A stretch of 64,000 bases of DNA from Arcuatula senhousia (taxonomy: Eukaryota > Mollusca > Bivalvia > Mytilida > Mytilidae). The translations under genes and the position numbers were made by a program. Positions 1-64,000 of this stretch are shown piece after piece. Positions within the stretch are counted from its first letter, which is position 1. The number at the start of each line of letters is the position of its first letter. A model generated the notes under the pieces. It made no database searches. It was not told the origin of the DNA and was given only the letters and a program-made list of their open reading frames with translations. The stretch lies in NCBI GenBank assembly GCA_963971305.1, contig CAXARO010000209.1, positions 205,494 through 269,493 of the forward strand, given 5' to 3'.

Positions 1-174
1 CAAATGGAGACAAAAACAGTGTTTGTTACACATTTTTATATGATATACATGTATATGTTTCTTGGTGTGTTGCTGGAATATTTCCGATTAAACTCCATAA
101 CATAAAAACCCTCTGCAACATTTTTGTATGTGGTATAAAAGTAATCTTATGAAAATACTAAATCAATATATTAC

Positions 175-421
175 CTTCCATCAAGTTTCTCCAAGAAGAC
201 AGGAACTTGTACAGATATATCTGTGTGTACACTACGAGTGTCCTCTCCAGACATGTCATACTGAGGTTTACGTTCCAAACGTATCGGCTGTTTCCCTCGC
301 TTCTCTCGAATATCGTGTAATCTGTAGCTGGTAAAGTGTACATCAGTATCTCCATATCTATTGACATATTTGAAGGGTGTTTTGTCCTCAGGTTCAATGA
401 TACCTTTACCCAAGCAAGGTA
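175..421 (-). CDS. Exon 52: cytoplasmic tail
   Basis: An 82-codon hydrophilic exon rich in K, R, D and Y, e.g. [32 protein letters not shown] and [14 protein letters not shown]. No catalytic domain. Tyrosines in acidic or basic contexts could be adaptor sites (inference). Donor GTAATA; phase 2, so coding continues left of the window. Confidence 0.88.
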
Positions 422-3400
422 CTGAAAACAAAAGGACATATTAAAATAACAAAATCAAATGCATGCTCATCTCTCAATGATAGCTCTTTAAAAAATTTGA
501 AGATAAAAATTCCCTCCCTTAACTATATATGTTGTACTTCCTATTTACAAAGTTTAGTTGAATTCTGTTCTGTAGTTATGGGGGAGTTGTGCTGAGAAAT
601 TTGTGATGGACAGACAGACGGACAGTCATGACAAAAAAGCAATAAGTCTTGGAAGACATAAATATAATGGCTTTGCACATAAAGCTTCCCTTTTTACACA
701 GTAGTTTTTATTTTCAAATAGGCAATATGTTAGATGAAAAACTTAGTTAAGGTTCCTGAAAACAAGTTTATACCAACAAGTATACTGGCAATGTCATAAA
801 AGTCTTGGTCAATGAAAAAGTTTTTTGAAAAATATTTAATGAGTTTACATTTGTCATTTTATAGGTAAATATGTAAATTTGGAATATGTAAATCCTCAAA
901 TGGTACTTATTTTAAAATTTTCAGTTATAGTTATAGAGTTTTAGTGTTCTTGTAAAAATGTTGACAGATGGACAAAATGAAAACTATAAGGCTTTAAGTG
1001 CAGGTGTCACAGATGCATGTAAATGTCCAGTATCTAGACACCCATAGCTTCAAATTTCACCCTTTATTTACTCCAAATACTTACATCTTTCCCTGCAGCA
1101 GCATAATATAAGGATAATTAGAATCAGCAGGAAGAGGAATATTCCAAGAACTATCGCTGCTATTTCTGCTCCTGATAATCCCCCTCCTGACACGGCAGAT
1201 TCCCCTATGGCTGGTCCTGAAGGTGCTAGGGTAATAGTGTTTGGATCTAAAATTTCAAGACAAAAATTTAATAATTTTTAATAAATCAAAACTGTGGATT
1301 TAATTATTTCATGGGTATCAATTTTCCAAAACATAGATTTTGTTGTATTTTCAAATTTAAAGTATTTTGTGGATTTTTTAATTTAAAGTATGGGAACATT
1401 TCTGTAAATTAAAAAAAACTTAGTAGAAATTATATCTTCATGGCTGTCCCTCATGAAATCCACAAAAAATGATACCCCTAAATAACACCAGCATGTTTCC
1501 CTGTATATGTTGTGTACAAGTTGCAACTTTGTACATGTTGCAACGTGTACAGATAAATTGTACAAGTTAAGAAAAATATTGAATGCCCCCTACATTCTTA
1601 GACATGACTTATTTTTGTAATCATATATGAGAGTGGAATATTAAAGTAAAAGTGTATTATTAAGTTCACAATCAAGTCTATAAGATACATCAAGTTTTAA
1701 GAACTTTCATCGCATAGTGATGGCAAAATAAGTTCCTAAACTGTGATGTTCTGATTTCAGCAACAACTCTTTAAATGCTCTTGTTTGGCACCAAGATACT
1801 ACTATTTATTAATCATTAAGGTGAATATTTCTTAAAATTGACATGCAGAATTAAAGACAACCATGTCATATTTTGCTTTAACTTGTACAATTTATCTGTA
1901 CATGTTGCAACATGTACAATTTGCAACTTGTACACAACATAAACATAAAATAATTTGCTGAAGAATTTGTTTCACAATTTTTTGCATCTAAAGCAAATTG
2001 GCATTTTGACATTTTTAAAGTACTCACCAATACAAGATGTTGATTGTAAAGATCCCAGAGAGGAAGTTGTAAGGTTAAGACCACATGGTAAGCAATGGAA
2101 GGATCCTAGTGCAGGCTGGTAAAATCCAAGCTCACAGAAGGTACACTGTGAGGTAGACAGTGAGTAATACTGCCCAGCAAAACAAGAGGCTGTGAAGGAA
2201 ATATATTTTTGATGAATAATATTGCACTAAATTAGGAAATTAATCCTGACAAAAAGACTATTTACATAGTGATATAAATCTAACAATTTGAAGACAAGCC
2301 AAACATCTTTATTATAATTTTCATTTTACATATTTTAATTCACAAAATTATGACTGACAAAACTGCATTGGCATTTAATATAAGTTTAAAAGAAATGCAT
2401 TAAATTTTGAAATTAAGAAAGAGAATACTATGAGCAAGCTGACAAAAGGAAGCCCCCATTTCAAATTGAACTCTGTTGAAGAAAAAACTTAAATCCATTT
2501 ATCTCCCCTTAATGATATCCAAAAGCATTGAAATATATTCAATCTCATTTCTATGTGTAGTACTTCATTCATGTAAATTCTCATCAAAATCCATCAAATC
2601 GTTAAGGAAGAGCTTCATTTACATGTGGACAGAGAGACAGACAAGGTGTTTCATGCTAACCCAACTGAATTTTGTTTTGTTTGCATATCAGGGAGCAAGG
2701 AGGGGACGTACAATAACTGAAGGGCATAAAACTAGATTAGGTTACTGAATATTTTTTATTCATCAACTTACCATAACAAAGATCGGATGACTGTGATCCT
2801 ATATTGTAGGTTGTCTGCCCTGATGGACAGGAAGTACATACAGTTTGACCTGCTGAACTCTGGTATTGACCAATGGGACAAGGTGTACACTTTGCTGTGT
2901 TTGGATCATATTTACTTCCAGGTGCACATGACACTAAAACATTACAAAAGAAATATGTAAAAGGTTAAAGGTACAACATGCGATAGCTAAAATTGTAGAA
3001 ATAAGCATAAATATATTTACTAGATCAGTTTCATATAAAAATAACAGGAAGAAGGTGAGCAACAGACTCAACTTCAATCTCTCATGGGACCCCATACTGA
3101 TGCTGTGTACAAAATATTAAAAGCATTGCTTTGTTACAAATGAATAGACATAGCAAAAATGCACATCTTACTGTTTGGTAAATAACCTCTTTAACATTTG
3201 CAGCACAGAACTCACCACAATAGTTTCCAACAATCTGTTGCCCCTCAACACAGAAGGGAACCAGTAAAACTTCCATCGTACTCCTATCAGGCACAGCTCC
3301 CTGCAATGTTAAAAAGAAATTTTTAAAATATTTTGAAATACAGCCTTGTAAATTTAATATCAGAAAAGTCTTACTCAAGGTTCCAAATTCTAAACTTTGG

Positions 3401-6400
3401 AAAGAAGCAACAGGGAAGGCAAAAAAACTAAAATTTCATGGCTGGTTGGGTAATGAAACTATTGAAGACATATGTCGTCTGCATCTAAAAATATTGGGTA
3501 AACAGGAAGTACATGAGTTCCAGACATAAACTAGAAAATGTGCCTATGAGCCACAGGATGGCCCTCCTGTTTTTGAAATATTATTGACCCCCAATGTGTA
3601 TAACCTGGATTATGGACCTTACCTAAGAACTTAACCAAAGTTGTTCATGCATAAAATATAGGTCACAGTGACCTAATTTCTATCGTGTGGTCAAGCCCTA
3701 CCCAAGACCCATCTAGTGGTGAAATATTATTGACCCTCAACATCTAGTAGCCGAGTAATGGACCTTAACCAAGAACTTAACCAAAGTGTTACGGACGTAC
3801 ACACAGACAGATGGACAAGGGTAAAACTATATGGCCGATCCACATACGTGGTTGGGCCATAAAAATCATATGGAACTAAAAAAGGAAGCTACATGCCAAA
3901 TATCAAGATGCTGTGACATGAATTTGCCCTGAAAATGTGATGGAAATTTTTGTGAGGTTGCAGGATGATGAAAAATGGACGCTGAACAGCAAACATTAGT
4001 GCCAAAATGACTACTATATATCACTTTGGAACATGTTTCAGGTAACATTCAAAACACTCCTGAATTCCCGCCATATTCAATTTTAAAACAATCCTTACCT
4101 CATAAGATTCAATGTGTGTGATAAAAACATAAACTTACAGAATAAGTAAGAAGGTTGTTGTCAATGACAGATATAGCTACAACATCTCCTGGACTTCTAC
4201 TGATAGAGTTAATGTTGATGATGGGGTCACTGTAAATAAAAAAGAAGTACAAAAATATATGAACCATTTTATACTGTCACAAGACAAATATTAAAAAGTG
4301 TTTGAGCATATTTTTCTTTTATAATAATAGAACACATTGTAACATAATATTAAACATAATAGTGCAGCACATAAGTCAGAAATGACATGGATTTTCTGAT
4401 TACATTTCTGTACATTTCTAAATGCATCTCTATTTAATCATGTCAACTCACGCTACAGTATTGAACAAGACCTCCACATCAGCACCAGTATTAGATGTAC
4501 AGGTTACAGACACAGGGATGCTCTGACAGTTTACACCATTACATAACTGCTGCTGGTACTCTGAGTTGACGGCAGTAAATGTATTCCTGATGCTAGACTG
4601 GAGAGAGGCTATCCTAGACTGACAAGATGGAGTCAACTCATAGGTGATCTTTAGTAAGATGTTTACTGTTCTTCCAATGGCAGCTGGAGATAGAAAGAAA
4701 GGGGATTGGTTAGGGAAGAAGCAGAGAGGCACCAATGGGGCATTGGAGTGTCAAAAGTCTGAATGGGCAACAACAAAACCTGTCAACACAAACAAGAATA
4801 GCACGAAGAAACACAAAACAAAAAATCAAACAAACAAACAGATGTCAACAGCATGAACTCAAGTTGAACAAGAGTGAAAGCCTGTAAAAACTAAATTATT
4901 TACTAAATTATAAAACTATCTAAGTTAAGAAGATCCTTTAAACTAAATTATATAATAACATCTTGTCTTGTATTATATTCTTATAATTAATATAAACATT
5001 CAAAAGTAATCTCTTAAACGAAAATGACACAACTAACTATCAAACACCCATCTGAATCTAAAATTGGTGGGATGACATTACATTGCTTATAAATCCATAT
5101 AGTACACTTTGAAATTTTGGTTTTCTTAACAATAAATTGAAAGAAAACTAAATAATCTAAATAAAGGGGTTATATCCATGACATTGTCGTGGTAAAGCAT
5201 TTTTTACCTTTAAATGTATAAAAATTTAAATTGTTAAAATCAATTGATATGTAGATAGAAAACAATTAATGGTTCTGAAATAACCAGCATATGGGCAGCA
5301 TTTCAACTATACTGTGGTTTCATTAATATTCGTGGGGTATCAATTTATCAAACATTGATTTATATGCTTCAAATTTTAGAACCATGAATTCAAGAATCCA
5401 ACCACTAGTGGTTTCTTATCAACAACAAAAAATAGGGCATCTAATGGGACATTAAATGATAACCTGCCACGATATTCATCAATACTATAGTTAAATATAT
5501 TTTTATACTATACTGTATATACTATACATCTACATGAGACAGAAGAGGAATGAGTTATCTTTGTTAGACCAGAAAATTTCATCATATTCAAAGTTGGAAA
5601 ATTTACAAAATTGCAAATCTTCAATAATGTTTTTCGGATCATCCTGAAAATTTAACTTGACCTGTATTTTATTGTACTCAACAGCTGTGCAAAATATCAT
5701 CAAAATCTCTTCACCCATTTTCAAGTTATCATTCAGAAACCTTGGGGGGCGGACAGATGGACAGACGGAGTGATGGATAGACACCGAAAGAAACTGAGGG
5801 TATAACATAATACCTCGCCATTTCATGTGGCAGGGTATAAAAATTTATTCCCCCTCAAAACTTAATTAATCCACAATATTTGATAAACCTGGAGATGCTC
5901 TAGATACATGTATGTTAAAATAATCGACAATAGGGAATTAATATCATTTTTACCTGCACAAGGTGGGTATACAAAAGGTTCAAGCCTCTCTTCCTGATCA
6001 AACATTCCATATTTACTACAGGTATAGTAGTATGGCCCAGGCTGGGACGGCTGGTTCGTAATTTGGTTACACTGTATCCTACATATCTCTACATTGTCTG
6101 AGGGGTTACTGCACGTCTCTGTACCACCAGTGGGCACAGCAGGAGAGATGGAGGCACATGTGGTCCCTGAAATGAAAAATAATCTCTACATTGTCTGAGG
6201 GGTTACTGCACGTCTCTGTACCACCAGTGGGCACAGCAGGAGAGATGGAGGCACATGTGGTCCCTGAAATGAAAAATAATCTCTACATTGTCTGAGGGGT
6301 TACTGCACGTCTCTGTACCATCAGTGGGCACAGCAGGAGAGATAGAGGCACATGTGGACCCTGAAATGAAAAATAATCACTACATTGTCTGAAGGGTTAC

Positions 6401-9400
6401 TGCATGTCTCTGTACCATCAGTGGGCACAGCAGGAGAGATAGAGGCACATGTGGACCCTGAAATGAAAATAATCTCTACATCGTCTGAGGGGTTACTGCA
6501 CGTCTCTGTACCACCAGTGGGCACAGCAGGAGAGATGGAGGCACATGTGGACCCTGAAATGAAAATAATCTCTATATTGTCTGAGGGGTTACTGCATGTC
6601 TCTGTACCACCAGTGGGCACAGCAGGAGAGATGGAGGCACATGTGGACCCTGAAATGAAAAATAATCTCTATATTGTCTGAGGGGTTACTGCATGTCTCT
6701 GTACCACCAGTGGGCACAGCAGGAGAGATGGAGGCACATGTGGACCCTGAAATGAAAATAATCTCTATATTGTCTGAGGGGTTACTGCATGTCTCTGTAC
6801 CATCAGTGGGCACAGCAGGAGAGATGGAGGCACATGTGGACCCTGAAATGAAAATAATCTCTATATTGTCTGAGGGGTTACTGCATGTCTCTGTACCACC
6901 AGTGGGCACAGCAGGAGAGATGGAGGCACATGTGGACCCTGAAATGAAAAATAATCTCTATATTGTCTGAGGGGTTACTGCATGTCTCTGTACCATCAGT
7001 GGGTACAGCAGGAGAGATGGAGCCACATGTAGAACCTGAAATGAAAATAATCTCTACATTGTCTGAGGGGTTACTGCACGTCTCCGTTCCATCAGTGGGT
7101 ACAGCAGGAGAGATGGAGCCACATGTAGACCCTGAAATGAAAATAATCTCTACATTGTCTGAGGGGTTACTGCACGTCTCCGTTCCATCAGTGGGTACAG
7201 CAGGAGAGATGGAGCCACATGTAGACCCTGAAATGACAAATAATCTCTACATTGTCTGAAAGGTTACTGCAGGTCTCTGTACCACCAGTGGGCACAGCAG
7301 GAGAGATAGAGTCACATGTAGACCCTGAAATAAAAAATAATTTCTACATTGTCTGAGGGGTTACTGCATGTCTCTGTACCACCAGTGGGTACAGCAGGAG
7401 AGATAGAGCCACATGTAGACCCTGAAATGAAAATAATCTCTATATTGTCTGAGGGGTTACTGCATGTCTCTGTACCACCAGTGGGCACAGCAGGAGAGAT
7501 GGAGGCACATGTAGACCCTGAAATGAAAAACAATCTCTACAATGTCTGAGGGGTAACAACAAATCTCTATACCACCAGTGGGCACAAGGAGGGAGAAAGA
7601 GGCACATGTGGACCCTGAATAAAACATAGGACATTTTATACATTGGAATACCTATGATTTAAGATATGGAGCTATTTCTTAGCCCCATTTAACTATCTGA
7701 ACCACCTCTAAAAATCCTTGTGTAGATAGTTTAAAAAAAAATTATTTATTGAATAGCACTAACTTTGTAATTGCCCCTCTATGTGCAATACCTTTTTCTC
7801 TTCAACAGAAACTTATGCTACATAGAATAATGTCTCGCCTGTCGGCACCATCAGAGAACTCATTGAAGGTCTAGCTGGGCCTTTTTTTTTCAAAAAAGTT
7901 AAGGTCAAGGTCATGTGACAGATGACATAATTCCATTTAACCATCATAAAAATGTCTGAAGTGTGTTCTAGATACCATAGTTATAAAGAAACAATGAAAA
8001 AAGACAAACATTCACTAAGTCATTCAACCATGAAAATGGGGTTGAGGTTACATTACATGGTGACGTCAGTTGTGTATACCATAATCCCCAAATATCAGAT
8101 GCCTAGCTATAATATTATAATTTTTACTTAACTCATTTTCCACCCAAATATCATCTCCATTCACAAAGTCATTGACCCGTTAAAATGGGTTCAGGGTCAC
8201 ACAACATGGTTTCAGTTGTGTAGACAAAAACCCCAAATGTCTGTATACCAAATATCAGATGCCTAGCTATTATACTTTTAACTTAATTTATTTTCCGAAA
8301 AAGATTTAATTGTCCTAAAAAATCATCTAAGTCCACAGTGTCACTGAACCATGAAAGTTGTGTCAAGGTCACAGGACATGGTGTCATTTTCACTTAATTC
8401 ATTTTCCACAAAAGTCTTACAAAGGTTTTTTTGGCCCGAAAAAAACATCTGTGTTCAAAGAGTCGCTGAACCTTAAAATTGGGGTCAGGGTCAAACAGCA
8501 TGGTGCCAGTTGCGTGGACCATAACCCCAACTGTCCATATACCAAATATCAGATGCCTAGCTATTATACTTTTCTTGTAATTCATTTTCCACAAAATTAA
8601 GTCTTACAAAAAAGTTTACACCGTAGCCGTCGCCGGAAAGTAATACCTTTGTCTCGCCTTCAGCGACTTAAGTCGCAGGCAAGACAAAAATCAAATTTAC
8701 TTACTTTTATTGTAAAACCTAAACACACAGACAGCTGCATTGTTATCTGGGTTGTATGCCACTGATGATATGGCATAGGTACTCCATGTCATGGTATCTG
8801 TCATAAAAGAGAAAGAAAATGTTACATTTCAGCATTTTTCGGATAATGCTGACCAAAAGGTACATGAGTCATAGGTCATAAATACCGTACACAGAATATT
8901 TTAGCCATGATGCCTTAAAAGAATACTACAGATTCCCAAAAGTCTAGCAAAGGGGAAGTTATTTGAAGCAAAATGCTACATATAATTTGTTACTACATGT
9001 AATGCAAATTGTAGTTAAAGTGGATAGAAAAGTTTTATTGATTTTTCTTCAACATCTAGAGTTCTAGTCTTTACTTAAAACATTGTTCCAGTTTCTTAAA
9101 TTTAAGAAATCAGTTTGTGTGTTTAATTCAAACTTCTACAAAATTAGCCAAAAACTCAATGACAAATTGGTTGTTAAAACAGTATAACCTCAACCATTTA
9201 ATAGCATTTCTTCGTAACAGTTGCATCAAATTAGGTGTGGAATTTTAATGTACCTCCAGATCTCATGTTAAAAAGTTCTCTGTCAGCACCACTAAAAGTT
9301 GCCTCTGTAAATGTAGGGGAGCTAATCCTAGCAGTAGAAACCTGAAACTGGTCTGCTGGACAAGTAACAGTTGGAAACACAGAGGCTGAAAAAGACATTC

Positions 9401-12400
9401 ACATGTTACAGAAGAAGAGTACTGTTGTTTCATAATTATTCGTGGTTTTCATTGGTGGCATTGATCAATGAAATTTGATACACCATTGAAAGGAAAATTA
9501 ACATTGATATTTATGCTGCAGACTTCAGATGCACAAAATTATGAATCCAGGAACTGATTGTTTTTTACCAAACCACGAAATTAATATCAACAAAAATAAA
9601 TGAATCCAATATATACAGAATTTGTAATTATTTTTTTTTTTTCTGAATAATTTCTTACAAAATGCATTTACATTATTTGAGCTGGTTTCTTGTCTCATCA
9701 CATCAATATGTTTAACAAATTTATTTCTAGAATTCAAAATATAAGGTAAACAGTATTGATCTCTTACAAGAACAACTCACCAAGATTACAAGTAGCAGTG
9801 GTCCTACAAATGCCTGCTGACAGTTCACTCTGAAAGTCAATCAACATAGGCCCCTGCTCTATGAGGGCCATGATAGGAGTGTTGATAACATTACTACTGG
9901 GTAAGAAGTTGACATTGCTATAGAGGGGGCTGACTACGCCAGTATAGGAGAATTCTTCCTTGGCCAGGATCAGACGAGATATCTTCCCAGAAATGCTATT
10001 TGATGTTGAAACTGTCTTGGTTGTTGAGTCATAAGTTCCTCCAATTACTAAATATCCACTATAAAAATAAAGATGATTCTATTTTTATTTGCAAAAATTT
10101 GTTCAAAGCCACTAAATATGTTCAAGGGAAAATATTTAACCAATGAAAGGACAACTTAAACACATATTTCTAAAGAAAGACTAAATTAAAGAATTGCCAT
10201 GGAATAACTTTTTCTTTAATATTATACTGTAAATCTGTTTATACATACTACATGTAGTTAATGATATCTAGACTAGTATTTAAAAAAGAAACTTTATTTC
10301 AATATTTAGAACAAATACATGTAATAAAATCTTCTTACACCTCCTATCTTAGAACAATTTCTCATCTACTTACTGAGCTGGGAGTTGGTAGCCAGTGCCA
10401 ATATTAGCCTGTTGTTCTACAAGTGTGTTATCGACATACACAAACACACGACCAACATCAGCTGGAGGTCCTGCATTCAATGCATTCCACGTAACCACAA
10501 CGTGATGCCACAGACCGTCACGGATGTTCTTGACATTGTTACCAGTACCGTACTGCATGCTGTATGTGTTAGAATTAATTCTACCCGAGACTCTGTGGCT
10601 GCCAATAACCAGGATCTCCTCAGGTGGATTTGTCACAGAACTGAAAAAAAAAACCGAAATTTTATATAATAAATGTATTCAAGATAAGATTAAAATTCCA
10701 AATTAAAAAAAAAAAATAGAAGAAAAATGCTCAACAGTTAGACATTTGAACATCCTGTGAAATTCTAGACTTGCTCTTTGCACTAAAATGGCCATTCATA
10801 CATTCAAATTTCCTATAAAAAAGACCAATTTCTATTTTTATATTGTTCTTGTTGGTGTTTGCTGGTTTTGTCTCTGCCCTTTCGGACTTTTGATATTCGG
10901 ATACCCCATTGGTACCTCTGCTTCTTTATAATAATTTGCTCTATTATGACCTTGAAATAATAAAAAACAAACCAAAATCAAAACACTTACTTTAATTTAT
11001 ATCTTAAATAAACATAACTTTTCTAGCAAATCAAAATAGAAACACGTTACTTTAATTTTTACTGTACATAAACCTTGTTTTTTTTTTCAAGTGTTAAAGC
11101 CATACTTTTTTTCAAAATCACTTACTCTGTGGCATACAGTGACAGTATTGTTTTAGTTGTTGTGGATGTAAATCTAACCCACAGTGATACAGACAGTTTG
11201 TTGGTAGCCAGACCAAAGACAGAGCTAGCTGTTATACCCTGGATCTCTCCACACATCAGACCTGGTTCTACCAGTATGTCAAACACATAACTCAAGTCTG
11301 AAAAAAATAATAAGTATCCACTTAACACAAAGGAATCAAAATGTTTTGATGGAACAATATAAATATATACTTTTAAAATGAAACATGTAAAAGTTTTAAG
11401 CATAAAAGGTTATAGAGAAGCATGTTAAACATTCCATATACGAAATACTATGGGATTCTCTCAAAGTTATATGAAAAAAAGGATAAATTTCCCAAAAATC
11501 TATAATAACATTATGCAAATCTAAAATCTTCCATCACATTAAATTCAAAATGAGAAATATAGCATAAGCAGTTTGCTGAACTTAAATTTTACCAATATAA
11601 GTAATTTTAACCAGACAGTTAATGAAAATGAAGATAGTTGACCTATCATCTCTTAATCCTGTTAATACTAGTACTATCATTAAATAAAAAAGATAAGACC
11701 TTATGAGAAGACTGCAATAATTTACCTTTATCACAATTAGCCCCTATCTTGCCATCATTACATCTACAGGTATACATATTTACACCATCTATACATGTCG
11801 AGGCTGTGGGACACGGGTTACTAGCACACTCATCAATGTTGGTCTGACAGTTGGTACCAGTATAACCCGGCACACAGTTGCACGTGACAGAGTTGGCCGT
11901 CTCAATACACGTCCCACCGTTCTGACAATAGTTCAGGGAACAGGTAACAGTCTTCTGATTACAGGTAGGACCTTGATAACCTGAAATAGGTCAAAATAGC
12001 CATAAAGAAGAGTTCACTTGAAAATAATGTAACAGTAAATTAACATGTGGAATATCTATCGATACTGCTCTTAGATAAATACAAATATTTAATTCCAAAA
12101 ATTATTTTGTATTCAAATAGATTCAAAAGATCCAACTTTAAAATTTGCATGTTTTATTGTATGATATATCGAACAGAAACATTTTTTTCTAGATGCAAAT
12201 GAATTTAAAGGAACAACCTTTCAAAAAAACTTAAAATGTTTCAATAACACAAATTCCTAAAAGCTTAGAAATAAACCAACCTGAGGCACATTGACAAGTG
12301 GGCTGTCCATTCTGAAGTGTACATGTACTGTTAGGTCCCACACAAGGCTGTGTTATGTTACACAGATTATAGTCTAAATGACATGTGTCTCCTCTGTAAT

Positions 12401-15400
12401 TGGCTGGGCACCTGTCAATAAAGGGATAACATTATAGTTACAAATGTTGACATTGAAAAGTTTGAAAATTACGAGTTGCATGATTTAGATGAATAAAGGA
12501 TAAGTAGAGAAATTATTATGTCCACACTTAAAGTTCCCAAGCATATTTGAAATACATGCATTTAAAGAGCTGTTGAATATCTTTCTGTTAACTTTTATTT
12601 CCATCAAAATAAAAATTGAGAAAAACTATTAAGTTTAACATTGTGCATCTGTGTATGTATTGTTTTTCCTAAAAATGTCCTTTTTTAGAAAGTGATGCAC
12701 TTTAGAAACTAACAAAATCAAAACTTGAGATCATTTAACATTGGAATACATTAAACTGGTACTTACATGCACTGGTATCCTGTCACAGTATTATAACATG
12801 TAGCACTATTCAAACATGGTGAGTTAGGGTCACAGTTATCCACAATGTTTTGACAATTGTTTCCATAGTAACCAGTAGCACATGCACACTGGTAACCAGG
12901 ACTACCAGATATGAAAGAGCATGTTCCACCATGTTGGCAGGGAAAACTCTGGCAGTCTGTTGCTCCTTCCTTTAGAAAGAAGAAAATTGAAGAGTTTAAA
13001 ATAATGGCTATTATATAGTTTGTGAGTAGGATATTTGTGAGTCTTTGACATCACTGCTAAAATATTTTTTAGCTAATGTCTCTCCTTCATGTTTATAATT
13101 CCTATATGTCTTTCCTGTTTCAGAGAAGCAAGAAGATAAGCTATATAAATATCTTTTCTCAAGTTCAAGTTCGAAGTTTTGAAATGTTATAAATTCAATA
13201 CCGGTAGTTAAACATAGTATTTTAGTCACAACACAATGACAAACTTACTGTACAGTTCTTTCCTCTATACCCAGGTTTACACTGGCAGTAGTAATCATTG
13301 ATTCTATCATGACACATAATTGTGTTCTCCACCAAACATGGGTAAGGGTTACAGTTGTCTTTGTTGTCTATACATATACTTCCTGTTCAAAGAGAGATAA
13401 CTCTAAATAAATGTTTTATTTCACGAGTTCAAGTTGCTGAATGCGGTTTTGTTGTTCTGTGTGTGTGTGTTTTATGTTGTTCTGTGTGTGTGTGTTTTAT
13501 GTTGTTATGTGTTTTGTTTTGTTATGATGTTTTTTTGTCTACCGGTTTTGTCTTCGTCTTTACGGTTTTATGATGCTGATTACCCCTTTGGTACACCTTT
13601 GCTTCTTTTATTTCAAGTAAAGATACACATAATTATTTTAGCTAACTTTACCTACCATTGTTTATTTCAGTTAATGGACAGGATAATGTGAAATTAAGGC
13701 TTACTTTTAATAACAAAATGTATGTGTAATGATTGTTTAAAACACCTTATTCCTTCGATCACTTGTTGATTGTCAGACTACCGTATAGCGGGTTATTTCA
13801 CGGTTTTTGTGTCACAAGATATGTGAAAAATGTTTGCAGGTTTTTATTTTCGCGGTTTGTGAATGCATTTGTATATGATTTCTATAAGATGGCTATTTTT
13901 GCGGGATTTATCTTAGCGATTTCCCTTCACCCGCGAAAATTAAACCACCTTGAAAATTACCTGCTATACGGTATGTAATTGTTAGCGCCTTACCTCCTGT
14001 TCCTGTTAATGGACAAGCACATGTATAGCTGTTAACATCATTTATACATGTGCCTCCATTTAGGCATGGGTCTCCTGCACAGTTGTTGACAATGAATTGA
14101 CAGCTTGGTCCTGAATACCCTGGCACACATTTACATATGTAGCCACCATAGGAGGAGATACATGTGCCACCGTGAAGGCAGCTGTTTGTATCACAGTAAT
14201 TCACCAACTGACAGACTCCACCAACTAAAATAGACAAGATAAAAGTAATTAAAATTAATAGCAAACATCTTCTATAAAATTTACCTATAAAGTTAATAAA
14301 CACAAAAAAAGAATGATTCTGAATTCTGGTGTTAAATAAATGAAATGGCAATTTTATTAGAATAAATGTTTAAATTCTATAAAAATGCAATGCAATGTAG
14401 GAAAAAGTTACAATATAATATGTAAATGATAAAAGTGATGCCTAAGATTTCCTTCAAGATTAATTACATAATAACAAATGTGTCCATTATGATAAATGTT
14501 CATTCTTATTACATGTATCAGAAAAAAAAAATAGACCCCTCCATGGCAGCTAATTTTTCATAAAATTCAAGGAGTAAACAATATTGATCATTGTGATCTT
14601 AACAATCTAGTAAAAATTAAACTTTAATTTTATTCCATAATGTAATAGAACACAAAAAAATCACAAAAACCAAGTTAGAAAACTTAAAGCCAATAAAAAC
14701 AAAGTCCTTCATTCTTAAACCAATAATAACAAATATATACTAATAAATGTAGAAAATGTGAAGCTGAATTTATGTATTTTTGGTACATGGAATATTAAAG
14801 CAAAAATAGCTAGATATTCAAGCTAAGTTTTAATAACAAAGTATAAAGACTTTGAGATTTTTGTTATAAGAATAGAAGCTTATACTATTTAATATTGATA
14901 GCATAAAGGAAATAGAACACCTTTACTTCAATAGTCTCAGAATTTTACAAATTTCTTTAAAGAGGAAAAATAACATGCTTTTTGTAATTTCAACTTGATT
15001 ATTCATGCAAAAGGAGGTTCTGATGAGTTGCACTTTACTACCGCTCTATACAATAACCAATTTCTAACTAGTGTAGGTTACCTATTTACTCTGTGACAAA
15101 AGACTTGACAATTTAGAACACGAAACCAATTTCTAACATCTTATGGATTTTGCAAGGATGTGACATTGTTTAAAATAAATGTGAAATTCAAGATAACATT
15201 TTATACTATACAAGATATCTGAATGAAAACTGCACATTCAATAAATGTTTATCCTAAAGGACTTCGATATTTACTACATGGTAAATTTTAAAAGAATAAA
15301 GAAGGAATGTGTCCATGGGATACATATGCTCCCGCTGGCACCAAACAGTAAGTAGAAATCTTAGAAGTCTAACAGGTCTGAAAGTCGCTTAGGATGTACA

Positions 15401-18400
15401 GTTTGACATACTGAACTATCCTACGAAGTTTCAAATCATTCTCATGTATTGTTTCTAAGAAAAGCTGGACAGAAATTGGTACAGACAGACAGACATGAGT
15501 AAAACTTAATGCCCCCCACATGTTATCACGGGGGCATAAAAAAGAGCTAGTATTGCATTTCAAATATCACTTTTTAATGCTTGTATTTTGTGTAAGAACA
15601 AGGCTGTCTGTGAATAGTCTACTGTAATTTATAACATAGCATTAGATCTCATCAGGAGTTTCTACAGTGGTTAATATTGCAGGGTATCCCTTCCTGAAGC
15701 GGTCTACCTAACTCACCTTCTAAAAGAGCTGGAAAAAGTAGCACCATATTATCCATTAAGAAATTTTACACAAGAAAAAGAAACTTGTAAAAGTGACCTA
15801 TAAGCATCAACATAAGGAGTTATTTCATAACCATTTTTCAATGAAATATAATGGAAATTTTATTTCATAGACATGGACAGAAAACATATGTGTACTGCAA
15901 TTTCTTCTGTATACTTTTTAGCTTAATTCAAAATGTCCAATTTAGAGACATATATTTCTTTAAATAGTCTTCAGTTGGACAATATCCAGATTAATCTTTG
16001 TATAATATATATTTTTATATTAAGTTTTAGTAATGGAGAAAGAAGTTATGTGGTTACTATCACATTTGTATAACTTTGTGTTGTTATATTTTCTTTTTAA
16101 CTATTGTTATATAAAAATTATTTTTTTAGTAGACATTTCATTTACATGTATAATCTGCAAATATATAACATTCCTCTTCCCATGTTATTTTTGTACACAA
16201 TTTTAACATCTTTGGTTAAATCATGGTGCTATTTTTTTTCAACAAATTAACTTTATACTAACTGTCATTATATCCGTTGGGACACATGCAGTATGGTTTG
16301 GACTCCGGGTAATAATCGATACATGTCTGTCCTGACGCACAGCTTCCCGAGCAGATGTTCGAGGCTCCTCGGATGTGACAGAAGACACCAGAATATCCTG
16401 GAGCACAGTTACAGCTAAAACCATTTGTCCCATCAATGCAAGTTCCCCCGTTAGTGCATGGTGAGGACACACACTCATCTACAAAATAGAATGTAAATCA
16501 GTTTAACAAAAAAATAATTTCACAAATTAATTGCATATAAAAAGAAATGTCTAGGATTGTTTCTGTCATAAAGGGCAAATTAAAGCCTGATGTGTTATTA
16601 AAAGAGATTCTAATATGGACCACGCCCATGAACAAAGAAAACCATGACGACAAGCCGTGTGTAAATTTCCAATAAACACTGGTTTGACGTCACAGTTAAC
16701 GCTAAAATCGATGACGTCATAATATATTTTGTGCAAAAAAACAACAAAAATGGCAAACATTTTGTCTTGCACTATAGGTCAACGGAAAACACAAAAATTG
16801 CATATTAAAATAGAAATAATCCATGGCCGCCAGTGGTTTATTGGAGATTTTAACATGGGTTGCCATTGGTTTCGTTATTATTTTACCCTGAGTGGAGCGC
16901 AGTGGAGCAAGGGGTAAAATAAGCGAAAACAATGGATACCCATGTTAAAATATCCAATTTCTTAAGTAAATCACTTCAACCGTAAATAGTAAAATACAGG
17001 TATGACTCAAATGAATTTTGCTCTTAAGGTGTCTCGGGGCTATTAGAATTCTACTATAGATTTTTGTCATTTTTGGCTCATTGATAGACCTTAAAGCATA
17101 GATACAAAATATCGAATAAAAAGAGGGGGTCACCGTTCATTTTAAAGCTCTAGCAGCTTTCTAAAAATAGCAAAATTTCAATATTTTTATATAGGATATA
17201 TAGGGAGAAAAGCTATAGAGGCATCTAAAGAAGAACTCCTACTATAGAATCAGCTCAAAATCTGAAGGAAAGTCCCTTTTCTAAAGCTCTTCGAAGTTGT
17301 ATAAAATAAACATAGGGTCACCGTTCATTTTTTCAAGATATTCATGAAAATTGAAAATTTTCCTATTTATTCTATATAAATTATCTCCCTTTGATTAAGT
17401 ACGGGAAATTCTAAAAATGATTAAAAAGACCTTTATTGCATTACAATTGCTCGTAATTTGTTAAAATATGTTATAATTTATAGTTTTTGTCTGCAATATC
17501 CAGTTAATTTATCAATTTTATACAAAATACCAATATGTGCAAAAAGATGCTCAGTAGAAAAGCCTCGAGCCACCTTAACTCATTACTTGAAGTAAAATGT
17601 TGCATGTGATATAAAGGAGTCAAGATAAAATCTTTATTTCACAAGCTAACAAGATTGTAGGTTACATTTTTATCCTAAAGTGAACAAGGAATAACATCAA
17701 TGAGTTCTCAAAAATATAATCCCCAATGCAAAAAAGGCTCAGTCAAACTATTTCCCCTTTATGATATCTGACAGCAATGAAAATTCTTCATTCACATCTC
17801 CATAAGATGTAATTCAATCAAAGTTTCATCAAAATCACACAAAGTGTTTTTGGAGCTGTTGTGCTTAAGAGATATGATGACAGACAGACAGACAGACAGA
17901 CAGATTGGAAGACAGGATGATTTCTATATACACCTGAATTTTTGTCCTACCTATATTTGTTTCACAGTCTTCCCCTGTATAACCTAAAGGACAGACACAC
18001 TTCCTACGGATGCTGCCATAGGGGGTACATTGTCCATTGGTGCAAGGCTCGTCAACACAAGGAACCTTGGGAGTTGTACATCTGGAAGATAGAAATGTCA
18101 AACATTAATCAGGAAGAGATTTAAGACAATGTTAGAGACATTTCATATAAATGTTGTACCACATGAAAATTTCAGAAAGATTGTACTTGAGAAATAATGG
18201 CTTAAATTTAAAGCATCTAAGAAGCATATTAATAATGAATAAGGCTTGATGGTTTATGGTAATTTTGGTGTGTTGATAGATAACATGGTTACATAATGTG
18301 AACTTCTCAGTATTTCATCATTTCATAGACTATGCATTTAACACATGAAATAGAATAATTATTTGTAAGACATTGTAATCTATGTTTTCATTCTTTTTGT

Positions 18401-21400
18401 TCATTTCTTTGCTTGCCAACAAAAATCTAAACTGAAATGTGAAGTATGTGAGAAACATGAGATGCAATATGTGAATCACTTTGTAAATGTGATGTGATGT
18501 CAGTGAAAAATCAACACAGTTTAAACAATCCTCACATTTATAAAATAGGTTTTCAATGCAAAAAATCTGAAATGGAATCTTAGGCAAAATTAACCTTATA
18601 TTTACTAAAAAGGTTAAAAACAAAGACTTTTAAGTTAACACATCATATCAAAATTCTTTTTCTTAAGTTTTCCCTTAGCTTAGGACCAACCAGAGTAAAG
18701 GTAGGTATTATCTATAACCATAAAATCTAAACCTTGAAAATCAAGTTTAATGAGAATTCTATCACCAAAATTTAATTAAATCTTAATATATTAGTTGAAT
18801 TAAATATAAAGGCTTTAAAAATTCCCTTGTCCCTTTGACAAAACTATTTTCCATTTCTTAATAAAAAGTAAAAGTTTCAACAGGTTTTTTTGCAATTAAA
18901 CACATTTTGAATTGAAAATTATTCCAAAACTTGTTTATATCTGTTTTTAAAAAAATCTTTCAAAGGAAAAATGGCTGGATTTCCTTAAACAGGAAGTAGA
19001 TGAGTCACAGACCTGAATTCAAATAAGTTGTTTTTTTTACACAAAGACTTATCTATGCTTTAGTTATCCTTGAACACAAGAAGTTTATTTTGAAGCCCAA
19101 AATGTCATTGTCACTGTGCATTTCAAAAACATGAACAATTAATTGTAAAAAAAAAATTTCAATTTAATTTTTGAAAAAAAAAATCAAATTAAGCACACAC
19201 AAATATTGTGTTAGTATACACAATGACTATCCATACTTACTGTCCTGAGGGTGCAGATGTACTATAACATAGGGGGGCCAAAAAAATTAGATGATGAGAA
19301 GTGTAAAGGAAATGTATCCATTTGATACATTTTTGCTCCAGCTTTACCACTCAAAATTCAAATCAAGTGGACGTTATTTCTTAAATATAACTTTCTTTTA
19401 AAATTGAATACAATAGCTCAGTTTTAAGTTACATATACAGGAAAATATTAAGACATACAGTGAAAAGAATTACATTTTGATTGAAGAGAACGAAAAAAAA
19501 ACAAATTGGAACCTGTATCAAAAAATAAAAAATTTTCGAACTGTTTCTGTACTTATCAAAATAGTCTATTATTCTTATCCGTGAAATATATTTTTATGCA
19601 TAAATATTGATTTAAATGTTTTACTACATGTTCATGATAATGTAATAATTATTATTATGATAAGCAAAACTAGTTTAGGCATTTTTTTCTATCAAATTAT
19701 GTCGTTATGGTTTGAACTACTATTAGCAAATACTATATGAAATAAGCAATATGACTTTTCTCATTGAAAAAAGGATTTTCATGTGGTTTGAAGATCAATA
19801 TTATATTTCAAGTGATATTCTTCCTTAGGAAGCAGAATATAGGATAAATGATAAATGGTGAAGCATGAATTAATTCTACAGCATGCAATCTATGATTTTC
19901 AATCAACATTTGGTTTCGTATTGTTTCTTATTACTAATATTTGGTAATGTTTTCATTCAAAAACTTACGTTGAACCTGTAAACCCAGAATATGATGGACA
20001 GAGACATGTGTATCCACCGACCAAGTCATGACACGACCCATTGTTACATGGATTGAACCCGCTGGTAAACTGACAGTCGTTGATGTCGTTTTCACAACGA
20101 ATTCCAGAGAACCGATCTGAAAATAAATAAATGCAAACAGAAGATAATGAGATGTAGAATAAGCGTAATAGACACAAGTAATATATTCTATTTAATGCTT
20201 ACTTTGAAACCTGTATTTAAAAGCAGAAATTGTAAGCAATGAAAAATCATTGTCAAAATGATTTATTAAAGATAGTAAATACATGTATGGCAAATTTATA
20301 TAAGTTTTAGTCCGCTTTCTTCTGAAATATATCTGTTCTCTTATTGAAAGAAGGGATCTCTATACAATAAATAATTCTATGATTAATTTAATTTTTTAAA
20401 ATCTGTATTACCAATTATACTTAATATCTTAAACAAATCTTTCAATTAATATGTTATGACATTTTTTAATGGAATATTGGATTGTCGATAATTTCCTTTG
20501 ACATTTTATTTTCATGTCATCATTTAGATATACAACCTAAAAAATTCCTTTATTCATGGGGATATATTTCAGTTATAATAGTAAACAGTGCATAGGAGTG
20601 AGGGAAAAATAAAAGTACATGCATATGGGGTGTGTAAAAAGTACACATGAACTAAAAAGAAGGTAAAGGACAAACTGATAATCAGATGGAAGGCTGTTAT
20701 CGAAATCAAAACTTTATAGAAAGAAACAAAAAATAGAATAGAAGAATATTTATAGAATATATAATATATGTTCAGATTCCACATCTTTTGTTATCAGATC
20801 TTGTGCAATATAATATACCTGAGTCTATAGGCAGCGATGGGAAAAATTATTATTGAGTGTATAAAAAGTAAATACATTGATAAGGATTCATCGATGAAAA
20901 TCATCAATGATTATGTGCGGGTCTTTGAAATTAAGGTATGAAATATCACTTTCTTTGGTAAAAAAGGGTATATAGTGAGTGGAAACTGTTTCCTAGCTAT
21001 TCCCTTTTGTCTTTGGTTGCAGCTACTGTAGAGTGAAATTTTGAGGTTTTGTTTTTTATGATATCTTGGCGTCATAGTTAATTTAGATTTACATGTATCT
21101 AAAAGCTCTGAAACCCTATATTTTTGTCCATTCCTAAAGTGCATTCTAAAATCATTGAAATTTTTGAAATAAGAGACACTTTGTATTTTTCCAAATTGTT
21201 AAAAAGTTACTGAATCTCAGTGATATTTCATACCAGACTACACTACCACACCTACCACCAAATGAGCCTCCGGGAACTGTAACAATAACATGCGGTGTAA
21301 TACAACATGGGGACTGTCATGTAATATTCTTTTTTGTGTGATACAATATTCAACATACAGAGTAAGGAGTTTATTTTACTGTGTGTGATAACCAACATTT

Positions 21401-24400
21401 AACATATTCAAGGTACATGTATTTGGGGTGAAAGAGAAACAGTCATTAAAATCAGTTTTACAAAACCATGCACAATTACCTTGACTCATGCAAAACAATA
21501 AGTTGACAACAATACTTGAACAAAACATTTATAGTTTCATTTATTGCATTAAGTTTAAGACCTACATTTCAAACAACTATCAATTGTTGTGTAATATGTT
21601 CAACAGCAAAGCATATTTCCAATTTACATCATTCATTCACATATTTAAATGCAACATGCACCAATAAGGCTTACAATATTTAAAATATTTTTTCACTTAT
21701 TATTTTGACTTACTACTTGTACAGGTACATGTATAGGAATTAACTCCAGTCTGCGTACACTGTCCTCCATTATAACATGGCTGACTGGAGCAAGGGTTGA
21801 TAGTATTCTCACAGGTGGGACCAGTGTAACCTACAAAAAATATTAATAATGGTTGAAAAATGATTAATACATGTACGAGGAAAATAAAATTGGTAAAGTT
21901 GCATGCTGTTTCTAGCAGCTACCGGTAAGAAGCGAATGACGAACATACCTACTTTAGAAAAAATTGAAAAAATTCTGGCACATATGACTTTCATTTTAAA
22001 CTTGTCAGAGAAAGTAATTACAATATTGGAAATATTTTTTTTTCAAAAGTCATGATTTTCAACCTTGCAACATAGAAAAGTATCTTTAATATAAAGGAAA
22101 ATGGTGAATGGAACTGAACACTATAGGCCCCTTTAGTTCTTTTGTATTCCTTTTTTTTGGGGTAGGGGGGGGTTGATAACACTCACCAGCAGGACAGTTA
22201 CAGAAGTAATCATGGTTAATCACTTGACATGTCCCTGGGGGAGGGGGGAGGGGGGTATAAACACTCACCAGCAGGACAGTTACAGAAGTAATCATGGTTA
22301 ATCACTTGACATGTCCCTGGGGGAGGGGGGAGGGGGTATAAACACTCACCAGGTGGACAGTTACAGAAGTAATCATGGTTAATCACTTGACATGTCCCTG
22401 GGGGAGGGGGGAGGGGGGTATAAACACTCACCAGCAGGACAGTTACAGAAGTAATCATGGTTAATCACTTGACATGTCCCTGGGGGAGGGGGGAGGGGGG
22501 TATAAACACTCACCAGCAGGACAGTTACAGAAGTAATCATGGTTAATCACTTGACATGTCCCTGGGGGAGGGGGGAGGGGGGTATAAACACTCACCAGCA
22601 GGACAGTTACAGAAGTAATCATGGTTAATCACTTGACAAGTCCCTCCATTCAAACATCTGTTGGTACAAACTGATGCAACTGAAAAATACATTTTTGAAG
22701 TTTAAGATTTTTACAGTGTGATGCAGGTTACAATTATTGATTTTACTATTGAAGAATATTTTTAAATGATGCATGGTTAGCAGCCACTACTGACCCATGA
22801 TGAAGACTGCACCATTTTTTTGGTTCAAAATCTCAAGTTGCTGTAGTGTCATGTACACTTATTTCATATCTCACTATTAAATATTCAAAAGCATTAATCT
22901 TACAAAGTGTCATCAACTAATTTATCTTTTATGAAAAAATAACATAAAAAAGATTTTCAAATAAAGTTTTTCTAAATATTTGAAGATTTCTAATTATTTA
23001 AATTTTCTATTTGCATGAATGATGAAAATACAAGTGTGGCAGTTCTGTTAAGAAAACCTGTAAGACAATGTATAGTCTGTTCATTATTGCAAAAGGTTAT
23101 ATCCAAGAAATAATCCTTAACTGTTACTGAGAACTTAACTCAAGGTGTGATAAACAGAAAGGCACATATATACAAACAAGGTTACCCTTATTGTTTGATT
23201 TACATAAATGGGAAGCCCATAAAAGCAAATGTTTCCATGACTTACATCCATTGACACAATCTGCAGCAGAGATGGTGCCTTCAGCTCGTGTTATCTGACT
23301 ACTGGAACATTCTAGACAGTTCATCTGTCCTGACTGGGCCTGGTAAAAGTTACGTGGACAAGCAGTACACACCTCTAATCCATTGAAGGAGTAGTAGCCT
23401 GGGGAACATGGACCTGAAATAAGACAATGGTGTGTGTTCAACATTATTTTTAGTGGATCATTATTTCAAATTATGATTGAGCTGTGAAATCAGCATAAAG
23501 TTTGATTTCAATTGGTAAATTAAACATGGCTCTGCACAAACTTATCATTGGAAACGTTTATAACAAAAATTCAAATTCACTTTCGAAAAAAGTAATTCCC
23601 TCAAGGTTTTAAGTTTTAAAGAAGTGAGCATAAATAATTCAACCATGTTTTATATAATATATACATTTGTAATTGAATGTAATTTAATATATAAATTTAA
23701 AACATTTTTTTTTCCAAAAATTTACATGAATACAATTATTTTCACAATTTCAAGAAAAAAACACAAATTTAAGATTAAACTAAACACTCAGTAATGCAGA
23801 CCTTATTTTCAAATATATATATCAATAAAATAAAACATAATGTCACTTACTTTTACAGTCAGAGATGGTAGTTTTACCAACACCGATTGTTTTCTTGCCA
23901 CCGGTACATGATGTACAGGACAGACCATTGGTGGAGTAGGAGTCAGCAGCACACTGGTAACATGGGGCACTGCCTGTAGCTGATATCATACCATTGGGAC
24001 AAGATACTGAAAGGGAAAAAAATGAGAGAAAATATTTTAAATGCTTATTCCTCAATTCTAGCATATGGATGTAAGCTCTGTCTCTTAAGGATTACATAAT
24101 TATTGGGACAAGACACTAAAAGAAGAAAGAAAATGATGTTGTACACAGGCAAATTTGGCTCACATGAGTTTCTCATGAAATTCACCCTAATCGAGCTTAT
24201 ATGTGAAACTCACATAAAAAAGTTCATGTGAGTTTCATGTAAAATGAGCTTTCACATGAAATTCACATGAATCTCACGTGAGTTTCACATGAAAATCACA
24301 TGAATTTCATGTAAAACTACTTCCCATCAATTTCGAGTGAATTTTTCACATCATTTTCATGTGAGCCAGTTACATGTGAAACTCATTTCATGTGAAACTC

Positions 24401-27400
24401 AAAAGGCAAATTTGCCTGAATAACACATCCCATCTTTATGTCATCAGTCAAACATGTAGTTGGAGTGTGGGGTATATATATATTTTTTATTTGGTACAAT
24501 TCAAAATTTTTCATCAAGTTATTTTGTACATTTTTTTTTTTAAATTGAGTTAATCAACTTTTATCTCATCAAAACTGGAAAAAACATCATCCAAACTTAC
24601 AATAACAATCACTCTCCCTCTTCAAGCCTGTATTTTTACTGCTGGTTCCTGAAGGACAAGCATCACAACTGTCTCGATCACCTGTAGCTGAGTAAAAACC
24701 TTGACCACAGGCCAAACACTGACGCTTTTCACTGGAGTAGTACCCCAAGGGGCAGTCAACTGTAAAGAAAGGTTATAACAATGTAATTAATATTTTCTTA
24801 ATATAAATACATATTCATCATTTTATATTTACAAAAGCCTTAATTGTCAAACCATATAAAGATCCTAACATTACTGTTTTTTTTTTATTAAAAATATTCT
24901 TTTCAATACTGATTCAACTTTTGAAAAGTGGCACAGGAAAAACATTACAACAGAATACTGTTAACTATGTCATACATTTTTTTTTTAATATTAAAGTTTA
25001 ATATAAAATAAAAAAAATCTAAGTTCATGTACATGCATTAAGAATAGTTAAATAAAAACGCTTGTTCTTTATGAATTTGTGAATTGTTGAACAATTTTTC
25101 AACTTTTTCACATTGTCCTACTTACAGCAGGCTGACTTAGCCTCTGCTGTCAGGAACTGAACCCCAGCATTTGTGGTACATCCAAAATAGTTCCTCAGGG
25201 TCCTATCATACGATATGGAAGATGATGGTACATTAGGACAGGATCCTGAGGATGACAGGGACAGGATAGGATTCAACTGGGACTGCTTGTTGACAAACGC
25301 ATTGATGATAAGGTTAGCACAGGTGGTATAGGCTGAGTCTACATAATCAGCTGGTGTCATATCGAAAGTGAAAGTAGCATACACTATTCCCTGAAATTAG
25401 AACAAAATTTTCATGAGTCAATAATTATGTTGCAATATTCCTCTTAGGTTAGTACCCTTTCCTCTTCTTTACCTTAAAATGTGAATCATAACATTGTCTA
25501 ATTAAAATTTCCAACCCAATCAAGAAAACTCATGTACGGTATAAGAAGACTTGATTTAATTAATTGGTTAATGTCACTCTGCCTGTTTCATGGTTACATG
25601 TACATTCATGGTGTAATATCTTCATAGCAAGTTTGAAGCTTAGTTGAGTAGTTTCAGAGGGTTTGAGAAATAAACTTTGTGACATCAGACAGACAAGACA
25701 AAAAGTAGACATAATTTCTTTCTTTATAAATTTTCATTTGAACTATATACTGTATAGAAACAGTGTTAATGAGACAAGGAATGTATGGACATTCAAAAAC
25801 TTAATCAAAGTATGACTGACAGGAGTAACTCTTAATGCTCTTCTAACATATGGTCACATCATAAATATACTTACATTGCTATATTCCACACCAAGTCTAG
25901 ATGAACTATCAACAGGGTTAGAAACAGAGATGGAGTATGCTGGAGAATTAGTCCTACACATGTTCTGTAAATTATTGGCCATGTTGTTCCACTGGTTCTG
26001 TAACTGGTTCTGGTAAGCAGTAGTACAGGTCGTAGGGTCAGACAGGATACCACTTCCATATCTCATAACGAATGCCATTCTATAATAGGCCGGGTTTCTA
26101 GGGACACAGTCGGAGGGGTAGGTAGTCCAGTCCCCATTCAGGTTACAGCTGGTACTTAAAGTGGTCACAGTGACATCATCAGAGAAGTAGTAACCTGGCT
26201 GACATGTTATGGTACAGTCATATCCAGACCCAGATCGTGGGTTACAGACTTTTTGGCTGTTAGCTGCCTGAAGGTACCATGGCTGGCATCTGTTTGTCAC
26301 TATTAAAGAGAATCAGATAGATATTTCACAATGATCAGGCTCCATTATATATTTAATATAAAGATAAGTGGGATTTATATTAAGATGTCTATTTCTTACG
26401 CCAATTAACATCATCATATTGAAAAAGGTTGAGATATTTCTATAATATTCAAATTTAGACCTATTAAAAGTGCAAGATCAAATACAATCAAGTTTATTCC
26501 TTTAGTTTTGTAGGTGATCGTTGTCAACTTTTAATCTTTTTTTGAATTACAGTTATAATTTTGGTAAATTAAATCAGATGTCTATTCTAAAAACCATCTT
26601 ACAAAAATTTGTCAAAGCAAAAATTTGACTAGTTTTGTTAAACAGGAAGTAGGTGTTCGACAGGCCTGAAATCAAATCCCACATTATAGGAGCCTATTCT
26701 GATGCTGTAATTATATAAAGGGGCTGTGATTAGTAGTTGCTAGAGAAAACTATTACAAAAAAGTTTTCCCCTCCCACCACACCCACCTCCTGACATTCAT
26801 CATTTTTATATCCAGATTTTTCATTATAAGATATCAGGCCTTAACTTACCTGTAGTATACACCTGTACTGTACAGGACTGTGTATTTTGTGCTGCATCAA
26901 TCGCTGTCAAAGTAATCATTTTGACACGTCCTACATCAGAACTTGTCAGAGTGAAGGTCCCAGAATTAGCCGTTAGTGTGGCACCAGACTCATAGCTCAA
27001 GACTAGAGTTTTAGGATCAACAGATATGGTTGTAGATTCATCTGTAATGATGTATGGCTGGGGACTGGCACATCTAATGGTAGGAGGTACTTGATCTGTG
27101 AAAGGTTAGAAAAAGGTTAATGAAGATTGAACATGAAAAGCTGACAATTAGTGAGGTTCTAACATTTGCAACATCTGTGAGGTCATACAATTCTGTTTTT
27201 TCATCTTTTTATATTATGCTCACTCAGTATGATACCCTTGCTACCCCAAAATTAACTATGTGGATAAACAGGAAGTAAATATTTGACAGACCTTATTTTG
27301 ATACTAACAATATAGGACCTTATAGTGAAGCCATACACCAAATTTCAAGACTTATAGTTGCTGAGAAAAATGTTAAGAAAATTTTCAACAATTGACTTGT

Positions 27401-30400
27401 AATGTTGAAAATTGAATAAGTCAGTTCACAGAAAGTAGATATCTGACAGACATAATTTGGATACTTGCAATACAAGACCTCATGAGGAAGCCATATATCA
27501 AGTTTTAAGCCACTTCTTCGAAACAGGTGGATAAATATGCCTTATCGTCAGATACTGTGGATTCATTTAATTTCGTTGGTACAAATTTTCGTGGTTCCAT
27601 GATAAAGGATTCTTAAATTCGTGGTTCATAACTCTGCAGCATACAGATCAAGGTTTAACTTCCTGTTCATGGGGTATCAAATTTCGTGAGTCAAGTTCAC
27701 CTACAAAAACCACGAAAATTGATACCCTACAAATAATAATGGAACCACAGTAGATGTCAAAGATCAAACATTACTTGGTATTTCAAAATTTGTTCTTATT
27801 CCAAAGAGATACTAACCTTTAACATTGACAGTAAAGGAACAGGTCCCTTGATTATTGTTGAGATCTCTAGCTATGTATGTCACCAACATGGTATTGGGGA
27901 CTTTGTGGGTAGGTCTGTAGTTAGCAGGGGTCGTTACAATGGAGGCCACATATCCCGACTGGTCAGTGGCTGTAGGTATGGCATGGTTTGGTGCTTTGTA
28001 CAGCTCTACTGTAAAGTTCTGTGTGAAACAGTTGGTGAATGTTGGTGATGTCACATCTGTAAATAAATCAATATTGGACAAAAATTGTAGTTAAAATTCT
28101 TTATCATCAGTTTTCATTGTACAAAAATTTTTTTCATGTCTAAAATTCACATCATGATTTTTTTTTTGTCATTGTATTGACACTTCATTAAATTTATCAT
28201 AGTGCCCTATATCAAGACAAAATGAAACATAGGTTTACAAATTTGGAATTTTTTATGGTCAATTAAATTAACATTCACATTCTTAATTTCTTTATCTCTA
28301 TCTTTATAATTCTAGGAACTCAGAATTAGAATTTCAATATTAAAACTGGATTGTAATATATTATGAATGCAAGGTGTACAAAGTTTAATGTAAATCTGTA
28401 TTATCATCATTTGGTAAGCAACAGTATAACAAGATTTATCCTTACCAACACATTGTGGAATAGTAGAAGGATTCCATCTAGCTGTGTTACCAAAAGCTTC
28501 ACAAACCAGTGGAGTGGAGAAAGATGGAGCAAATCCATTCCTATTACACTGGTAAGTAACCTGAGCTCCGATCTCATATGTTGTGGATACTTGGGTGGCA
28601 TCAGGTGGGGTCCCAGGGTCCTCACAGAGAGGGCTGATACACCTCAGATCACCATAATCCCAGCGGCCATCCACCCCACACCTCACAACTGTGTCCCCGC
28701 TGGAACTGGCCCCTGATAACTGGTAGGTCCCTTGACAGCTGAACACAAAACTACATCCCACAGTTGTACAGGAATAGGAGTAGGAATTACTGCCAGATAT
28801 TTGAGTTGGTACTCCACAGTTTATTACTGAAAAAGAAATAAACTTAACTACCGGTATGGTTTTTCAAAATATGTATAACTAATACTGAAAAAGAAAAAAT
28901 TCTTTTCTGGTCTTGTGTTTCTATTTAACATGTTTTTTTTCATTTTTTGCAATCTTGAATTAACAGTCAATTGTGTGTCATCTTTATTCTTTAAAAAGGC
29001 ACCTTTTAAGTGGATTTTTAAATATTTTTTTGTGGGACTTCTAAATGAACTAAATTCAAGATAAATCAAAGCTTGGACTATAAAAGCAAATGCTATAATT
29101 AGTCATAATTTTTACCTTAAATCTTTCTATGACTTAAAAAATTTGATTTCTAAACTTCCAAAATCCTTTTAGAGGTATGGTATCACATTAACCAGAATTC
29201 AGTTTACACTTGTTTATCACTTACAAGGACATTGTAAAACATCTCCTACAGTCCCATATCTCTTTGTAACTGGTAGATAGGAACAGTACCTCCTCAGAGT
29301 ACCTGCTGTACTGTTTGTAGAGTCACACACTAATGTATATGTGTTATTATAGTTGATGTTATTTGTGGGTGTTGTTCTGGAATCGTGTGTTACATCTAAG
29401 AAACAGGTGGCAGCTAATACAAAGAAAAACAGATTTATTTATTTTTTAATTAAATAACAAACATTGAATTCACTTTGTCAAGGTCGTCATGTTCACAGCC
29501 TTGTTTATATTCATTATTTTCAGTGATGTGCCCCCTCCCATGTGCTTGAAATTCCTCTGTCAAAACATTCTCCAGGTGTTAACACTCTATTGCTCAACTA
29601 ATTTGTTAGAACATGACTGTAATATATTAAGAATTGTTACAAGCAATACATCAAAAATAATGATACAGGAATGTTGTGAAATGTAAGTTACTAGTTATAC
29701 ATGTATTGATATACCATGTATGTATGTAATCAACAGATGCATCTGCCCCAACAGTCAGCTTAAAGTACCAGCAAACTCCTGATATAAATTAAAATTGAAA
29801 GTTTCCTTGACATTTTGTAGCTTTAAATGATAAAGCCATCCTTCAAAATTTTCATTTATTTTAGAAAAAATGTGCTTTAGACAAGATTCTTACCAACACA
29901 AGTAGGAACTGCAGGGCTCCAGGCCCCATCACCTCCACAAACAATCCTGGTCGTGGCTGAGTTTGATCCAGATACCACATAACCTACATCACACAAGTAT
30001 TCCACTGAGTCACCTTGGGTGAAGGTCAATTGAAGGGATAGGGATCTTCCATTGGGGATGACCTGGTTTGGCTGGGGACACTGTCTCACTGAAAGAAAGG
30101 GTTCAGTGTGCCATTAAGCCTTTAGGAATTTGATACAAAACAACTCATACAAATGATCTTTTCAGTTGCATATATTTTTTTGTTTGTTTCAGGAAACTCT
30201 AGTGACAGTAAATTGTGATATATGTCCTATAATTGAAATGACATAATGTATTTGCTTAATAAAAATAGATGTTTATATTGAAATTTTTTTATGTCTCTTT
30301 TTTCTTAATACATTTGTAAATGATTGTAAGAGCTTAATTGATTTACCGGTTTATTTCAATGCATGGAAATTGATAAAAAAGTTTTCTACATTTACTTAAT

Positions 30401-33400
30401 TACAATTACAATAGCTTCTATGCAAAAAGTGAATATAGAATTCCTTTCAGACAGTATTAAGATTGTTAGATGCAACCACTGGTCATGTTGAAGACTTCTG
30501 GCTGTCTTCCATTGCAGATTTTTTGTTTCGCCTACACTTATTCAACATCTCATTATCATCTACTTAATTTTTATTACAATAAATATCAGTGACTAGTAAC
30601 TTACAGACACAAGTATGACCAATGTGATAAGTATGCCATGGTTGTGATCCATCCTCCCCTGGCTGTAGGTTCAGGCCCTGGAAACCATTAAACTGGTACA
30701 GGCTGTACCCAACATTACAGGTACAGTTATAGGACCCCTCTATGTCAACACAGCTGTGGTCACATTGGCCATTATTGTAGGCACATTCATCAATATCTAC
30801 AAAAATAATAAAATGAAAGGTTAAGTGTCTCTATTAATTTGGTGCGGACTGTATCCTACATTTCATGTACAAGTAAAGGATCTACATCAAATTTTAAATG
30901 AACTGTGGTTTTCACTGACATAGCACACACAGTTCTGGAAACTGTGAAAGTACTTAAATGCATAAATATTAGTTTTTGTGGATTGGGAAAAAATATGAAA
31001 TTTAACATAGAAATCATTGCAGCATTTCATATTTGTTTTGATATTTAATTTCTTTGTTTGACTGATCCTTGACAATCAATAGCACATGAAAAGTAACTCT
31101 CTCACATAACATGTTTACATACCTTCACATATAGTAGGATTATTTGATGATGTTTTGTATCCTGTGTTACATGTACTATAGTATCCATCTATATAGTCTA
31201 CATTTACATACCTTCACATATAGTAGGATTATTTGACGATATCTTGTACCCTGTATTACATGTACAGTAGTATCCACCTATATACACATGTACCGGTAGT
31301 ATACATTTACATACCTTCACAGATGGTAGGATTATTTGACGATATCTTGTACCCTGTATTACATGTACAGTAGTATCCACCTATATAGTCTACACAATTC
31401 TGGTTGCATGTTGATGTTCCTGCTGTACACTCATTGATGTCTGTAAATAGAAATTCAATGTTTAATTCATTATTTTCAATTTTATAAAAAAAAACAGTTA
31501 TATAACAGAGTTCTTAATGACAAGAATATTTTCAGATTTAGCTTCCTGGACACTTCATCTGTAAGGATTGGTACCAGCAGCCATATTCACAAAAGTTCGT
31601 AGACGTAAAGTCAGGTGTAACTAACACAGACAACAAAGGGAGATACGACTAAAGTTACGTTTACGAACTTTTGTGAATAAGTGTTCTGATACTTAAAAAC
31701 CAGTATTGCATTTAACAGCGACCTCGTCATCCAGTTAATCAACAAAATACCCCTCCCCCTCTATATTTAGAACAACTTACTGTCACAGGTAGGAGCTTCC
31801 TGTACACCACATCTGTAAGGGTTGGTACCAGAAACTTGAAAACCAGTATTACAGTTAACTATGACTGATCATTAAGAACCCCCTCTTATTATAAAACAAC
31901 TTACTGTCACAGGTGGGTGCTTCCTGTACACCACATCTATAGGGGTTGGTACCAGAAACTTGGAAACCAGTATTACAGTAACAGTGACTTCATCATTAAG
32001 TAATAAACAAACCACCCACCCTCTTATTATAAAACAACTTACTGTCACAGGTGGGCGCTTCCTGGACCCCACATCTGTTTGGGTTGGTACCAGAAACTTG
32101 AAAACCAGTATTACATTAAACAGTCACCTTATCAGTTAGTCATCAAAGAAAAACTTCTCTCCCCCCCCCCCACTTCCTTCTGGACATATATCAACTTACT
32201 GTCACAGGTGGGTGCTTCCTGGACACCACATCTATAGGGGTTGGTACCAGATAATTGAAAACCAGTATTACAGTTACCTATGACTGATCATTAAGTTATA
32301 AACACAAGAACCCCCCCCCCCCCTCTTATTATAAAACAACTTACTGTCACAGGTGGGCGCTTCCTGGACACCACATCTGTAGGGGTTGGTACCAGATACT
32401 TGGAAACCAGTATTACAGTTAACTGTGACTTCATCGTTAACCATCAATGGACCAGTGTAAACAGCTGTACCATTTGTGATGAACTGTGGAGGGCATCTTA
32501 TTCCTAAAATCATATAAATAACACATTATCCTAAAACAGATTACCTTTATCAAAAGGAAAATATGGTTTAATAAATCTTAATTTTAAAGTCACACAACAG
32601 ATAATTGTACCATAATCCTTTATTTCGTCCTCAAAAATCAGCAAAATTTTCAATTTAACTGGTCTTAAGTGTCATCCTTTTGTTGCATTGAGGTGATGGC
32701 AATTGCTCCATGTTGAAGGCCATATGTTTACTTTTGGATGATGAACAGCAATGAAAGCCTTTGTTCCTTTAATTTGTTACATTATGATATTTCTAGGTAT
32801 ATATTTTTGTCAGGCATATATACACCATATCACTTCCTAATAGATTATTTTTTATATGATTAATATCTAAACCTACTCTCGCAAACTGGTGTAGAAGCTG
32901 ACCAAGCTCCATTGGTACACTGTATCCTGGATTGACCAATCAGCTCATAGTTCTGGTCACATGAGTACTCTAGTATGGAACCATGTGATGTACCGTTACC
33001 AAGGACAACATCCTGTCTACCATTGCTGACCACTGATGTCAAGGCATTACATGGTATGGCTGTAAATGTTCAAGAGATACTACATATATACATATTGATG
33101 ATATTAAAGTGTTGCATTGTAAAATGCAGCAATTAAGATGAAAAACTCAGTAACTTCTCCAGAACAGGTATTAAGTCGTGATACATAGACAAAGATATGT
33201 CTAAAAAACATTATGGAAAAGAACTGCTTGAAACAAAGGTGTGAAATTTCCCTTTTATTGGGTCAGTTTATCTGTTTCATACTTCATATGACATTTTCAA
33301 AAGATACACACACTTACAAAGTTTTTAAAAAGATAAAAAAATTTCACAAAAGTCTTTACACAGAAGAACAGACACACAGACCAAATAAAATGCATTTGTC

Positions 33401-36400
33401 AATGAACTCAAACTAAATAACTTGCACATAAATGTCCCATTTAGCAATTTAGGCAGGAACAAGGGGTTGCACTAAGTCGTGCTAAGCATACCCCCACTCG
33501 GCCATTCAGAAAACAGGAAGTAGATGACCGACTGACCTGGAAAGGGGAGGCACGATACAACTCATTATGCTAAAGCTGTATACCAAATTTAAAATCAATC
33601 TCTTCTCTAGAAGCCGAGAAATCTGTTACGAAAAATTGTCTATTTTTGACCCATAAAAAGTCTAAGTCAGCTCAGAAAACAGGAAGTAGATGATGGACTG
33701 ACCTGGAAAGGGGAGGCAAGGTATAACTAATCATGCTGAAGCTGTGTACCAAATTTGAAACCAATCCATCCAGTAGAAGCATGAAATCTGTTACGAAAAA
33801 TTTCACTTTTCAAATTTTTTACCCTAAAAAGTCTAAGTCGACTCGAAAAACAGGAAGTAGATGATGGACTGACCTGGAAAGGGGAGGCATAGTATAACTC
33901 ATCATGCTGAAGCTGTGTACCAAATTTGAAACCAATCTATCCAGTAGAAGCCGAGAAATCTGTTACGAAAAATTTCACATTTCAACTTTTTTCCCCTAAA
34001 AAAGTCTAAGTCGGCTTGGAAAACAGGAAGTAGATGATGGACTGACCTGGAAAGGGTAGGCATAGTATAACTCATCATGCTGAAGCTTTGTACCAAATTT
34101 GAAACCAATCCATCCAGTAGAAGCAGAGAAATTGAACCGGACGGACAGACGGACGGACAAGGTGATTGCAATATAGCCCCCTCTCTTACGAGTGGGGGTA
34201 TAATATTCAAGCCATTTTTTTTACCTTGACAAACAGGAGCTGTTTCCCATAAACTGTTACTCTGACAGGAGATTGTTAAGTCTGTACCAGTTGGTGGGGC
34301 GTAACCAGTATTACAGGCATAAACAACCTGGTCCCCACCAAATAGTCCAGTGGCAGATAGTAAATAACCATTGGCTATCTCTGGGACCAGTCCACAAAAT
34401 GCCTCTGAAAGAGACAAATAAACAAATAAAAATATCTTAGGGTATTTAGTTTTACAAATCTATTTTTAAAAGCAGATGAAAAGATACGATGAAAAGATAC
34501 CTATATTGACATATTTCATGCTAAATGTAGCTTTGTAACTTTTTTCATTCAATCAGTATTTGTATAGAACTAGCCAAAGCCATTTACATCTTTTTTTAAT
34601 GACATAGAAATTAGTCTAACAAAAGTACTGATATCAAATACAAGACTCAAAGTTAACATGGCATGATTTTTTCATTCTCTTTGGATTTTTTTACATTACT
34701 TTATGAAAGAAAGAAACTTTGCTTGTCAGCAAGTGTAAATCAAAATATATAACTATTTCTGTCAAAAACTTACGAGAACAAACTGGTACAATTTTATCGT
34801 ATTCTCCATCTGGCTGACAAGTCAATACAACACTTGTCTCCCCTGCATACGGAGCTTGGAATGTGTAACCTGTCTTACATGTCACTGTTGAAGTATCTCC
34901 AGAATATACAACCAAACGTACAGGGCTAACATCATAAGATGTGTCAGATAACAAAAGACAGGCTGTTATATAGGTTGCTGTAAATCCCGCTCTGTTGGTT
35001 ACGGCACTGGTGATGAACTTCACTGCTAGTCCTATGTCAGAGACCATGGCTGGTGGCTTGGTGAAGTAGCCATTACCTGAATGGAGTGGTGTCCCCTGAT
35101 CGTCATCTCCTAGCCAGGCCTATAACGAAAGCTGACTTGTATAATAAATAGAATGCAGTTGTAAAAGGGTATATGTTTTAACATACTGAAAATCAACACA
35201 CTAAAAAGAATATAATTCAAATAACCTTTATAAGCATTAATGCTATATAACTATTAAAAGATAACTGGTAATCTACATTTGGCTGCTTGTTTTTCATGTG
35301 TACAATAAAATACATACAATGATGATTTATATTAACGCAAATATGCCCAAAAGACATTTATACACACATCTCACATTTTTTCTGCACTAACTGAACCATG
35401 AAGTTGATGCAGGAATATCATTTTATGATGATTTTGGCATGCTTATATCGTAATGTCTATGGGTATAAATTTCATGATGATTTCATACTTTTTCATAGAA
35501 AAGCAACTAAAACCTATAGGTAAACCTTAAAATCCTGTCCTATGAGACAGGAACAGTTTTATGAATTATGCTAATATTCAAATGCTGATGTGTATGTGTA
35601 TAAAGATTCATGATGATACAATACTTCCTTCATTGTAAAAGAAATTCAACCTTTAGATAAATCTAGTATAACATCAACCTTTTTGGGTGATTTTTAATTA
35701 ACCATGAAGTTGATAAAACTGGTACAATTTCAGAAAGATTTTGTTTATTTATACCCTGACGTTTCATGATGATGCAATCCTTCATCTTAAGGATGCTCGC
35801 TGGTCTTGTTTTGGTATTTTTGTCATTTTTTCGGAATCCTCTGGATTTTACCATCAAAATTGGGTTAAAAATTTTGCCCACGAACCCCCTATTTTCTTGT
35901 TATTAATGTATTTAATATGTCATAAAGAGGTTATAGACAAAGTTTTATCAAATCCTATTTATTCTGTCATGGGTTTTTACAGCTAAATAGTGCTAATGGT
36001 AAACCTATGAAAAAGTCAGAGAAAACCTTTTCCCGCCAAAACTTTAACGTCAATTATCTTGAAAACGAGGTCACGAACCTATGAAATTTTTTTGCTTATT
36101 TTGTTTCTTTTACTATTATCTTTTCATTTAAGGCATCAAATTTGAAACCTATTTATTTTCAATAATAGTAGCGAACATCCTTAAACCTGTAGGTAAATTG
36201 GGACAGATGAAAAGAGGAATGAACAGATTTGAACATTTTATGCCCCTTTTCTTCATAGACTGGGCATAAAAAGTTTGCAAAATATGATTTTGCCCCATTT
36301 ATGAAAGTGGTTCTATACATGTACAAAATAAATACATACCTGAACATAGTCATTACTGTCAATATCAAATTGGTCAAAGGTCAGGCGTACTTTACGACCA

Positions 36401-39400
36401 TTCATTGGTACAATGGACCAATAACATTCTAGAGCCCCAGGATAGTTAACAACATCATACCCTGGGCTGGAGATGGTCCCTGAATTAGCATGGAGCTCAA
36501 AGTTACATCCTGAAAAAGACATTAAATTTTGTGTTAGATAAGTTTAATTGAAAGACAGCAAGCAGCAGCAAATTAAATGGTCTTATCATGGATTTTTAAA
36601 CTGCTGCTGATTTATGATAGTTATGTTGTGTATACTAATTCCACATCTCATTATCTTCAATGCATCTTGAATAAGCTTAAAATGTCATCAATTTTTAAAT
36701 AAAATGCATGTTGTAATATTTCTTTAATGTTACCTAAAAGCAAAGAAACTTTTTTTTTGTGATGTACTTCCTCTCTATCCATCAAGCAGTTTATGAGATA
36801 TGTGGATAGCCAGACTGACAAGAGTTTTGTATAGACTTCCCGCACTCTGTTTGTAGAAAGTTAAATGATACAATAAGAATTCCTACCTTCCCTGTATGCC
36901 AGCAGTACACCTCTACACTTCAGATGCTCCTGTAGATTCATATAGACATAGAGATGGTTACCGGTAGAGAGAATAACTTCCCCTGCTTTACTGCTAGAGG
37001 TCAAGGTCTTTAATGTTGGATTAATGGGGTTGTCACCATCTTTAAAGACTACTGTATCTGATCCACACAAGTTGACATCTTTAACCTGTTGAAATATTTA
37101 AAAATAATTAGGTTAATTTTTATGTGTGTAATAAGTTGTGAGTTTTATTTTTACAATGTAAATTTTCGGAATCCTTAATGTAGGTTTGAAAGATCTGATA
37201 AATTTTATCCAATTCACAAAATATCTCATGAACGTAATATTATTTTTATCAGGAAAAACATTGCTTTAGTTACCAAATGCAACACCTTATGTGTACAAGT
37301 GTTAAAGTTAAAAATGGCCAGATTTTGTTAAACATGCATGGGACCCCACCCTGATGCTGTATACTAAAAATCAAGTGGCTGCCACTAGAAGATGCTGAGA
37401 AAACTGTTACGAAAATTTCTTCCTCGCCCGGTGCCCACCGTTTTATAACCCAGTTTTTCACTCTGTGAAACCTGCCAAAAAACATGTTTTTATCTTTTAT
37501 TTCTAGTGTGATCACATTTTTTTACTTTACCTCCACAGTGACAACATTGCTACCAGTGCTCTGTATAACCCATCTGGTCTCTAGATTCCCAGGGTAAAAG
37601 ACAGGATACAGAGGGGAGTAGATATACTGGTTATAGGATGTCCCTGTCAGAGTTCCTCCTAATCCTGGGACATTGGCCAACACTACAATTAAAATACAAA
37701 AGTATAGAATATTATAGAGTATTCTATTATACATTTGAAAGATACCAAAAAAGACACCGTTGAGAAAATTAAGGTTAAGTAAAAATACATGTTCAAGATT
37801 TATGATCAAAAATGGAAAGTTTACTTATCTTTGTGAAAAAGTTATAAAACACAATCTTATTAAATTTTGGAACTCAAAACTTGGTGTTGGGACTCAAATA
37901 CAATAAAATGAATACTTCTACATGGTTGAAATTTCACATTTTCTGTATTAAAATGTGTTTGTGAGGTTTAAATCTACTGATCATATTGGCTTTGAACATG
38001 AAAATCAAGATTGTGTGTGAAAATGTTGTTGACAGGAAATTCACAAAATAAATCCCTAGCAAAAATTTTCCCTTATACATTATCATTGTTGTCTAAATTC
38101 ATACCTGGGTACCCTGTCTGCTGTTCCTCCGGGCAAGTCTTGATGTACAGATCACAACAATTATCATCTACAGGGTTCACCATCTCTTGTAGTAGGAAGC
38201 AGGTATTGTTGTTCTTGTTATAGGAGAACCCCATACATGCCAGGGCATTGCCACCTTCGGTACATTCACTCTGACATCGTGTGTAGTCCTGGTTATTGTT
38301 CAGAATGAATGACACACCTATCTGGCCCACCTGATGCCTTTTGTTTGGGATCTTTGTAATTTGGCATTGAAAATCTGCAGAGAAAGATATATAATTTGTG
38401 AAAAAACAATTCTAGTTAGATAAGCACCATATAAAACATATTTTGTGGTGATAATGAAATAGGTACAATTCAATAAATGTATGCATCAAACTTGAATTCT
38501 AGTAAATGTATAATCTTAAATTTTGAAAAATTCTGTAACAGCAATTTTTTTTAATGTCATACTTATATTAGTTTCATTTTGAACAGTTTTGAATTTGTAA
38601 TTGTGAGAAAGGGATTCTTTTGTTCAATTTTATAATGGCTGAATGGTGATATTCTATAGGGAAAAAGTTTTGCTTTTAATGTTAGCGGATTTTTCTTTTC
38701 AAACCAACCTGTTCTCCAAGAAAATTTGAATCCACTTTCTTGTCTACTGGAATCTGATGTAAATCTAACATTCACAAAGTTATTTGAGCTAAGGAAAACT
38801 TGGTAACTCTCTGGCAGGGAACCTGAAAGTCTAGCCAGGCACTGACCATCTTTAAATGAGGGACTTCCATCAAAAAATTCCAAAACATCTAGATCTTTTT
38901 CTGTGGCAAACTGGGTGAACTGAAATGAACAATAATAAAATTTGATGTCTTGAGTTGATCAATAATCAATTAATATGAAAAAAAAGAAAATGTTGGGTTT
39001 TTTTTCAATTAAATTTGGATTAGAGTTTTTTTGCAGAAACACCCGGATATCTTCAGTAATTACGGTAGTATTGATGATAAAATCATTAATACTGTACATG
39101 TAATATGAGTTAGCTTTTTCATTTATGCAACTTTTACATGTATGTTTTACAACCACCTGGAAACTGAACTATTTAGGTACATGTATAATGTAATATTCGC
39201 AAATATGATAAAATCTTTTGAAATGAAACTAAAAAATACACATTGCTTGTTCAGTTATATAATCTTTATAAATTAGCTCAATCTAACATCATTAATCACT
39301 TGTATCAAAAGTGAACTTCAATATATAATTTTTCAATTGAAGATGACGAAAGTGAAAAAAGTCATAATAGATACTGTATTTAAAGTTGTTTTTGATGTCT

Positions 39401-42400
39401 TCATACTTTTAAAACTTATTTAGAAATAATATGTAGAACAAAATAGGTAATATCATATTGCAGATATACATGTACTTATTGCATATTGGAATTCATGATG
39501 CATAAAAACAATCAAATTGGATTTTAACAAACAGCAATCAATATTTCAAAACGTTATGAATAATTGATGGATAGAAGTCGATTCCTAACACATCCTATAA
39601 TTGGTTTGACACTAGGATCAAGTCAAATCCTATCATTTTAAATACGTTAAAAAATCAAATTTCTCCGAGTGAATGAACACTTGATGGGAGGGACAAAAAG
39701 AAAAGAATGAAATCAAAGAGAACTTTAAAACTTTAATTTTACTTGTCATTTGAAATAGTTCAATGGATTACTTATAAGACTTTGTAAGAATCTGTTCTAG
39801 TTTAAACATTTACATGACATTCAGAAGTATGCAATAAAACAGTCCATTGTTGTATTTTGAACCAGGATGTGTTCTCTGTGTTATACTTTTAAAATAAAAA
39901 AGACTAGAGAAATTAAGAGAAGGGTCTTTCTTAAATTGTTAACTGAATGCTGTATTTCACAAAAGTAGTAAAAAATCAATAAGTGATTGCCCCTACATCT
40001 TATGTATTAGGTATTGAAACAACACAATGTTAGTATATTCAACAAACATACAACATCTTCAAAGTAAGTGTTAGGGTTTTATGCCCTACTGGAGGCACAT
40101 GGGCCATGTAAGGCAATCAGGTTTTAAGATTGAGGAAACAAGGGTACCAGAAGAACACCATTGTGCTTAAGGTAGTTGCATCATATATATACATCATGTG
40201 CATAAAATATGAATGTGTTTAATGACCTGTTCATGCATATTTGTTTGTATGCATTTACAACTTTTACATGTTTAAGTAATGGATAATTGAAGTGATGTGT
40301 TAGTAAATATAAATGCTAAATGTAGGTCATTTTCTACTGAAATGTATTATTGAAATTATGTTAACACTTTTTATAGTATGCATAAATGTCTATATATATA
40401 AGAAAAAAAAGGAAAGAATAAATACAGGTACATGTATTTAAGAATAACAATTGTACATTTGTATCTTTTTGTGTGTGTGTGTGTGTTAAACCCATTTATA
40501 TTTTGTTTATATACATTGTTTAACTTTGTGTCAGATAGGGTATCCATTGTAAATGTTAATAGACAAATGAAAAATCAAGGTGCATTTGTTTGGTACATAT
40601 CCTGAATCAAAATGTAATGTAAAAAACAATATGACTCTATTGTAAAATGTTTTAACATTTTCAACATTAATGGTTGAAAATACATTAACCATAATATCTG
40701 AAGCCAAACATCTGTAACTTTTAAAACTATGCTAAAAAAAAAAAACAAAAAAAAACAATTTGAAAATTTGTAAAGTTTGATGCATTTCATAACCAAATAC
40801 AAAGAGCATTAAAAACCAAGTCTTGTAATTCTGTTTACATTATCACAGTGTTAAATTATTTCCCTGAGCTTGGTGCTAATTCAGGAAATGTACCAATAAG
40901 AACTATCTACATAACAAAACAGAACATGATTACCTGGGGTGTGGAAGGATTCGAAAGCTGAATAAACAACAAAATAATGTGACTACTTTCAAACAATGAT
41001 GTGATTTGTCTTTGTAAAAAAAAAAACTTCTTGTTGCTGCTGTTAATGATTTACCTATCTATAACAGTGAATAGTGTAATATTCTAATTTTCAAAAAAGT
41101 TGATGATTTCAAGGATTAGAAAAAAAAAAAATTATGAACATTTAATTTTTTTTCAAGGGTGAAATTTCAATGCATTTGAGAAAAACTATGGTTTGTGTAT
41201 TCATAAATTGCTTGTTTTCAGATAACTATTTTTCAAGCAAACCTGTAATATTTCCATTAGAAATCAAATTTTATGAAAATCCAGATTTTTATAAACATTA
41301 TAATTCTTTATCCATTGTTTCCCTAAACTTTTATCTAATGAACTTTATTTTCTTACAAAAAAAGAAAGAACAAAATATTTTGCAACAACAAGAAGAACAT
41401 TACAAAGACAGTGCTATAAATAAAACACTACAAAATGACTATGAAAAGAGAGACATTCATCTTTAAATTTCATTCTAAGTGACAAAAGCAATTTCAATCC
41501 AAAGTTTCTGTGATATTAAAATGATGAATTAGTATCAACAACAAGTAATTATTTACTCTTATATTTTCTGATTTCTGAAAATAAAATGTAAAAATGAAGC
41601 GCACACAGAAAGTTTAATAAAATGCAACTGAAATATAGATCCATTCAAGAGGAAAATGAAAAGCCTTTAAGGAACATTAACAACAAAATGTCTATAGGCA
41701 CTCTATATATTTGTCCATAATGATGAAATGACCACTAATCCTTGCAAATTCTAGTTTAAAAAGCTAAACAAGCAAAAATCCATAGACTATATACCTGTAT
41801 TTGAATTCTTTTACCCACTGGAGCCTCAATGGTCCAGAGACATGTTGAGCTAGCAGAATATTGGGAACCAGTTGTAGGCCATGTAATCTCTCCACTGGAT
41901 CCGTAAATATAAAACTTACAATCAGTTTCTGAAAGAAGACCAAAGCATTTATTACAATCTAAATATACATGGGAAAAAGAATATACATAAGTCCTATTCA
42001 CTAGTGATATCATCAAGATAGATATATAGTGATGAAGGCCTATGGCCAAAATGTGTAACAAATGAATAATTAAGTTCAACTTTTTATAAGAATCATGCAA
42101 AGAGCGATTCATGGGTGGAAAGCCTACACTAATTTATTTTTGATGTGTTACTCCTACTAGCACCCTGCTTTGATTTTTTGTGCTCTTTTTCCAAACTAGC
42201 CCTGGTCCTGAGAGAAAAAAAATATATAGAATGCATTGGAAAAATGTAAGAAAGGGAGATAACTCTTAAAATTGTCAATAATTTCAATAGAAACCATTGT
42301 AACAAAATGACAAGATTTCTCCCAGGACCAGGCAGTTATGAGAAAATTGTTATTTATTTCTTATTTTATATACTTTGAACTATCTTTCGTTAAAAATAAA

Positions 42401-45400
42401 CCACTGTAGCCTTTTATCGATGAATCACTTTTCTTCAATTTTGCATGATTCTTAGGTGGACTTCTACTTAATACAAATAGTTAATACAAAATAGTTGACA
42501 CATTCATGTAGTGGAACCAGCAGTTCCATCTCACAGCATTAATACTCTATATAAGACACAGAAATAGGGTAATATACAGTTGATAATTTTATTTATGCAT
42601 ACCTCCGAACCTAATAATTGTTGACTTCTGTTTTTGTTTATGTGTCTATTTGAAAATTAAAAATTTATTATGTTTAAAGCTGCTTGAAGAGGCTGACTCT
42701 ATAAATAGTATCCAAGACTTGACTTTACTTTTCGAAATGTTCAAATACTGATTCCAAGTACAAAATGCAGCAACTGCTGGTCACATTGAAGGCTGTTGGC
42801 TATTTTCCATTGTGGATATTTTAAATTGTTGTTTATATTGTAGGTTGTGTCGTGTACACTCATATTCCACATCTCATTATCTTCTATCCTTATCATGAAT
42901 ACATGCAAAAAAGAAATGATGCTGTGAAAAGAAATTTCTGATATAAAGTTTAAGTTTCGAAAAATTATCATGTAAGTAAAACTGAACGTCAGGAACTACA
43001 TTTTACTACATTGAAATCAAAACTTGTTTGACTTATATAAATATGAAGTCAAGCATGGCATAAAGTCATTATGAGATATTGATCACAACATTGAAACATT
43101 GTTTAACTTCCTGTGATAGTAATTACTCTTTATAAAATTAATGAATTCACACATTAAACTTGAATGTAGATAATTAGCCAGCTTCCTGCATGCATACATA
43201 TTACATTCTCTAACTACTCATGCTAAACATCCCATACAATGGAAATATATGACGGTGGAATAATGATATTATGAAAGTAGACAGATAGAGACAATAATCC
43301 ACAACAATAAAGATCTCAGATATAAAAATATGAATCAAGGGTAAAGAATTGAAAGATAGGTTGGTTGTATATGAATGAAACAGACAGTTTAAAGTGTCTG
43401 TAGTCTACTTTAAGTTTTGGAAAAAGTATGATAAAAATTTGTAACCTTACACAAAAAAATAAGTTTCATTGAAATGAGAAAGATATATTATTTTGATATT
43501 ATTTTGATTAAAAAACAAATTTAATCAGATCAGCAGATCTTGCTACACTTAACACCAATAGACCAAAAACATTGAAAACATTGAAAACTAAGTTGCTAAA
43601 ATTTACAAATAAGGTGGAAGTTCTAAATTATTTTCATGATTTATCCATTATGTCCACCCCCCAAATTTAGTCCTATAACAAAAACTCTTAACTTATTTAG
43701 TGTCCAAACATTTGTCTATAAAAATTTGATAGAAGTCTTGATATGAAAATAAAACAATTTTTTTTATTCAGGGCTATATGTAATGATTCCTTTACTCGAA
43801 TGATATGGCTTCATTTATATTCATGCAATGCAATATTAATAGTTTTGTTGGATATTCTATCAAGATATGAACTTTGATGTTAAACAACAAAACATCTTTT
43901 AGTCTACAATTACAAATATTCACATACACAAATATAAATGAAACCACAAAATCTCTATTCACATTAGTTTACAAAACATTCTCTATACAACTCCAAAAGC
44001 TAAGGAACTAGCTGAAAATAATATTAATGATACATTTATGAACCGAAAATCCAACACACATAAAATTAATAAAATGCATCCATTTTCCCATACATTTGCA
44101 CTCATTACCGTTATAAAAATCTGTCCAAGGGAGTGAAACTACAAGGAAATACATTGATTAAAGATATATAATATTTGGCTATAAGGCTTAATATAAACAT
44201 GCCAATTCGTGAAGAAGTAGGCTAATAAGTTTTTTTTAAAACTGACTATTTTACAAGCACAAAAAGATGATTATCAAATGGGGTTGACATCTACTAGCTG
44301 TGGAAATAAAATTTAAAATATTGAATAGGACAAAATATAACTTAAAACAACCCCAGTTAATTTTATTTAGAGAACATAACCCTTTTGACATTAAAAAAAC
44401 AAAAAATTTGTAAAAACTGTCACATTTCAAGTTCTATACACATGCAAGTTTCTTCTTAAATCATACTTAAAAAAATAAGTGAATAAAGATAATTTGAACA
44501 TTATATTATGTATCAATATATGTTTTAACCTGTGAATAGGGTGAATATATATACACATACGTCTTCTATCACTAATCATTTTCTAAAAGAGATATTATTG
44601 AACATTATAATTCAACCTGCAATCTGGAATTTATTTTCTACAAATATATTCTGCTTATACTTACGACAATTTCTTTCGTCTGAGTTATCGCCACAGTCAT
44701 CATGGCCATTGCAGATATTAGTACTCCCTACACACCTCCCTGTGGTCGTACAGCGAAAAGTGTCTGAAATAAACAAAATAGAGAATTATCTCCCCTGTTA
44801 CAGATGTTAGTATATCCCACACACCTCCACGTTGTAGTACAGCGAAATGTTTCTGAAATAAACAAAACAGAGATTTACATGTATCTCCCCTGTTACAGAT
44901 GATAGTACTTCCTAAACAAAATAATTCTCTCCTGTGTGTACAGATGCTAGTATTTCGTACACGCTTCCCTGTTATAGTACAACAAAAGGTATCTGATACA
45001 AACAAAACAGAGAAATATCTTCCCTGTTTCAAATATAGATGCAAATCTTTAGTACACCATTCCCCATTTAAGCATGTTCAGCATGTTTTTAATAGTTGTG
45101 ATATGTGAAGATCATATATGCATATATAAAATTATTTATAATCATGTTCAGTTGAGAGTAATTGTTTTCGCTAGAAAATTTTGTTGTTACACTACAGAGT
45201 ATTCATAAAATAAACAAACTGTATCTTTACCTGAGGGACAAGGTAACAATTCACACACAGACGGCAGCAACCTGTCACATGAGTCGATATACCACTTATT
45301 ATTGTCCGATCTGTTTACACGGGTACATAACCCTATCGTTGTATCTGGCTGAAAGTCTCCCCAAACTCCAACAGAGACGTCTGTACTTGTCCCATCGCTC

Positions 45401-48400
45401 CATCGTCCCTGAGATCGATCTGTCGTTGATAAACCTTGGACATTATAACCTGTCAATAGAAAGTATAAGGCAGTGAAGTTTTAAAATGTGTAAACGTTTT
45501 CATGGTTCTTTAAACTATTTTATCATGATTGAAATGAAAAGTAACTAGGAATAGTACTCCTATTAAATGTATTTCAAATGCTAAAGGCATGAAGAATCTA
45601 GCTTTTTTTAATATATCATATTAGTGACAAATGAATTCTTTATAGCACACTGGAAGTATGACATTTATCAAAAGCAATATACATGTAGGTTGTGATGGGA
45701 TACAGTTGTCCTTGTGGTCATTTAACCTGGTTTTTTCATTGCAGTTATTAGTCTATTTTATTCACAAGGTTGGGTGGAGCTTAAATTTCTCTGTCTTTTA
45801 GGTAAGATTTAAAGGTAGAATCCCGAAATAATTGACCTGTGACCAGCCCGGTCAATAAAATAGAGTAATAGTTTAAGGGTTTTTTATCATGTAAAATAAT
45901 TCCACATCTCATTATTTTCCAAATCACTCAATAAGTGAAATAGAGATTTCAAATGTTGTAAGTCAGAAAGGGCCAAGACACAATCACTAGACATAAGAAA
46001 AATCTGTCAGAGTCGAAAATGGTCGGATTTCCTTAAATAGGATGTAGATGAGCAACAGACCTAAAATTGAATCCAACATTTGGGGATCCCACCCTGATGC
46101 TGCATACCAAATATCAAGTGGCTGTGATTAGTATTTGCTGAGAAAACTGTTATGAGAGTTTCTTTCCCGCCAGCCAACTGCTTACCCACCCGACATTCAC
46201 CATTTAATAACCCAGATTTTTTACTTCGTGAAATCCGGCCAAAAATACAAAAAACAAACATATAAAAACACATAGGACAACAAAATTGCAGCAATGTCAA
46301 TGTAAGTCGAAACAAGAGTAACTCATGTGTTTCTGAATGGTAAGTAGTTCCTGTTTGTTGTTACACACTTGTCATGTTGTTCATAAATATAATCAATTTA
46401 GTGCAGACTAAATCTGGTAAAGGATGACATTACCAACTATGTCAAACCAACATCTGTGTCCGCCTGATAGATAGCAATTCTATATCAATTTTGTCATTTT
46501 GTAGAATTTTATGTTTCTTTTGTTTGTTAGGGTTAATCGCCCTTTATCGCACACCTGGATCATATAGGCACTAAGTTTTAATGCTGGAGGAAACCATAGT
46601 ACCCTGATGAAACCACTGACTTTGGGCAGATAACTGACAAACCTTATCACATATAAGTGGGTAGGTCCCTTTTTTGGTAAATAACAAGCGGGACTGGAAT
46701 CCCACCTGAAAAGTGATGGGTTAGTGATCAATAAGGTGGTATTTAAACTAGTCAGGGTTGCCACTTTTTTGTTACAAAATTCAAGGGTTTTTCCAGGACT
46801 TTTCAAGGTTATCTAAGTCATTTTCAAGGATTAAAATAGATGACAAAATTTCAGTCCCCTGATGAAATTTTCTGTGAAACTGTTCAATCATGAACCTTTG
46901 ATTGTGGAACTATCAAATTCCAGGGTTTCTCAAGGATATTTTCATTTTTTTCAAAACTCAAGGTCTTTTCCAGTACCTTGAACTGACAAATTAAATTCAA
47001 AGGTTTTTCCAGGTTTCAAGGATGCGTGGCAACCCTGACTAGTGCCTTAGACCACTCGGCCACCCAGGTCCCTCTGGAAAATTCGAAATACTAATCTTTA
47101 CCTATCCAGTACTCTGTATTTTGATTGTTCGTTGTAAATAAATTTGATACTAAATTGTTTATTAAATATCCCGATGACTGTGATAATCTTCCTCCATATC
47201 TGCAAGGAGAAAAAATTAAAATTAATACATGTACCACACATTCGGCTTTCTTCATTTCTTACAGGGTTAAACTAACAAACGTGACTTGAAAACAATCTGC
47301 ACATGCATGCCTTTGATTTTCTGTTTATTGCATGTTATGGTGTATCTGTTTGTATAGTTGCACATGCATGTCCAAGCTACTACTTTTAAATATGTGTTTT
47401 TTGCATGTTTAGTTTACCGGTATCTTTGTAATGTTGCACATGCATGTCCAAACTGCTAGTCTTTTGAGAATGTGTTTTTTGCATGCTTTGGTGTTTTTGT
47501 TTCTATAATAGTACATACATTTCCATTCACCAGCCTGCCCCGTTTTTTTTTCAAGAAATTTGGATAAGAATCTAGGTATTGTTTCATTATGGCCTTACTT
47601 TAGAACCTTTGAAATATCTTTAACAGGCCTAGAATTACAATTACTGGAAAAGGAATCTATTGAAAATCATTTTATTTGTAATGGTTCACCTTTCATGAAG
47701 TCCATATAAGATAAGTCACTAACCCTTAATACTCTGATTTTGATCAAACCCATCACAAAATACATATCAGACCAAGCATTCATTACACTTTTAAACATGT
47801 ATAAAAGCACAATTACCCCCGAAAGATAATTCTGAATTAAGAATGAAATAATTTATCATGTTATAGAATATATTGTTGATGAGTGTGTAACAGATTTTTG
47901 CTCTCAGAATAGAATAAGAAAGTTCTGAAATTATTTACTGAGTTTTTTCCAGAGATCGACCTTGTTATTTATGTTATATACTTTAAGTCCTGAAAAAAAC
48001 CAACAGACTACTATTGATTTATTATATTTTCCCTTTCAATATTCATTTAAATCTACTATTGAATCATCTTCCGTAATTTGATCTTAAGTATTACCAGGTC
48101 GTAATAAAATATGTTTTTTTTATATATAATTTTACCTGTAATGGAGTTGTCATTATAAAAAATATAAATCTATCAATTAAAATTTTGATGAAAACCTATT
48201 TCTTATTAAATGCTTTTTAAAACATTTGATTACTTCCAAGTTTAATGAAAACCATTACATTGCAACAAATGTATATAAATTAATCTAAAACCAAATTATT
48301 AAAATACAAAAGATCAATCCAAAGTTAAAGTTCCTGAATGTTTGTATTTCATTAAAATGGATTATTTTTATAGATATGCATATATCAGTTTACATAAACT

Positions 48401-51400
48401 ACACAGTGCTTAGTCAACCGTATATGTGTACTTAAATATTTTAATGCTTAAGCCATTTGACAAATATGCAGAGTTGGAAATAACAGCCTGCCCGCCTGCC
48501 CGAGACTGGTAACTTTTGGGCAGGGCTGGCTAAAATTCATGAAAATTTGACTAGCTATAGTAAAAACAGGTAAAATTTCAATTCAGGGCTGGTTACTTTT
48601 TCAGCGAATTTCCTACCCTGAAATATGAAGATAATCTTTATGCATTCTACGTTTAAAAATCCTCTCAGTTTAAATGCTATGTAGAGCTAACAGATGCACA
48701 CATCTAAAAGCATTGAACAAATATATCCTGTGGTGAAAATGTAAGAAATTACAAAATGTAATAGGGGCATTTGTATTCTATTAACAACAAAGCATAAAAT
48801 TAAATCATTAAAGAAATATTCACCAGGCATAAACATGTACTTAAAACATTGCTCAACAAGAGACTACATTTTACATCCATGGGATTCAAGCAGATTTAAT
48901 CATGTAAATATTGACATTATCTGCAGTTTGTCTACTCAGTGTAAACTGGCATTTAATATTGTTCAAAACCAGGATAAAGAATTTAAAATTCAGCACAATT
49001 GATGGTTATGGTCTAAATATGAATTATTTGTTAACATGGTTTAAGTCACATTTTGACAAATCATAACCATCCCCTTTTTACACTCAGTCTGGTTTATTGT
49101 TAACTTCATGCATTAATAGAACTATGTTGATTTCATGTTCAGACTAAGATTTTTAGTATTGTATTAGATTTGCTCAAATTTAGTTGGTGTCTGTGTCAAG
49201 CATTTATTTAGCCGTGTAGTTTCCTTTATTATCAATGTAGCTGATGTGGGCTGATTTTTTATTAAAAACATTTTTTTTACTGATGTTTGTGTTTGTCCTC
49301 TGTGTGTGTGTCTTGGTGTTTAACACCCTTTATCGACACACCTGGGCCATGTAGAGTGGTCAGTTTTAATGTTGGAAGAAACCTGAGTACCCAGAGGAAA
49401 CCACCGACCTTGGACAGGTAACTGACAAACCTAATCACATGTGCTTGTCCTGTAATCCTTATAAGCAACAAAGCAAATAACAGTGATGGGTGACTGAGCA
49501 ATTGCTTAATACTGAGAATATTTCAAAAGAATTACTATAATCTGATGATTGTGGTAGTTTTTTACTCAGTAAAACATTGTCACAAGATCATCTCTTTTGA
49601 AGTTTCCGATTCAAACTAATTAGGAGAAAATTTGACGAGAGCTGAAAATAATTAACGTATGTCAACATGGTAAGACTTCAATTAAAACCTCTGACAATGT
49701 CAATACAAAATCTCAGTACGAATAAACAGAACTTAATTCCAAAATTCAATTTCCTATAGTAAAAGGTTATAGTTATTACATTTAACCTTTCAGGTCTATG
49801 TTAGAAATTCCTCATAGAGAGTTGGTTTTCATAAAGCTACTGTTATCCCAACAGAGATTGAACATTGAATAATGAATGGGATTAAATGCAAAATTTTGTA
49901 TCAATTAAATGTCTTAATTTCAATTTGATATGATATTTATAGTATAGATTTACATAATACATACAAGTTTGTATCGATGCCAAAATGTTAATACTTTGTT
50001 ACTTAAAGGCTAGACTATGAATTTTACTATATATATTTGAACGTATAATTCCATTTAAAGAACACACCCAGTAACATAATGGTAGTAGAAAATTGTGGGA
50101 AGACAAAACTATGCAATTGTTGAACTACCGTAGAGCAGATATGATAAAGAGCGGTGTGATAAACAAGTAAGGGAGCTAATCAATAACATACAAGAAATTG
50201 TGTTTTTGGAATGACCTTCCAATCGAAAATAAACCTTAACAAAGAACAAATATCCTGTTCACATGTGGCCAGGCCGCAATAAAATTGAAGAGTAAAGAAT
50301 GCTCTGTGAGATATACATGTACCTTAACACTCCTTAATACATATCTTACTTTTGGCAGTATTTGTCAGCTTCCAACCAGCTTCTTTGAGTAGGTACAGCT
50401 ACATAGCACTTTTCATAAATATTTGACCATCCTGCAAAATAAAATTTTCTTAAATTATCGATCACTGGTCATATTTAACCCTGCTAGATGTTTTCATTGC
50501 AGATTTTAAATTGCTGTTTGTTTATGAAGGGTGTGTCACATACTCTTTTAAAAATCTTATTCCACATGTCATTATCATCTGATGCCAAGTGAATAAGCAA
50601 TAAACCAATGGGTGTCAGTCAACCACGAAAATAAGAATCCAACCAAGTGGGTTTTTTTTATATTGATCACATTAGGTACAAAATGTACATGTATCATGTG
50701 CAAACCACAGGAGATTTTTTTTTTTCTAGGCAGTAGCACCTGTTGCTGGATCCTTGAAAAATTTCTTTATCATGTTTATGCTTTAGTTTAACCACAGGGA
50801 CTTGCTCCCCTTTATCATGTCCATTAATATTTTGATAAAGTCAAAACAAGTTATTTTTTTTTTAACCTGGAATTTTAGAGTTTAATTGACTACATGTAAA
50901 CCCTACTAAGGTGGTTAGTCATGACAGCATGGCTTATGTTCTTTTATTAGATCAATGATCTCATACATTTTCCTTTATAATTTGTTTTATTGATGGTTTT
51001 CCTTTCCAAAACTGTTAAACACCAGAACATATCTTCATTCAATACATCTCATCCTCAAATCAGGCTTTGTTCGGCCAAAAGGGAAAAATGAGCATCAGAC
51101 TGGGGCATGCGTTTCAATGCTATGCGATTGTCCTTCTTCGCATAAAAAATGCCAGAACTAAGCTTGATTTTGAGGCCAAGATGAACTGTGGTGAATCTAG
51201 AAATTTTCAAAAGGGAGGGCCCGCCATTAAAAAAAAATCATATGGTTTCTGTCAAACCACAGGGACTTGTTACGAAAAAAAAATAAATATCTGAATGTGG
51301 TTTTTTATATAGAGATATTAAATTTTTTTTTCGTAACAAGTCCCTGTGTGTCAAACAGGAGGGCCCCTGCCTGTCATGCCAGTCCTATGTCCGCCTTTGA

Positions 51401-54400
51401 CATGTTTGATGAAGATATAATTGGGTGTTTTGGAAAGGAAAATCATCTTGAATGAGCCCAAGTTCAGAAGAGGTTACTAGAAATTAATTTCTCTGAGAAC
51501 TTTAGATTTTCTTTTCTTTTGAGTTGTTTTGACTTTTTCCATGTGATTGATTGACACCGGAAGTCAATTTTCTAATTAAAAAGCAAACCGGACAATTTCC
51601 GTGATTCAAATCGAGACTCACCTGTCGGACATTCAAGCGTAAAATCAGCAGCACTCTGAAAAATGAAAACAAAATAATGTTATACAAATATGAATGAGCT
51701 GTTGGAAGTTTTTTTTTATGCTTCTTAACAATATTTCACCGCGGAACACAGGGAACAAGTCCCCACTTTGTTCAAGCCGGGGTTCAAGCCAAAAACACCT
51801 TTTTTGCAGAATGGCAAACTAAGGATTGTGACAGTAACTTTGTAAAGTTTTAGGACAATTTTTGGTACTTGCCCATGATTTGTTACATCGGATATGATAT
51901 TCGTAATTTGAGAGTTAGTCAGGTTATTGTTTTGAACTTTTATGTTTATTGAACTGGAGTTTGCTTAGTTATATTAATATAAAATCAAAGACCTGTATAT
52001 TAATATACAGGCCTTTGATAAAATGTATGCTTAACATAATGGAAATAACAAGTTTAACCTTGTCTTATTAGCAAAGAATCGGGCTGTGAACGCTTGTTTC
52101 TCGGCAAGTACGTCGGAGTTTTTTTGTTGGTTTCTTTTTCTTTTTCTTTTTCTTTTTCTTTTTTTTTTGTTTGTTTGTTTGTTTTGTTTTTTCGGTTTTT
52201 TTTTTGTTTTTTTTTTTGTTTTTTGGTTTTGGTTTGTTTGTTTGTTTTTTTTTTTTTTTTGGTTTTTGGTAAGCTACACCATATACAGACAGGAATTTCA
52301 TTTCACCACTTTGAGGATTACTTTTGATCTGAGGCCATTGTAAGACTGCAGCTTGTTAGCGGCTACTGACCACATGAAAGGCTGCTGACTTTCAATCGTA
52401 GAGGGTTTTTTTAACTGATTACTGATTTTCTCAGTTGTCACTGAGAGGAAGTAATTGTCTCAATCGAGTACACTTATTCCAAATCTACATTCATAATTTA
52501 AATGGAATCACCTTAAAAGCAAATTCCTCGAGAGAGAAAATGGCAAATAGACCTATAATTTGTGCTTTTAAATAAGATGTGGAGAGGTTTTTAAAATGTG
52601 ACCTAAAATGTGACACATCTGATGTTTTTCTTTTAAATGTGTTTAAACAGATGAGCTATCTCTTCAGAATTTGTTCAACCGTGCTGAACCGTTTAAATAT
52701 TGCAATAACGGAGAAATTCTTTTAAATTTGAATAAGATATGACACTCTTGAAAAAGAAAGTAGAACAGTCATTGAAAATGGCGTATAGTACTATACAATA
52801 CAGATTTTGAAAAAAAAATGTTATCTCTTATCCATCTGTAAATCCTTGTATCATTGTATCGTGCAATTGTGTGCTCAACGACCGAACAGACAAGATAAAC
52901 TACCGGTAGTGCTTATACTAAATCATTACATAATAATCATAATAGTTTGCTTGGTATATTTTACAACAAAACATGAAAAATATCAAAAATCGTTTAATTA
53001 GAAAATGTGCCTATGAGCCACAGAAAGGCCCTCCCGTTCTTGAAATATCATTGACCCCTAATGTGTATAACCTGGGTTATGGACCTTAACCAAAAACTTA
53101 ACCAAATCACTTATACATGCATAAAGTATAAGTCGCAGTGACCTAGTGGGTGGTTTAGCCTTACCCAAGAGTCATCTAGTGGTGAAATATCATTGACCCA
53201 CAACATCTATGATCTAGTATCTGAGTAATTGACCTTAACCAAGAAATTAACAAAAGTCATTCATGCATACAATATAGGTCACAGTGACTTAAGTTCTAGT
53301 GGGTGGTGTCACCCTACCCAAGACACATCTAGTGATGAAATATTATTGACCTCAAACATCTAGTATCTAAGTTATGGACCTTAACCAAGAACTTAACCAA
53401 AAACGTTCATGCATAAAATATAGGCCACATTGATCTAATTTCTAGTGGGTGGTGTAGCCCTACCCAAGACCAATCTAGTGGTGATATATTATTGACCCAC
53501 AACATCTAGTATCCGAGTAATGGACCTTAACCAAGTACTTAAGCAAAGTGTTACGGAAGGACAAGGGTAAAACTATATGGTCGATCCACATACGTGGTCG
53601 GGCCATAAAAATAGAATGAAGAATCCAGAATTGAACAACCCATACAGTTATAGAAATTAAAACAAGAATCCCATTCGAAATATGATTTCATGTTTCATAG
53701 AAAAAGTGACAGTACTTGAAAGTCGGGCGACGGGGTATTGTTAACTGGCTTAAGATAAAAAAAATAACTTTTCTTTGAGAGCGGATTATCTCAATCCGTC
53801 GTACATGTTTCCTTTATATTAAAAAATATACTGTTATAACTTAGCCCCAATACTCGATACACTTAGACTTATAATTTAAACCAACATTAAACCAATACAC
53901 AGTATGACCTGAGACTAATCCCCTACTGATCTTTAAAGCAAACAATGCCTTTTGTGTATTCTTTTGATTCTAGCATTCCAAAGTATACAATAAGGATTTG
54001 TGCCACAAACAAACAATATACATAATGTTATGTACAATTGTCGTTTCTGACCATAGGGCTATTGTGCATTATTGAAATAGTAACTTTGAGAAAGATAAGG
54101 GGGTTCGTATTTTGAAGTATGGTAATTAACACTTGTTATTTAAATATTTTTCTTAGGACTTATTGTAACGAACTCATTAAATAATGAATCACGCCAGAAC
54201 TAACCCACTGAAAAAATATGAATTGATAAACCATGTAATTATTTTCATAAATGTATAAAAGAAAAAAGGAACAATAGTTCTAATTCTATAATTCTCCTCC
54301 CGTTGTTATTTCGCTCATGGACAATGTAAATGTGGTCAATAAACATCTCATTTTTCAATAGTATAAGAGTTAAGACTATGAAGTCAACACAACCAGTCTT

Positions 54401-55438
54401 GTTCATTATGAACAGAATTGAATTGTTCTGGTCTTATGAAAATTTGTTGCACTTCTTAGCATTACAACTGAGAGTATTTTGAGTTTTTCCGAAGCCAAAG
54501 ATAGTTACAGAGAATAGGAATGATACTTTTTTTCCTAGAATTGATCTTTTATCGGTTAACCATCATTTTTGTCGGTAGATTTGCTAATGATCCGATAGTA
54601 ATGTTTCGCTACAGACGTAGACCAAAGTTAATCAGGAATCTACCTGGGAGTCCAGGTGTGCTCAGGTGACAATGGAAAACAATTACCAGGAATTAGATTT
54701 CAAAATACGACAACTGCAGTTGCCATGGAAATTATAAGTATTGATCAACATAGAGCATCAATGTAAACTCTATCACATCCTTTGAATAAAAGACAAAATG
54801 AGAAATCTTGAAGTGTATGAAGTTGCTTAGAATATTGGAAAGATACATAATGGCTATTGAAGATACAGAGCTGGCGGTTATTATATTATCTTATGAACCA
54901 AATATGTCTCAAATGGTTTGGATAATATACCCCCATGACAGTTCAGCATATTTATTATAAATACTTATAAAGACCTGGCCCCTACTTCAAATAGCCACGA
55001 ATACTCTGAGACTGTTTTGTCTAACGTCGTTAAAGACCCTTTATATGGTCGTGATGCTTAGAAGATTTTTGAAAATCTTCACCCACTAGTTTCAGTAAAA
55101 GCCCCTTCCCTTTTCTAAATATAAATGGTCGTGCTGAAAAGGGCATTTCTAAATCTTCACCCGTGACTATTTCGGTTTAGGGCCTATTCAATATGACAGT
55201 ATTTTTTTACAGTTCTTAAACTGTTCCTATGAGTAATTAAGACACGATACCAGGAAATACTTTCAGAACACCTATTAACATTTAATTTATAGGTGGTGTC
55301 TCATTTCAGTTGAACAATGTATGTATTGATAGAACCAGTTAACATTTTTAAAAACCATTTATTTCAATAGCAACTTACCAATATAGAAAATAGACATGGA
55401 AAAATCCATACACTCTTCAAACAAATATATTTTCTCAT
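175..55438 (-). CDS. Giant multidomain membrane mosaic gene (52 exons, 3' end off window)
   Basis: I joined 52 exons by GT-AG sites and reading phase. They give 9,305 coding nt (about 3,101 codons) with no stop or frame break. The N-terminus is a signal peptide. Domain order by residue: CTLD ~32-160, LDLa 165-197, CUB 198-312, PAN/apple-like 313-402, CUB 403-519, CUB 520-~625, four CCP ~630-865, two cbEGF 866-971, CCP and related modules 972-1226, two HYR 1227-1388, CCP plus unknown domain 1389-1618, three GCC2/GCC3 1619-1779, EGF series 1780-2336, LamG/pentraxin-like 2337-2575, HYR 2576-2650, CCP-like 2651-2721, unknown domain 2722-2857, two GCC2/GCC3 2858-2965, transmembrane helix ~2990-3013, cytoplasmic tail after that. 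Almost all module borders are phase 1, the usual mark of exon-shuffled extracellular proteins. The architecture suggests a surface adhesion, scavenger or recognition receptor. It resembles SVEP1-like proteins but lacks a vWA domain and has a lectin head and membrane anchor. The molecular function is not known to me. The last exon or exons lie left of position 1. Confidence 0.88.
422..1084 (-). other. Intron between exons 51 and 52
   Basis: AT-rich intron. I see a short gacagacagacggac stretch near 610-630 and no coding or RNA signal. Confidence 0.7.
1085..1246 (-). CDS. Exon 51: juxtamembrane stalk and transmembrane helix
   Basis: A glycine/serine-rich stalk ([12 protein letters not shown]) leads into the hydrophobic run [20 protein letters not shown], followed by CCCRER. 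One pass, with cysteines and basic residues on the inner side. These cysteines are plausible palmitoylation sites. Phase 1 to 1. Confidence 0.93.
1503..1942. repeat. Foldback element with ~65-bp inverted arms
   Basis: Arms at about 1503-1567 and 1878-1942 are near-perfect reverse complements, sharing ttgtgtacaagttgcaa and cagataaattgtacaag. The loop is about 310 bp of AT-rich sequence. It lies in the intron between exons 50 and 51 and would form a hairpin in the pre-mRNA. MITE-like; no coding. Confidence 0.8.
2028..2189 (-). CDS. Exon 50: GCC2/GCC3 repeat
   Basis: Reads [37 protein letters not shown] and STSCIG. Acceptor TTCACAG, donor GTGAGT; phase 1 to 1. Confidence 0.92.
2772..2933 (-). 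CDS. Exon 49: GCC2/GCC3 repeat
   Basis: Reads [38 protein letters not shown] and SSDLCYG. Acceptor GTTTTAG, donor GTAAGT; phase 1 to 1. Confidence 0.92.
3216..3300 (-). CDS. Exon 48: uncharacterised domain, end
   Basis: Reads [20 protein letters not shown] and IVGNYCG. Acceptor ATTGCAG, donor GTGAGT; phase 0 to 1. The closing cysteines lead straight into a GCC2/GCC3 repeat. Confidence 0.8.
3534..3865. repeat. Dispersed repeat, member 1 ('cctatgagccacag' family)
   Basis: Begins gaaaatgtgcctatgagcc and ends cacatacgtggttgggccat. Inside, 'gaccttaaccaagaactt' and 'aggtcacagtgacctaa' motifs recur. A longer relative is at 53001-53610. Non-coding. Confidence 0.8.
4139..4229 (-). CDS. Exon 47: uncharacterised domain, middle
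   Basis: Reads [20 protein letters not shown] then [10 protein letters not shown]. Acceptor ATTTACAG, donor GTAAGT; phase 2 to 0. Short, and supported mainly by splice sites and frame continuity. Confidence 0.78.
4452..4683 (-). CDS. Exon 46: uncharacterised domain, first part
   Basis: Reads [19 protein letters not shown], a helix-like [35 protein letters not shown] and [11 protein letters not shown]. The strand-helix-strand look and position before GCC2/GCC3 repeats parallel exons 24-25. Family not recognised. Acceptor ATCTCCAG, donor GTGAGT; phase 1 to 2. Confidence 0.85.
5455..5836. repeat. Dispersed repeat with short inverted ends
   Basis: Starts near gataacctgccacgata and ends gtggcagggtataaa, a rough inverted pair. 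The interior ends in a 'ggacagatggacagacgg' tract common to such repeats. Lies in the intron between exons 45 and 46. The minus-strand open frame inside is not a gene. Confidence 0.5.
5954..6166 (-). CDS. Exon 45: sushi-like module, parent of the 15-copy array
   Basis: With the acceptor nearest the donor, reads [35 protein letters not shown] and [13 protein letters not shown], ending PPCAG. It is a cysteine-rich sushi-like module equivalent to the start of exon 24. Donor GTAAAA; phase 1 to 1. Fifteen further acceptors with copies of its first ~72 nt lie upstream (to 7614), so the true acceptor is uncertain. Confidence 0.8.
6167..7614 (-). repeat. 15-copy tandem array of the exon 45 acceptor side
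   Basis: Fifteen head-to-tail units extend exon 45 upstream. Each holds an acceptor (TTTTCATTTCAG), about 72 nt of exon 45 and a short linker. Acceptor-equivalent exon ends fall at 6263, 6360, 6457, 6553, 6649, 6746, 6842, 6938, 7035, 7131, 7227, 7324, 7421, 7517 and 7614. Unit lengths are 96 or 97 bp; the extra base is an A in the linker. A 96-bp unit would add 32 residues in frame, a 97-bp unit shifts frame. Copies are very similar, so the expansion is recent or homogenised. Confidence 0.93.
7831..8687. mobile_element. Non-autonomous element with inverted ends and internal repeats
   Basis: Starts tgtctcgcctgtcggc; the right end gtcgcaggcaagaca is its approximate inverse. Inside, a unit containing 'atcagatgcctagctat' occurs three times with 'caaggtcac'-like motifs. 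No transposase frame. Lies in the intron between exons 44 and 45. Confidence 0.65.
8705..8797 (-). CDS. Exon 44: HYR domain, second half
   Basis: Reads [19 protein letters not shown], the HYR end strand (v...A.D...N...C.F). Acceptor TTATGACAG, donor GTAAGT; phase 1 to 1. Too short for ordinary ORF detection but needed for frame. Confidence 0.82.
9254..9385 (-). CDS. Exon 43: HYR domain, first half
   Basis: Reads [15 protein letters not shown], then [17 protein letters not shown].v.CP.d is the HYR start. Acceptor CTTTTTCAG, donor GTACAT; phase 1 to 1. Confidence 0.82.
9421..9612. repeat. Degenerate 'ttcgtgg' MITE-like repeat
   Basis: Resembles the better-preserved foldback at 27553-27752 ('actgt.gtttcat.attattcgtgg' start, 'accacgaaattaat' and 'aatgaatcc' end). 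Related pieces are at 1300-1390 and 5318-5420. Confidence 0.5.
9781..10058 (-). CDS. Exon 42: laminin-G/pentraxin-like domain end and linker
   Basis: Reads [34 protein letters not shown], then a linker ending [10 protein letters not shown]. The G.l.ig......F.G.i...  .iw layout fits the end of a pentraxin-like domain. Phase 2 to 1. Confidence 0.86.
10374..10640 (-). CDS. Exon 41: laminin-G/pentraxin-like domain, core
   Basis: Contains [17 protein letters not shown], then [15 protein letters not shown], the family core (dG.WHhv..tW....g....YvD). Pentraxin Ca ligands cannot be confirmed by eye. Phase 2 to 2. Confidence 0.9.
10845..10935. repeat. Dispersed repeat fragment
   Basis: The 'ggttttgtct...ttcggacttttgat...taccccattggtac' string recurs in related form at 13440-13610 and 56820-56960. 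Non-coding, possibly a SINE or element end. Confidence 0.5.
11126..11297 (-). CDS. Exon 40: laminin-G/pentraxin-like domain, first part
   Basis: Reads [18 protein letters not shown] and [20 protein letters not shown]. The sls.W.rf....... .il strand pair is typical of LamG_3/pentraxin folds. Acceptor TTTTTCAG, donor GTAAGT; phase 1 to 2. Confidence 0.85.
11726..11980 (-). CDS. Exon 39: EGF modules including a cbEGF
   Basis: Reads [47 protein letters not shown] and [14 protein letters not shown]. The NIDEC motif marks calcium binding. Acceptor TTTCAG, donor GTAAAT; phase 1 to 1. Confidence 0.92.
12281..12411 (-). CDS. Exon 38: EGF module
   Basis: Reads [36 protein letters not shown]. Completes the module begun in exon 37. 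Acceptor ATTGACAG, donor GTTGGT; phase 2 to 1. Confidence 0.87.
12767..12969 (-). CDS. Exon 37: EGF modules
   Basis: Reads [34 protein letters not shown] and [17 protein letters not shown]. Acceptor TTCTAAAG, donor GTAAGT after TGCAT; phase 0 to 2. Confidence 0.87.
13249..13382 (-). CDS. Exon 36: EGF module
   Basis: Reads [34 protein letters not shown] and KNCT. Completes the preceding module and adds one. Acceptor TGAACAG, donor GTAAGT; phase 1 to 0. No long ATG-initiated frame covers it, yet its phase joins exons 35 and 37. Confidence 0.86.
13440..13612 (+). repeat. GT-rich dispersed repeat
   Basis: A (TG)n tract followed by 'ctaccggttttgtcttcg' and 'tacccctttggtacacct'. It matches 56820-56960 closely. 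The long plus-strand frames here only reflect the T/G-rich composition. Confidence 0.65.
13779..13973. mobile_element. MITE with TACCGTATAGCGGG ends
   Basis: Left end taccgtatagcgggttattt; right end acctgctatacggta is its inverse. About 195 bp, no coding, in the intron between exons 35 and 36. Confidence 0.75.
13994..14224 (-). CDS. Exon 35: EGF modules
   Basis: Reads [44 protein letters not shown] and [12 protein letters not shown]. Two EGF units of the fibropellin/Notch style. Phase 1 to 1. Confidence 0.93.
14225..16262 (-). other. Long intron between exons 34 and 35
   Basis: AT-rich. A repeat remnant at about 15300-15542 carries 'gacagacagacatgagtaaa' and ends 'cacgggggcataaaa'. No exon, RNA gene or other structure seen in the rest. 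Confidence 0.65.
16263..16478 (-). CDS. Exon 34: EGF modules
   Basis: Reads [33 protein letters not shown], then a second module [16 protein letters not shown] and CMCPNGY. Acceptor TTTTGTAG, donor GTTAGT; phase 1 to 1. Confidence 0.92.
16840..16958. mobile_element. Compact foldback element, ~50-bp arms
   Basis: Left arm attggagattttaacatggg onward to attttaccc; right arm ggggtaaaat to catgttaaaatatccaat is its inverse with few mismatches. The loop (tgagtggagcgcagtggagc) is about 20 bp. Confidence 0.85.
17024..17578. mobile_element. TTAA-flanked MITE (piggyBac-type ends)
   Basis: Left end ttaaggtgtctcggggct; right end agcctcgagccaccttaa. The ends are inverse to each other and begin and finish with TTAA, the target used by piggyBac-type transposases. 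About 555 bp, no transposase. Confidence 0.7.
17880..17904. repeat. (GACA)n microsatellite
   Basis: About six GACA units just downstream of exon 33. Confidence 0.9.
17951..18081 (-). CDS. Exon 33: EGF module
   Basis: Reads [18 protein letters not shown] and [18 protein letters not shown]. Acceptor CTTCCAG, donor GTAGGA; phase 2 to 1. Its phase-2 entry is what confirms the exon 31 donor choice. Confidence 0.9.
18082..19240 (-). other. Intron between exons 32 and 33
   Basis: AT-rich, with a fragment of the 'ggatttccttaaacaggaag' dispersed family at about 18970-19015. No other feature seen. Confidence 0.6.
19241..19261 (-). CDS. Exon 32: 21-nt cassette microexon
   Basis: A 21-nt exon encoding a T/S/P-rich linker (TSAPSGQ). 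Acceptor CCCCCCTATGTTATAG upstream, donor GTAAGTATGG. It is phase 2 at both ends, so including or skipping it leaves exons 31 and 33 in frame. It probably encodes an optional linker between EGF modules. Confidence 0.65.
19969..20116 (-). CDS. Exon 31: EGF modules
   Basis: Reads [32 protein letters not shown], then SGFTGST. Contains the cbEGF D-I-N-D-C motif. Acceptor TATTTCAG, donor GTAAGT directly after TCAAC; phase 1 to 2, so it matches only the phase-2 exons 32 or 33. Confidence 0.87.
20117..21713 (-). other. Intron between exons 30 and 31
   Basis: AT-rich, no coding signal. A hairpin-prone 'gattcatcgatgaaaatcatc' patch is near 20885. Open frames here lack splice context or known domains. 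Confidence 0.6.
21714..21830 (-). CDS. Exon 30: end of one EGF module and most of the next
   Basis: Reads [37 protein letters not shown]. It shifts the module border into the exon, the usual pattern in Notch-type EGF strings. Donor GTAAGT; a second GT three bases upstream (GTAGTA) could give a one-residue-shorter variant. Phase 1 to 1. Confidence 0.88.
22187..22561 (-). repeat. Five-copy array of 48-nt EGF mini-exons
   Basis: Copies of the last 48 nt of exon 29 at 22187-22234, 22269-22316, 22350-22397, 22432-22479 and 22514-22561. Each is preceded in transcript sense by a C-rich tract ending CCCCCTCCCCCAG and followed by donor GTGAGT. Each is phase 1 at both ends and would add 16 residues ([16 protein letters not shown]). 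Spacing is 82 bp (one 81), leaving 33-34 nt between them, too short for normal splicing of neighbours. Copy 3 has a P for A change. Confidence 0.92.
22596..22679 (-). CDS. Exon 29: EGF module (first five cysteines), parent of a mini-exon array
   Basis: Reads [17 protein letters not shown] then DYFCNCPAG. Exon 30 supplies the final Y-T-G-P-T-C. Acceptor TTTTTCAG, donor GTGAGT; phase 1 to 1. Five downstream copies of its last 48 nt occur at 82-bp spacing. Confidence 0.9.
23246..23413 (-). CDS. Exon 28: GCC2/GCC3 repeat
   Basis: Reads [38 protein letters not shown] and ISAADC. Acceptor ATTTCAG, donor GTAAGT; phase 1 to 1. Confidence 0.9.
23851..24006 (-). CDS. Exon 27: GCC2/GCC3 repeat
   Basis: Reads [37 protein letters not shown] and ISDCK. 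Same spacing as exon 26. Phase 1 to 1. Confidence 0.9.
24146..24418. mobile_element. Palindrome-rich foldback element
   Basis: Ends caggcaaatttggctca and caaaaggcaaatttgcctg are inverse. The interior is almost wholly built from variants of tcacatgaa and ttcatgtga, so it can fold on itself many ways. About 270 bp in the intron between exons 26 and 27. Confidence 0.8.
24601..24759 (-). CDS. Exon 26: GCC2/GCC3 (ephrin-receptor-like) repeat
   Basis: Reads [20 protein letters not shown], then [20 protein letters not shown]. The C..G.y.......C..C..g.y......  .C..Cp.gt spacing is the family signature. Acceptor TTTACAG, donor GTAAGT; phase 1 to 1. Confidence 0.92.
25126..25390 (-). CDS. Exon 25: uncharacterised domain, second half
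   Basis: Reads [19 protein letters not shown], a helix-like stretch, then [16 protein letters not shown] and a terminal cysteine. With the end of exon 24 it makes a domain of about 155 residues just before the GCC2/GCC3 repeats. Fold unknown; SEA-like or ferredoxin-like folds are possible guesses. Phase 0 to 1. Confidence 0.82.
25875..26299 (-). CDS. Exon 24: sushi-like module plus start of an uncharacterised domain
   Basis: The first ~70 residues are a cysteine-rich sushi-like module ([41 protein letters not shown]). The rest ([18 protein letters not shown] onward) begins an alpha/beta-looking domain that continues into exon 25. I do not recognise this second domain. It sits in the same place as exons 46-48 in the second copy of the series. 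Phase 1 to 0. Confidence 0.85.
26628..26830. repeat. Dispersed 'aaacaggaagtaggtg' repeat
   Basis: Shares the 'cctattctgatgctgta', 'ctgtgattagtagttgct' and 'gagaaaactatta' string with copies at 37303-37465 and 46013-46246, and with pieces at 3045-3110 and 27245-27380. Non-coding. Confidence 0.7.
26850..27095 (-). CDS. Exon 23: HYR-like domain
   Basis: Starts [16 protein letters not shown] and ends [20 protein letters not shown], matching HYR (D..pP.i.C ... v...a.D...N...C...V). Acceptor TTTCACAG, donor GTAAGT; phase 1 to 1. Confidence 0.88.
27553..27752. mobile_element. MITE with TACTGTGG ends
   Basis: Left end tactgtggattcatttaatt; right end aataatggaaccacagta is its inverse. The interior also pairs (ttcgtggt / accacgaa). 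About 200 bp, in the intron between exons 22 and 23. Confidence 0.75.
27817..28056 (-). CDS. Exon 22: HYR domain
   Basis: Starts [15 protein letters not shown] and ends [20 protein letters not shown], the HYR signature of a C near the start and a final D..gN...C.f.v.V strand. HYR is an Ig-like fold common in adhesion proteins. Phase 1 to 1. Confidence 0.9.
28446..28826 (-). CDS. Exon 21: two sushi-like modules in one exon
   Basis: First module: [11 protein letters not shown] ... [15 protein letters not shown] ... [16 protein letters not shown]. Second: [13 protein letters not shown] ... [14 protein letters not shown] ... [10 protein letters not shown]. Both have CCP cysteines and Trp. Acceptor TTTTTCAG, donor GTAAGG; phase 1 to 1. 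Confidence 0.92.
29225..29413 (-). CDS. Exon 20: unrecognised four-cysteine module
   Basis: A 63-residue exon with [38 protein letters not shown] and LQCP. It sits in a sushi tract and has four cysteines, but the spacing and missing Trp do not fit a normal CCP. Several N-x-T/S sites suggest glycosylation. Acceptor GTATTAG, donor GTAAGT; phase 1 to 1. It has no internal ATG-initiated frame, so simple ORF calling misses it. Confidence 0.75.
29894..30088 (-). CDS. Exon 19: sushi (CCP) module
   Basis: Complete [46 protein letters not shown]. Acceptor CTTTCAG, donor GTAAGA; phase 1 to 1. Confidence 0.93.
30605..30796 (-). CDS. Exon 18: calcium-binding EGF-like module with a long Cys5-Cys6 loop
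   Basis: Reads [16 protein letters not shown] and [15 protein letters not shown], followed by about 30 extra residues before the last cysteine (HIGHTCV). cbEGF start motif is intact; the extended final loop is unusual. Acceptor TTTTTGTAG, donor GTAAGT; phase 1 to 1. Confidence 0.88.
31123..31281 (-). repeat. Two half-exon copies of EGF exon 17
   Basis: Copies of the 3' half of exon 17 with its GTATGTAAA donor, at about 31123-31201 and 31212-31281. The 5' half of the EGF module (first three cysteines) is missing, so neither is a complete module. Confidence 0.85.
31315..31440 (-). CDS. Exon 17: calcium-binding EGF module
   Basis: Reads [33 protein letters not shown] and ends in C-E-G. The (D/N)I(D/N)EC start and the G-Y-x-C-x-C-x-x-G-Y end define cbEGF. 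Phase 1 to 1. Two half copies follow downstream. Confidence 0.92.
31540..32280 (-). repeat. Array of five half-exon copies of sushi exon 16
   Basis: Donor-side copies begin at 32200, 32043, 31905, 31781 and a split copy at about 31540-31745. Each keeps the GTAAGTTG donor side and the [12 protein letters not shown] region but lacks the first half of the CCP. Some keep open frames with a cryptic TCATAG acceptor; the 31905 copy has a 1-nt frame-shifting deletion. C/T-rich runs separate the units. Confidence 0.85.
31577..31688. mobile_element. Short MITE inserted in a half-exon copy
   Basis: Arms attcacaaaagttcgtagac and its inverse acgaacttttgtgaat enclose ~50 bp. It interrupts the outermost sushi half-copy between 'ggattggtaccag' and 'atacttaaaaaccag', which are contiguous in the other copies. 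Confidence 0.85.
32345..32503 (-). CDS. Exon 16: sushi (CCP) module, parent of a half-exon array
   Basis: CCP of 53 residues: [39 protein letters not shown]. The usual Trp before Cys4 is replaced by the short QEAP loop. Phase 1 to 1. Several copies of its 3' half with the donor lie downstream at 31540-32280. Confidence 0.9.
32877..33059 (-). CDS. Exon 15: sushi (CCP) module
   Basis: Complete [47 protein letters not shown]. Acceptor TTTACAG, donor GTAGGT; phase 1 to 1. Confidence 0.93.
33488..34202. mobile_element. Non-autonomous element with inverted ends and four internal repeats
   Basis: Left end atacccccactcggcc; right end cgagtgggggtata is inverse. Between them a ~180-bp unit ('aaacaggaagtagatgatgg ... 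ctgttacgaaaaattt') is repeated about four times and ends in a gacggacggac tract. No transposase. In the intron between exons 14 and 15. Confidence 0.8.
34225..34404 (-). CDS. Exon 14: sushi (CCP) module
   Basis: One-exon CCP of 60 residues: [40 protein letters not shown]. All four cysteines and the W between Cys3 and Cys4 are present. Phase 1 to 1. Confidence 0.93.
34774..35119 (-). CDS. Exon 13: CUB domain 3 end plus first sushi (CCP) module
   Basis: The first half carries the CUB end ([21 protein letters not shown]). The second half is sushi-like, with [24 protein letters not shown] and IVPVCS. Acceptor CGTTATAG, donor GTAAGT; phase 0 to 1. It is an exon fusion of two modules that are usually split. 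Confidence 0.88.
35787..36184. mobile_element. Second TTAA-flanked MITE
   Basis: Left end ttaaggatgctcgctgg; right end agtagcgaacatccttaa. Inverse ends, TTAA at both sides, about 400 bp, no transposase. Different internal sequence from 17024-17578. Confidence 0.75.
36340..36509 (-). CDS. Exon 12: CUB domain 3, first half
   Basis: Reads [20 protein letters not shown] and [20 protein letters not shown], a clear CUB first half. Acceptor TTTTTCAG, donor GTATGT; phase 1 to 0. Confidence 0.9.
36887..37085 (-). CDS. Exon 11: CUB domain 2, second half
   Basis: Reads [17 protein letters not shown], then [19 protein letters not shown], consistent with the second half of a degenerate CUB domain. Acceptor TTCAACAG, donor GTAGGA; phase 0 to 1. 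Confidence 0.78.
37303..37465. repeat. Dispersed repeat, 'gggaccccaccctgatgctg' family
   Basis: Closely matches 46013-46246 ('accccaccctgatgctgtat', 'gagaaaactgttacgaaaat'). Non-coding, in the intron between exons 10 and 11. Confidence 0.7.
37531..37682 (-). CDS. Exon 10: CUB domain 2, first half
   Basis: Contains [16 protein letters not shown] followed by VVTVE, matching CUB sP.YP.....  .W.i......v.v. The opening cysteine is absent, so this is a divergent CUB. Acceptor TTGTAG, donor GTAAAG; phase 1 to 0. Confidence 0.8.
38105..38374 (-). CDS. Exon 9: PAN/apple-like cysteine module
   Basis: A 90-residue module containing [29 protein letters not shown] and [10 protein letters not shown]. The C..eC.....C.gF.Y....tC.L pattern fits PAN/apple or WSC-like modules, which bind proteins or carbohydrate. 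PAN is my preferred call. Phase 1 to 1. Confidence 0.75.
38709..38919 (-). CDS. Exon 8: CUB domain 1, second half
   Basis: Reads [13 protein letters not shown], then [20 protein letters not shown], the CUB D.l.i.DG and v.F.sD.s....GF...w motifs. Acceptor CATTTCAG, donor GTTGGT; phase 0 to 1. Confidence 0.9.
38920..41794 (-). other. Long intron between exons 7 and 8
   Basis: AT-rich intron of 2.9 kb. It contains a SINE-related fragment at about 40068-40165 ('gggttttatgccctactgga', 'acatgggccatgta'), a (TG)n run near 40470 and no exon I can support. Confidence 0.65.
41795..41928 (-). CDS. Exon 7: CUB domain 1, first half
   Basis: Reads [17 protein letters not shown] and [16 protein letters not shown], the CUB pattern C....G.i..P....Y.....C.W.I..p.g..i.l. 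Acceptor TTTCAG, donor GTATATAG; phase 1 to 0. Confidence 0.88.
42200..42333. mobile_element. Small foldback with CCTGGTCCTG ends
   Basis: Left cctggtcctgagagaaa and right tttctcccaggaccagg are inverse. About 134 bp in the intron between exons 6 and 7. The rest of that intron (41929-44664) is AT-rich with no other feature seen. Confidence 0.8.
44665..44763 (-). CDS. Exon 6: LDL-receptor class A module
   Basis: A single 33-residue module with C-x-C-I-C-N-G-x-x-D-C-x-D-x-S-D-E spacing ([16 protein letters not shown]). The acidic Ca-binding residues are present. Phase 1 to 1. Fragmentary copies of its 5' half lie upstream at 44801-44996. Confidence 0.92.
44801..44996 (-). repeat. Three partial copies of LDLa exon 6
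   Basis: Copies of the acceptor plus first half of exon 6 at about 44801-44857, 44895-44912 (very short) and 44941-44996. They share cagatg.tagta and cacacctcc..gt.gtagtac with the exon. All have decayed relative to exon 6, so this array is older than those at exons 29 and 45. Confidence 0.8.
45231..45449 (-). CDS. Exon 5: C-type lectin domain, C-terminal part
   Basis: Contains [11 protein letters not shown] and [15 protein letters not shown], matching the CTLD end (W.DG...y..W; W.d..C....yvCe). The Ca/sugar motif is not a clear EPN or QPD, so sugar specificity cannot be predicted. Phase 1 to 1. Confidence 0.9.
46013..46246. repeat. Dispersed repeat with ggtcggattt ends
   Basis: Left 'aatggtcggatttcctt' and right 'gtgaaatccggccaaa' form an inverted pair. 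The interior is the shared 'caccctgatgctgcatacca' family. Non-coding. Confidence 0.65.
46515..47073 (-). mobile_element. tRNA-headed SINE, split by a DNA element
   Basis: On the minus strand the head reads ggtggccgagtggtctaag, a box-A-like Leu/Ser tRNA start. A box-B-like gtgggattccagtcccgc follows once the 46753-47037 insertion is removed. Downstream body motifs ('ttaatgctggaggaaacc', 'gataactgacaaacct') recur at 49300-49450 and weakly at 40068-40165. Confidence 0.72.
46753..47037. mobile_element. 285-bp DNA element inserted in the SINE
   Basis: Ends cagggttgccac and gtggcaaccctg are inverse. Both sides carry ACTAGT (46747-46752 and 47038-47043), a likely target duplication. The CAGGGTTGCC ends resemble hAT-type non-autonomous elements; the class is inferred. 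No transposase. Confidence 0.78.
47102..47199 (-). CDS. Exon 4: C-type lectin domain, middle
   Basis: Reads [15 protein letters not shown] and ends with EYWIG, matching the CTLD GG.L..i.s..E......WiG core. Acceptor CCTTGCAG, donor GTAAAG; phase 2 to 1. Confidence 0.88.
47200..50349 (-). other. Long intron between exons 3 and 4
   Basis: 3.1 kb, AT-rich. Near 47300-47470 a short tandem ('gcacatgcatg..c' with 'tgtgttttttgcatg') occurs about three times. A SINE copy sits at 49292-49470. No exon seen. Confidence 0.6.
49292..49470 (-). mobile_element. Truncated SINE copy
   Basis: Shares 'taacacccttta', 'acacacctggg', 'ttaatgttggaagaaacc' and 'taactgacaaacctaatcac' with the SINE at 46515-47073. 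The short minus-strand frame over it is not a gene. Confidence 0.65.
50350..50431 (-). CDS. Exon 3: C-type lectin domain, first part
   Basis: Reads [15 protein letters not shown] then a WLEADKYC motif, the classic CTLD start (W....KCY...W.eA..yC). Acceptor TTTTGCAG, donor GTAAGATAT; phase 1 in, phase 2 out. Confidence 0.88.
51257..51348. repeat. Foldback, ~28-bp arms
   Basis: Arms cacagggacttgttacgaaa and its inverse tttcgtaacaagtccctgtg surround ~35 bp. In the intron between exons 2 and 3. Confidence 0.8.
51622..51655 (-). CDS. Exon 2: short linker exon after the signal peptide
   Basis: A 34-nt exon with acceptor TTTTCAG and donor GTGAGT. It reads [11 protein letters not shown] and ends in phase 1. 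Its ECPTG start supplies the first cysteine of the lectin domain that follows. Confidence 0.82.
51985..52019. repeat. Near-perfect palindrome of element ends
   Basis: tcaaagacctgtatatta joined to its inverse taatatacaggcctttga with no spacer. The half-site matches the ends of 58727-58811, so this looks like a collapsed copy of the same element. Confidence 0.8.
52128..52262 (+). repeat. T-rich low-complexity tract
   Basis: Runs of (tttttc)n then (tttg)n and poly-T. Several open frames on both strands here are composition artefacts. Confidence 0.9.
53001..53610. repeat. Dispersed repeat, member 2 ('cctatgagccacag' family)
   Basis: Longer relative of 3534-3865, with three to four internal repeats of ~140 bp ('gaccttaaccaagaactta ... 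acccaagac.catctagtgg'). Same start and same 'cacatacgtggtcgggccat' end. In intron 1 of the mosaic gene. Confidence 0.8.
53611..55378 (-). other. Remainder of intron 1 of the mosaic gene
   Basis: AT-rich, no exon, RNA gene or clear element seen. A direct repeat-like 'tatatggtcgtgatgctta' and 'aatggtcgtgctgaaaa' pair lies near 55030-55145. Confidence 0.55.
55379..55438 (-). CDS. Exon 1: start codon and signal peptide
   Basis: ATG at 55436-55438 opens a 20-codon exon encoding [15 protein letters not shown] plus LFSIL, a basic start followed by a hydrophobic core. The donor is GTAAGT at 55378-55373. Cleavage probably falls near the SAA encoded at the start of exon 2. Phase 0 end. No earlier in-frame ATG was needed. 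Confidence 0.82.
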
Positions 55439-56023
55439 GTTAGTCTAAGAGGATAGTTTATATCTACCAAACTATGTGTAAATACATCCCAAAAATATTA
55501 ATCCAATCTTTATTTGAAAATTTAAACGAAATTTAATCCCAATCAATAACGAAAACTTGTATTTATCACAGTTTATTCCATCAAGTAATATAGTTATCCT
55601 TTCTCACTCAAAAGAAGCTAATGGAAGTCGCCATCTTGTAACTACGAAAGCTTCCGAGGTTGATTCTCCTATACAAAACGTTTGTTGTTGCGAAGAGCTA
55701 CAAATGCTCAGCCATCCACGAAACCCTAATGTCATTGAGAGAAATAGGCGGGAAAATCGACACGGTGGGTGAACCGTTTGGTATTTAAATCGAAAAATAA
55801 TAGCTCGAATTCCAAATATTAGTTTACGTGTCGTATGTATTGGAAACATATCCTGTCGAGTAATTAAAAGTTGTCAAATCAATTTTCTATTGTCAATAAT
55901 CCATTACTTTGAAAGTATATCACTTTGCGCATATGACAATGTAAAACAGACATTACAGAAACAAGAATGAACACAACCATAACCGCTGCAATGCATAAAA
56001 AGGCTGACTGTGTCCGGTATTGT
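55439..56023. promoter_or_regulatory. 5' flank of the mosaic gene
   Basis: Directly upstream of the start codon, so it must hold the 5' UTR and promoter or a further non-coding exon. It is locally richer in CG ('aagtcgccatcttgtaac', 'ggcgggaaaatcgacacgg'). No TATA box could be assigned with confidence. Confidence 0.35.
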
Positions 56024-56282
56024 TAGGCAGCAACCATTTGAAATTCTGGGGGGGTCTGGATTTTAGACCCTCGACAATTTATTTTTTTCAAAATTTTTTG
56101 AAGACGAGATATTTTTTTTTAACGACACCGAAAACAATTTTCCCAGGCTCACCAAAACAATTATTTTTTTTCTTTCTTGGTCAAGGACAGTTTATTTTTT
56201 TTTTTCAAAAAAATTGAAAACAAAATTATTTTTTTTCAAAAAAATCCATACTCCCCCAGAATTTCAAATGGTTGCTGCCTTA
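56024..56282. mobile_element. MITE with GGCAGCAACCATTTG ends
   Basis: Left taggcagcaaccatttgaaa and right tttcaaatggttgctgcctta are near-perfect inverses of ~35 bp. The interior is T-rich. In the intergenic region; the plus-strand frame inside is spurious. Confidence 0.88.
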
Positions 56283-56819
56283 CAGCATACTAGTATATCA
56301 TTTTTTTATGTCCATTAGTTTAGAATTCATTCCTAAACTTGTTTTTACTATAACTTTAGTTTTAATTACATAAACTGAAAATCTTGATAGACTATGTTTT
56401 GCTCAAATCGACTTCTCTTTTCCTTGAGATTATTCTTGTGAATAACATTAGAGTTCCACTTTGTTAATAGTAACAGCTTCCAAAGAAGTCAACGGGGACA
56501 CACAGTCCTTGCAGTGGTGTAGCTAGGGTATTATTGAAGTGCACTCACAAGTCGGCAGAGGGTAAAGTGGGACGCAAAAGGCCCTCTTATAAGCTCAGTG
56601 CAAAGCCATGGGTGGGGTCCAGGGACGAAGCCCCCGGTAGCAAGTGAATTTTAGACAATTTATGTGTAGCTTTTAAACATTTCTAAACAACCGCATCAAG
56701 AGTCTAGTAAGAGAAACAAATTCACAGAAGATCAAATAATAGAAATGCTCAACTTTCTGATCGACAACATCTTTGTACAGTTTGGTGGACGTGTTTTTCA
56801 GCAGACGATAGGGACGATG

Positions 56820-56962
56820 GTTTTGTTGTTATGTCTGTGTGTGTGTTTTTGTTGTTGTTGTATGGTTTTGTTTCGTTATGATGATTTTTGTCTACCGATT
56901 TTGTCTTTTTTCTTTTCGGTTTTATAATGTTGATTACCCCTTTGGTACACCTTTACTTCTTT
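56820..56962 (+). repeat. GT-rich dispersed repeat, second copy
   Basis: Matches 13440-13612 (ttgttatgtctgtgtgtgtg, 'gtctaccgattttgtc', 'tacccctttggtacacctt'). Confidence 0.65.
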
Positions 56963-57009
56963 TGGACCTATCTATAGGTCATTTTTCTGCCATATTATGA
57001 ACGACTTCT

Positions 57010-57740
57010 AGACGCAGCGAAATCCAAAAAGCAGACTGTTGCTGACAACTGGCTGCTCTAGAGAGAAATCAACAACATACAAGACAACTACTTACTTCGC
57101 CAAGATCTTAAATATTTGGGGAAATGGGCAACAGACTGGTAATGCGATTCAATACCAAAACATGATACGTCCCCTCGATAAAACAAAAGAAAAATAGATC
57201 TAGATATACTAGAACAAGTAAACAGCAACCAATACCTATGACTATTCTTATCTGAAGACCTGAAATTGAACACCCATATAAACATCGTAACCAGGAGCTC
57301 CACACTAGAATTCATACATTGCCCTAAAGAATGCTAGACAACTCATAAGGTAGATCAGTCATGGAATGTGGCGCCATGAGTATGCAAAAGCGTTTTGGGC
57401 GTGCGCTCTATCGTTTGTAGGAACTGTATGAAACAAGAGGTCCTAGAAGATTTTTGTTCAATTGCGGGCCCTGTATACACTAGTAGATGGAAAGTTGTCA
57501 GCTATACCAGCTTCTGAGTTCTTTCGATTCCATCAACGAAACGCCAGATACGACAAACATCATTTGCCAAGTTGAAATATTGAATATAATCACTAGAATA
57601 AACGCCAGAACAAAAAGTTGTAACAGTTGATTCTGTTTCTTTGGCTGCCGGCTGTACCTCCTGGACTTTAACCTCCCTTTTTTCAATCTTTTAGCACTGT
57701 CATCAAGTGGAACAGCCTATTCAACGAAGTTTTAAATTCG
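57010..57740 (+). pseudogene. Decayed non-LTR retrotransposon (LINE) reverse transcriptase fragment
   Basis: Conceptual plus-strand translation across several frames gives LRQDLKYLGKWATDW, LFLSEDLKLNTHINIVT and later SARYDKHHLPS-like stretches. These resemble the C-terminal end of the reverse-transcriptase ORF of Jockey/CR1-type LINEs (DL..L..W...W ... YLG..l...l....HI). Many stops and frameshifts; inactive. Clade assignment is a guess. Confidence 0.55.
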
Positions 57741-58726
57741 AGCGCTATGTTGACGTCAAATTTAACAGGTTTGATTAAAGAATTGTGCAATGTTTAAAAA
57801 CTTATATCTCAGCTTTTATTGAAGTAGTGTTGCTAAAACTTTAAGGGAAAGCTCCAAACATTCAAAACATTCATATAAACGAAAAATGGTCTTAAAAATC
57901 GAAAATCTCTGACAAATGAAAATGTACATTTTACCGGAGAATGAGTGTACATAGCAGCATCCAAGCCGGCAATCCATGTGCTGTCAGTGCGATTAGTTTG
58001 CATGCACCCTAGCACCCGTCGTTTAAAGACCATCAATTGATACTCTACATCGTAACCAAATAGATAATGACAGATTGGTTCACTCAGTCATTTTAGTAAA
58101 TTGCATTTTCAATTGAGCAAAAAAAAATCGTTCTTTTAAGGGGGATTAATTTGATCTATTTCTTACCCTGAGATAAATTTTCTAGATATATGAATTTGAC
58201 ACCTAAACATAAGGAGTCTAGCCTTAAAAAAGGATGAAAAATCTTAACTATTTAAGAACTTTTTTTATTTACATAGAAAGGGGAAGCATGTTACAGAAAG
58301 TATACATTTGATGCATTTAGAAAAGATGTGAAGACATTATTTTTATCGGAACAAATGAAATTCACCTCCTGTTGAATATATGATTACATACATGGCCTTG
58401 AATTATATTGTGAGTTTTTTGTACAAAACTTTACTTTATCACAGATTCATTATGAGCATAGACATTTTTTTCCCAAATTGCCTCAATTTACCTGTATTCT
58501 TACTATGATTCGCTCAAGTAAAATAGAAATCATTGAAAAGCCGTTCGAATGAAAACAAGGGTCATTTTCAAATTCGCTCACATGAAATGCGCCCTGACAT
58601 GAAGTCAGATTGTAAGTTTTGAATATGGAGCAAAAAAAAAACAAACAAACAAACAAAAAACAGCGGACCTACTAATAAACGTCCGATGACGTTTATGTTA
58701 CATTCGTGCATGGCGTATATATTGGC

Positions 58727-58811
58727 ATAGACCTGTATATTAAACCAGGGATTAAATAAAACTGATTGTTTTTGACATCCCTGATTAAACATATTAATAT
58801 ACAGGTCTATG
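58727..58811. mobile_element. Tiny foldback, CATAGACCTGTATATTAA ends
   Basis: Ends catagacctgtatattaa and ttaatatacaggtctatg are perfect inverses around ~50 bp. Same family as the collapsed copy at 51985-52019. Confidence 0.85.
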
Positions 58812-59197
58812 ATATTGGTCTAAAACCGGAAATAAGAAATCTAATTTTTTTAATTAATCCCTGTCTAAAAGTTAACGTTACGCTTTATTGCGCATCATGA
58901 ATTAGTTTCTTCTGATTTACTATTATGTTCAGCTTCTTCTACCTAAAATAAACTGGCATGTTTTTTTTTCTGTTTGAGAAGAAAACTTAGATATTTTCTC
59001 ATCACTACTATAAGAACTTTCATTCTTAAAATACTGTTTTCGCATAAAACATATAAATAGTGAAAATCAGCGAATATTTTCCGGAATATACTTGTCATTG
59101 GTCCGTAACTGCTACAGTTTTAGTATGCACAATATCATTTCCGGTCAACACATGTGGGATTTTTTTTTTCAATTTTTAATCTTTTTTCTTTAATTTA
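58812..59197 (+). promoter_or_regulatory. RRP1: 5' flank of RRP1
   Basis: Region just upstream of the RRP1 start codon. It contains 'tttccggaatatac' and 'tttccggtcaac' motifs (ETS-like TTCCGG, often seen in housekeeping promoters; functional role inferred). The start site of transcription cannot be placed. Confidence 0.35.
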
Positions 59198-59339
59198 ATG
59201 GCCAATGATGACAAAAGGAATGCTTCCTCTGTTGAGGTTCATTTTGCTCAGAGGCTGGCTGCAAACGAAAAGAAAATTAGAGATCGGGCTATGAGAAAAT
59301 TAAGGAAATGGCTTGAAGTAAAATCTGTGAATAAAAAAG
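59198..59339 (+). CDS. RRP1: RRP1 exon 1
   Basis: Starts ATG GCC AAT GAT at the first ATG of the frame. Encodes MANDDKRNASSVEVHFAQRL through RKLRKWLEVKSVNKK. Donor GTGTGT at 59340; phase 1 out. Confidence 0.92.
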
Positions 59340-62300
59340 GTGTGTACCTGCATACTAGACTTATTAATAGTCACCAATCATGTTAAAATAGCAAACAAAT
59401 TGTTTGAATTTAAAAATGCAAATGCTATCCAAGTTATTTTAATCAATCTTTGTGTTTTAATACTCATCACAGAGCATGCAAAAAATCCCCCAGATGTAAG
59501 AAATCGACTCATTATCTTTATCAAAAGAAGAAGAAGAGTGACAGACAAGGTGCCAGTTGTTGTTGGTTTTGTTGTTAGTAGATTCCTCCACTGTCTGGAG
59601 AATTGCAGGATTAAAATACCATAGATCTCTGTATTAATTTTCATATTTTGCATAAACTAAAAAGGTCTAGATAAAATGACTCTAGTCCCTGTTTGATACA
59701 ATTGTGAGATACAATTAATTGTCCATTCATGATAAGGCAAGTCATTGTCTGTATATATGATTGTATTAAGCAGGATGGAGTAACATTTATTAATCATTTC
59801 TGGAGCAGGTTAAAACAAGCAGTCTGCTAAAGTGCTTGGGTCACCATGTTTTTACTCAAAACCTTTCAAAGTTCAGTTGTGATTTTTTTCTAAAATTATT
59901 GCATGAATTACAATATGTCATTTTCAAGTTCATTGCTTTTCTGGAAAAATCCCTCAATGAGACAGAAATTATCACGTGACTTGACCAGTTTTTGAGTCAA
60001 ACTGGTTTGCTGACCCGTAGATTTATGCAAAAGCGTTTGTGGGTTTATGAAAACAGTGATACAATGTATCTTTATAAATGGTAAATACTTCAATTGAATA
60101 GAAGAATATTCTTACATATGTAGAAATATTTCCAGAATTGAAGATTCCATTGTTAATAAACAACAAAGCAGTGTTTAATTTGATCTGTTGCTCTTTCTTG
60201 CAACGGAAGTCGTCATGCGTTGAAAAATTTATAATAAAAGAACTTTTTCCGGGTTCACCAGCCATTCTGCACTATCGTGAAAACGACATGTACTGGTCTG
60301 GTCTGGTCTTGAGGTCTTTATGACACTAATAGTTACGTGGTTCTGTATGACAGTGTTGTTTACAAAAACTGGTACATGTCAAATAACGGTACTTTCACTA
60401 GGTACTCTCATCCCAATACTATTTGGGAATTTTCACATTTGAATAAATGTTAAGAGCTGAGGCAATAAGTTAATTAAAAGGAACTGTTATTAAAATTGCT
60501 GGTTGACATCTTTGTTTGCTTAAGCCTCACTTGTCAAGGTTTCCAGGAACCTATCCTTGCTCAGGAGTGTTTCACGATAGTGCAGAATGGCTGGTGAACC
60601 CGGAAAAAGTTCTTTTATTATAAATTTTTCAACGCATGACGACTTCCGTTGCAAGAAAGAGCAACAGATCAAATTAAACACTGCTTTGTTGTTTATTAAC
60701 AATGGAATCTTCAATTCTGGAAATATTTCAGGATAGACAAATCAAGATCAGGCAAAGCGAAATGTATTGTCTGCAGATTTTCCAACTTGTCTTTCCCTGC
60801 TCACAATCATGACCAATGTGCAAGAGATCATTATTGGCCAATGTTGGAAATCTTATGGTTATTAACCTTCCTGATTTTCAACATCTTCATTTGGTTTCTT
60901 GATTTTTGAAAAAATCTGAGATCTTAGATCTATCTGCTTAGGAAATCAATTTAGTTACAAACTTAAAAATCCACAGAAATCACCTGTAGATCAGTATAGT
61001 GACAGTGTTTGTCCAAAACTGGAGGCTGGGCAATAATTAATGGACACCTGTTATTAACATGCCATCTTACCTTTTACTTAAAAGCCTCCTAATGTTACAA
61101 CAATCATTGAGCCATTAAAAGTTGAAATAAGGATGCTTGGCAAATTGTAATTTAAATTAGATTAACATTGCAGACAATACATTTCGCTTTGCCTGATCTT
61201 GATTTGTCTATTCAATACTCATCAGAGGTGCTTTACAATTCCAAACACTATGTGAAAATGAAGGGCATTGTACAATAAAAAAAACACCCCAAAAATGCCA
61301 AACTGGAAATTAAATAATTTGAATTAGATCAACTTCTGTCTGGGGTAGGAAGGACGTAAGGGGTTTGAGATTTTTAGCCGAGTTGCAACGAAGTTGAACT
61401 CGGCTATTGTGATGATGATGGCGGGCGGCTGGGCGGTCGGGCGGGCGACAACAATTGGTTTCCAGACAACAACTCAAAAAGTTGTGGACCGATTTTAATG
61501 AAACTTTGGGATATTGTTACATACCATAAGAGGAGGAACCCTATTGATTTTAGGGTAAATCCATTCAAGGTCAAGGTCACAGCGACAGAAAAACCTTACA
61601 AAATTTCTTGAATTAGTGGTTTCCGGACCATAACTCAAAAAGTTTTCAACCGATTTTATTGAAATTTTGGGATATTGTAACATATCATAAGAGGAGACAC
61701 CCTATTGATTTTGGGGTAAATCTGTTCAAGGTCAAGGTCACAGTGACAGAAAACGGTTAGAAATTTTTTTTGAATTAGTGGTTTCCAGACCATAACTCAA
61801 AAAGTTTTCAACTGATTTTAATGAAACTTTAGGATATTGTAACATACCATAAGAGGAGAATTCCTATTGATTTTGGGGTAAATCTTTTCAAGGTCAAGGT
61901 CACAGCAACAGAAAAACATTTGAAATTTACTTAAAAAAGCAGTTTCTGGTCAATTACTCAAAAAGTTGTCAACAGATTTTAATGAAATTTTGTAATGTTG
62001 TTACCAATTATAAGAGGAGAAACGCTAATGATCAAGGGCAGAGCGGCAGAAAAACATGGTTTCAGGACAATTACTCGAAAAGTTCTCAATCGATTTTAAT
62101 AAAGTTTTGGCATAATGTTGCAAGCTACATTGTATATGGACGGTTGAATTCACAAAAATTTTCATGCGAGATTGGAAGGAGTTACTACTTATGGACAGTT
62201 GAATTTGCAAAAATTTTTATGCAAGATTGGAAGAGATTACTACTATCTAATAACCAATTATGTTAAATCTTAAAATGAAGACAAGGAAAGTTTTGAGTTT

Positions 62301-63631
62301 TGGTTAATAAAATACGGCAACTCGGCTTTTGCACCCATGTGCATATTGATTTTTTGAGATTTTCAATTGTTTTTTTGTTTTTTCCAGAGAATGCTTTTAC
62401 AGAAGGAGACCTATTAAAGATATGGAAAGGGTTACACTACTGTCTATGGATGCAGGACAAGCCATTACTTCAGGTTTACTTGAGTTTTGTACATGTACCA
62501 CTGTTATGATGAAGTAATAATGGAAGATAATTGTAAAAATTATATAAGTAAAGAAATAGCAAATGAATATTTGAATGTAATAAAAAAATAGCACAACATC
62601 AGGCGACTTAGGAGACAATGGCACCAAGAAGAAACACAAAACACAGCTAAGCTACTATCAGCAGCAAAAATTATTATTAAAAAGTGAACTCTGCTTCTGC
62701 AGAATGTAAGTATTTCCTTCTTTTTGCAGCACATCTGTTATGTTGCTAATTATAAGGTTGTGCTTAGAAAACAGTGTTTGTAAAATCAAGTAAACTTAGG
62801 AAGACAATACAAAAACTCTTTTGATCAAATACATAAATTTATAGGTCATATCAATTCAATATCTGTTATGAATTCCCATTCATGGGTTACATGATTTGTA
62901 GACAATGTTATTGATTTCCATTACTTAAAAAAAATAAAAGCATCCCATGCAAAATTTTTCCACTTGCAAAGAAAACTACTTTTAAATGGATGGTAGAAAA
63001 GTTCAACGTTGTTCATCCTTTTGTACAAAGCTCCCTAATTTTACAACTTTTATTGTCTTTACAGGAGGAAATGTGTGCCTTTATATCACGCCTGGTCCAT
63101 GTGTTCAGTGACCCTGACACGACCTTGCTGTTCATTCAAGTGTATCTACAGACACAGACCAGAGAATGGCAGGGTATAGACAGATGGAGAATGGATAAGT
63201 TTATGATGGTAAAGCTTAAATTCATATTTTGTTTGCTCTTTTATTGAGATCTGAATTTGTTTCTCTGTTTTTTACAAACTTTATTTTCTACTTGATGGAG
63301 ATTTGTATTCTAGAAAGAAAGTGTCTATGGAGGAATTTTTCATCCAAATTAATTGGGAAATGAAAGTAAAGATAACATTTTTTTTCTATGACATGTATTT
63401 GAGTTTAAAAGGTAAATAATTATTTTGTTTCTACAGTTATTCCGTAACATGCTGACAGAATCATTATTGTTCCTGAAAAAACAGAAGTGGAAAAAGAGCC
63501 TGGTTACAAAGTTTACTGATATTCTGACGAGTAAAATATTGACCACAGATGAAGAGAAATCTCCTGATGGACTGAAAATACATTTATCTGACATCTTTTT
63601 AGATGAATTAGAAAAAGCTGGTGCTGAAGAG
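59198..63631 (+). CDS. RRP1: RRP1 / Nop52 ribosomal RNA processing protein, 5' part
   Basis: Four exons (59198-59339, 62388-62473, 63065-63208, 63437-63631) join in frame into 189 codons. The N-terminus reads VEVHFAQRLAANEKKIRDRA, followed by WKGLHYCLWMQDKPLLQ, IDRWRMDKFMM and LSDIFLDELEKAGAEE. These are conserved landmarks of the Nop52/RRP1 domain. RRP1 acts in the nucleolus in pre-rRNA processing for the large ribosomal subunit. The rest of the Nop52 domain and the basic C-terminal tail lie beyond the window. The intron phases (1, 0, 0) are consistent. Intron 1 is 3 kb and carries repeats. Transcribed away from the mosaic gene. Confidence 0.93.
60122..60729. repeat. Large inverted repeat, 160-bp arms
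   Basis: Arms 60122-60282 and 60570-60729 are almost identical reverse complements, so the same peptide-like frame (MKIPLLINNKAVFNL...) appears on both strands. The spacer is ~287 bp. No known protein family; the frame is a by-product of the repeat. High arm identity suggests recent origin. Confidence 0.93.
60732..61211. repeat. Second inverted repeat, 43-bp arms, abutting the first
   Basis: Arms 60732-60774 and 61169-61211 (gatagacaaatcaagatcag and inverse) enclose ~394 bp. The left arm begins two bases after the end of the previous inverted repeat. Confidence 0.9.
61372..62330. mobile_element. Non-autonomous element with inverted ends and ~150-bp internal repeats
   Basis: Left end ttttagccgagttgcaacg and right end cggcaactcggctttt are inverse. 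Between them a unit ('gaccataactcaaaaagttt ... aatccattcaaggtcaaggt') repeats about four times, losing similarity to the right. No transposase. In RRP1 intron 1. Confidence 0.82.
62388..62473 (+). CDS. RRP1: RRP1 exon 2
   Basis: Encodes ENAFTEGDLLKIWKGLHYC and LWMQDKPLLQ. Acceptor TTTTTTCCAG, donor GTTTAC; phase 1 to 0. The highly conserved W-K-G-L.YC.WM.DKP core sits here. Confidence 0.93.
63065..63208 (+). CDS. RRP1: RRP1 exon 3
   Basis: Encodes EEMCAFISRLVHVF, FIQVYLQTQTREWQGIDRWR and MDKFMM. Acceptor TTTACAG, donor GTAAAG; phase 0 to 0. Confidence 0.93.
63437..63631 (+). CDS. RRP1: RRP1 exon 4
   Basis: Encodes LFRNMLTESLLFLKKQKW, PDGLKIHLSDIFLDELEKAG and AEE. Acceptor TTTCTACAG. I end it at the GTTATA donor where family similarity stops; read-through would add a lysine-rich tail and a stop at 63686-63688. 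Further exons should lie right of the window. Confidence 0.85.
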
Positions 63632-63688
63632 GTTATATTATTATATATAAAAACTAAACAAAAAGTTCTGAGTAGTAGACGCTTTTGA

Positions 63689-64000
63689 ATGTTGTTGATT
63701 TAAGAAGAAATCAAATATTCCCTTCGATTCCTTGTAGAGTTCCAATTTTCATTACTCTCAGTCTCTTAAATATGTTGAACAAAAAAAATCACCATTGATT
63801 TTCAAAACTTCACAAATTTGTTTTTATTCCCAAACCATAGAATTTCATACCAATGAATGACAGTACTTTTGCAGTAATCACTGTCAGTGATAGAATGTTG
63901 AACTTAAATCCATGATGTCAATGGTATTACATGTATAGATTTATTTTACTGACTTGTTACACTAGTAGACCCTTTTTAATAATCCCCCCGGGATTTAAAA
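63689..64000 (+). other. RRP1: Intron sequence after RRP1 exon 4
   Basis: AT-rich, no further exon recognised before the window ends. Confidence 0.6.

What the first reader, a model, noticed from the sequence alone, without database searches (positions are those of the whole stretch)
6167..45000. Repeated tandem amplification of exon-boundary half-exons in one gene
Five separate exons (6, 16, 17, 29, 45) each have tandem copies of only one half of the exon plus its adjoining splice site and some intron. Where the copies carry the acceptor they lie upstream of the intact exon (6, 45); where they carry the donor they lie downstream (16, 17, 29). This is what tandem duplication across an exon border must give, and it always leaves one intact exon, so it is tolerated. 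Finding it five times in one gene, at very different ages, suggests a gene-level tendency that could generate splice isoforms of a recognition-type receptor. I know of no named description of it.
Basis: partly seen in the sequence, partly recalled or inferred. Interest (0 to 1): 0.85.

Follow-up and report, generated by a model that had tools for sequence, protein, structure and literature searches.

The report
Half-exon tandem arrays in mussel gene
In one large mussel-like gene, five different exons each have extra tandem copies of just one end of the exon with its splice site; they are probably tolerated by-products of DNA duplication that the splicing machinery ignores, but some copies have changed in a way that looks protein-preserving and should be tested with RNA data.

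Summary
Each extra copy carries one exon end plus its splice site, and one intact exon remains. A sixth, single diverged acceptor-side copy may sit at exon 25. The gene is not shown to be a recognition receptor: its closest match is a Mytilus galloprovincialis protein (64% identity, 99% coverage), colinear with arthropod proteins named uif. As simple alternative sites, 28 of 28 extra sites give a stop codon. The real site always makes the shortest exon and 46 of 47 introns exceed 250 nt, so exon definition would favour it. Best reading: tolerated border-spanning tandem duplications. Two points resist: border placement is denser than random (at least 5 of 8 arrays, p 0.009, post hoc), and donor-type copies diverge mainly synonymously (19 against 5; p 1e-5 to 9e-4 over 18 mutation models, post hoc) with donor sites unchanged at exons 14 and 15. 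Coding use as mini-exons is not excluded. No RNA or genome-wide data were reachable.

The parts
177..50431 (-). uif-like gene, 48 modelled exons plus a further 3' exon at about 177-470 whose donor was not found; first exon and 3' end not in the model
   Evidence: tblastn of Mytilus P0001 and unnamed P0002; neighbouring exons phase-consistent; Pfam domains
6085..7619 (-). array at exon 42: 16 copies (1 intact, 15 extra) of acceptor plus first 81 nt, unit 96/97 bp, with a 3-unit pattern
22178..22645 (-). array at exon 27: 6 donors (1 intact, 5 extra), unit 81/82 bp; each of the 5 extra copies is preceded by a C-rich tract and an AG that would make an in-frame 48-nt mini-exon
31105..31387 (-). 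array at exon 15: 3 donors (1 intact, 2 extra), spacings 89 and 103 bp
31750..32435 (-). array at exon 14: 5 donors (1 intact, 4 extra), spacings 124-157 bp
31540..31747 (-). relic of a fifth extra copy of exon 14, split by an inverted-repeat stretch (arms 31571-31622 and 31641-31692), donor lost (read by eye)
44709..45017 (-). array at exon 4: extra acceptor copies starting at 44852 and 44992, plus a truncated piece 44882-44918
24075..24131 (-). possible sixth case: one diverged acceptor-side copy upstream of exon 25 (intact border 23967-24021)
   Evidence: score 40 against a null maximum of 28.5 (up to 40 null draws)

Best explanation
Short tandem duplications (unit about 80-160 bp) happened independently across one border of at least five exons of a uif-like gene and were then expanded, in exon 42 to 16 copies. 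Such a duplication always leaves an intact exon whose authentic site lies nearest the other end of that exon. With long flanking introns the exon is recognised as a unit, the shortest exon wins, and the extra sites are mostly silent. Their occasional use would give stop-containing transcripts. Shown: anatomy, reading frames, site scores, intron sizes. Inferred: duplication mechanism, splice choice, near-neutrality.
For: Extra copies sit on the side that border duplication dictates in five of five arrays. 28 of 28 extra sites lead to a stop if used as simple alternative sites. 46 of 47 introns exceed 250 nt, the range in which splice sites closest across the exon are reported to be preferred (PMC9225289, passages read). 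Acceptor-type copies together diverge without clear synonymous excess (25 syn, 27 nonsyn, p 0.15-0.43). The oldest exon 14 copy has decayed: split by an inverted-repeat stretch, donor lost and a stop codon by eye. Exon 42 shows unit and 3-unit periods, as repeated unequal exchange could give.
Against: Donor-type copies diverge mainly at synonymous sites (19 against 5; p 1e-5 to 9e-4 across 18 mutation models). Their donor sites -3 to +8 show no change in 5 of 5 (exon 14) and 3 of 3 (exon 15) copies, while intron from +9 differs by 44% (32 nt) and 60% (only 15 nt compared). Pooled over all five arrays the excess also stands (44 against 32; p 0.0005 to 0.023). One acceptor-type copy, 44852 of exon 4, shows it alone (9 against 3, p 0.019). 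Border placement is denser than random. For acceptors the passages of PMC9225289 report a reduced upstream preference under exon definition, weaker support than for donors.
Confidence: 0.6

Rival explanations
1. Donor-type extra copies (exons 14, 15, 27) are used as small in-frame cassette exons that add half a Sushi or EGF module; an AG inside the copied exon end serves as acceptor.
For: 19 syn against 5 nonsyn and unchanged donors. The 5 extra exon 27 copies have an in-frame, open 48-nt mini-exon, acceptor score 5.6 against a lowest real score of 5.4; exon 14 copies 1 and 4 have a 78-nt one (scores 3.6 and 2.8). Skipping nearer copies gives upstream introns of 116-361 nt (exon 27) and 486 nt (exon 14 copy 4).
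Against: At the thresholds used, exon 15 has no in-frame open candidate (0 of 2 pairs) and exon 14 copies 2 and 3 have none. The exon 14 acceptors score below every real one. From one copy to the next the intron would be only 34 (exon 27) or 67 nt (exon 14), against a gene minimum of 222. The 48- and 78-nt inserts carry three cysteines each (by eye), an odd number.
Confidence: 0.15
2. The arrays are variable-number decoys that tune output: more copies, more mis-splicing into stop-containing transcripts, less protein.
For: 14 of 15 extra exon 42 acceptors score within the range of real ones (the oldest, 5.2, just below 5.4); extra donors at exons 14, 15 and 27 score as the intact ones. 28 of 28 lead to stops.
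Against: No expression or copy-number data; exon definition should suppress them.
Confidence: 0.12
3. Not exclusive of the best explanation: copies were traded between diverged alleles by unequal exchange or gene conversion, so that mostly synonymous differences come from the coding exon and not from selection on the extra copies.
For: Mosaic sharing of variants among exon 14 copies; bivalves are very polymorphic (recalled).
Against: Copy 31781 of exon 14 differs from the intact exon by 6 synonymous and 0 nonsynonymous changes in the 73-nt core, which seems deep for allelic variation; exon 14 intron parts differ by 44%.
Confidence: 0.25
4. Assembly artefact at some arrays.
For: Reads were not available; the exon 27 copies are nearly identical (mean p-distance 0.021).
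Against: Copies of the other four arrays differ at many positions.
Confidence: 0.05

Closest known systems
[quoted passage not shown]
   Same: Duplicates the 3' end of an intron plus the 5' part of the next exon, as at exons 4 and 42; splice signals come ready-made.
   Different: There one duplication made a new, expressed intron (106 RNA reads as reported). Here there are up to 15 extra copies, five loci in one gene, and no usable intron between copies is evident except weakly at exons 14 and 27.
AGGT exon-duplication model of intron gain (Rogers 1989, as described in PMC4974935 and PMC2891723; passages)
   Same: Tandem duplication creates new donor-acceptor pairs.
   Different: That duplication lies inside an exon; here it crosses a border and leaves the old intron in place.
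Tandem whole-exon duplication with mutually exclusive splicing (Dscam type; recalled)
   Same: Tandem exon material beside a coding exon in a large extracellular protein.
   Different: No copy here is a complete exon.
uif / uninflatable family
   Same: CUB, Sushi, EGF, HYR, ephrin-receptor-like and LamG domains; the Mytilus relative is colinear with two arthropod proteins named uif from near the N-terminus to just before the membrane segment, at 28-36% identity.
   Different: No FA58C domain found here or listed for the Mytilus relative; related arthropod entries also bear other names (SVEP1, Fibropellin-1); Mytilus edulis has a second colinear relative, P0005.

Membership tests
uif / uninflatable-like proteins | CUB, Sushi/CCP, EGF and HYR domains in one large protein | tested here: met
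   CUB 3 stretches, Sushi 3, EGF 6, HYR 1 (model protein of 2713 aa, some exons missing)
uif / uninflatable-like proteins | N-terminal C-type lectin-like domain | tested here: inconclusive
   The start of the domain was not in the query; exons 1-3 align to P0001 aa 31-164, but PF00059 is not in P0001's precomputed list
uif / uninflatable-like proteins | FA58C domains | tested here: not met
   No PF00754 (query incomplete) or in the list for P0001; hence 'uif-like', not 'a uif'
uif / uninflatable-like proteins | Long-range colinearity with arthropod proteins named uif | tested here: met
   P0009 chain covers 2662 and P0011 2945 of 3275 residues of P0001; both chains end at residue 2989
Intron gain by border duplication | Duplication spans an intron-exon border | tested here: met
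Intron gain by border duplication | New intron is spliced in mRNA | not testable with these tools
   No RNA data; in-frame candidates only at exons 14 and 27
AGGT exon-duplication intron gain | Duplicated segment lies within an exon | tested here: not met
   Units of the five arrays contain intron sequence
Tandem whole-exon duplication | Copies are complete exons | tested here: not met
   Each extra copy has only one exon end

The most novel reading that the evidence does not exclude
Donor-side half-exon duplications create in-frame mini-exons that are kept by selection, a standing route by which cysteine-rich modules gain half-module inserts. Coding-like divergence and unchanged donors of the extra copies at exons 14 and 15 would be its trace.
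Probability: 0.15. Interest if true: 0.75.

Novelty: new variant of a known kind. Interest (0 to 1): 0.45.

Why it matters
Border-spanning duplication is a suggested source of new introns and exons, but well-supported recent examples are few (PMC4974935). One gene with five or six such events of different age is a natural series for asking how cells choose among identical splice sites, when extra copies stay silent, and whether some become real exons.

Tried and rejected
Simple alternative-site isoforms: rejected as a source of longer proteins, 28 of 28 stop (a further AG at 44968 also stops). Dispersed-repeat explanation for the five arrays: no further matches in the window apart from the exon 14 relic; genome-wide not testable. 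High GC of the affected exons as a cause: ranks 3, 11, 14, 39 and 44 of 48, no pattern. More border duplications: a scan of the 48 exons (30 best rows printed) gave one candidate, exon 25; exons 19 and 24 did not beat their null maximum; exon 16 (score 52.5, equal to its null maximum) was not looked at further and may reflect EGF likeness to the exon 15 copies in the same intron. The null segments were drawn from all introns, arrays included, so its z-scores for exons 15, 27 and 42 are too low. Mini-exons in exon 15: none in frame at the thresholds. Three other intron arrays in the gene (33509-34132, 3574-3787, 8146-8596) were counted as non-border; only the 3574 family is shown to recur in the window (with 53072). 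The split of arrays into donor and acceptor type was made after seeing the data.

Paper searches (10 of 10): among the papers listed, by title and start of abstract, I saw no description of several half-exon arrays in one gene. Searches returned 0 papers; some searches listed 20 of 37, 12 of 14093, 12 of 197 and 12 of 175, one search listed 5 of 6. Papers: PMC4974935 section 5 read whole and passages of the rest; PMC2891723, PMC9225289 and PMC3340373 passages only; the others from listings.

Rows dropped: one search kept minus-strand hits of at least 38 bits, best per place. One search failed because the exon at 177-470 had no donor candidate; one search left it out. The protein built lacks several exons that one search had not found.

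Full report
What is there. The window holds, on its minus strand, most of a large animal gene. A protein pieced together from predicted exons matched a Mytilus galloprovincialis protein at 64% identity over 99% of the query, and an unnamed record (P0002) at 58% over 100%. Using both as guides, a model of 48 exons came out with every neighbouring pair in phase. The source is therefore a bivalve, probably a mytilid (inference). Domains are CUB, Sushi, EGF, HYR, ephrin-receptor-like, laminin G and LDL-receptor A, with a hydrophobic segment in exon 48 (read by eye). The Mytilus relative is colinear with two arthropod proteins named uif over 2662 and 2945 of its 3275 residues. I call the gene uif-like. 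FA58C domains, given for fly Uif (PMC3340373, passages), were not found, so I do not file it as uif proper.

The arrays. Five exons have tandem copies of one end. Exons 4 and 42 have extra acceptor ends upstream; exons 14, 15 and 27 have extra donor ends downstream. In exon 42 there are 15 extra copies of 96 or 97 bp, with a 3-unit pattern. Mean exonic divergence runs from 2% (exon 27) to 26% (exon 4). A scan of the borders found one further candidate, a single diverged acceptor copy above exon 25.

More than chance? Placed at random in the gene, a unit spans one border with probability 0.16 to 0.25. Five of five gives 2e-4; at least five of the eight arrays of period 60 or more that I counted gives 0.0085, and 0.016 or 0.027 if nine or ten are counted. 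The figures are post hoc, the eight were chosen by hand, and no genome-wide baseline could be had, because the genome search did not answer in nine tries.

What the extra sites would do. 14 of the 15 extra exon 42 acceptors score within the range of real acceptors of this gene (the oldest, 5.2, is just below the lowest real one, 5.4), and the extra donors at exons 14, 15 and 27 score the same as the intact ones. Used as plain alternative sites, 28 of 28 run into a stop: 15 at exon 42, 5 at 27, 4 at 14, 2 at 15, 2 at exon 4. In each array the authentic site makes the shortest exon. With introns over 250 nt (46 of 47 here), transcriptome and minigene data favour the sites closest across the exon; the passages are clearer for donors than for acceptors, where they report a reduced upstream preference (PMC9225289). 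That may be enough to explain why the gene tolerates the arrays.

What does not fit. If extra copies were neutral, even with a perfectly conserved intact exon, at most 35-46% of differences between copy and exon should be synonymous, depending on the mutation model. Acceptor-type arrays agree when pooled (25 syn, 27 nonsyn; p 0.15-0.43), though one copy of exon 4 alone does not (9/3, p 0.019). Donor-type arrays do not: 19 syn, 5 nonsyn; p 1e-5 to 9e-4 over 18 models. By array: exon 14 10/2, exon 15 7/2, exon 27 2/1. All five pooled: 44/32, p 0.0005 to 0.023. Splitting by type was decided after seeing the data. The donor window -3 to +8 is identical in 5 of 5 exon 14 and 3 of 3 exon 15 copies, while the intron from +9 differs by 44% and 60%, the latter over 15 nt only. 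Against selection: the oldest exon 14 copy is broken, split by an inverted-repeat stretch and without donor, and good in-frame acceptors are scarce. The 5 extra exon 27 copies could form open 48-nt mini-exons (acceptor 5.6, lowest real 5.4); exon 14 copies 1 and 4 could form 78-nt ones with poor acceptors (3.6, 2.8); exon 15 none at the thresholds. Exchange between diverged alleles could also give mostly synonymous differences.

Compared with what is known. The nearest description is intron gain by duplication of an intron-exon border in a potato RdRp gene (PMC4974935, section 5); the AGGT model is a cousin (PMC2891723, passages). Among the papers listed by ten searches I saw no account of repeated half-exon arrays in one gene. 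That is weak evidence of absence: several lists were cut and only open-licence papers are held.

Verdict. Observation confirmed; the receptor-diversity reading is not supported in its simple form; the most likely account is tolerated border-spanning duplication. The coding-like divergence of donor-type copies is the part worth a follow-up.

Noticed in passing
window 23967-24131: Possible sixth border duplication: a diverged copy of the exon 25 acceptor and first bases lies about 110 bp upstream.
   Followed up: partly
window 59180-63685, + strand: Opposite-strand gene with Nop52 matches (PF05997; by recall the ribosomal RNA processing protein 1 family) in three of three pieces tested.
   Followed up: partly
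window 31571-31692: Inverted repeat (arms 52 nt, 77% complementary), perhaps a small mobile element, inside the relic of the exon 14 array.
   Followed up: no
window 3574-3787 and 53072-53547: Two arrays of one 146-bp repeat family; the 3574 query hits the other at 76-86% identity.
   Followed up: no
window 22178-22645 and 6085-7619: Units 81/82 (exon 27) and 96/97 (exon 42) bp are near multiples of three; an 81-bp unit and runs of 96-bp units read through openly, the others shift frame.
   Followed up: partly
P0005 (Mytilus edulis): A second, more distant colinear relative (34% identity to the query, 4065 aa) suggests two uif-like genes in mussels.
   Followed up: no
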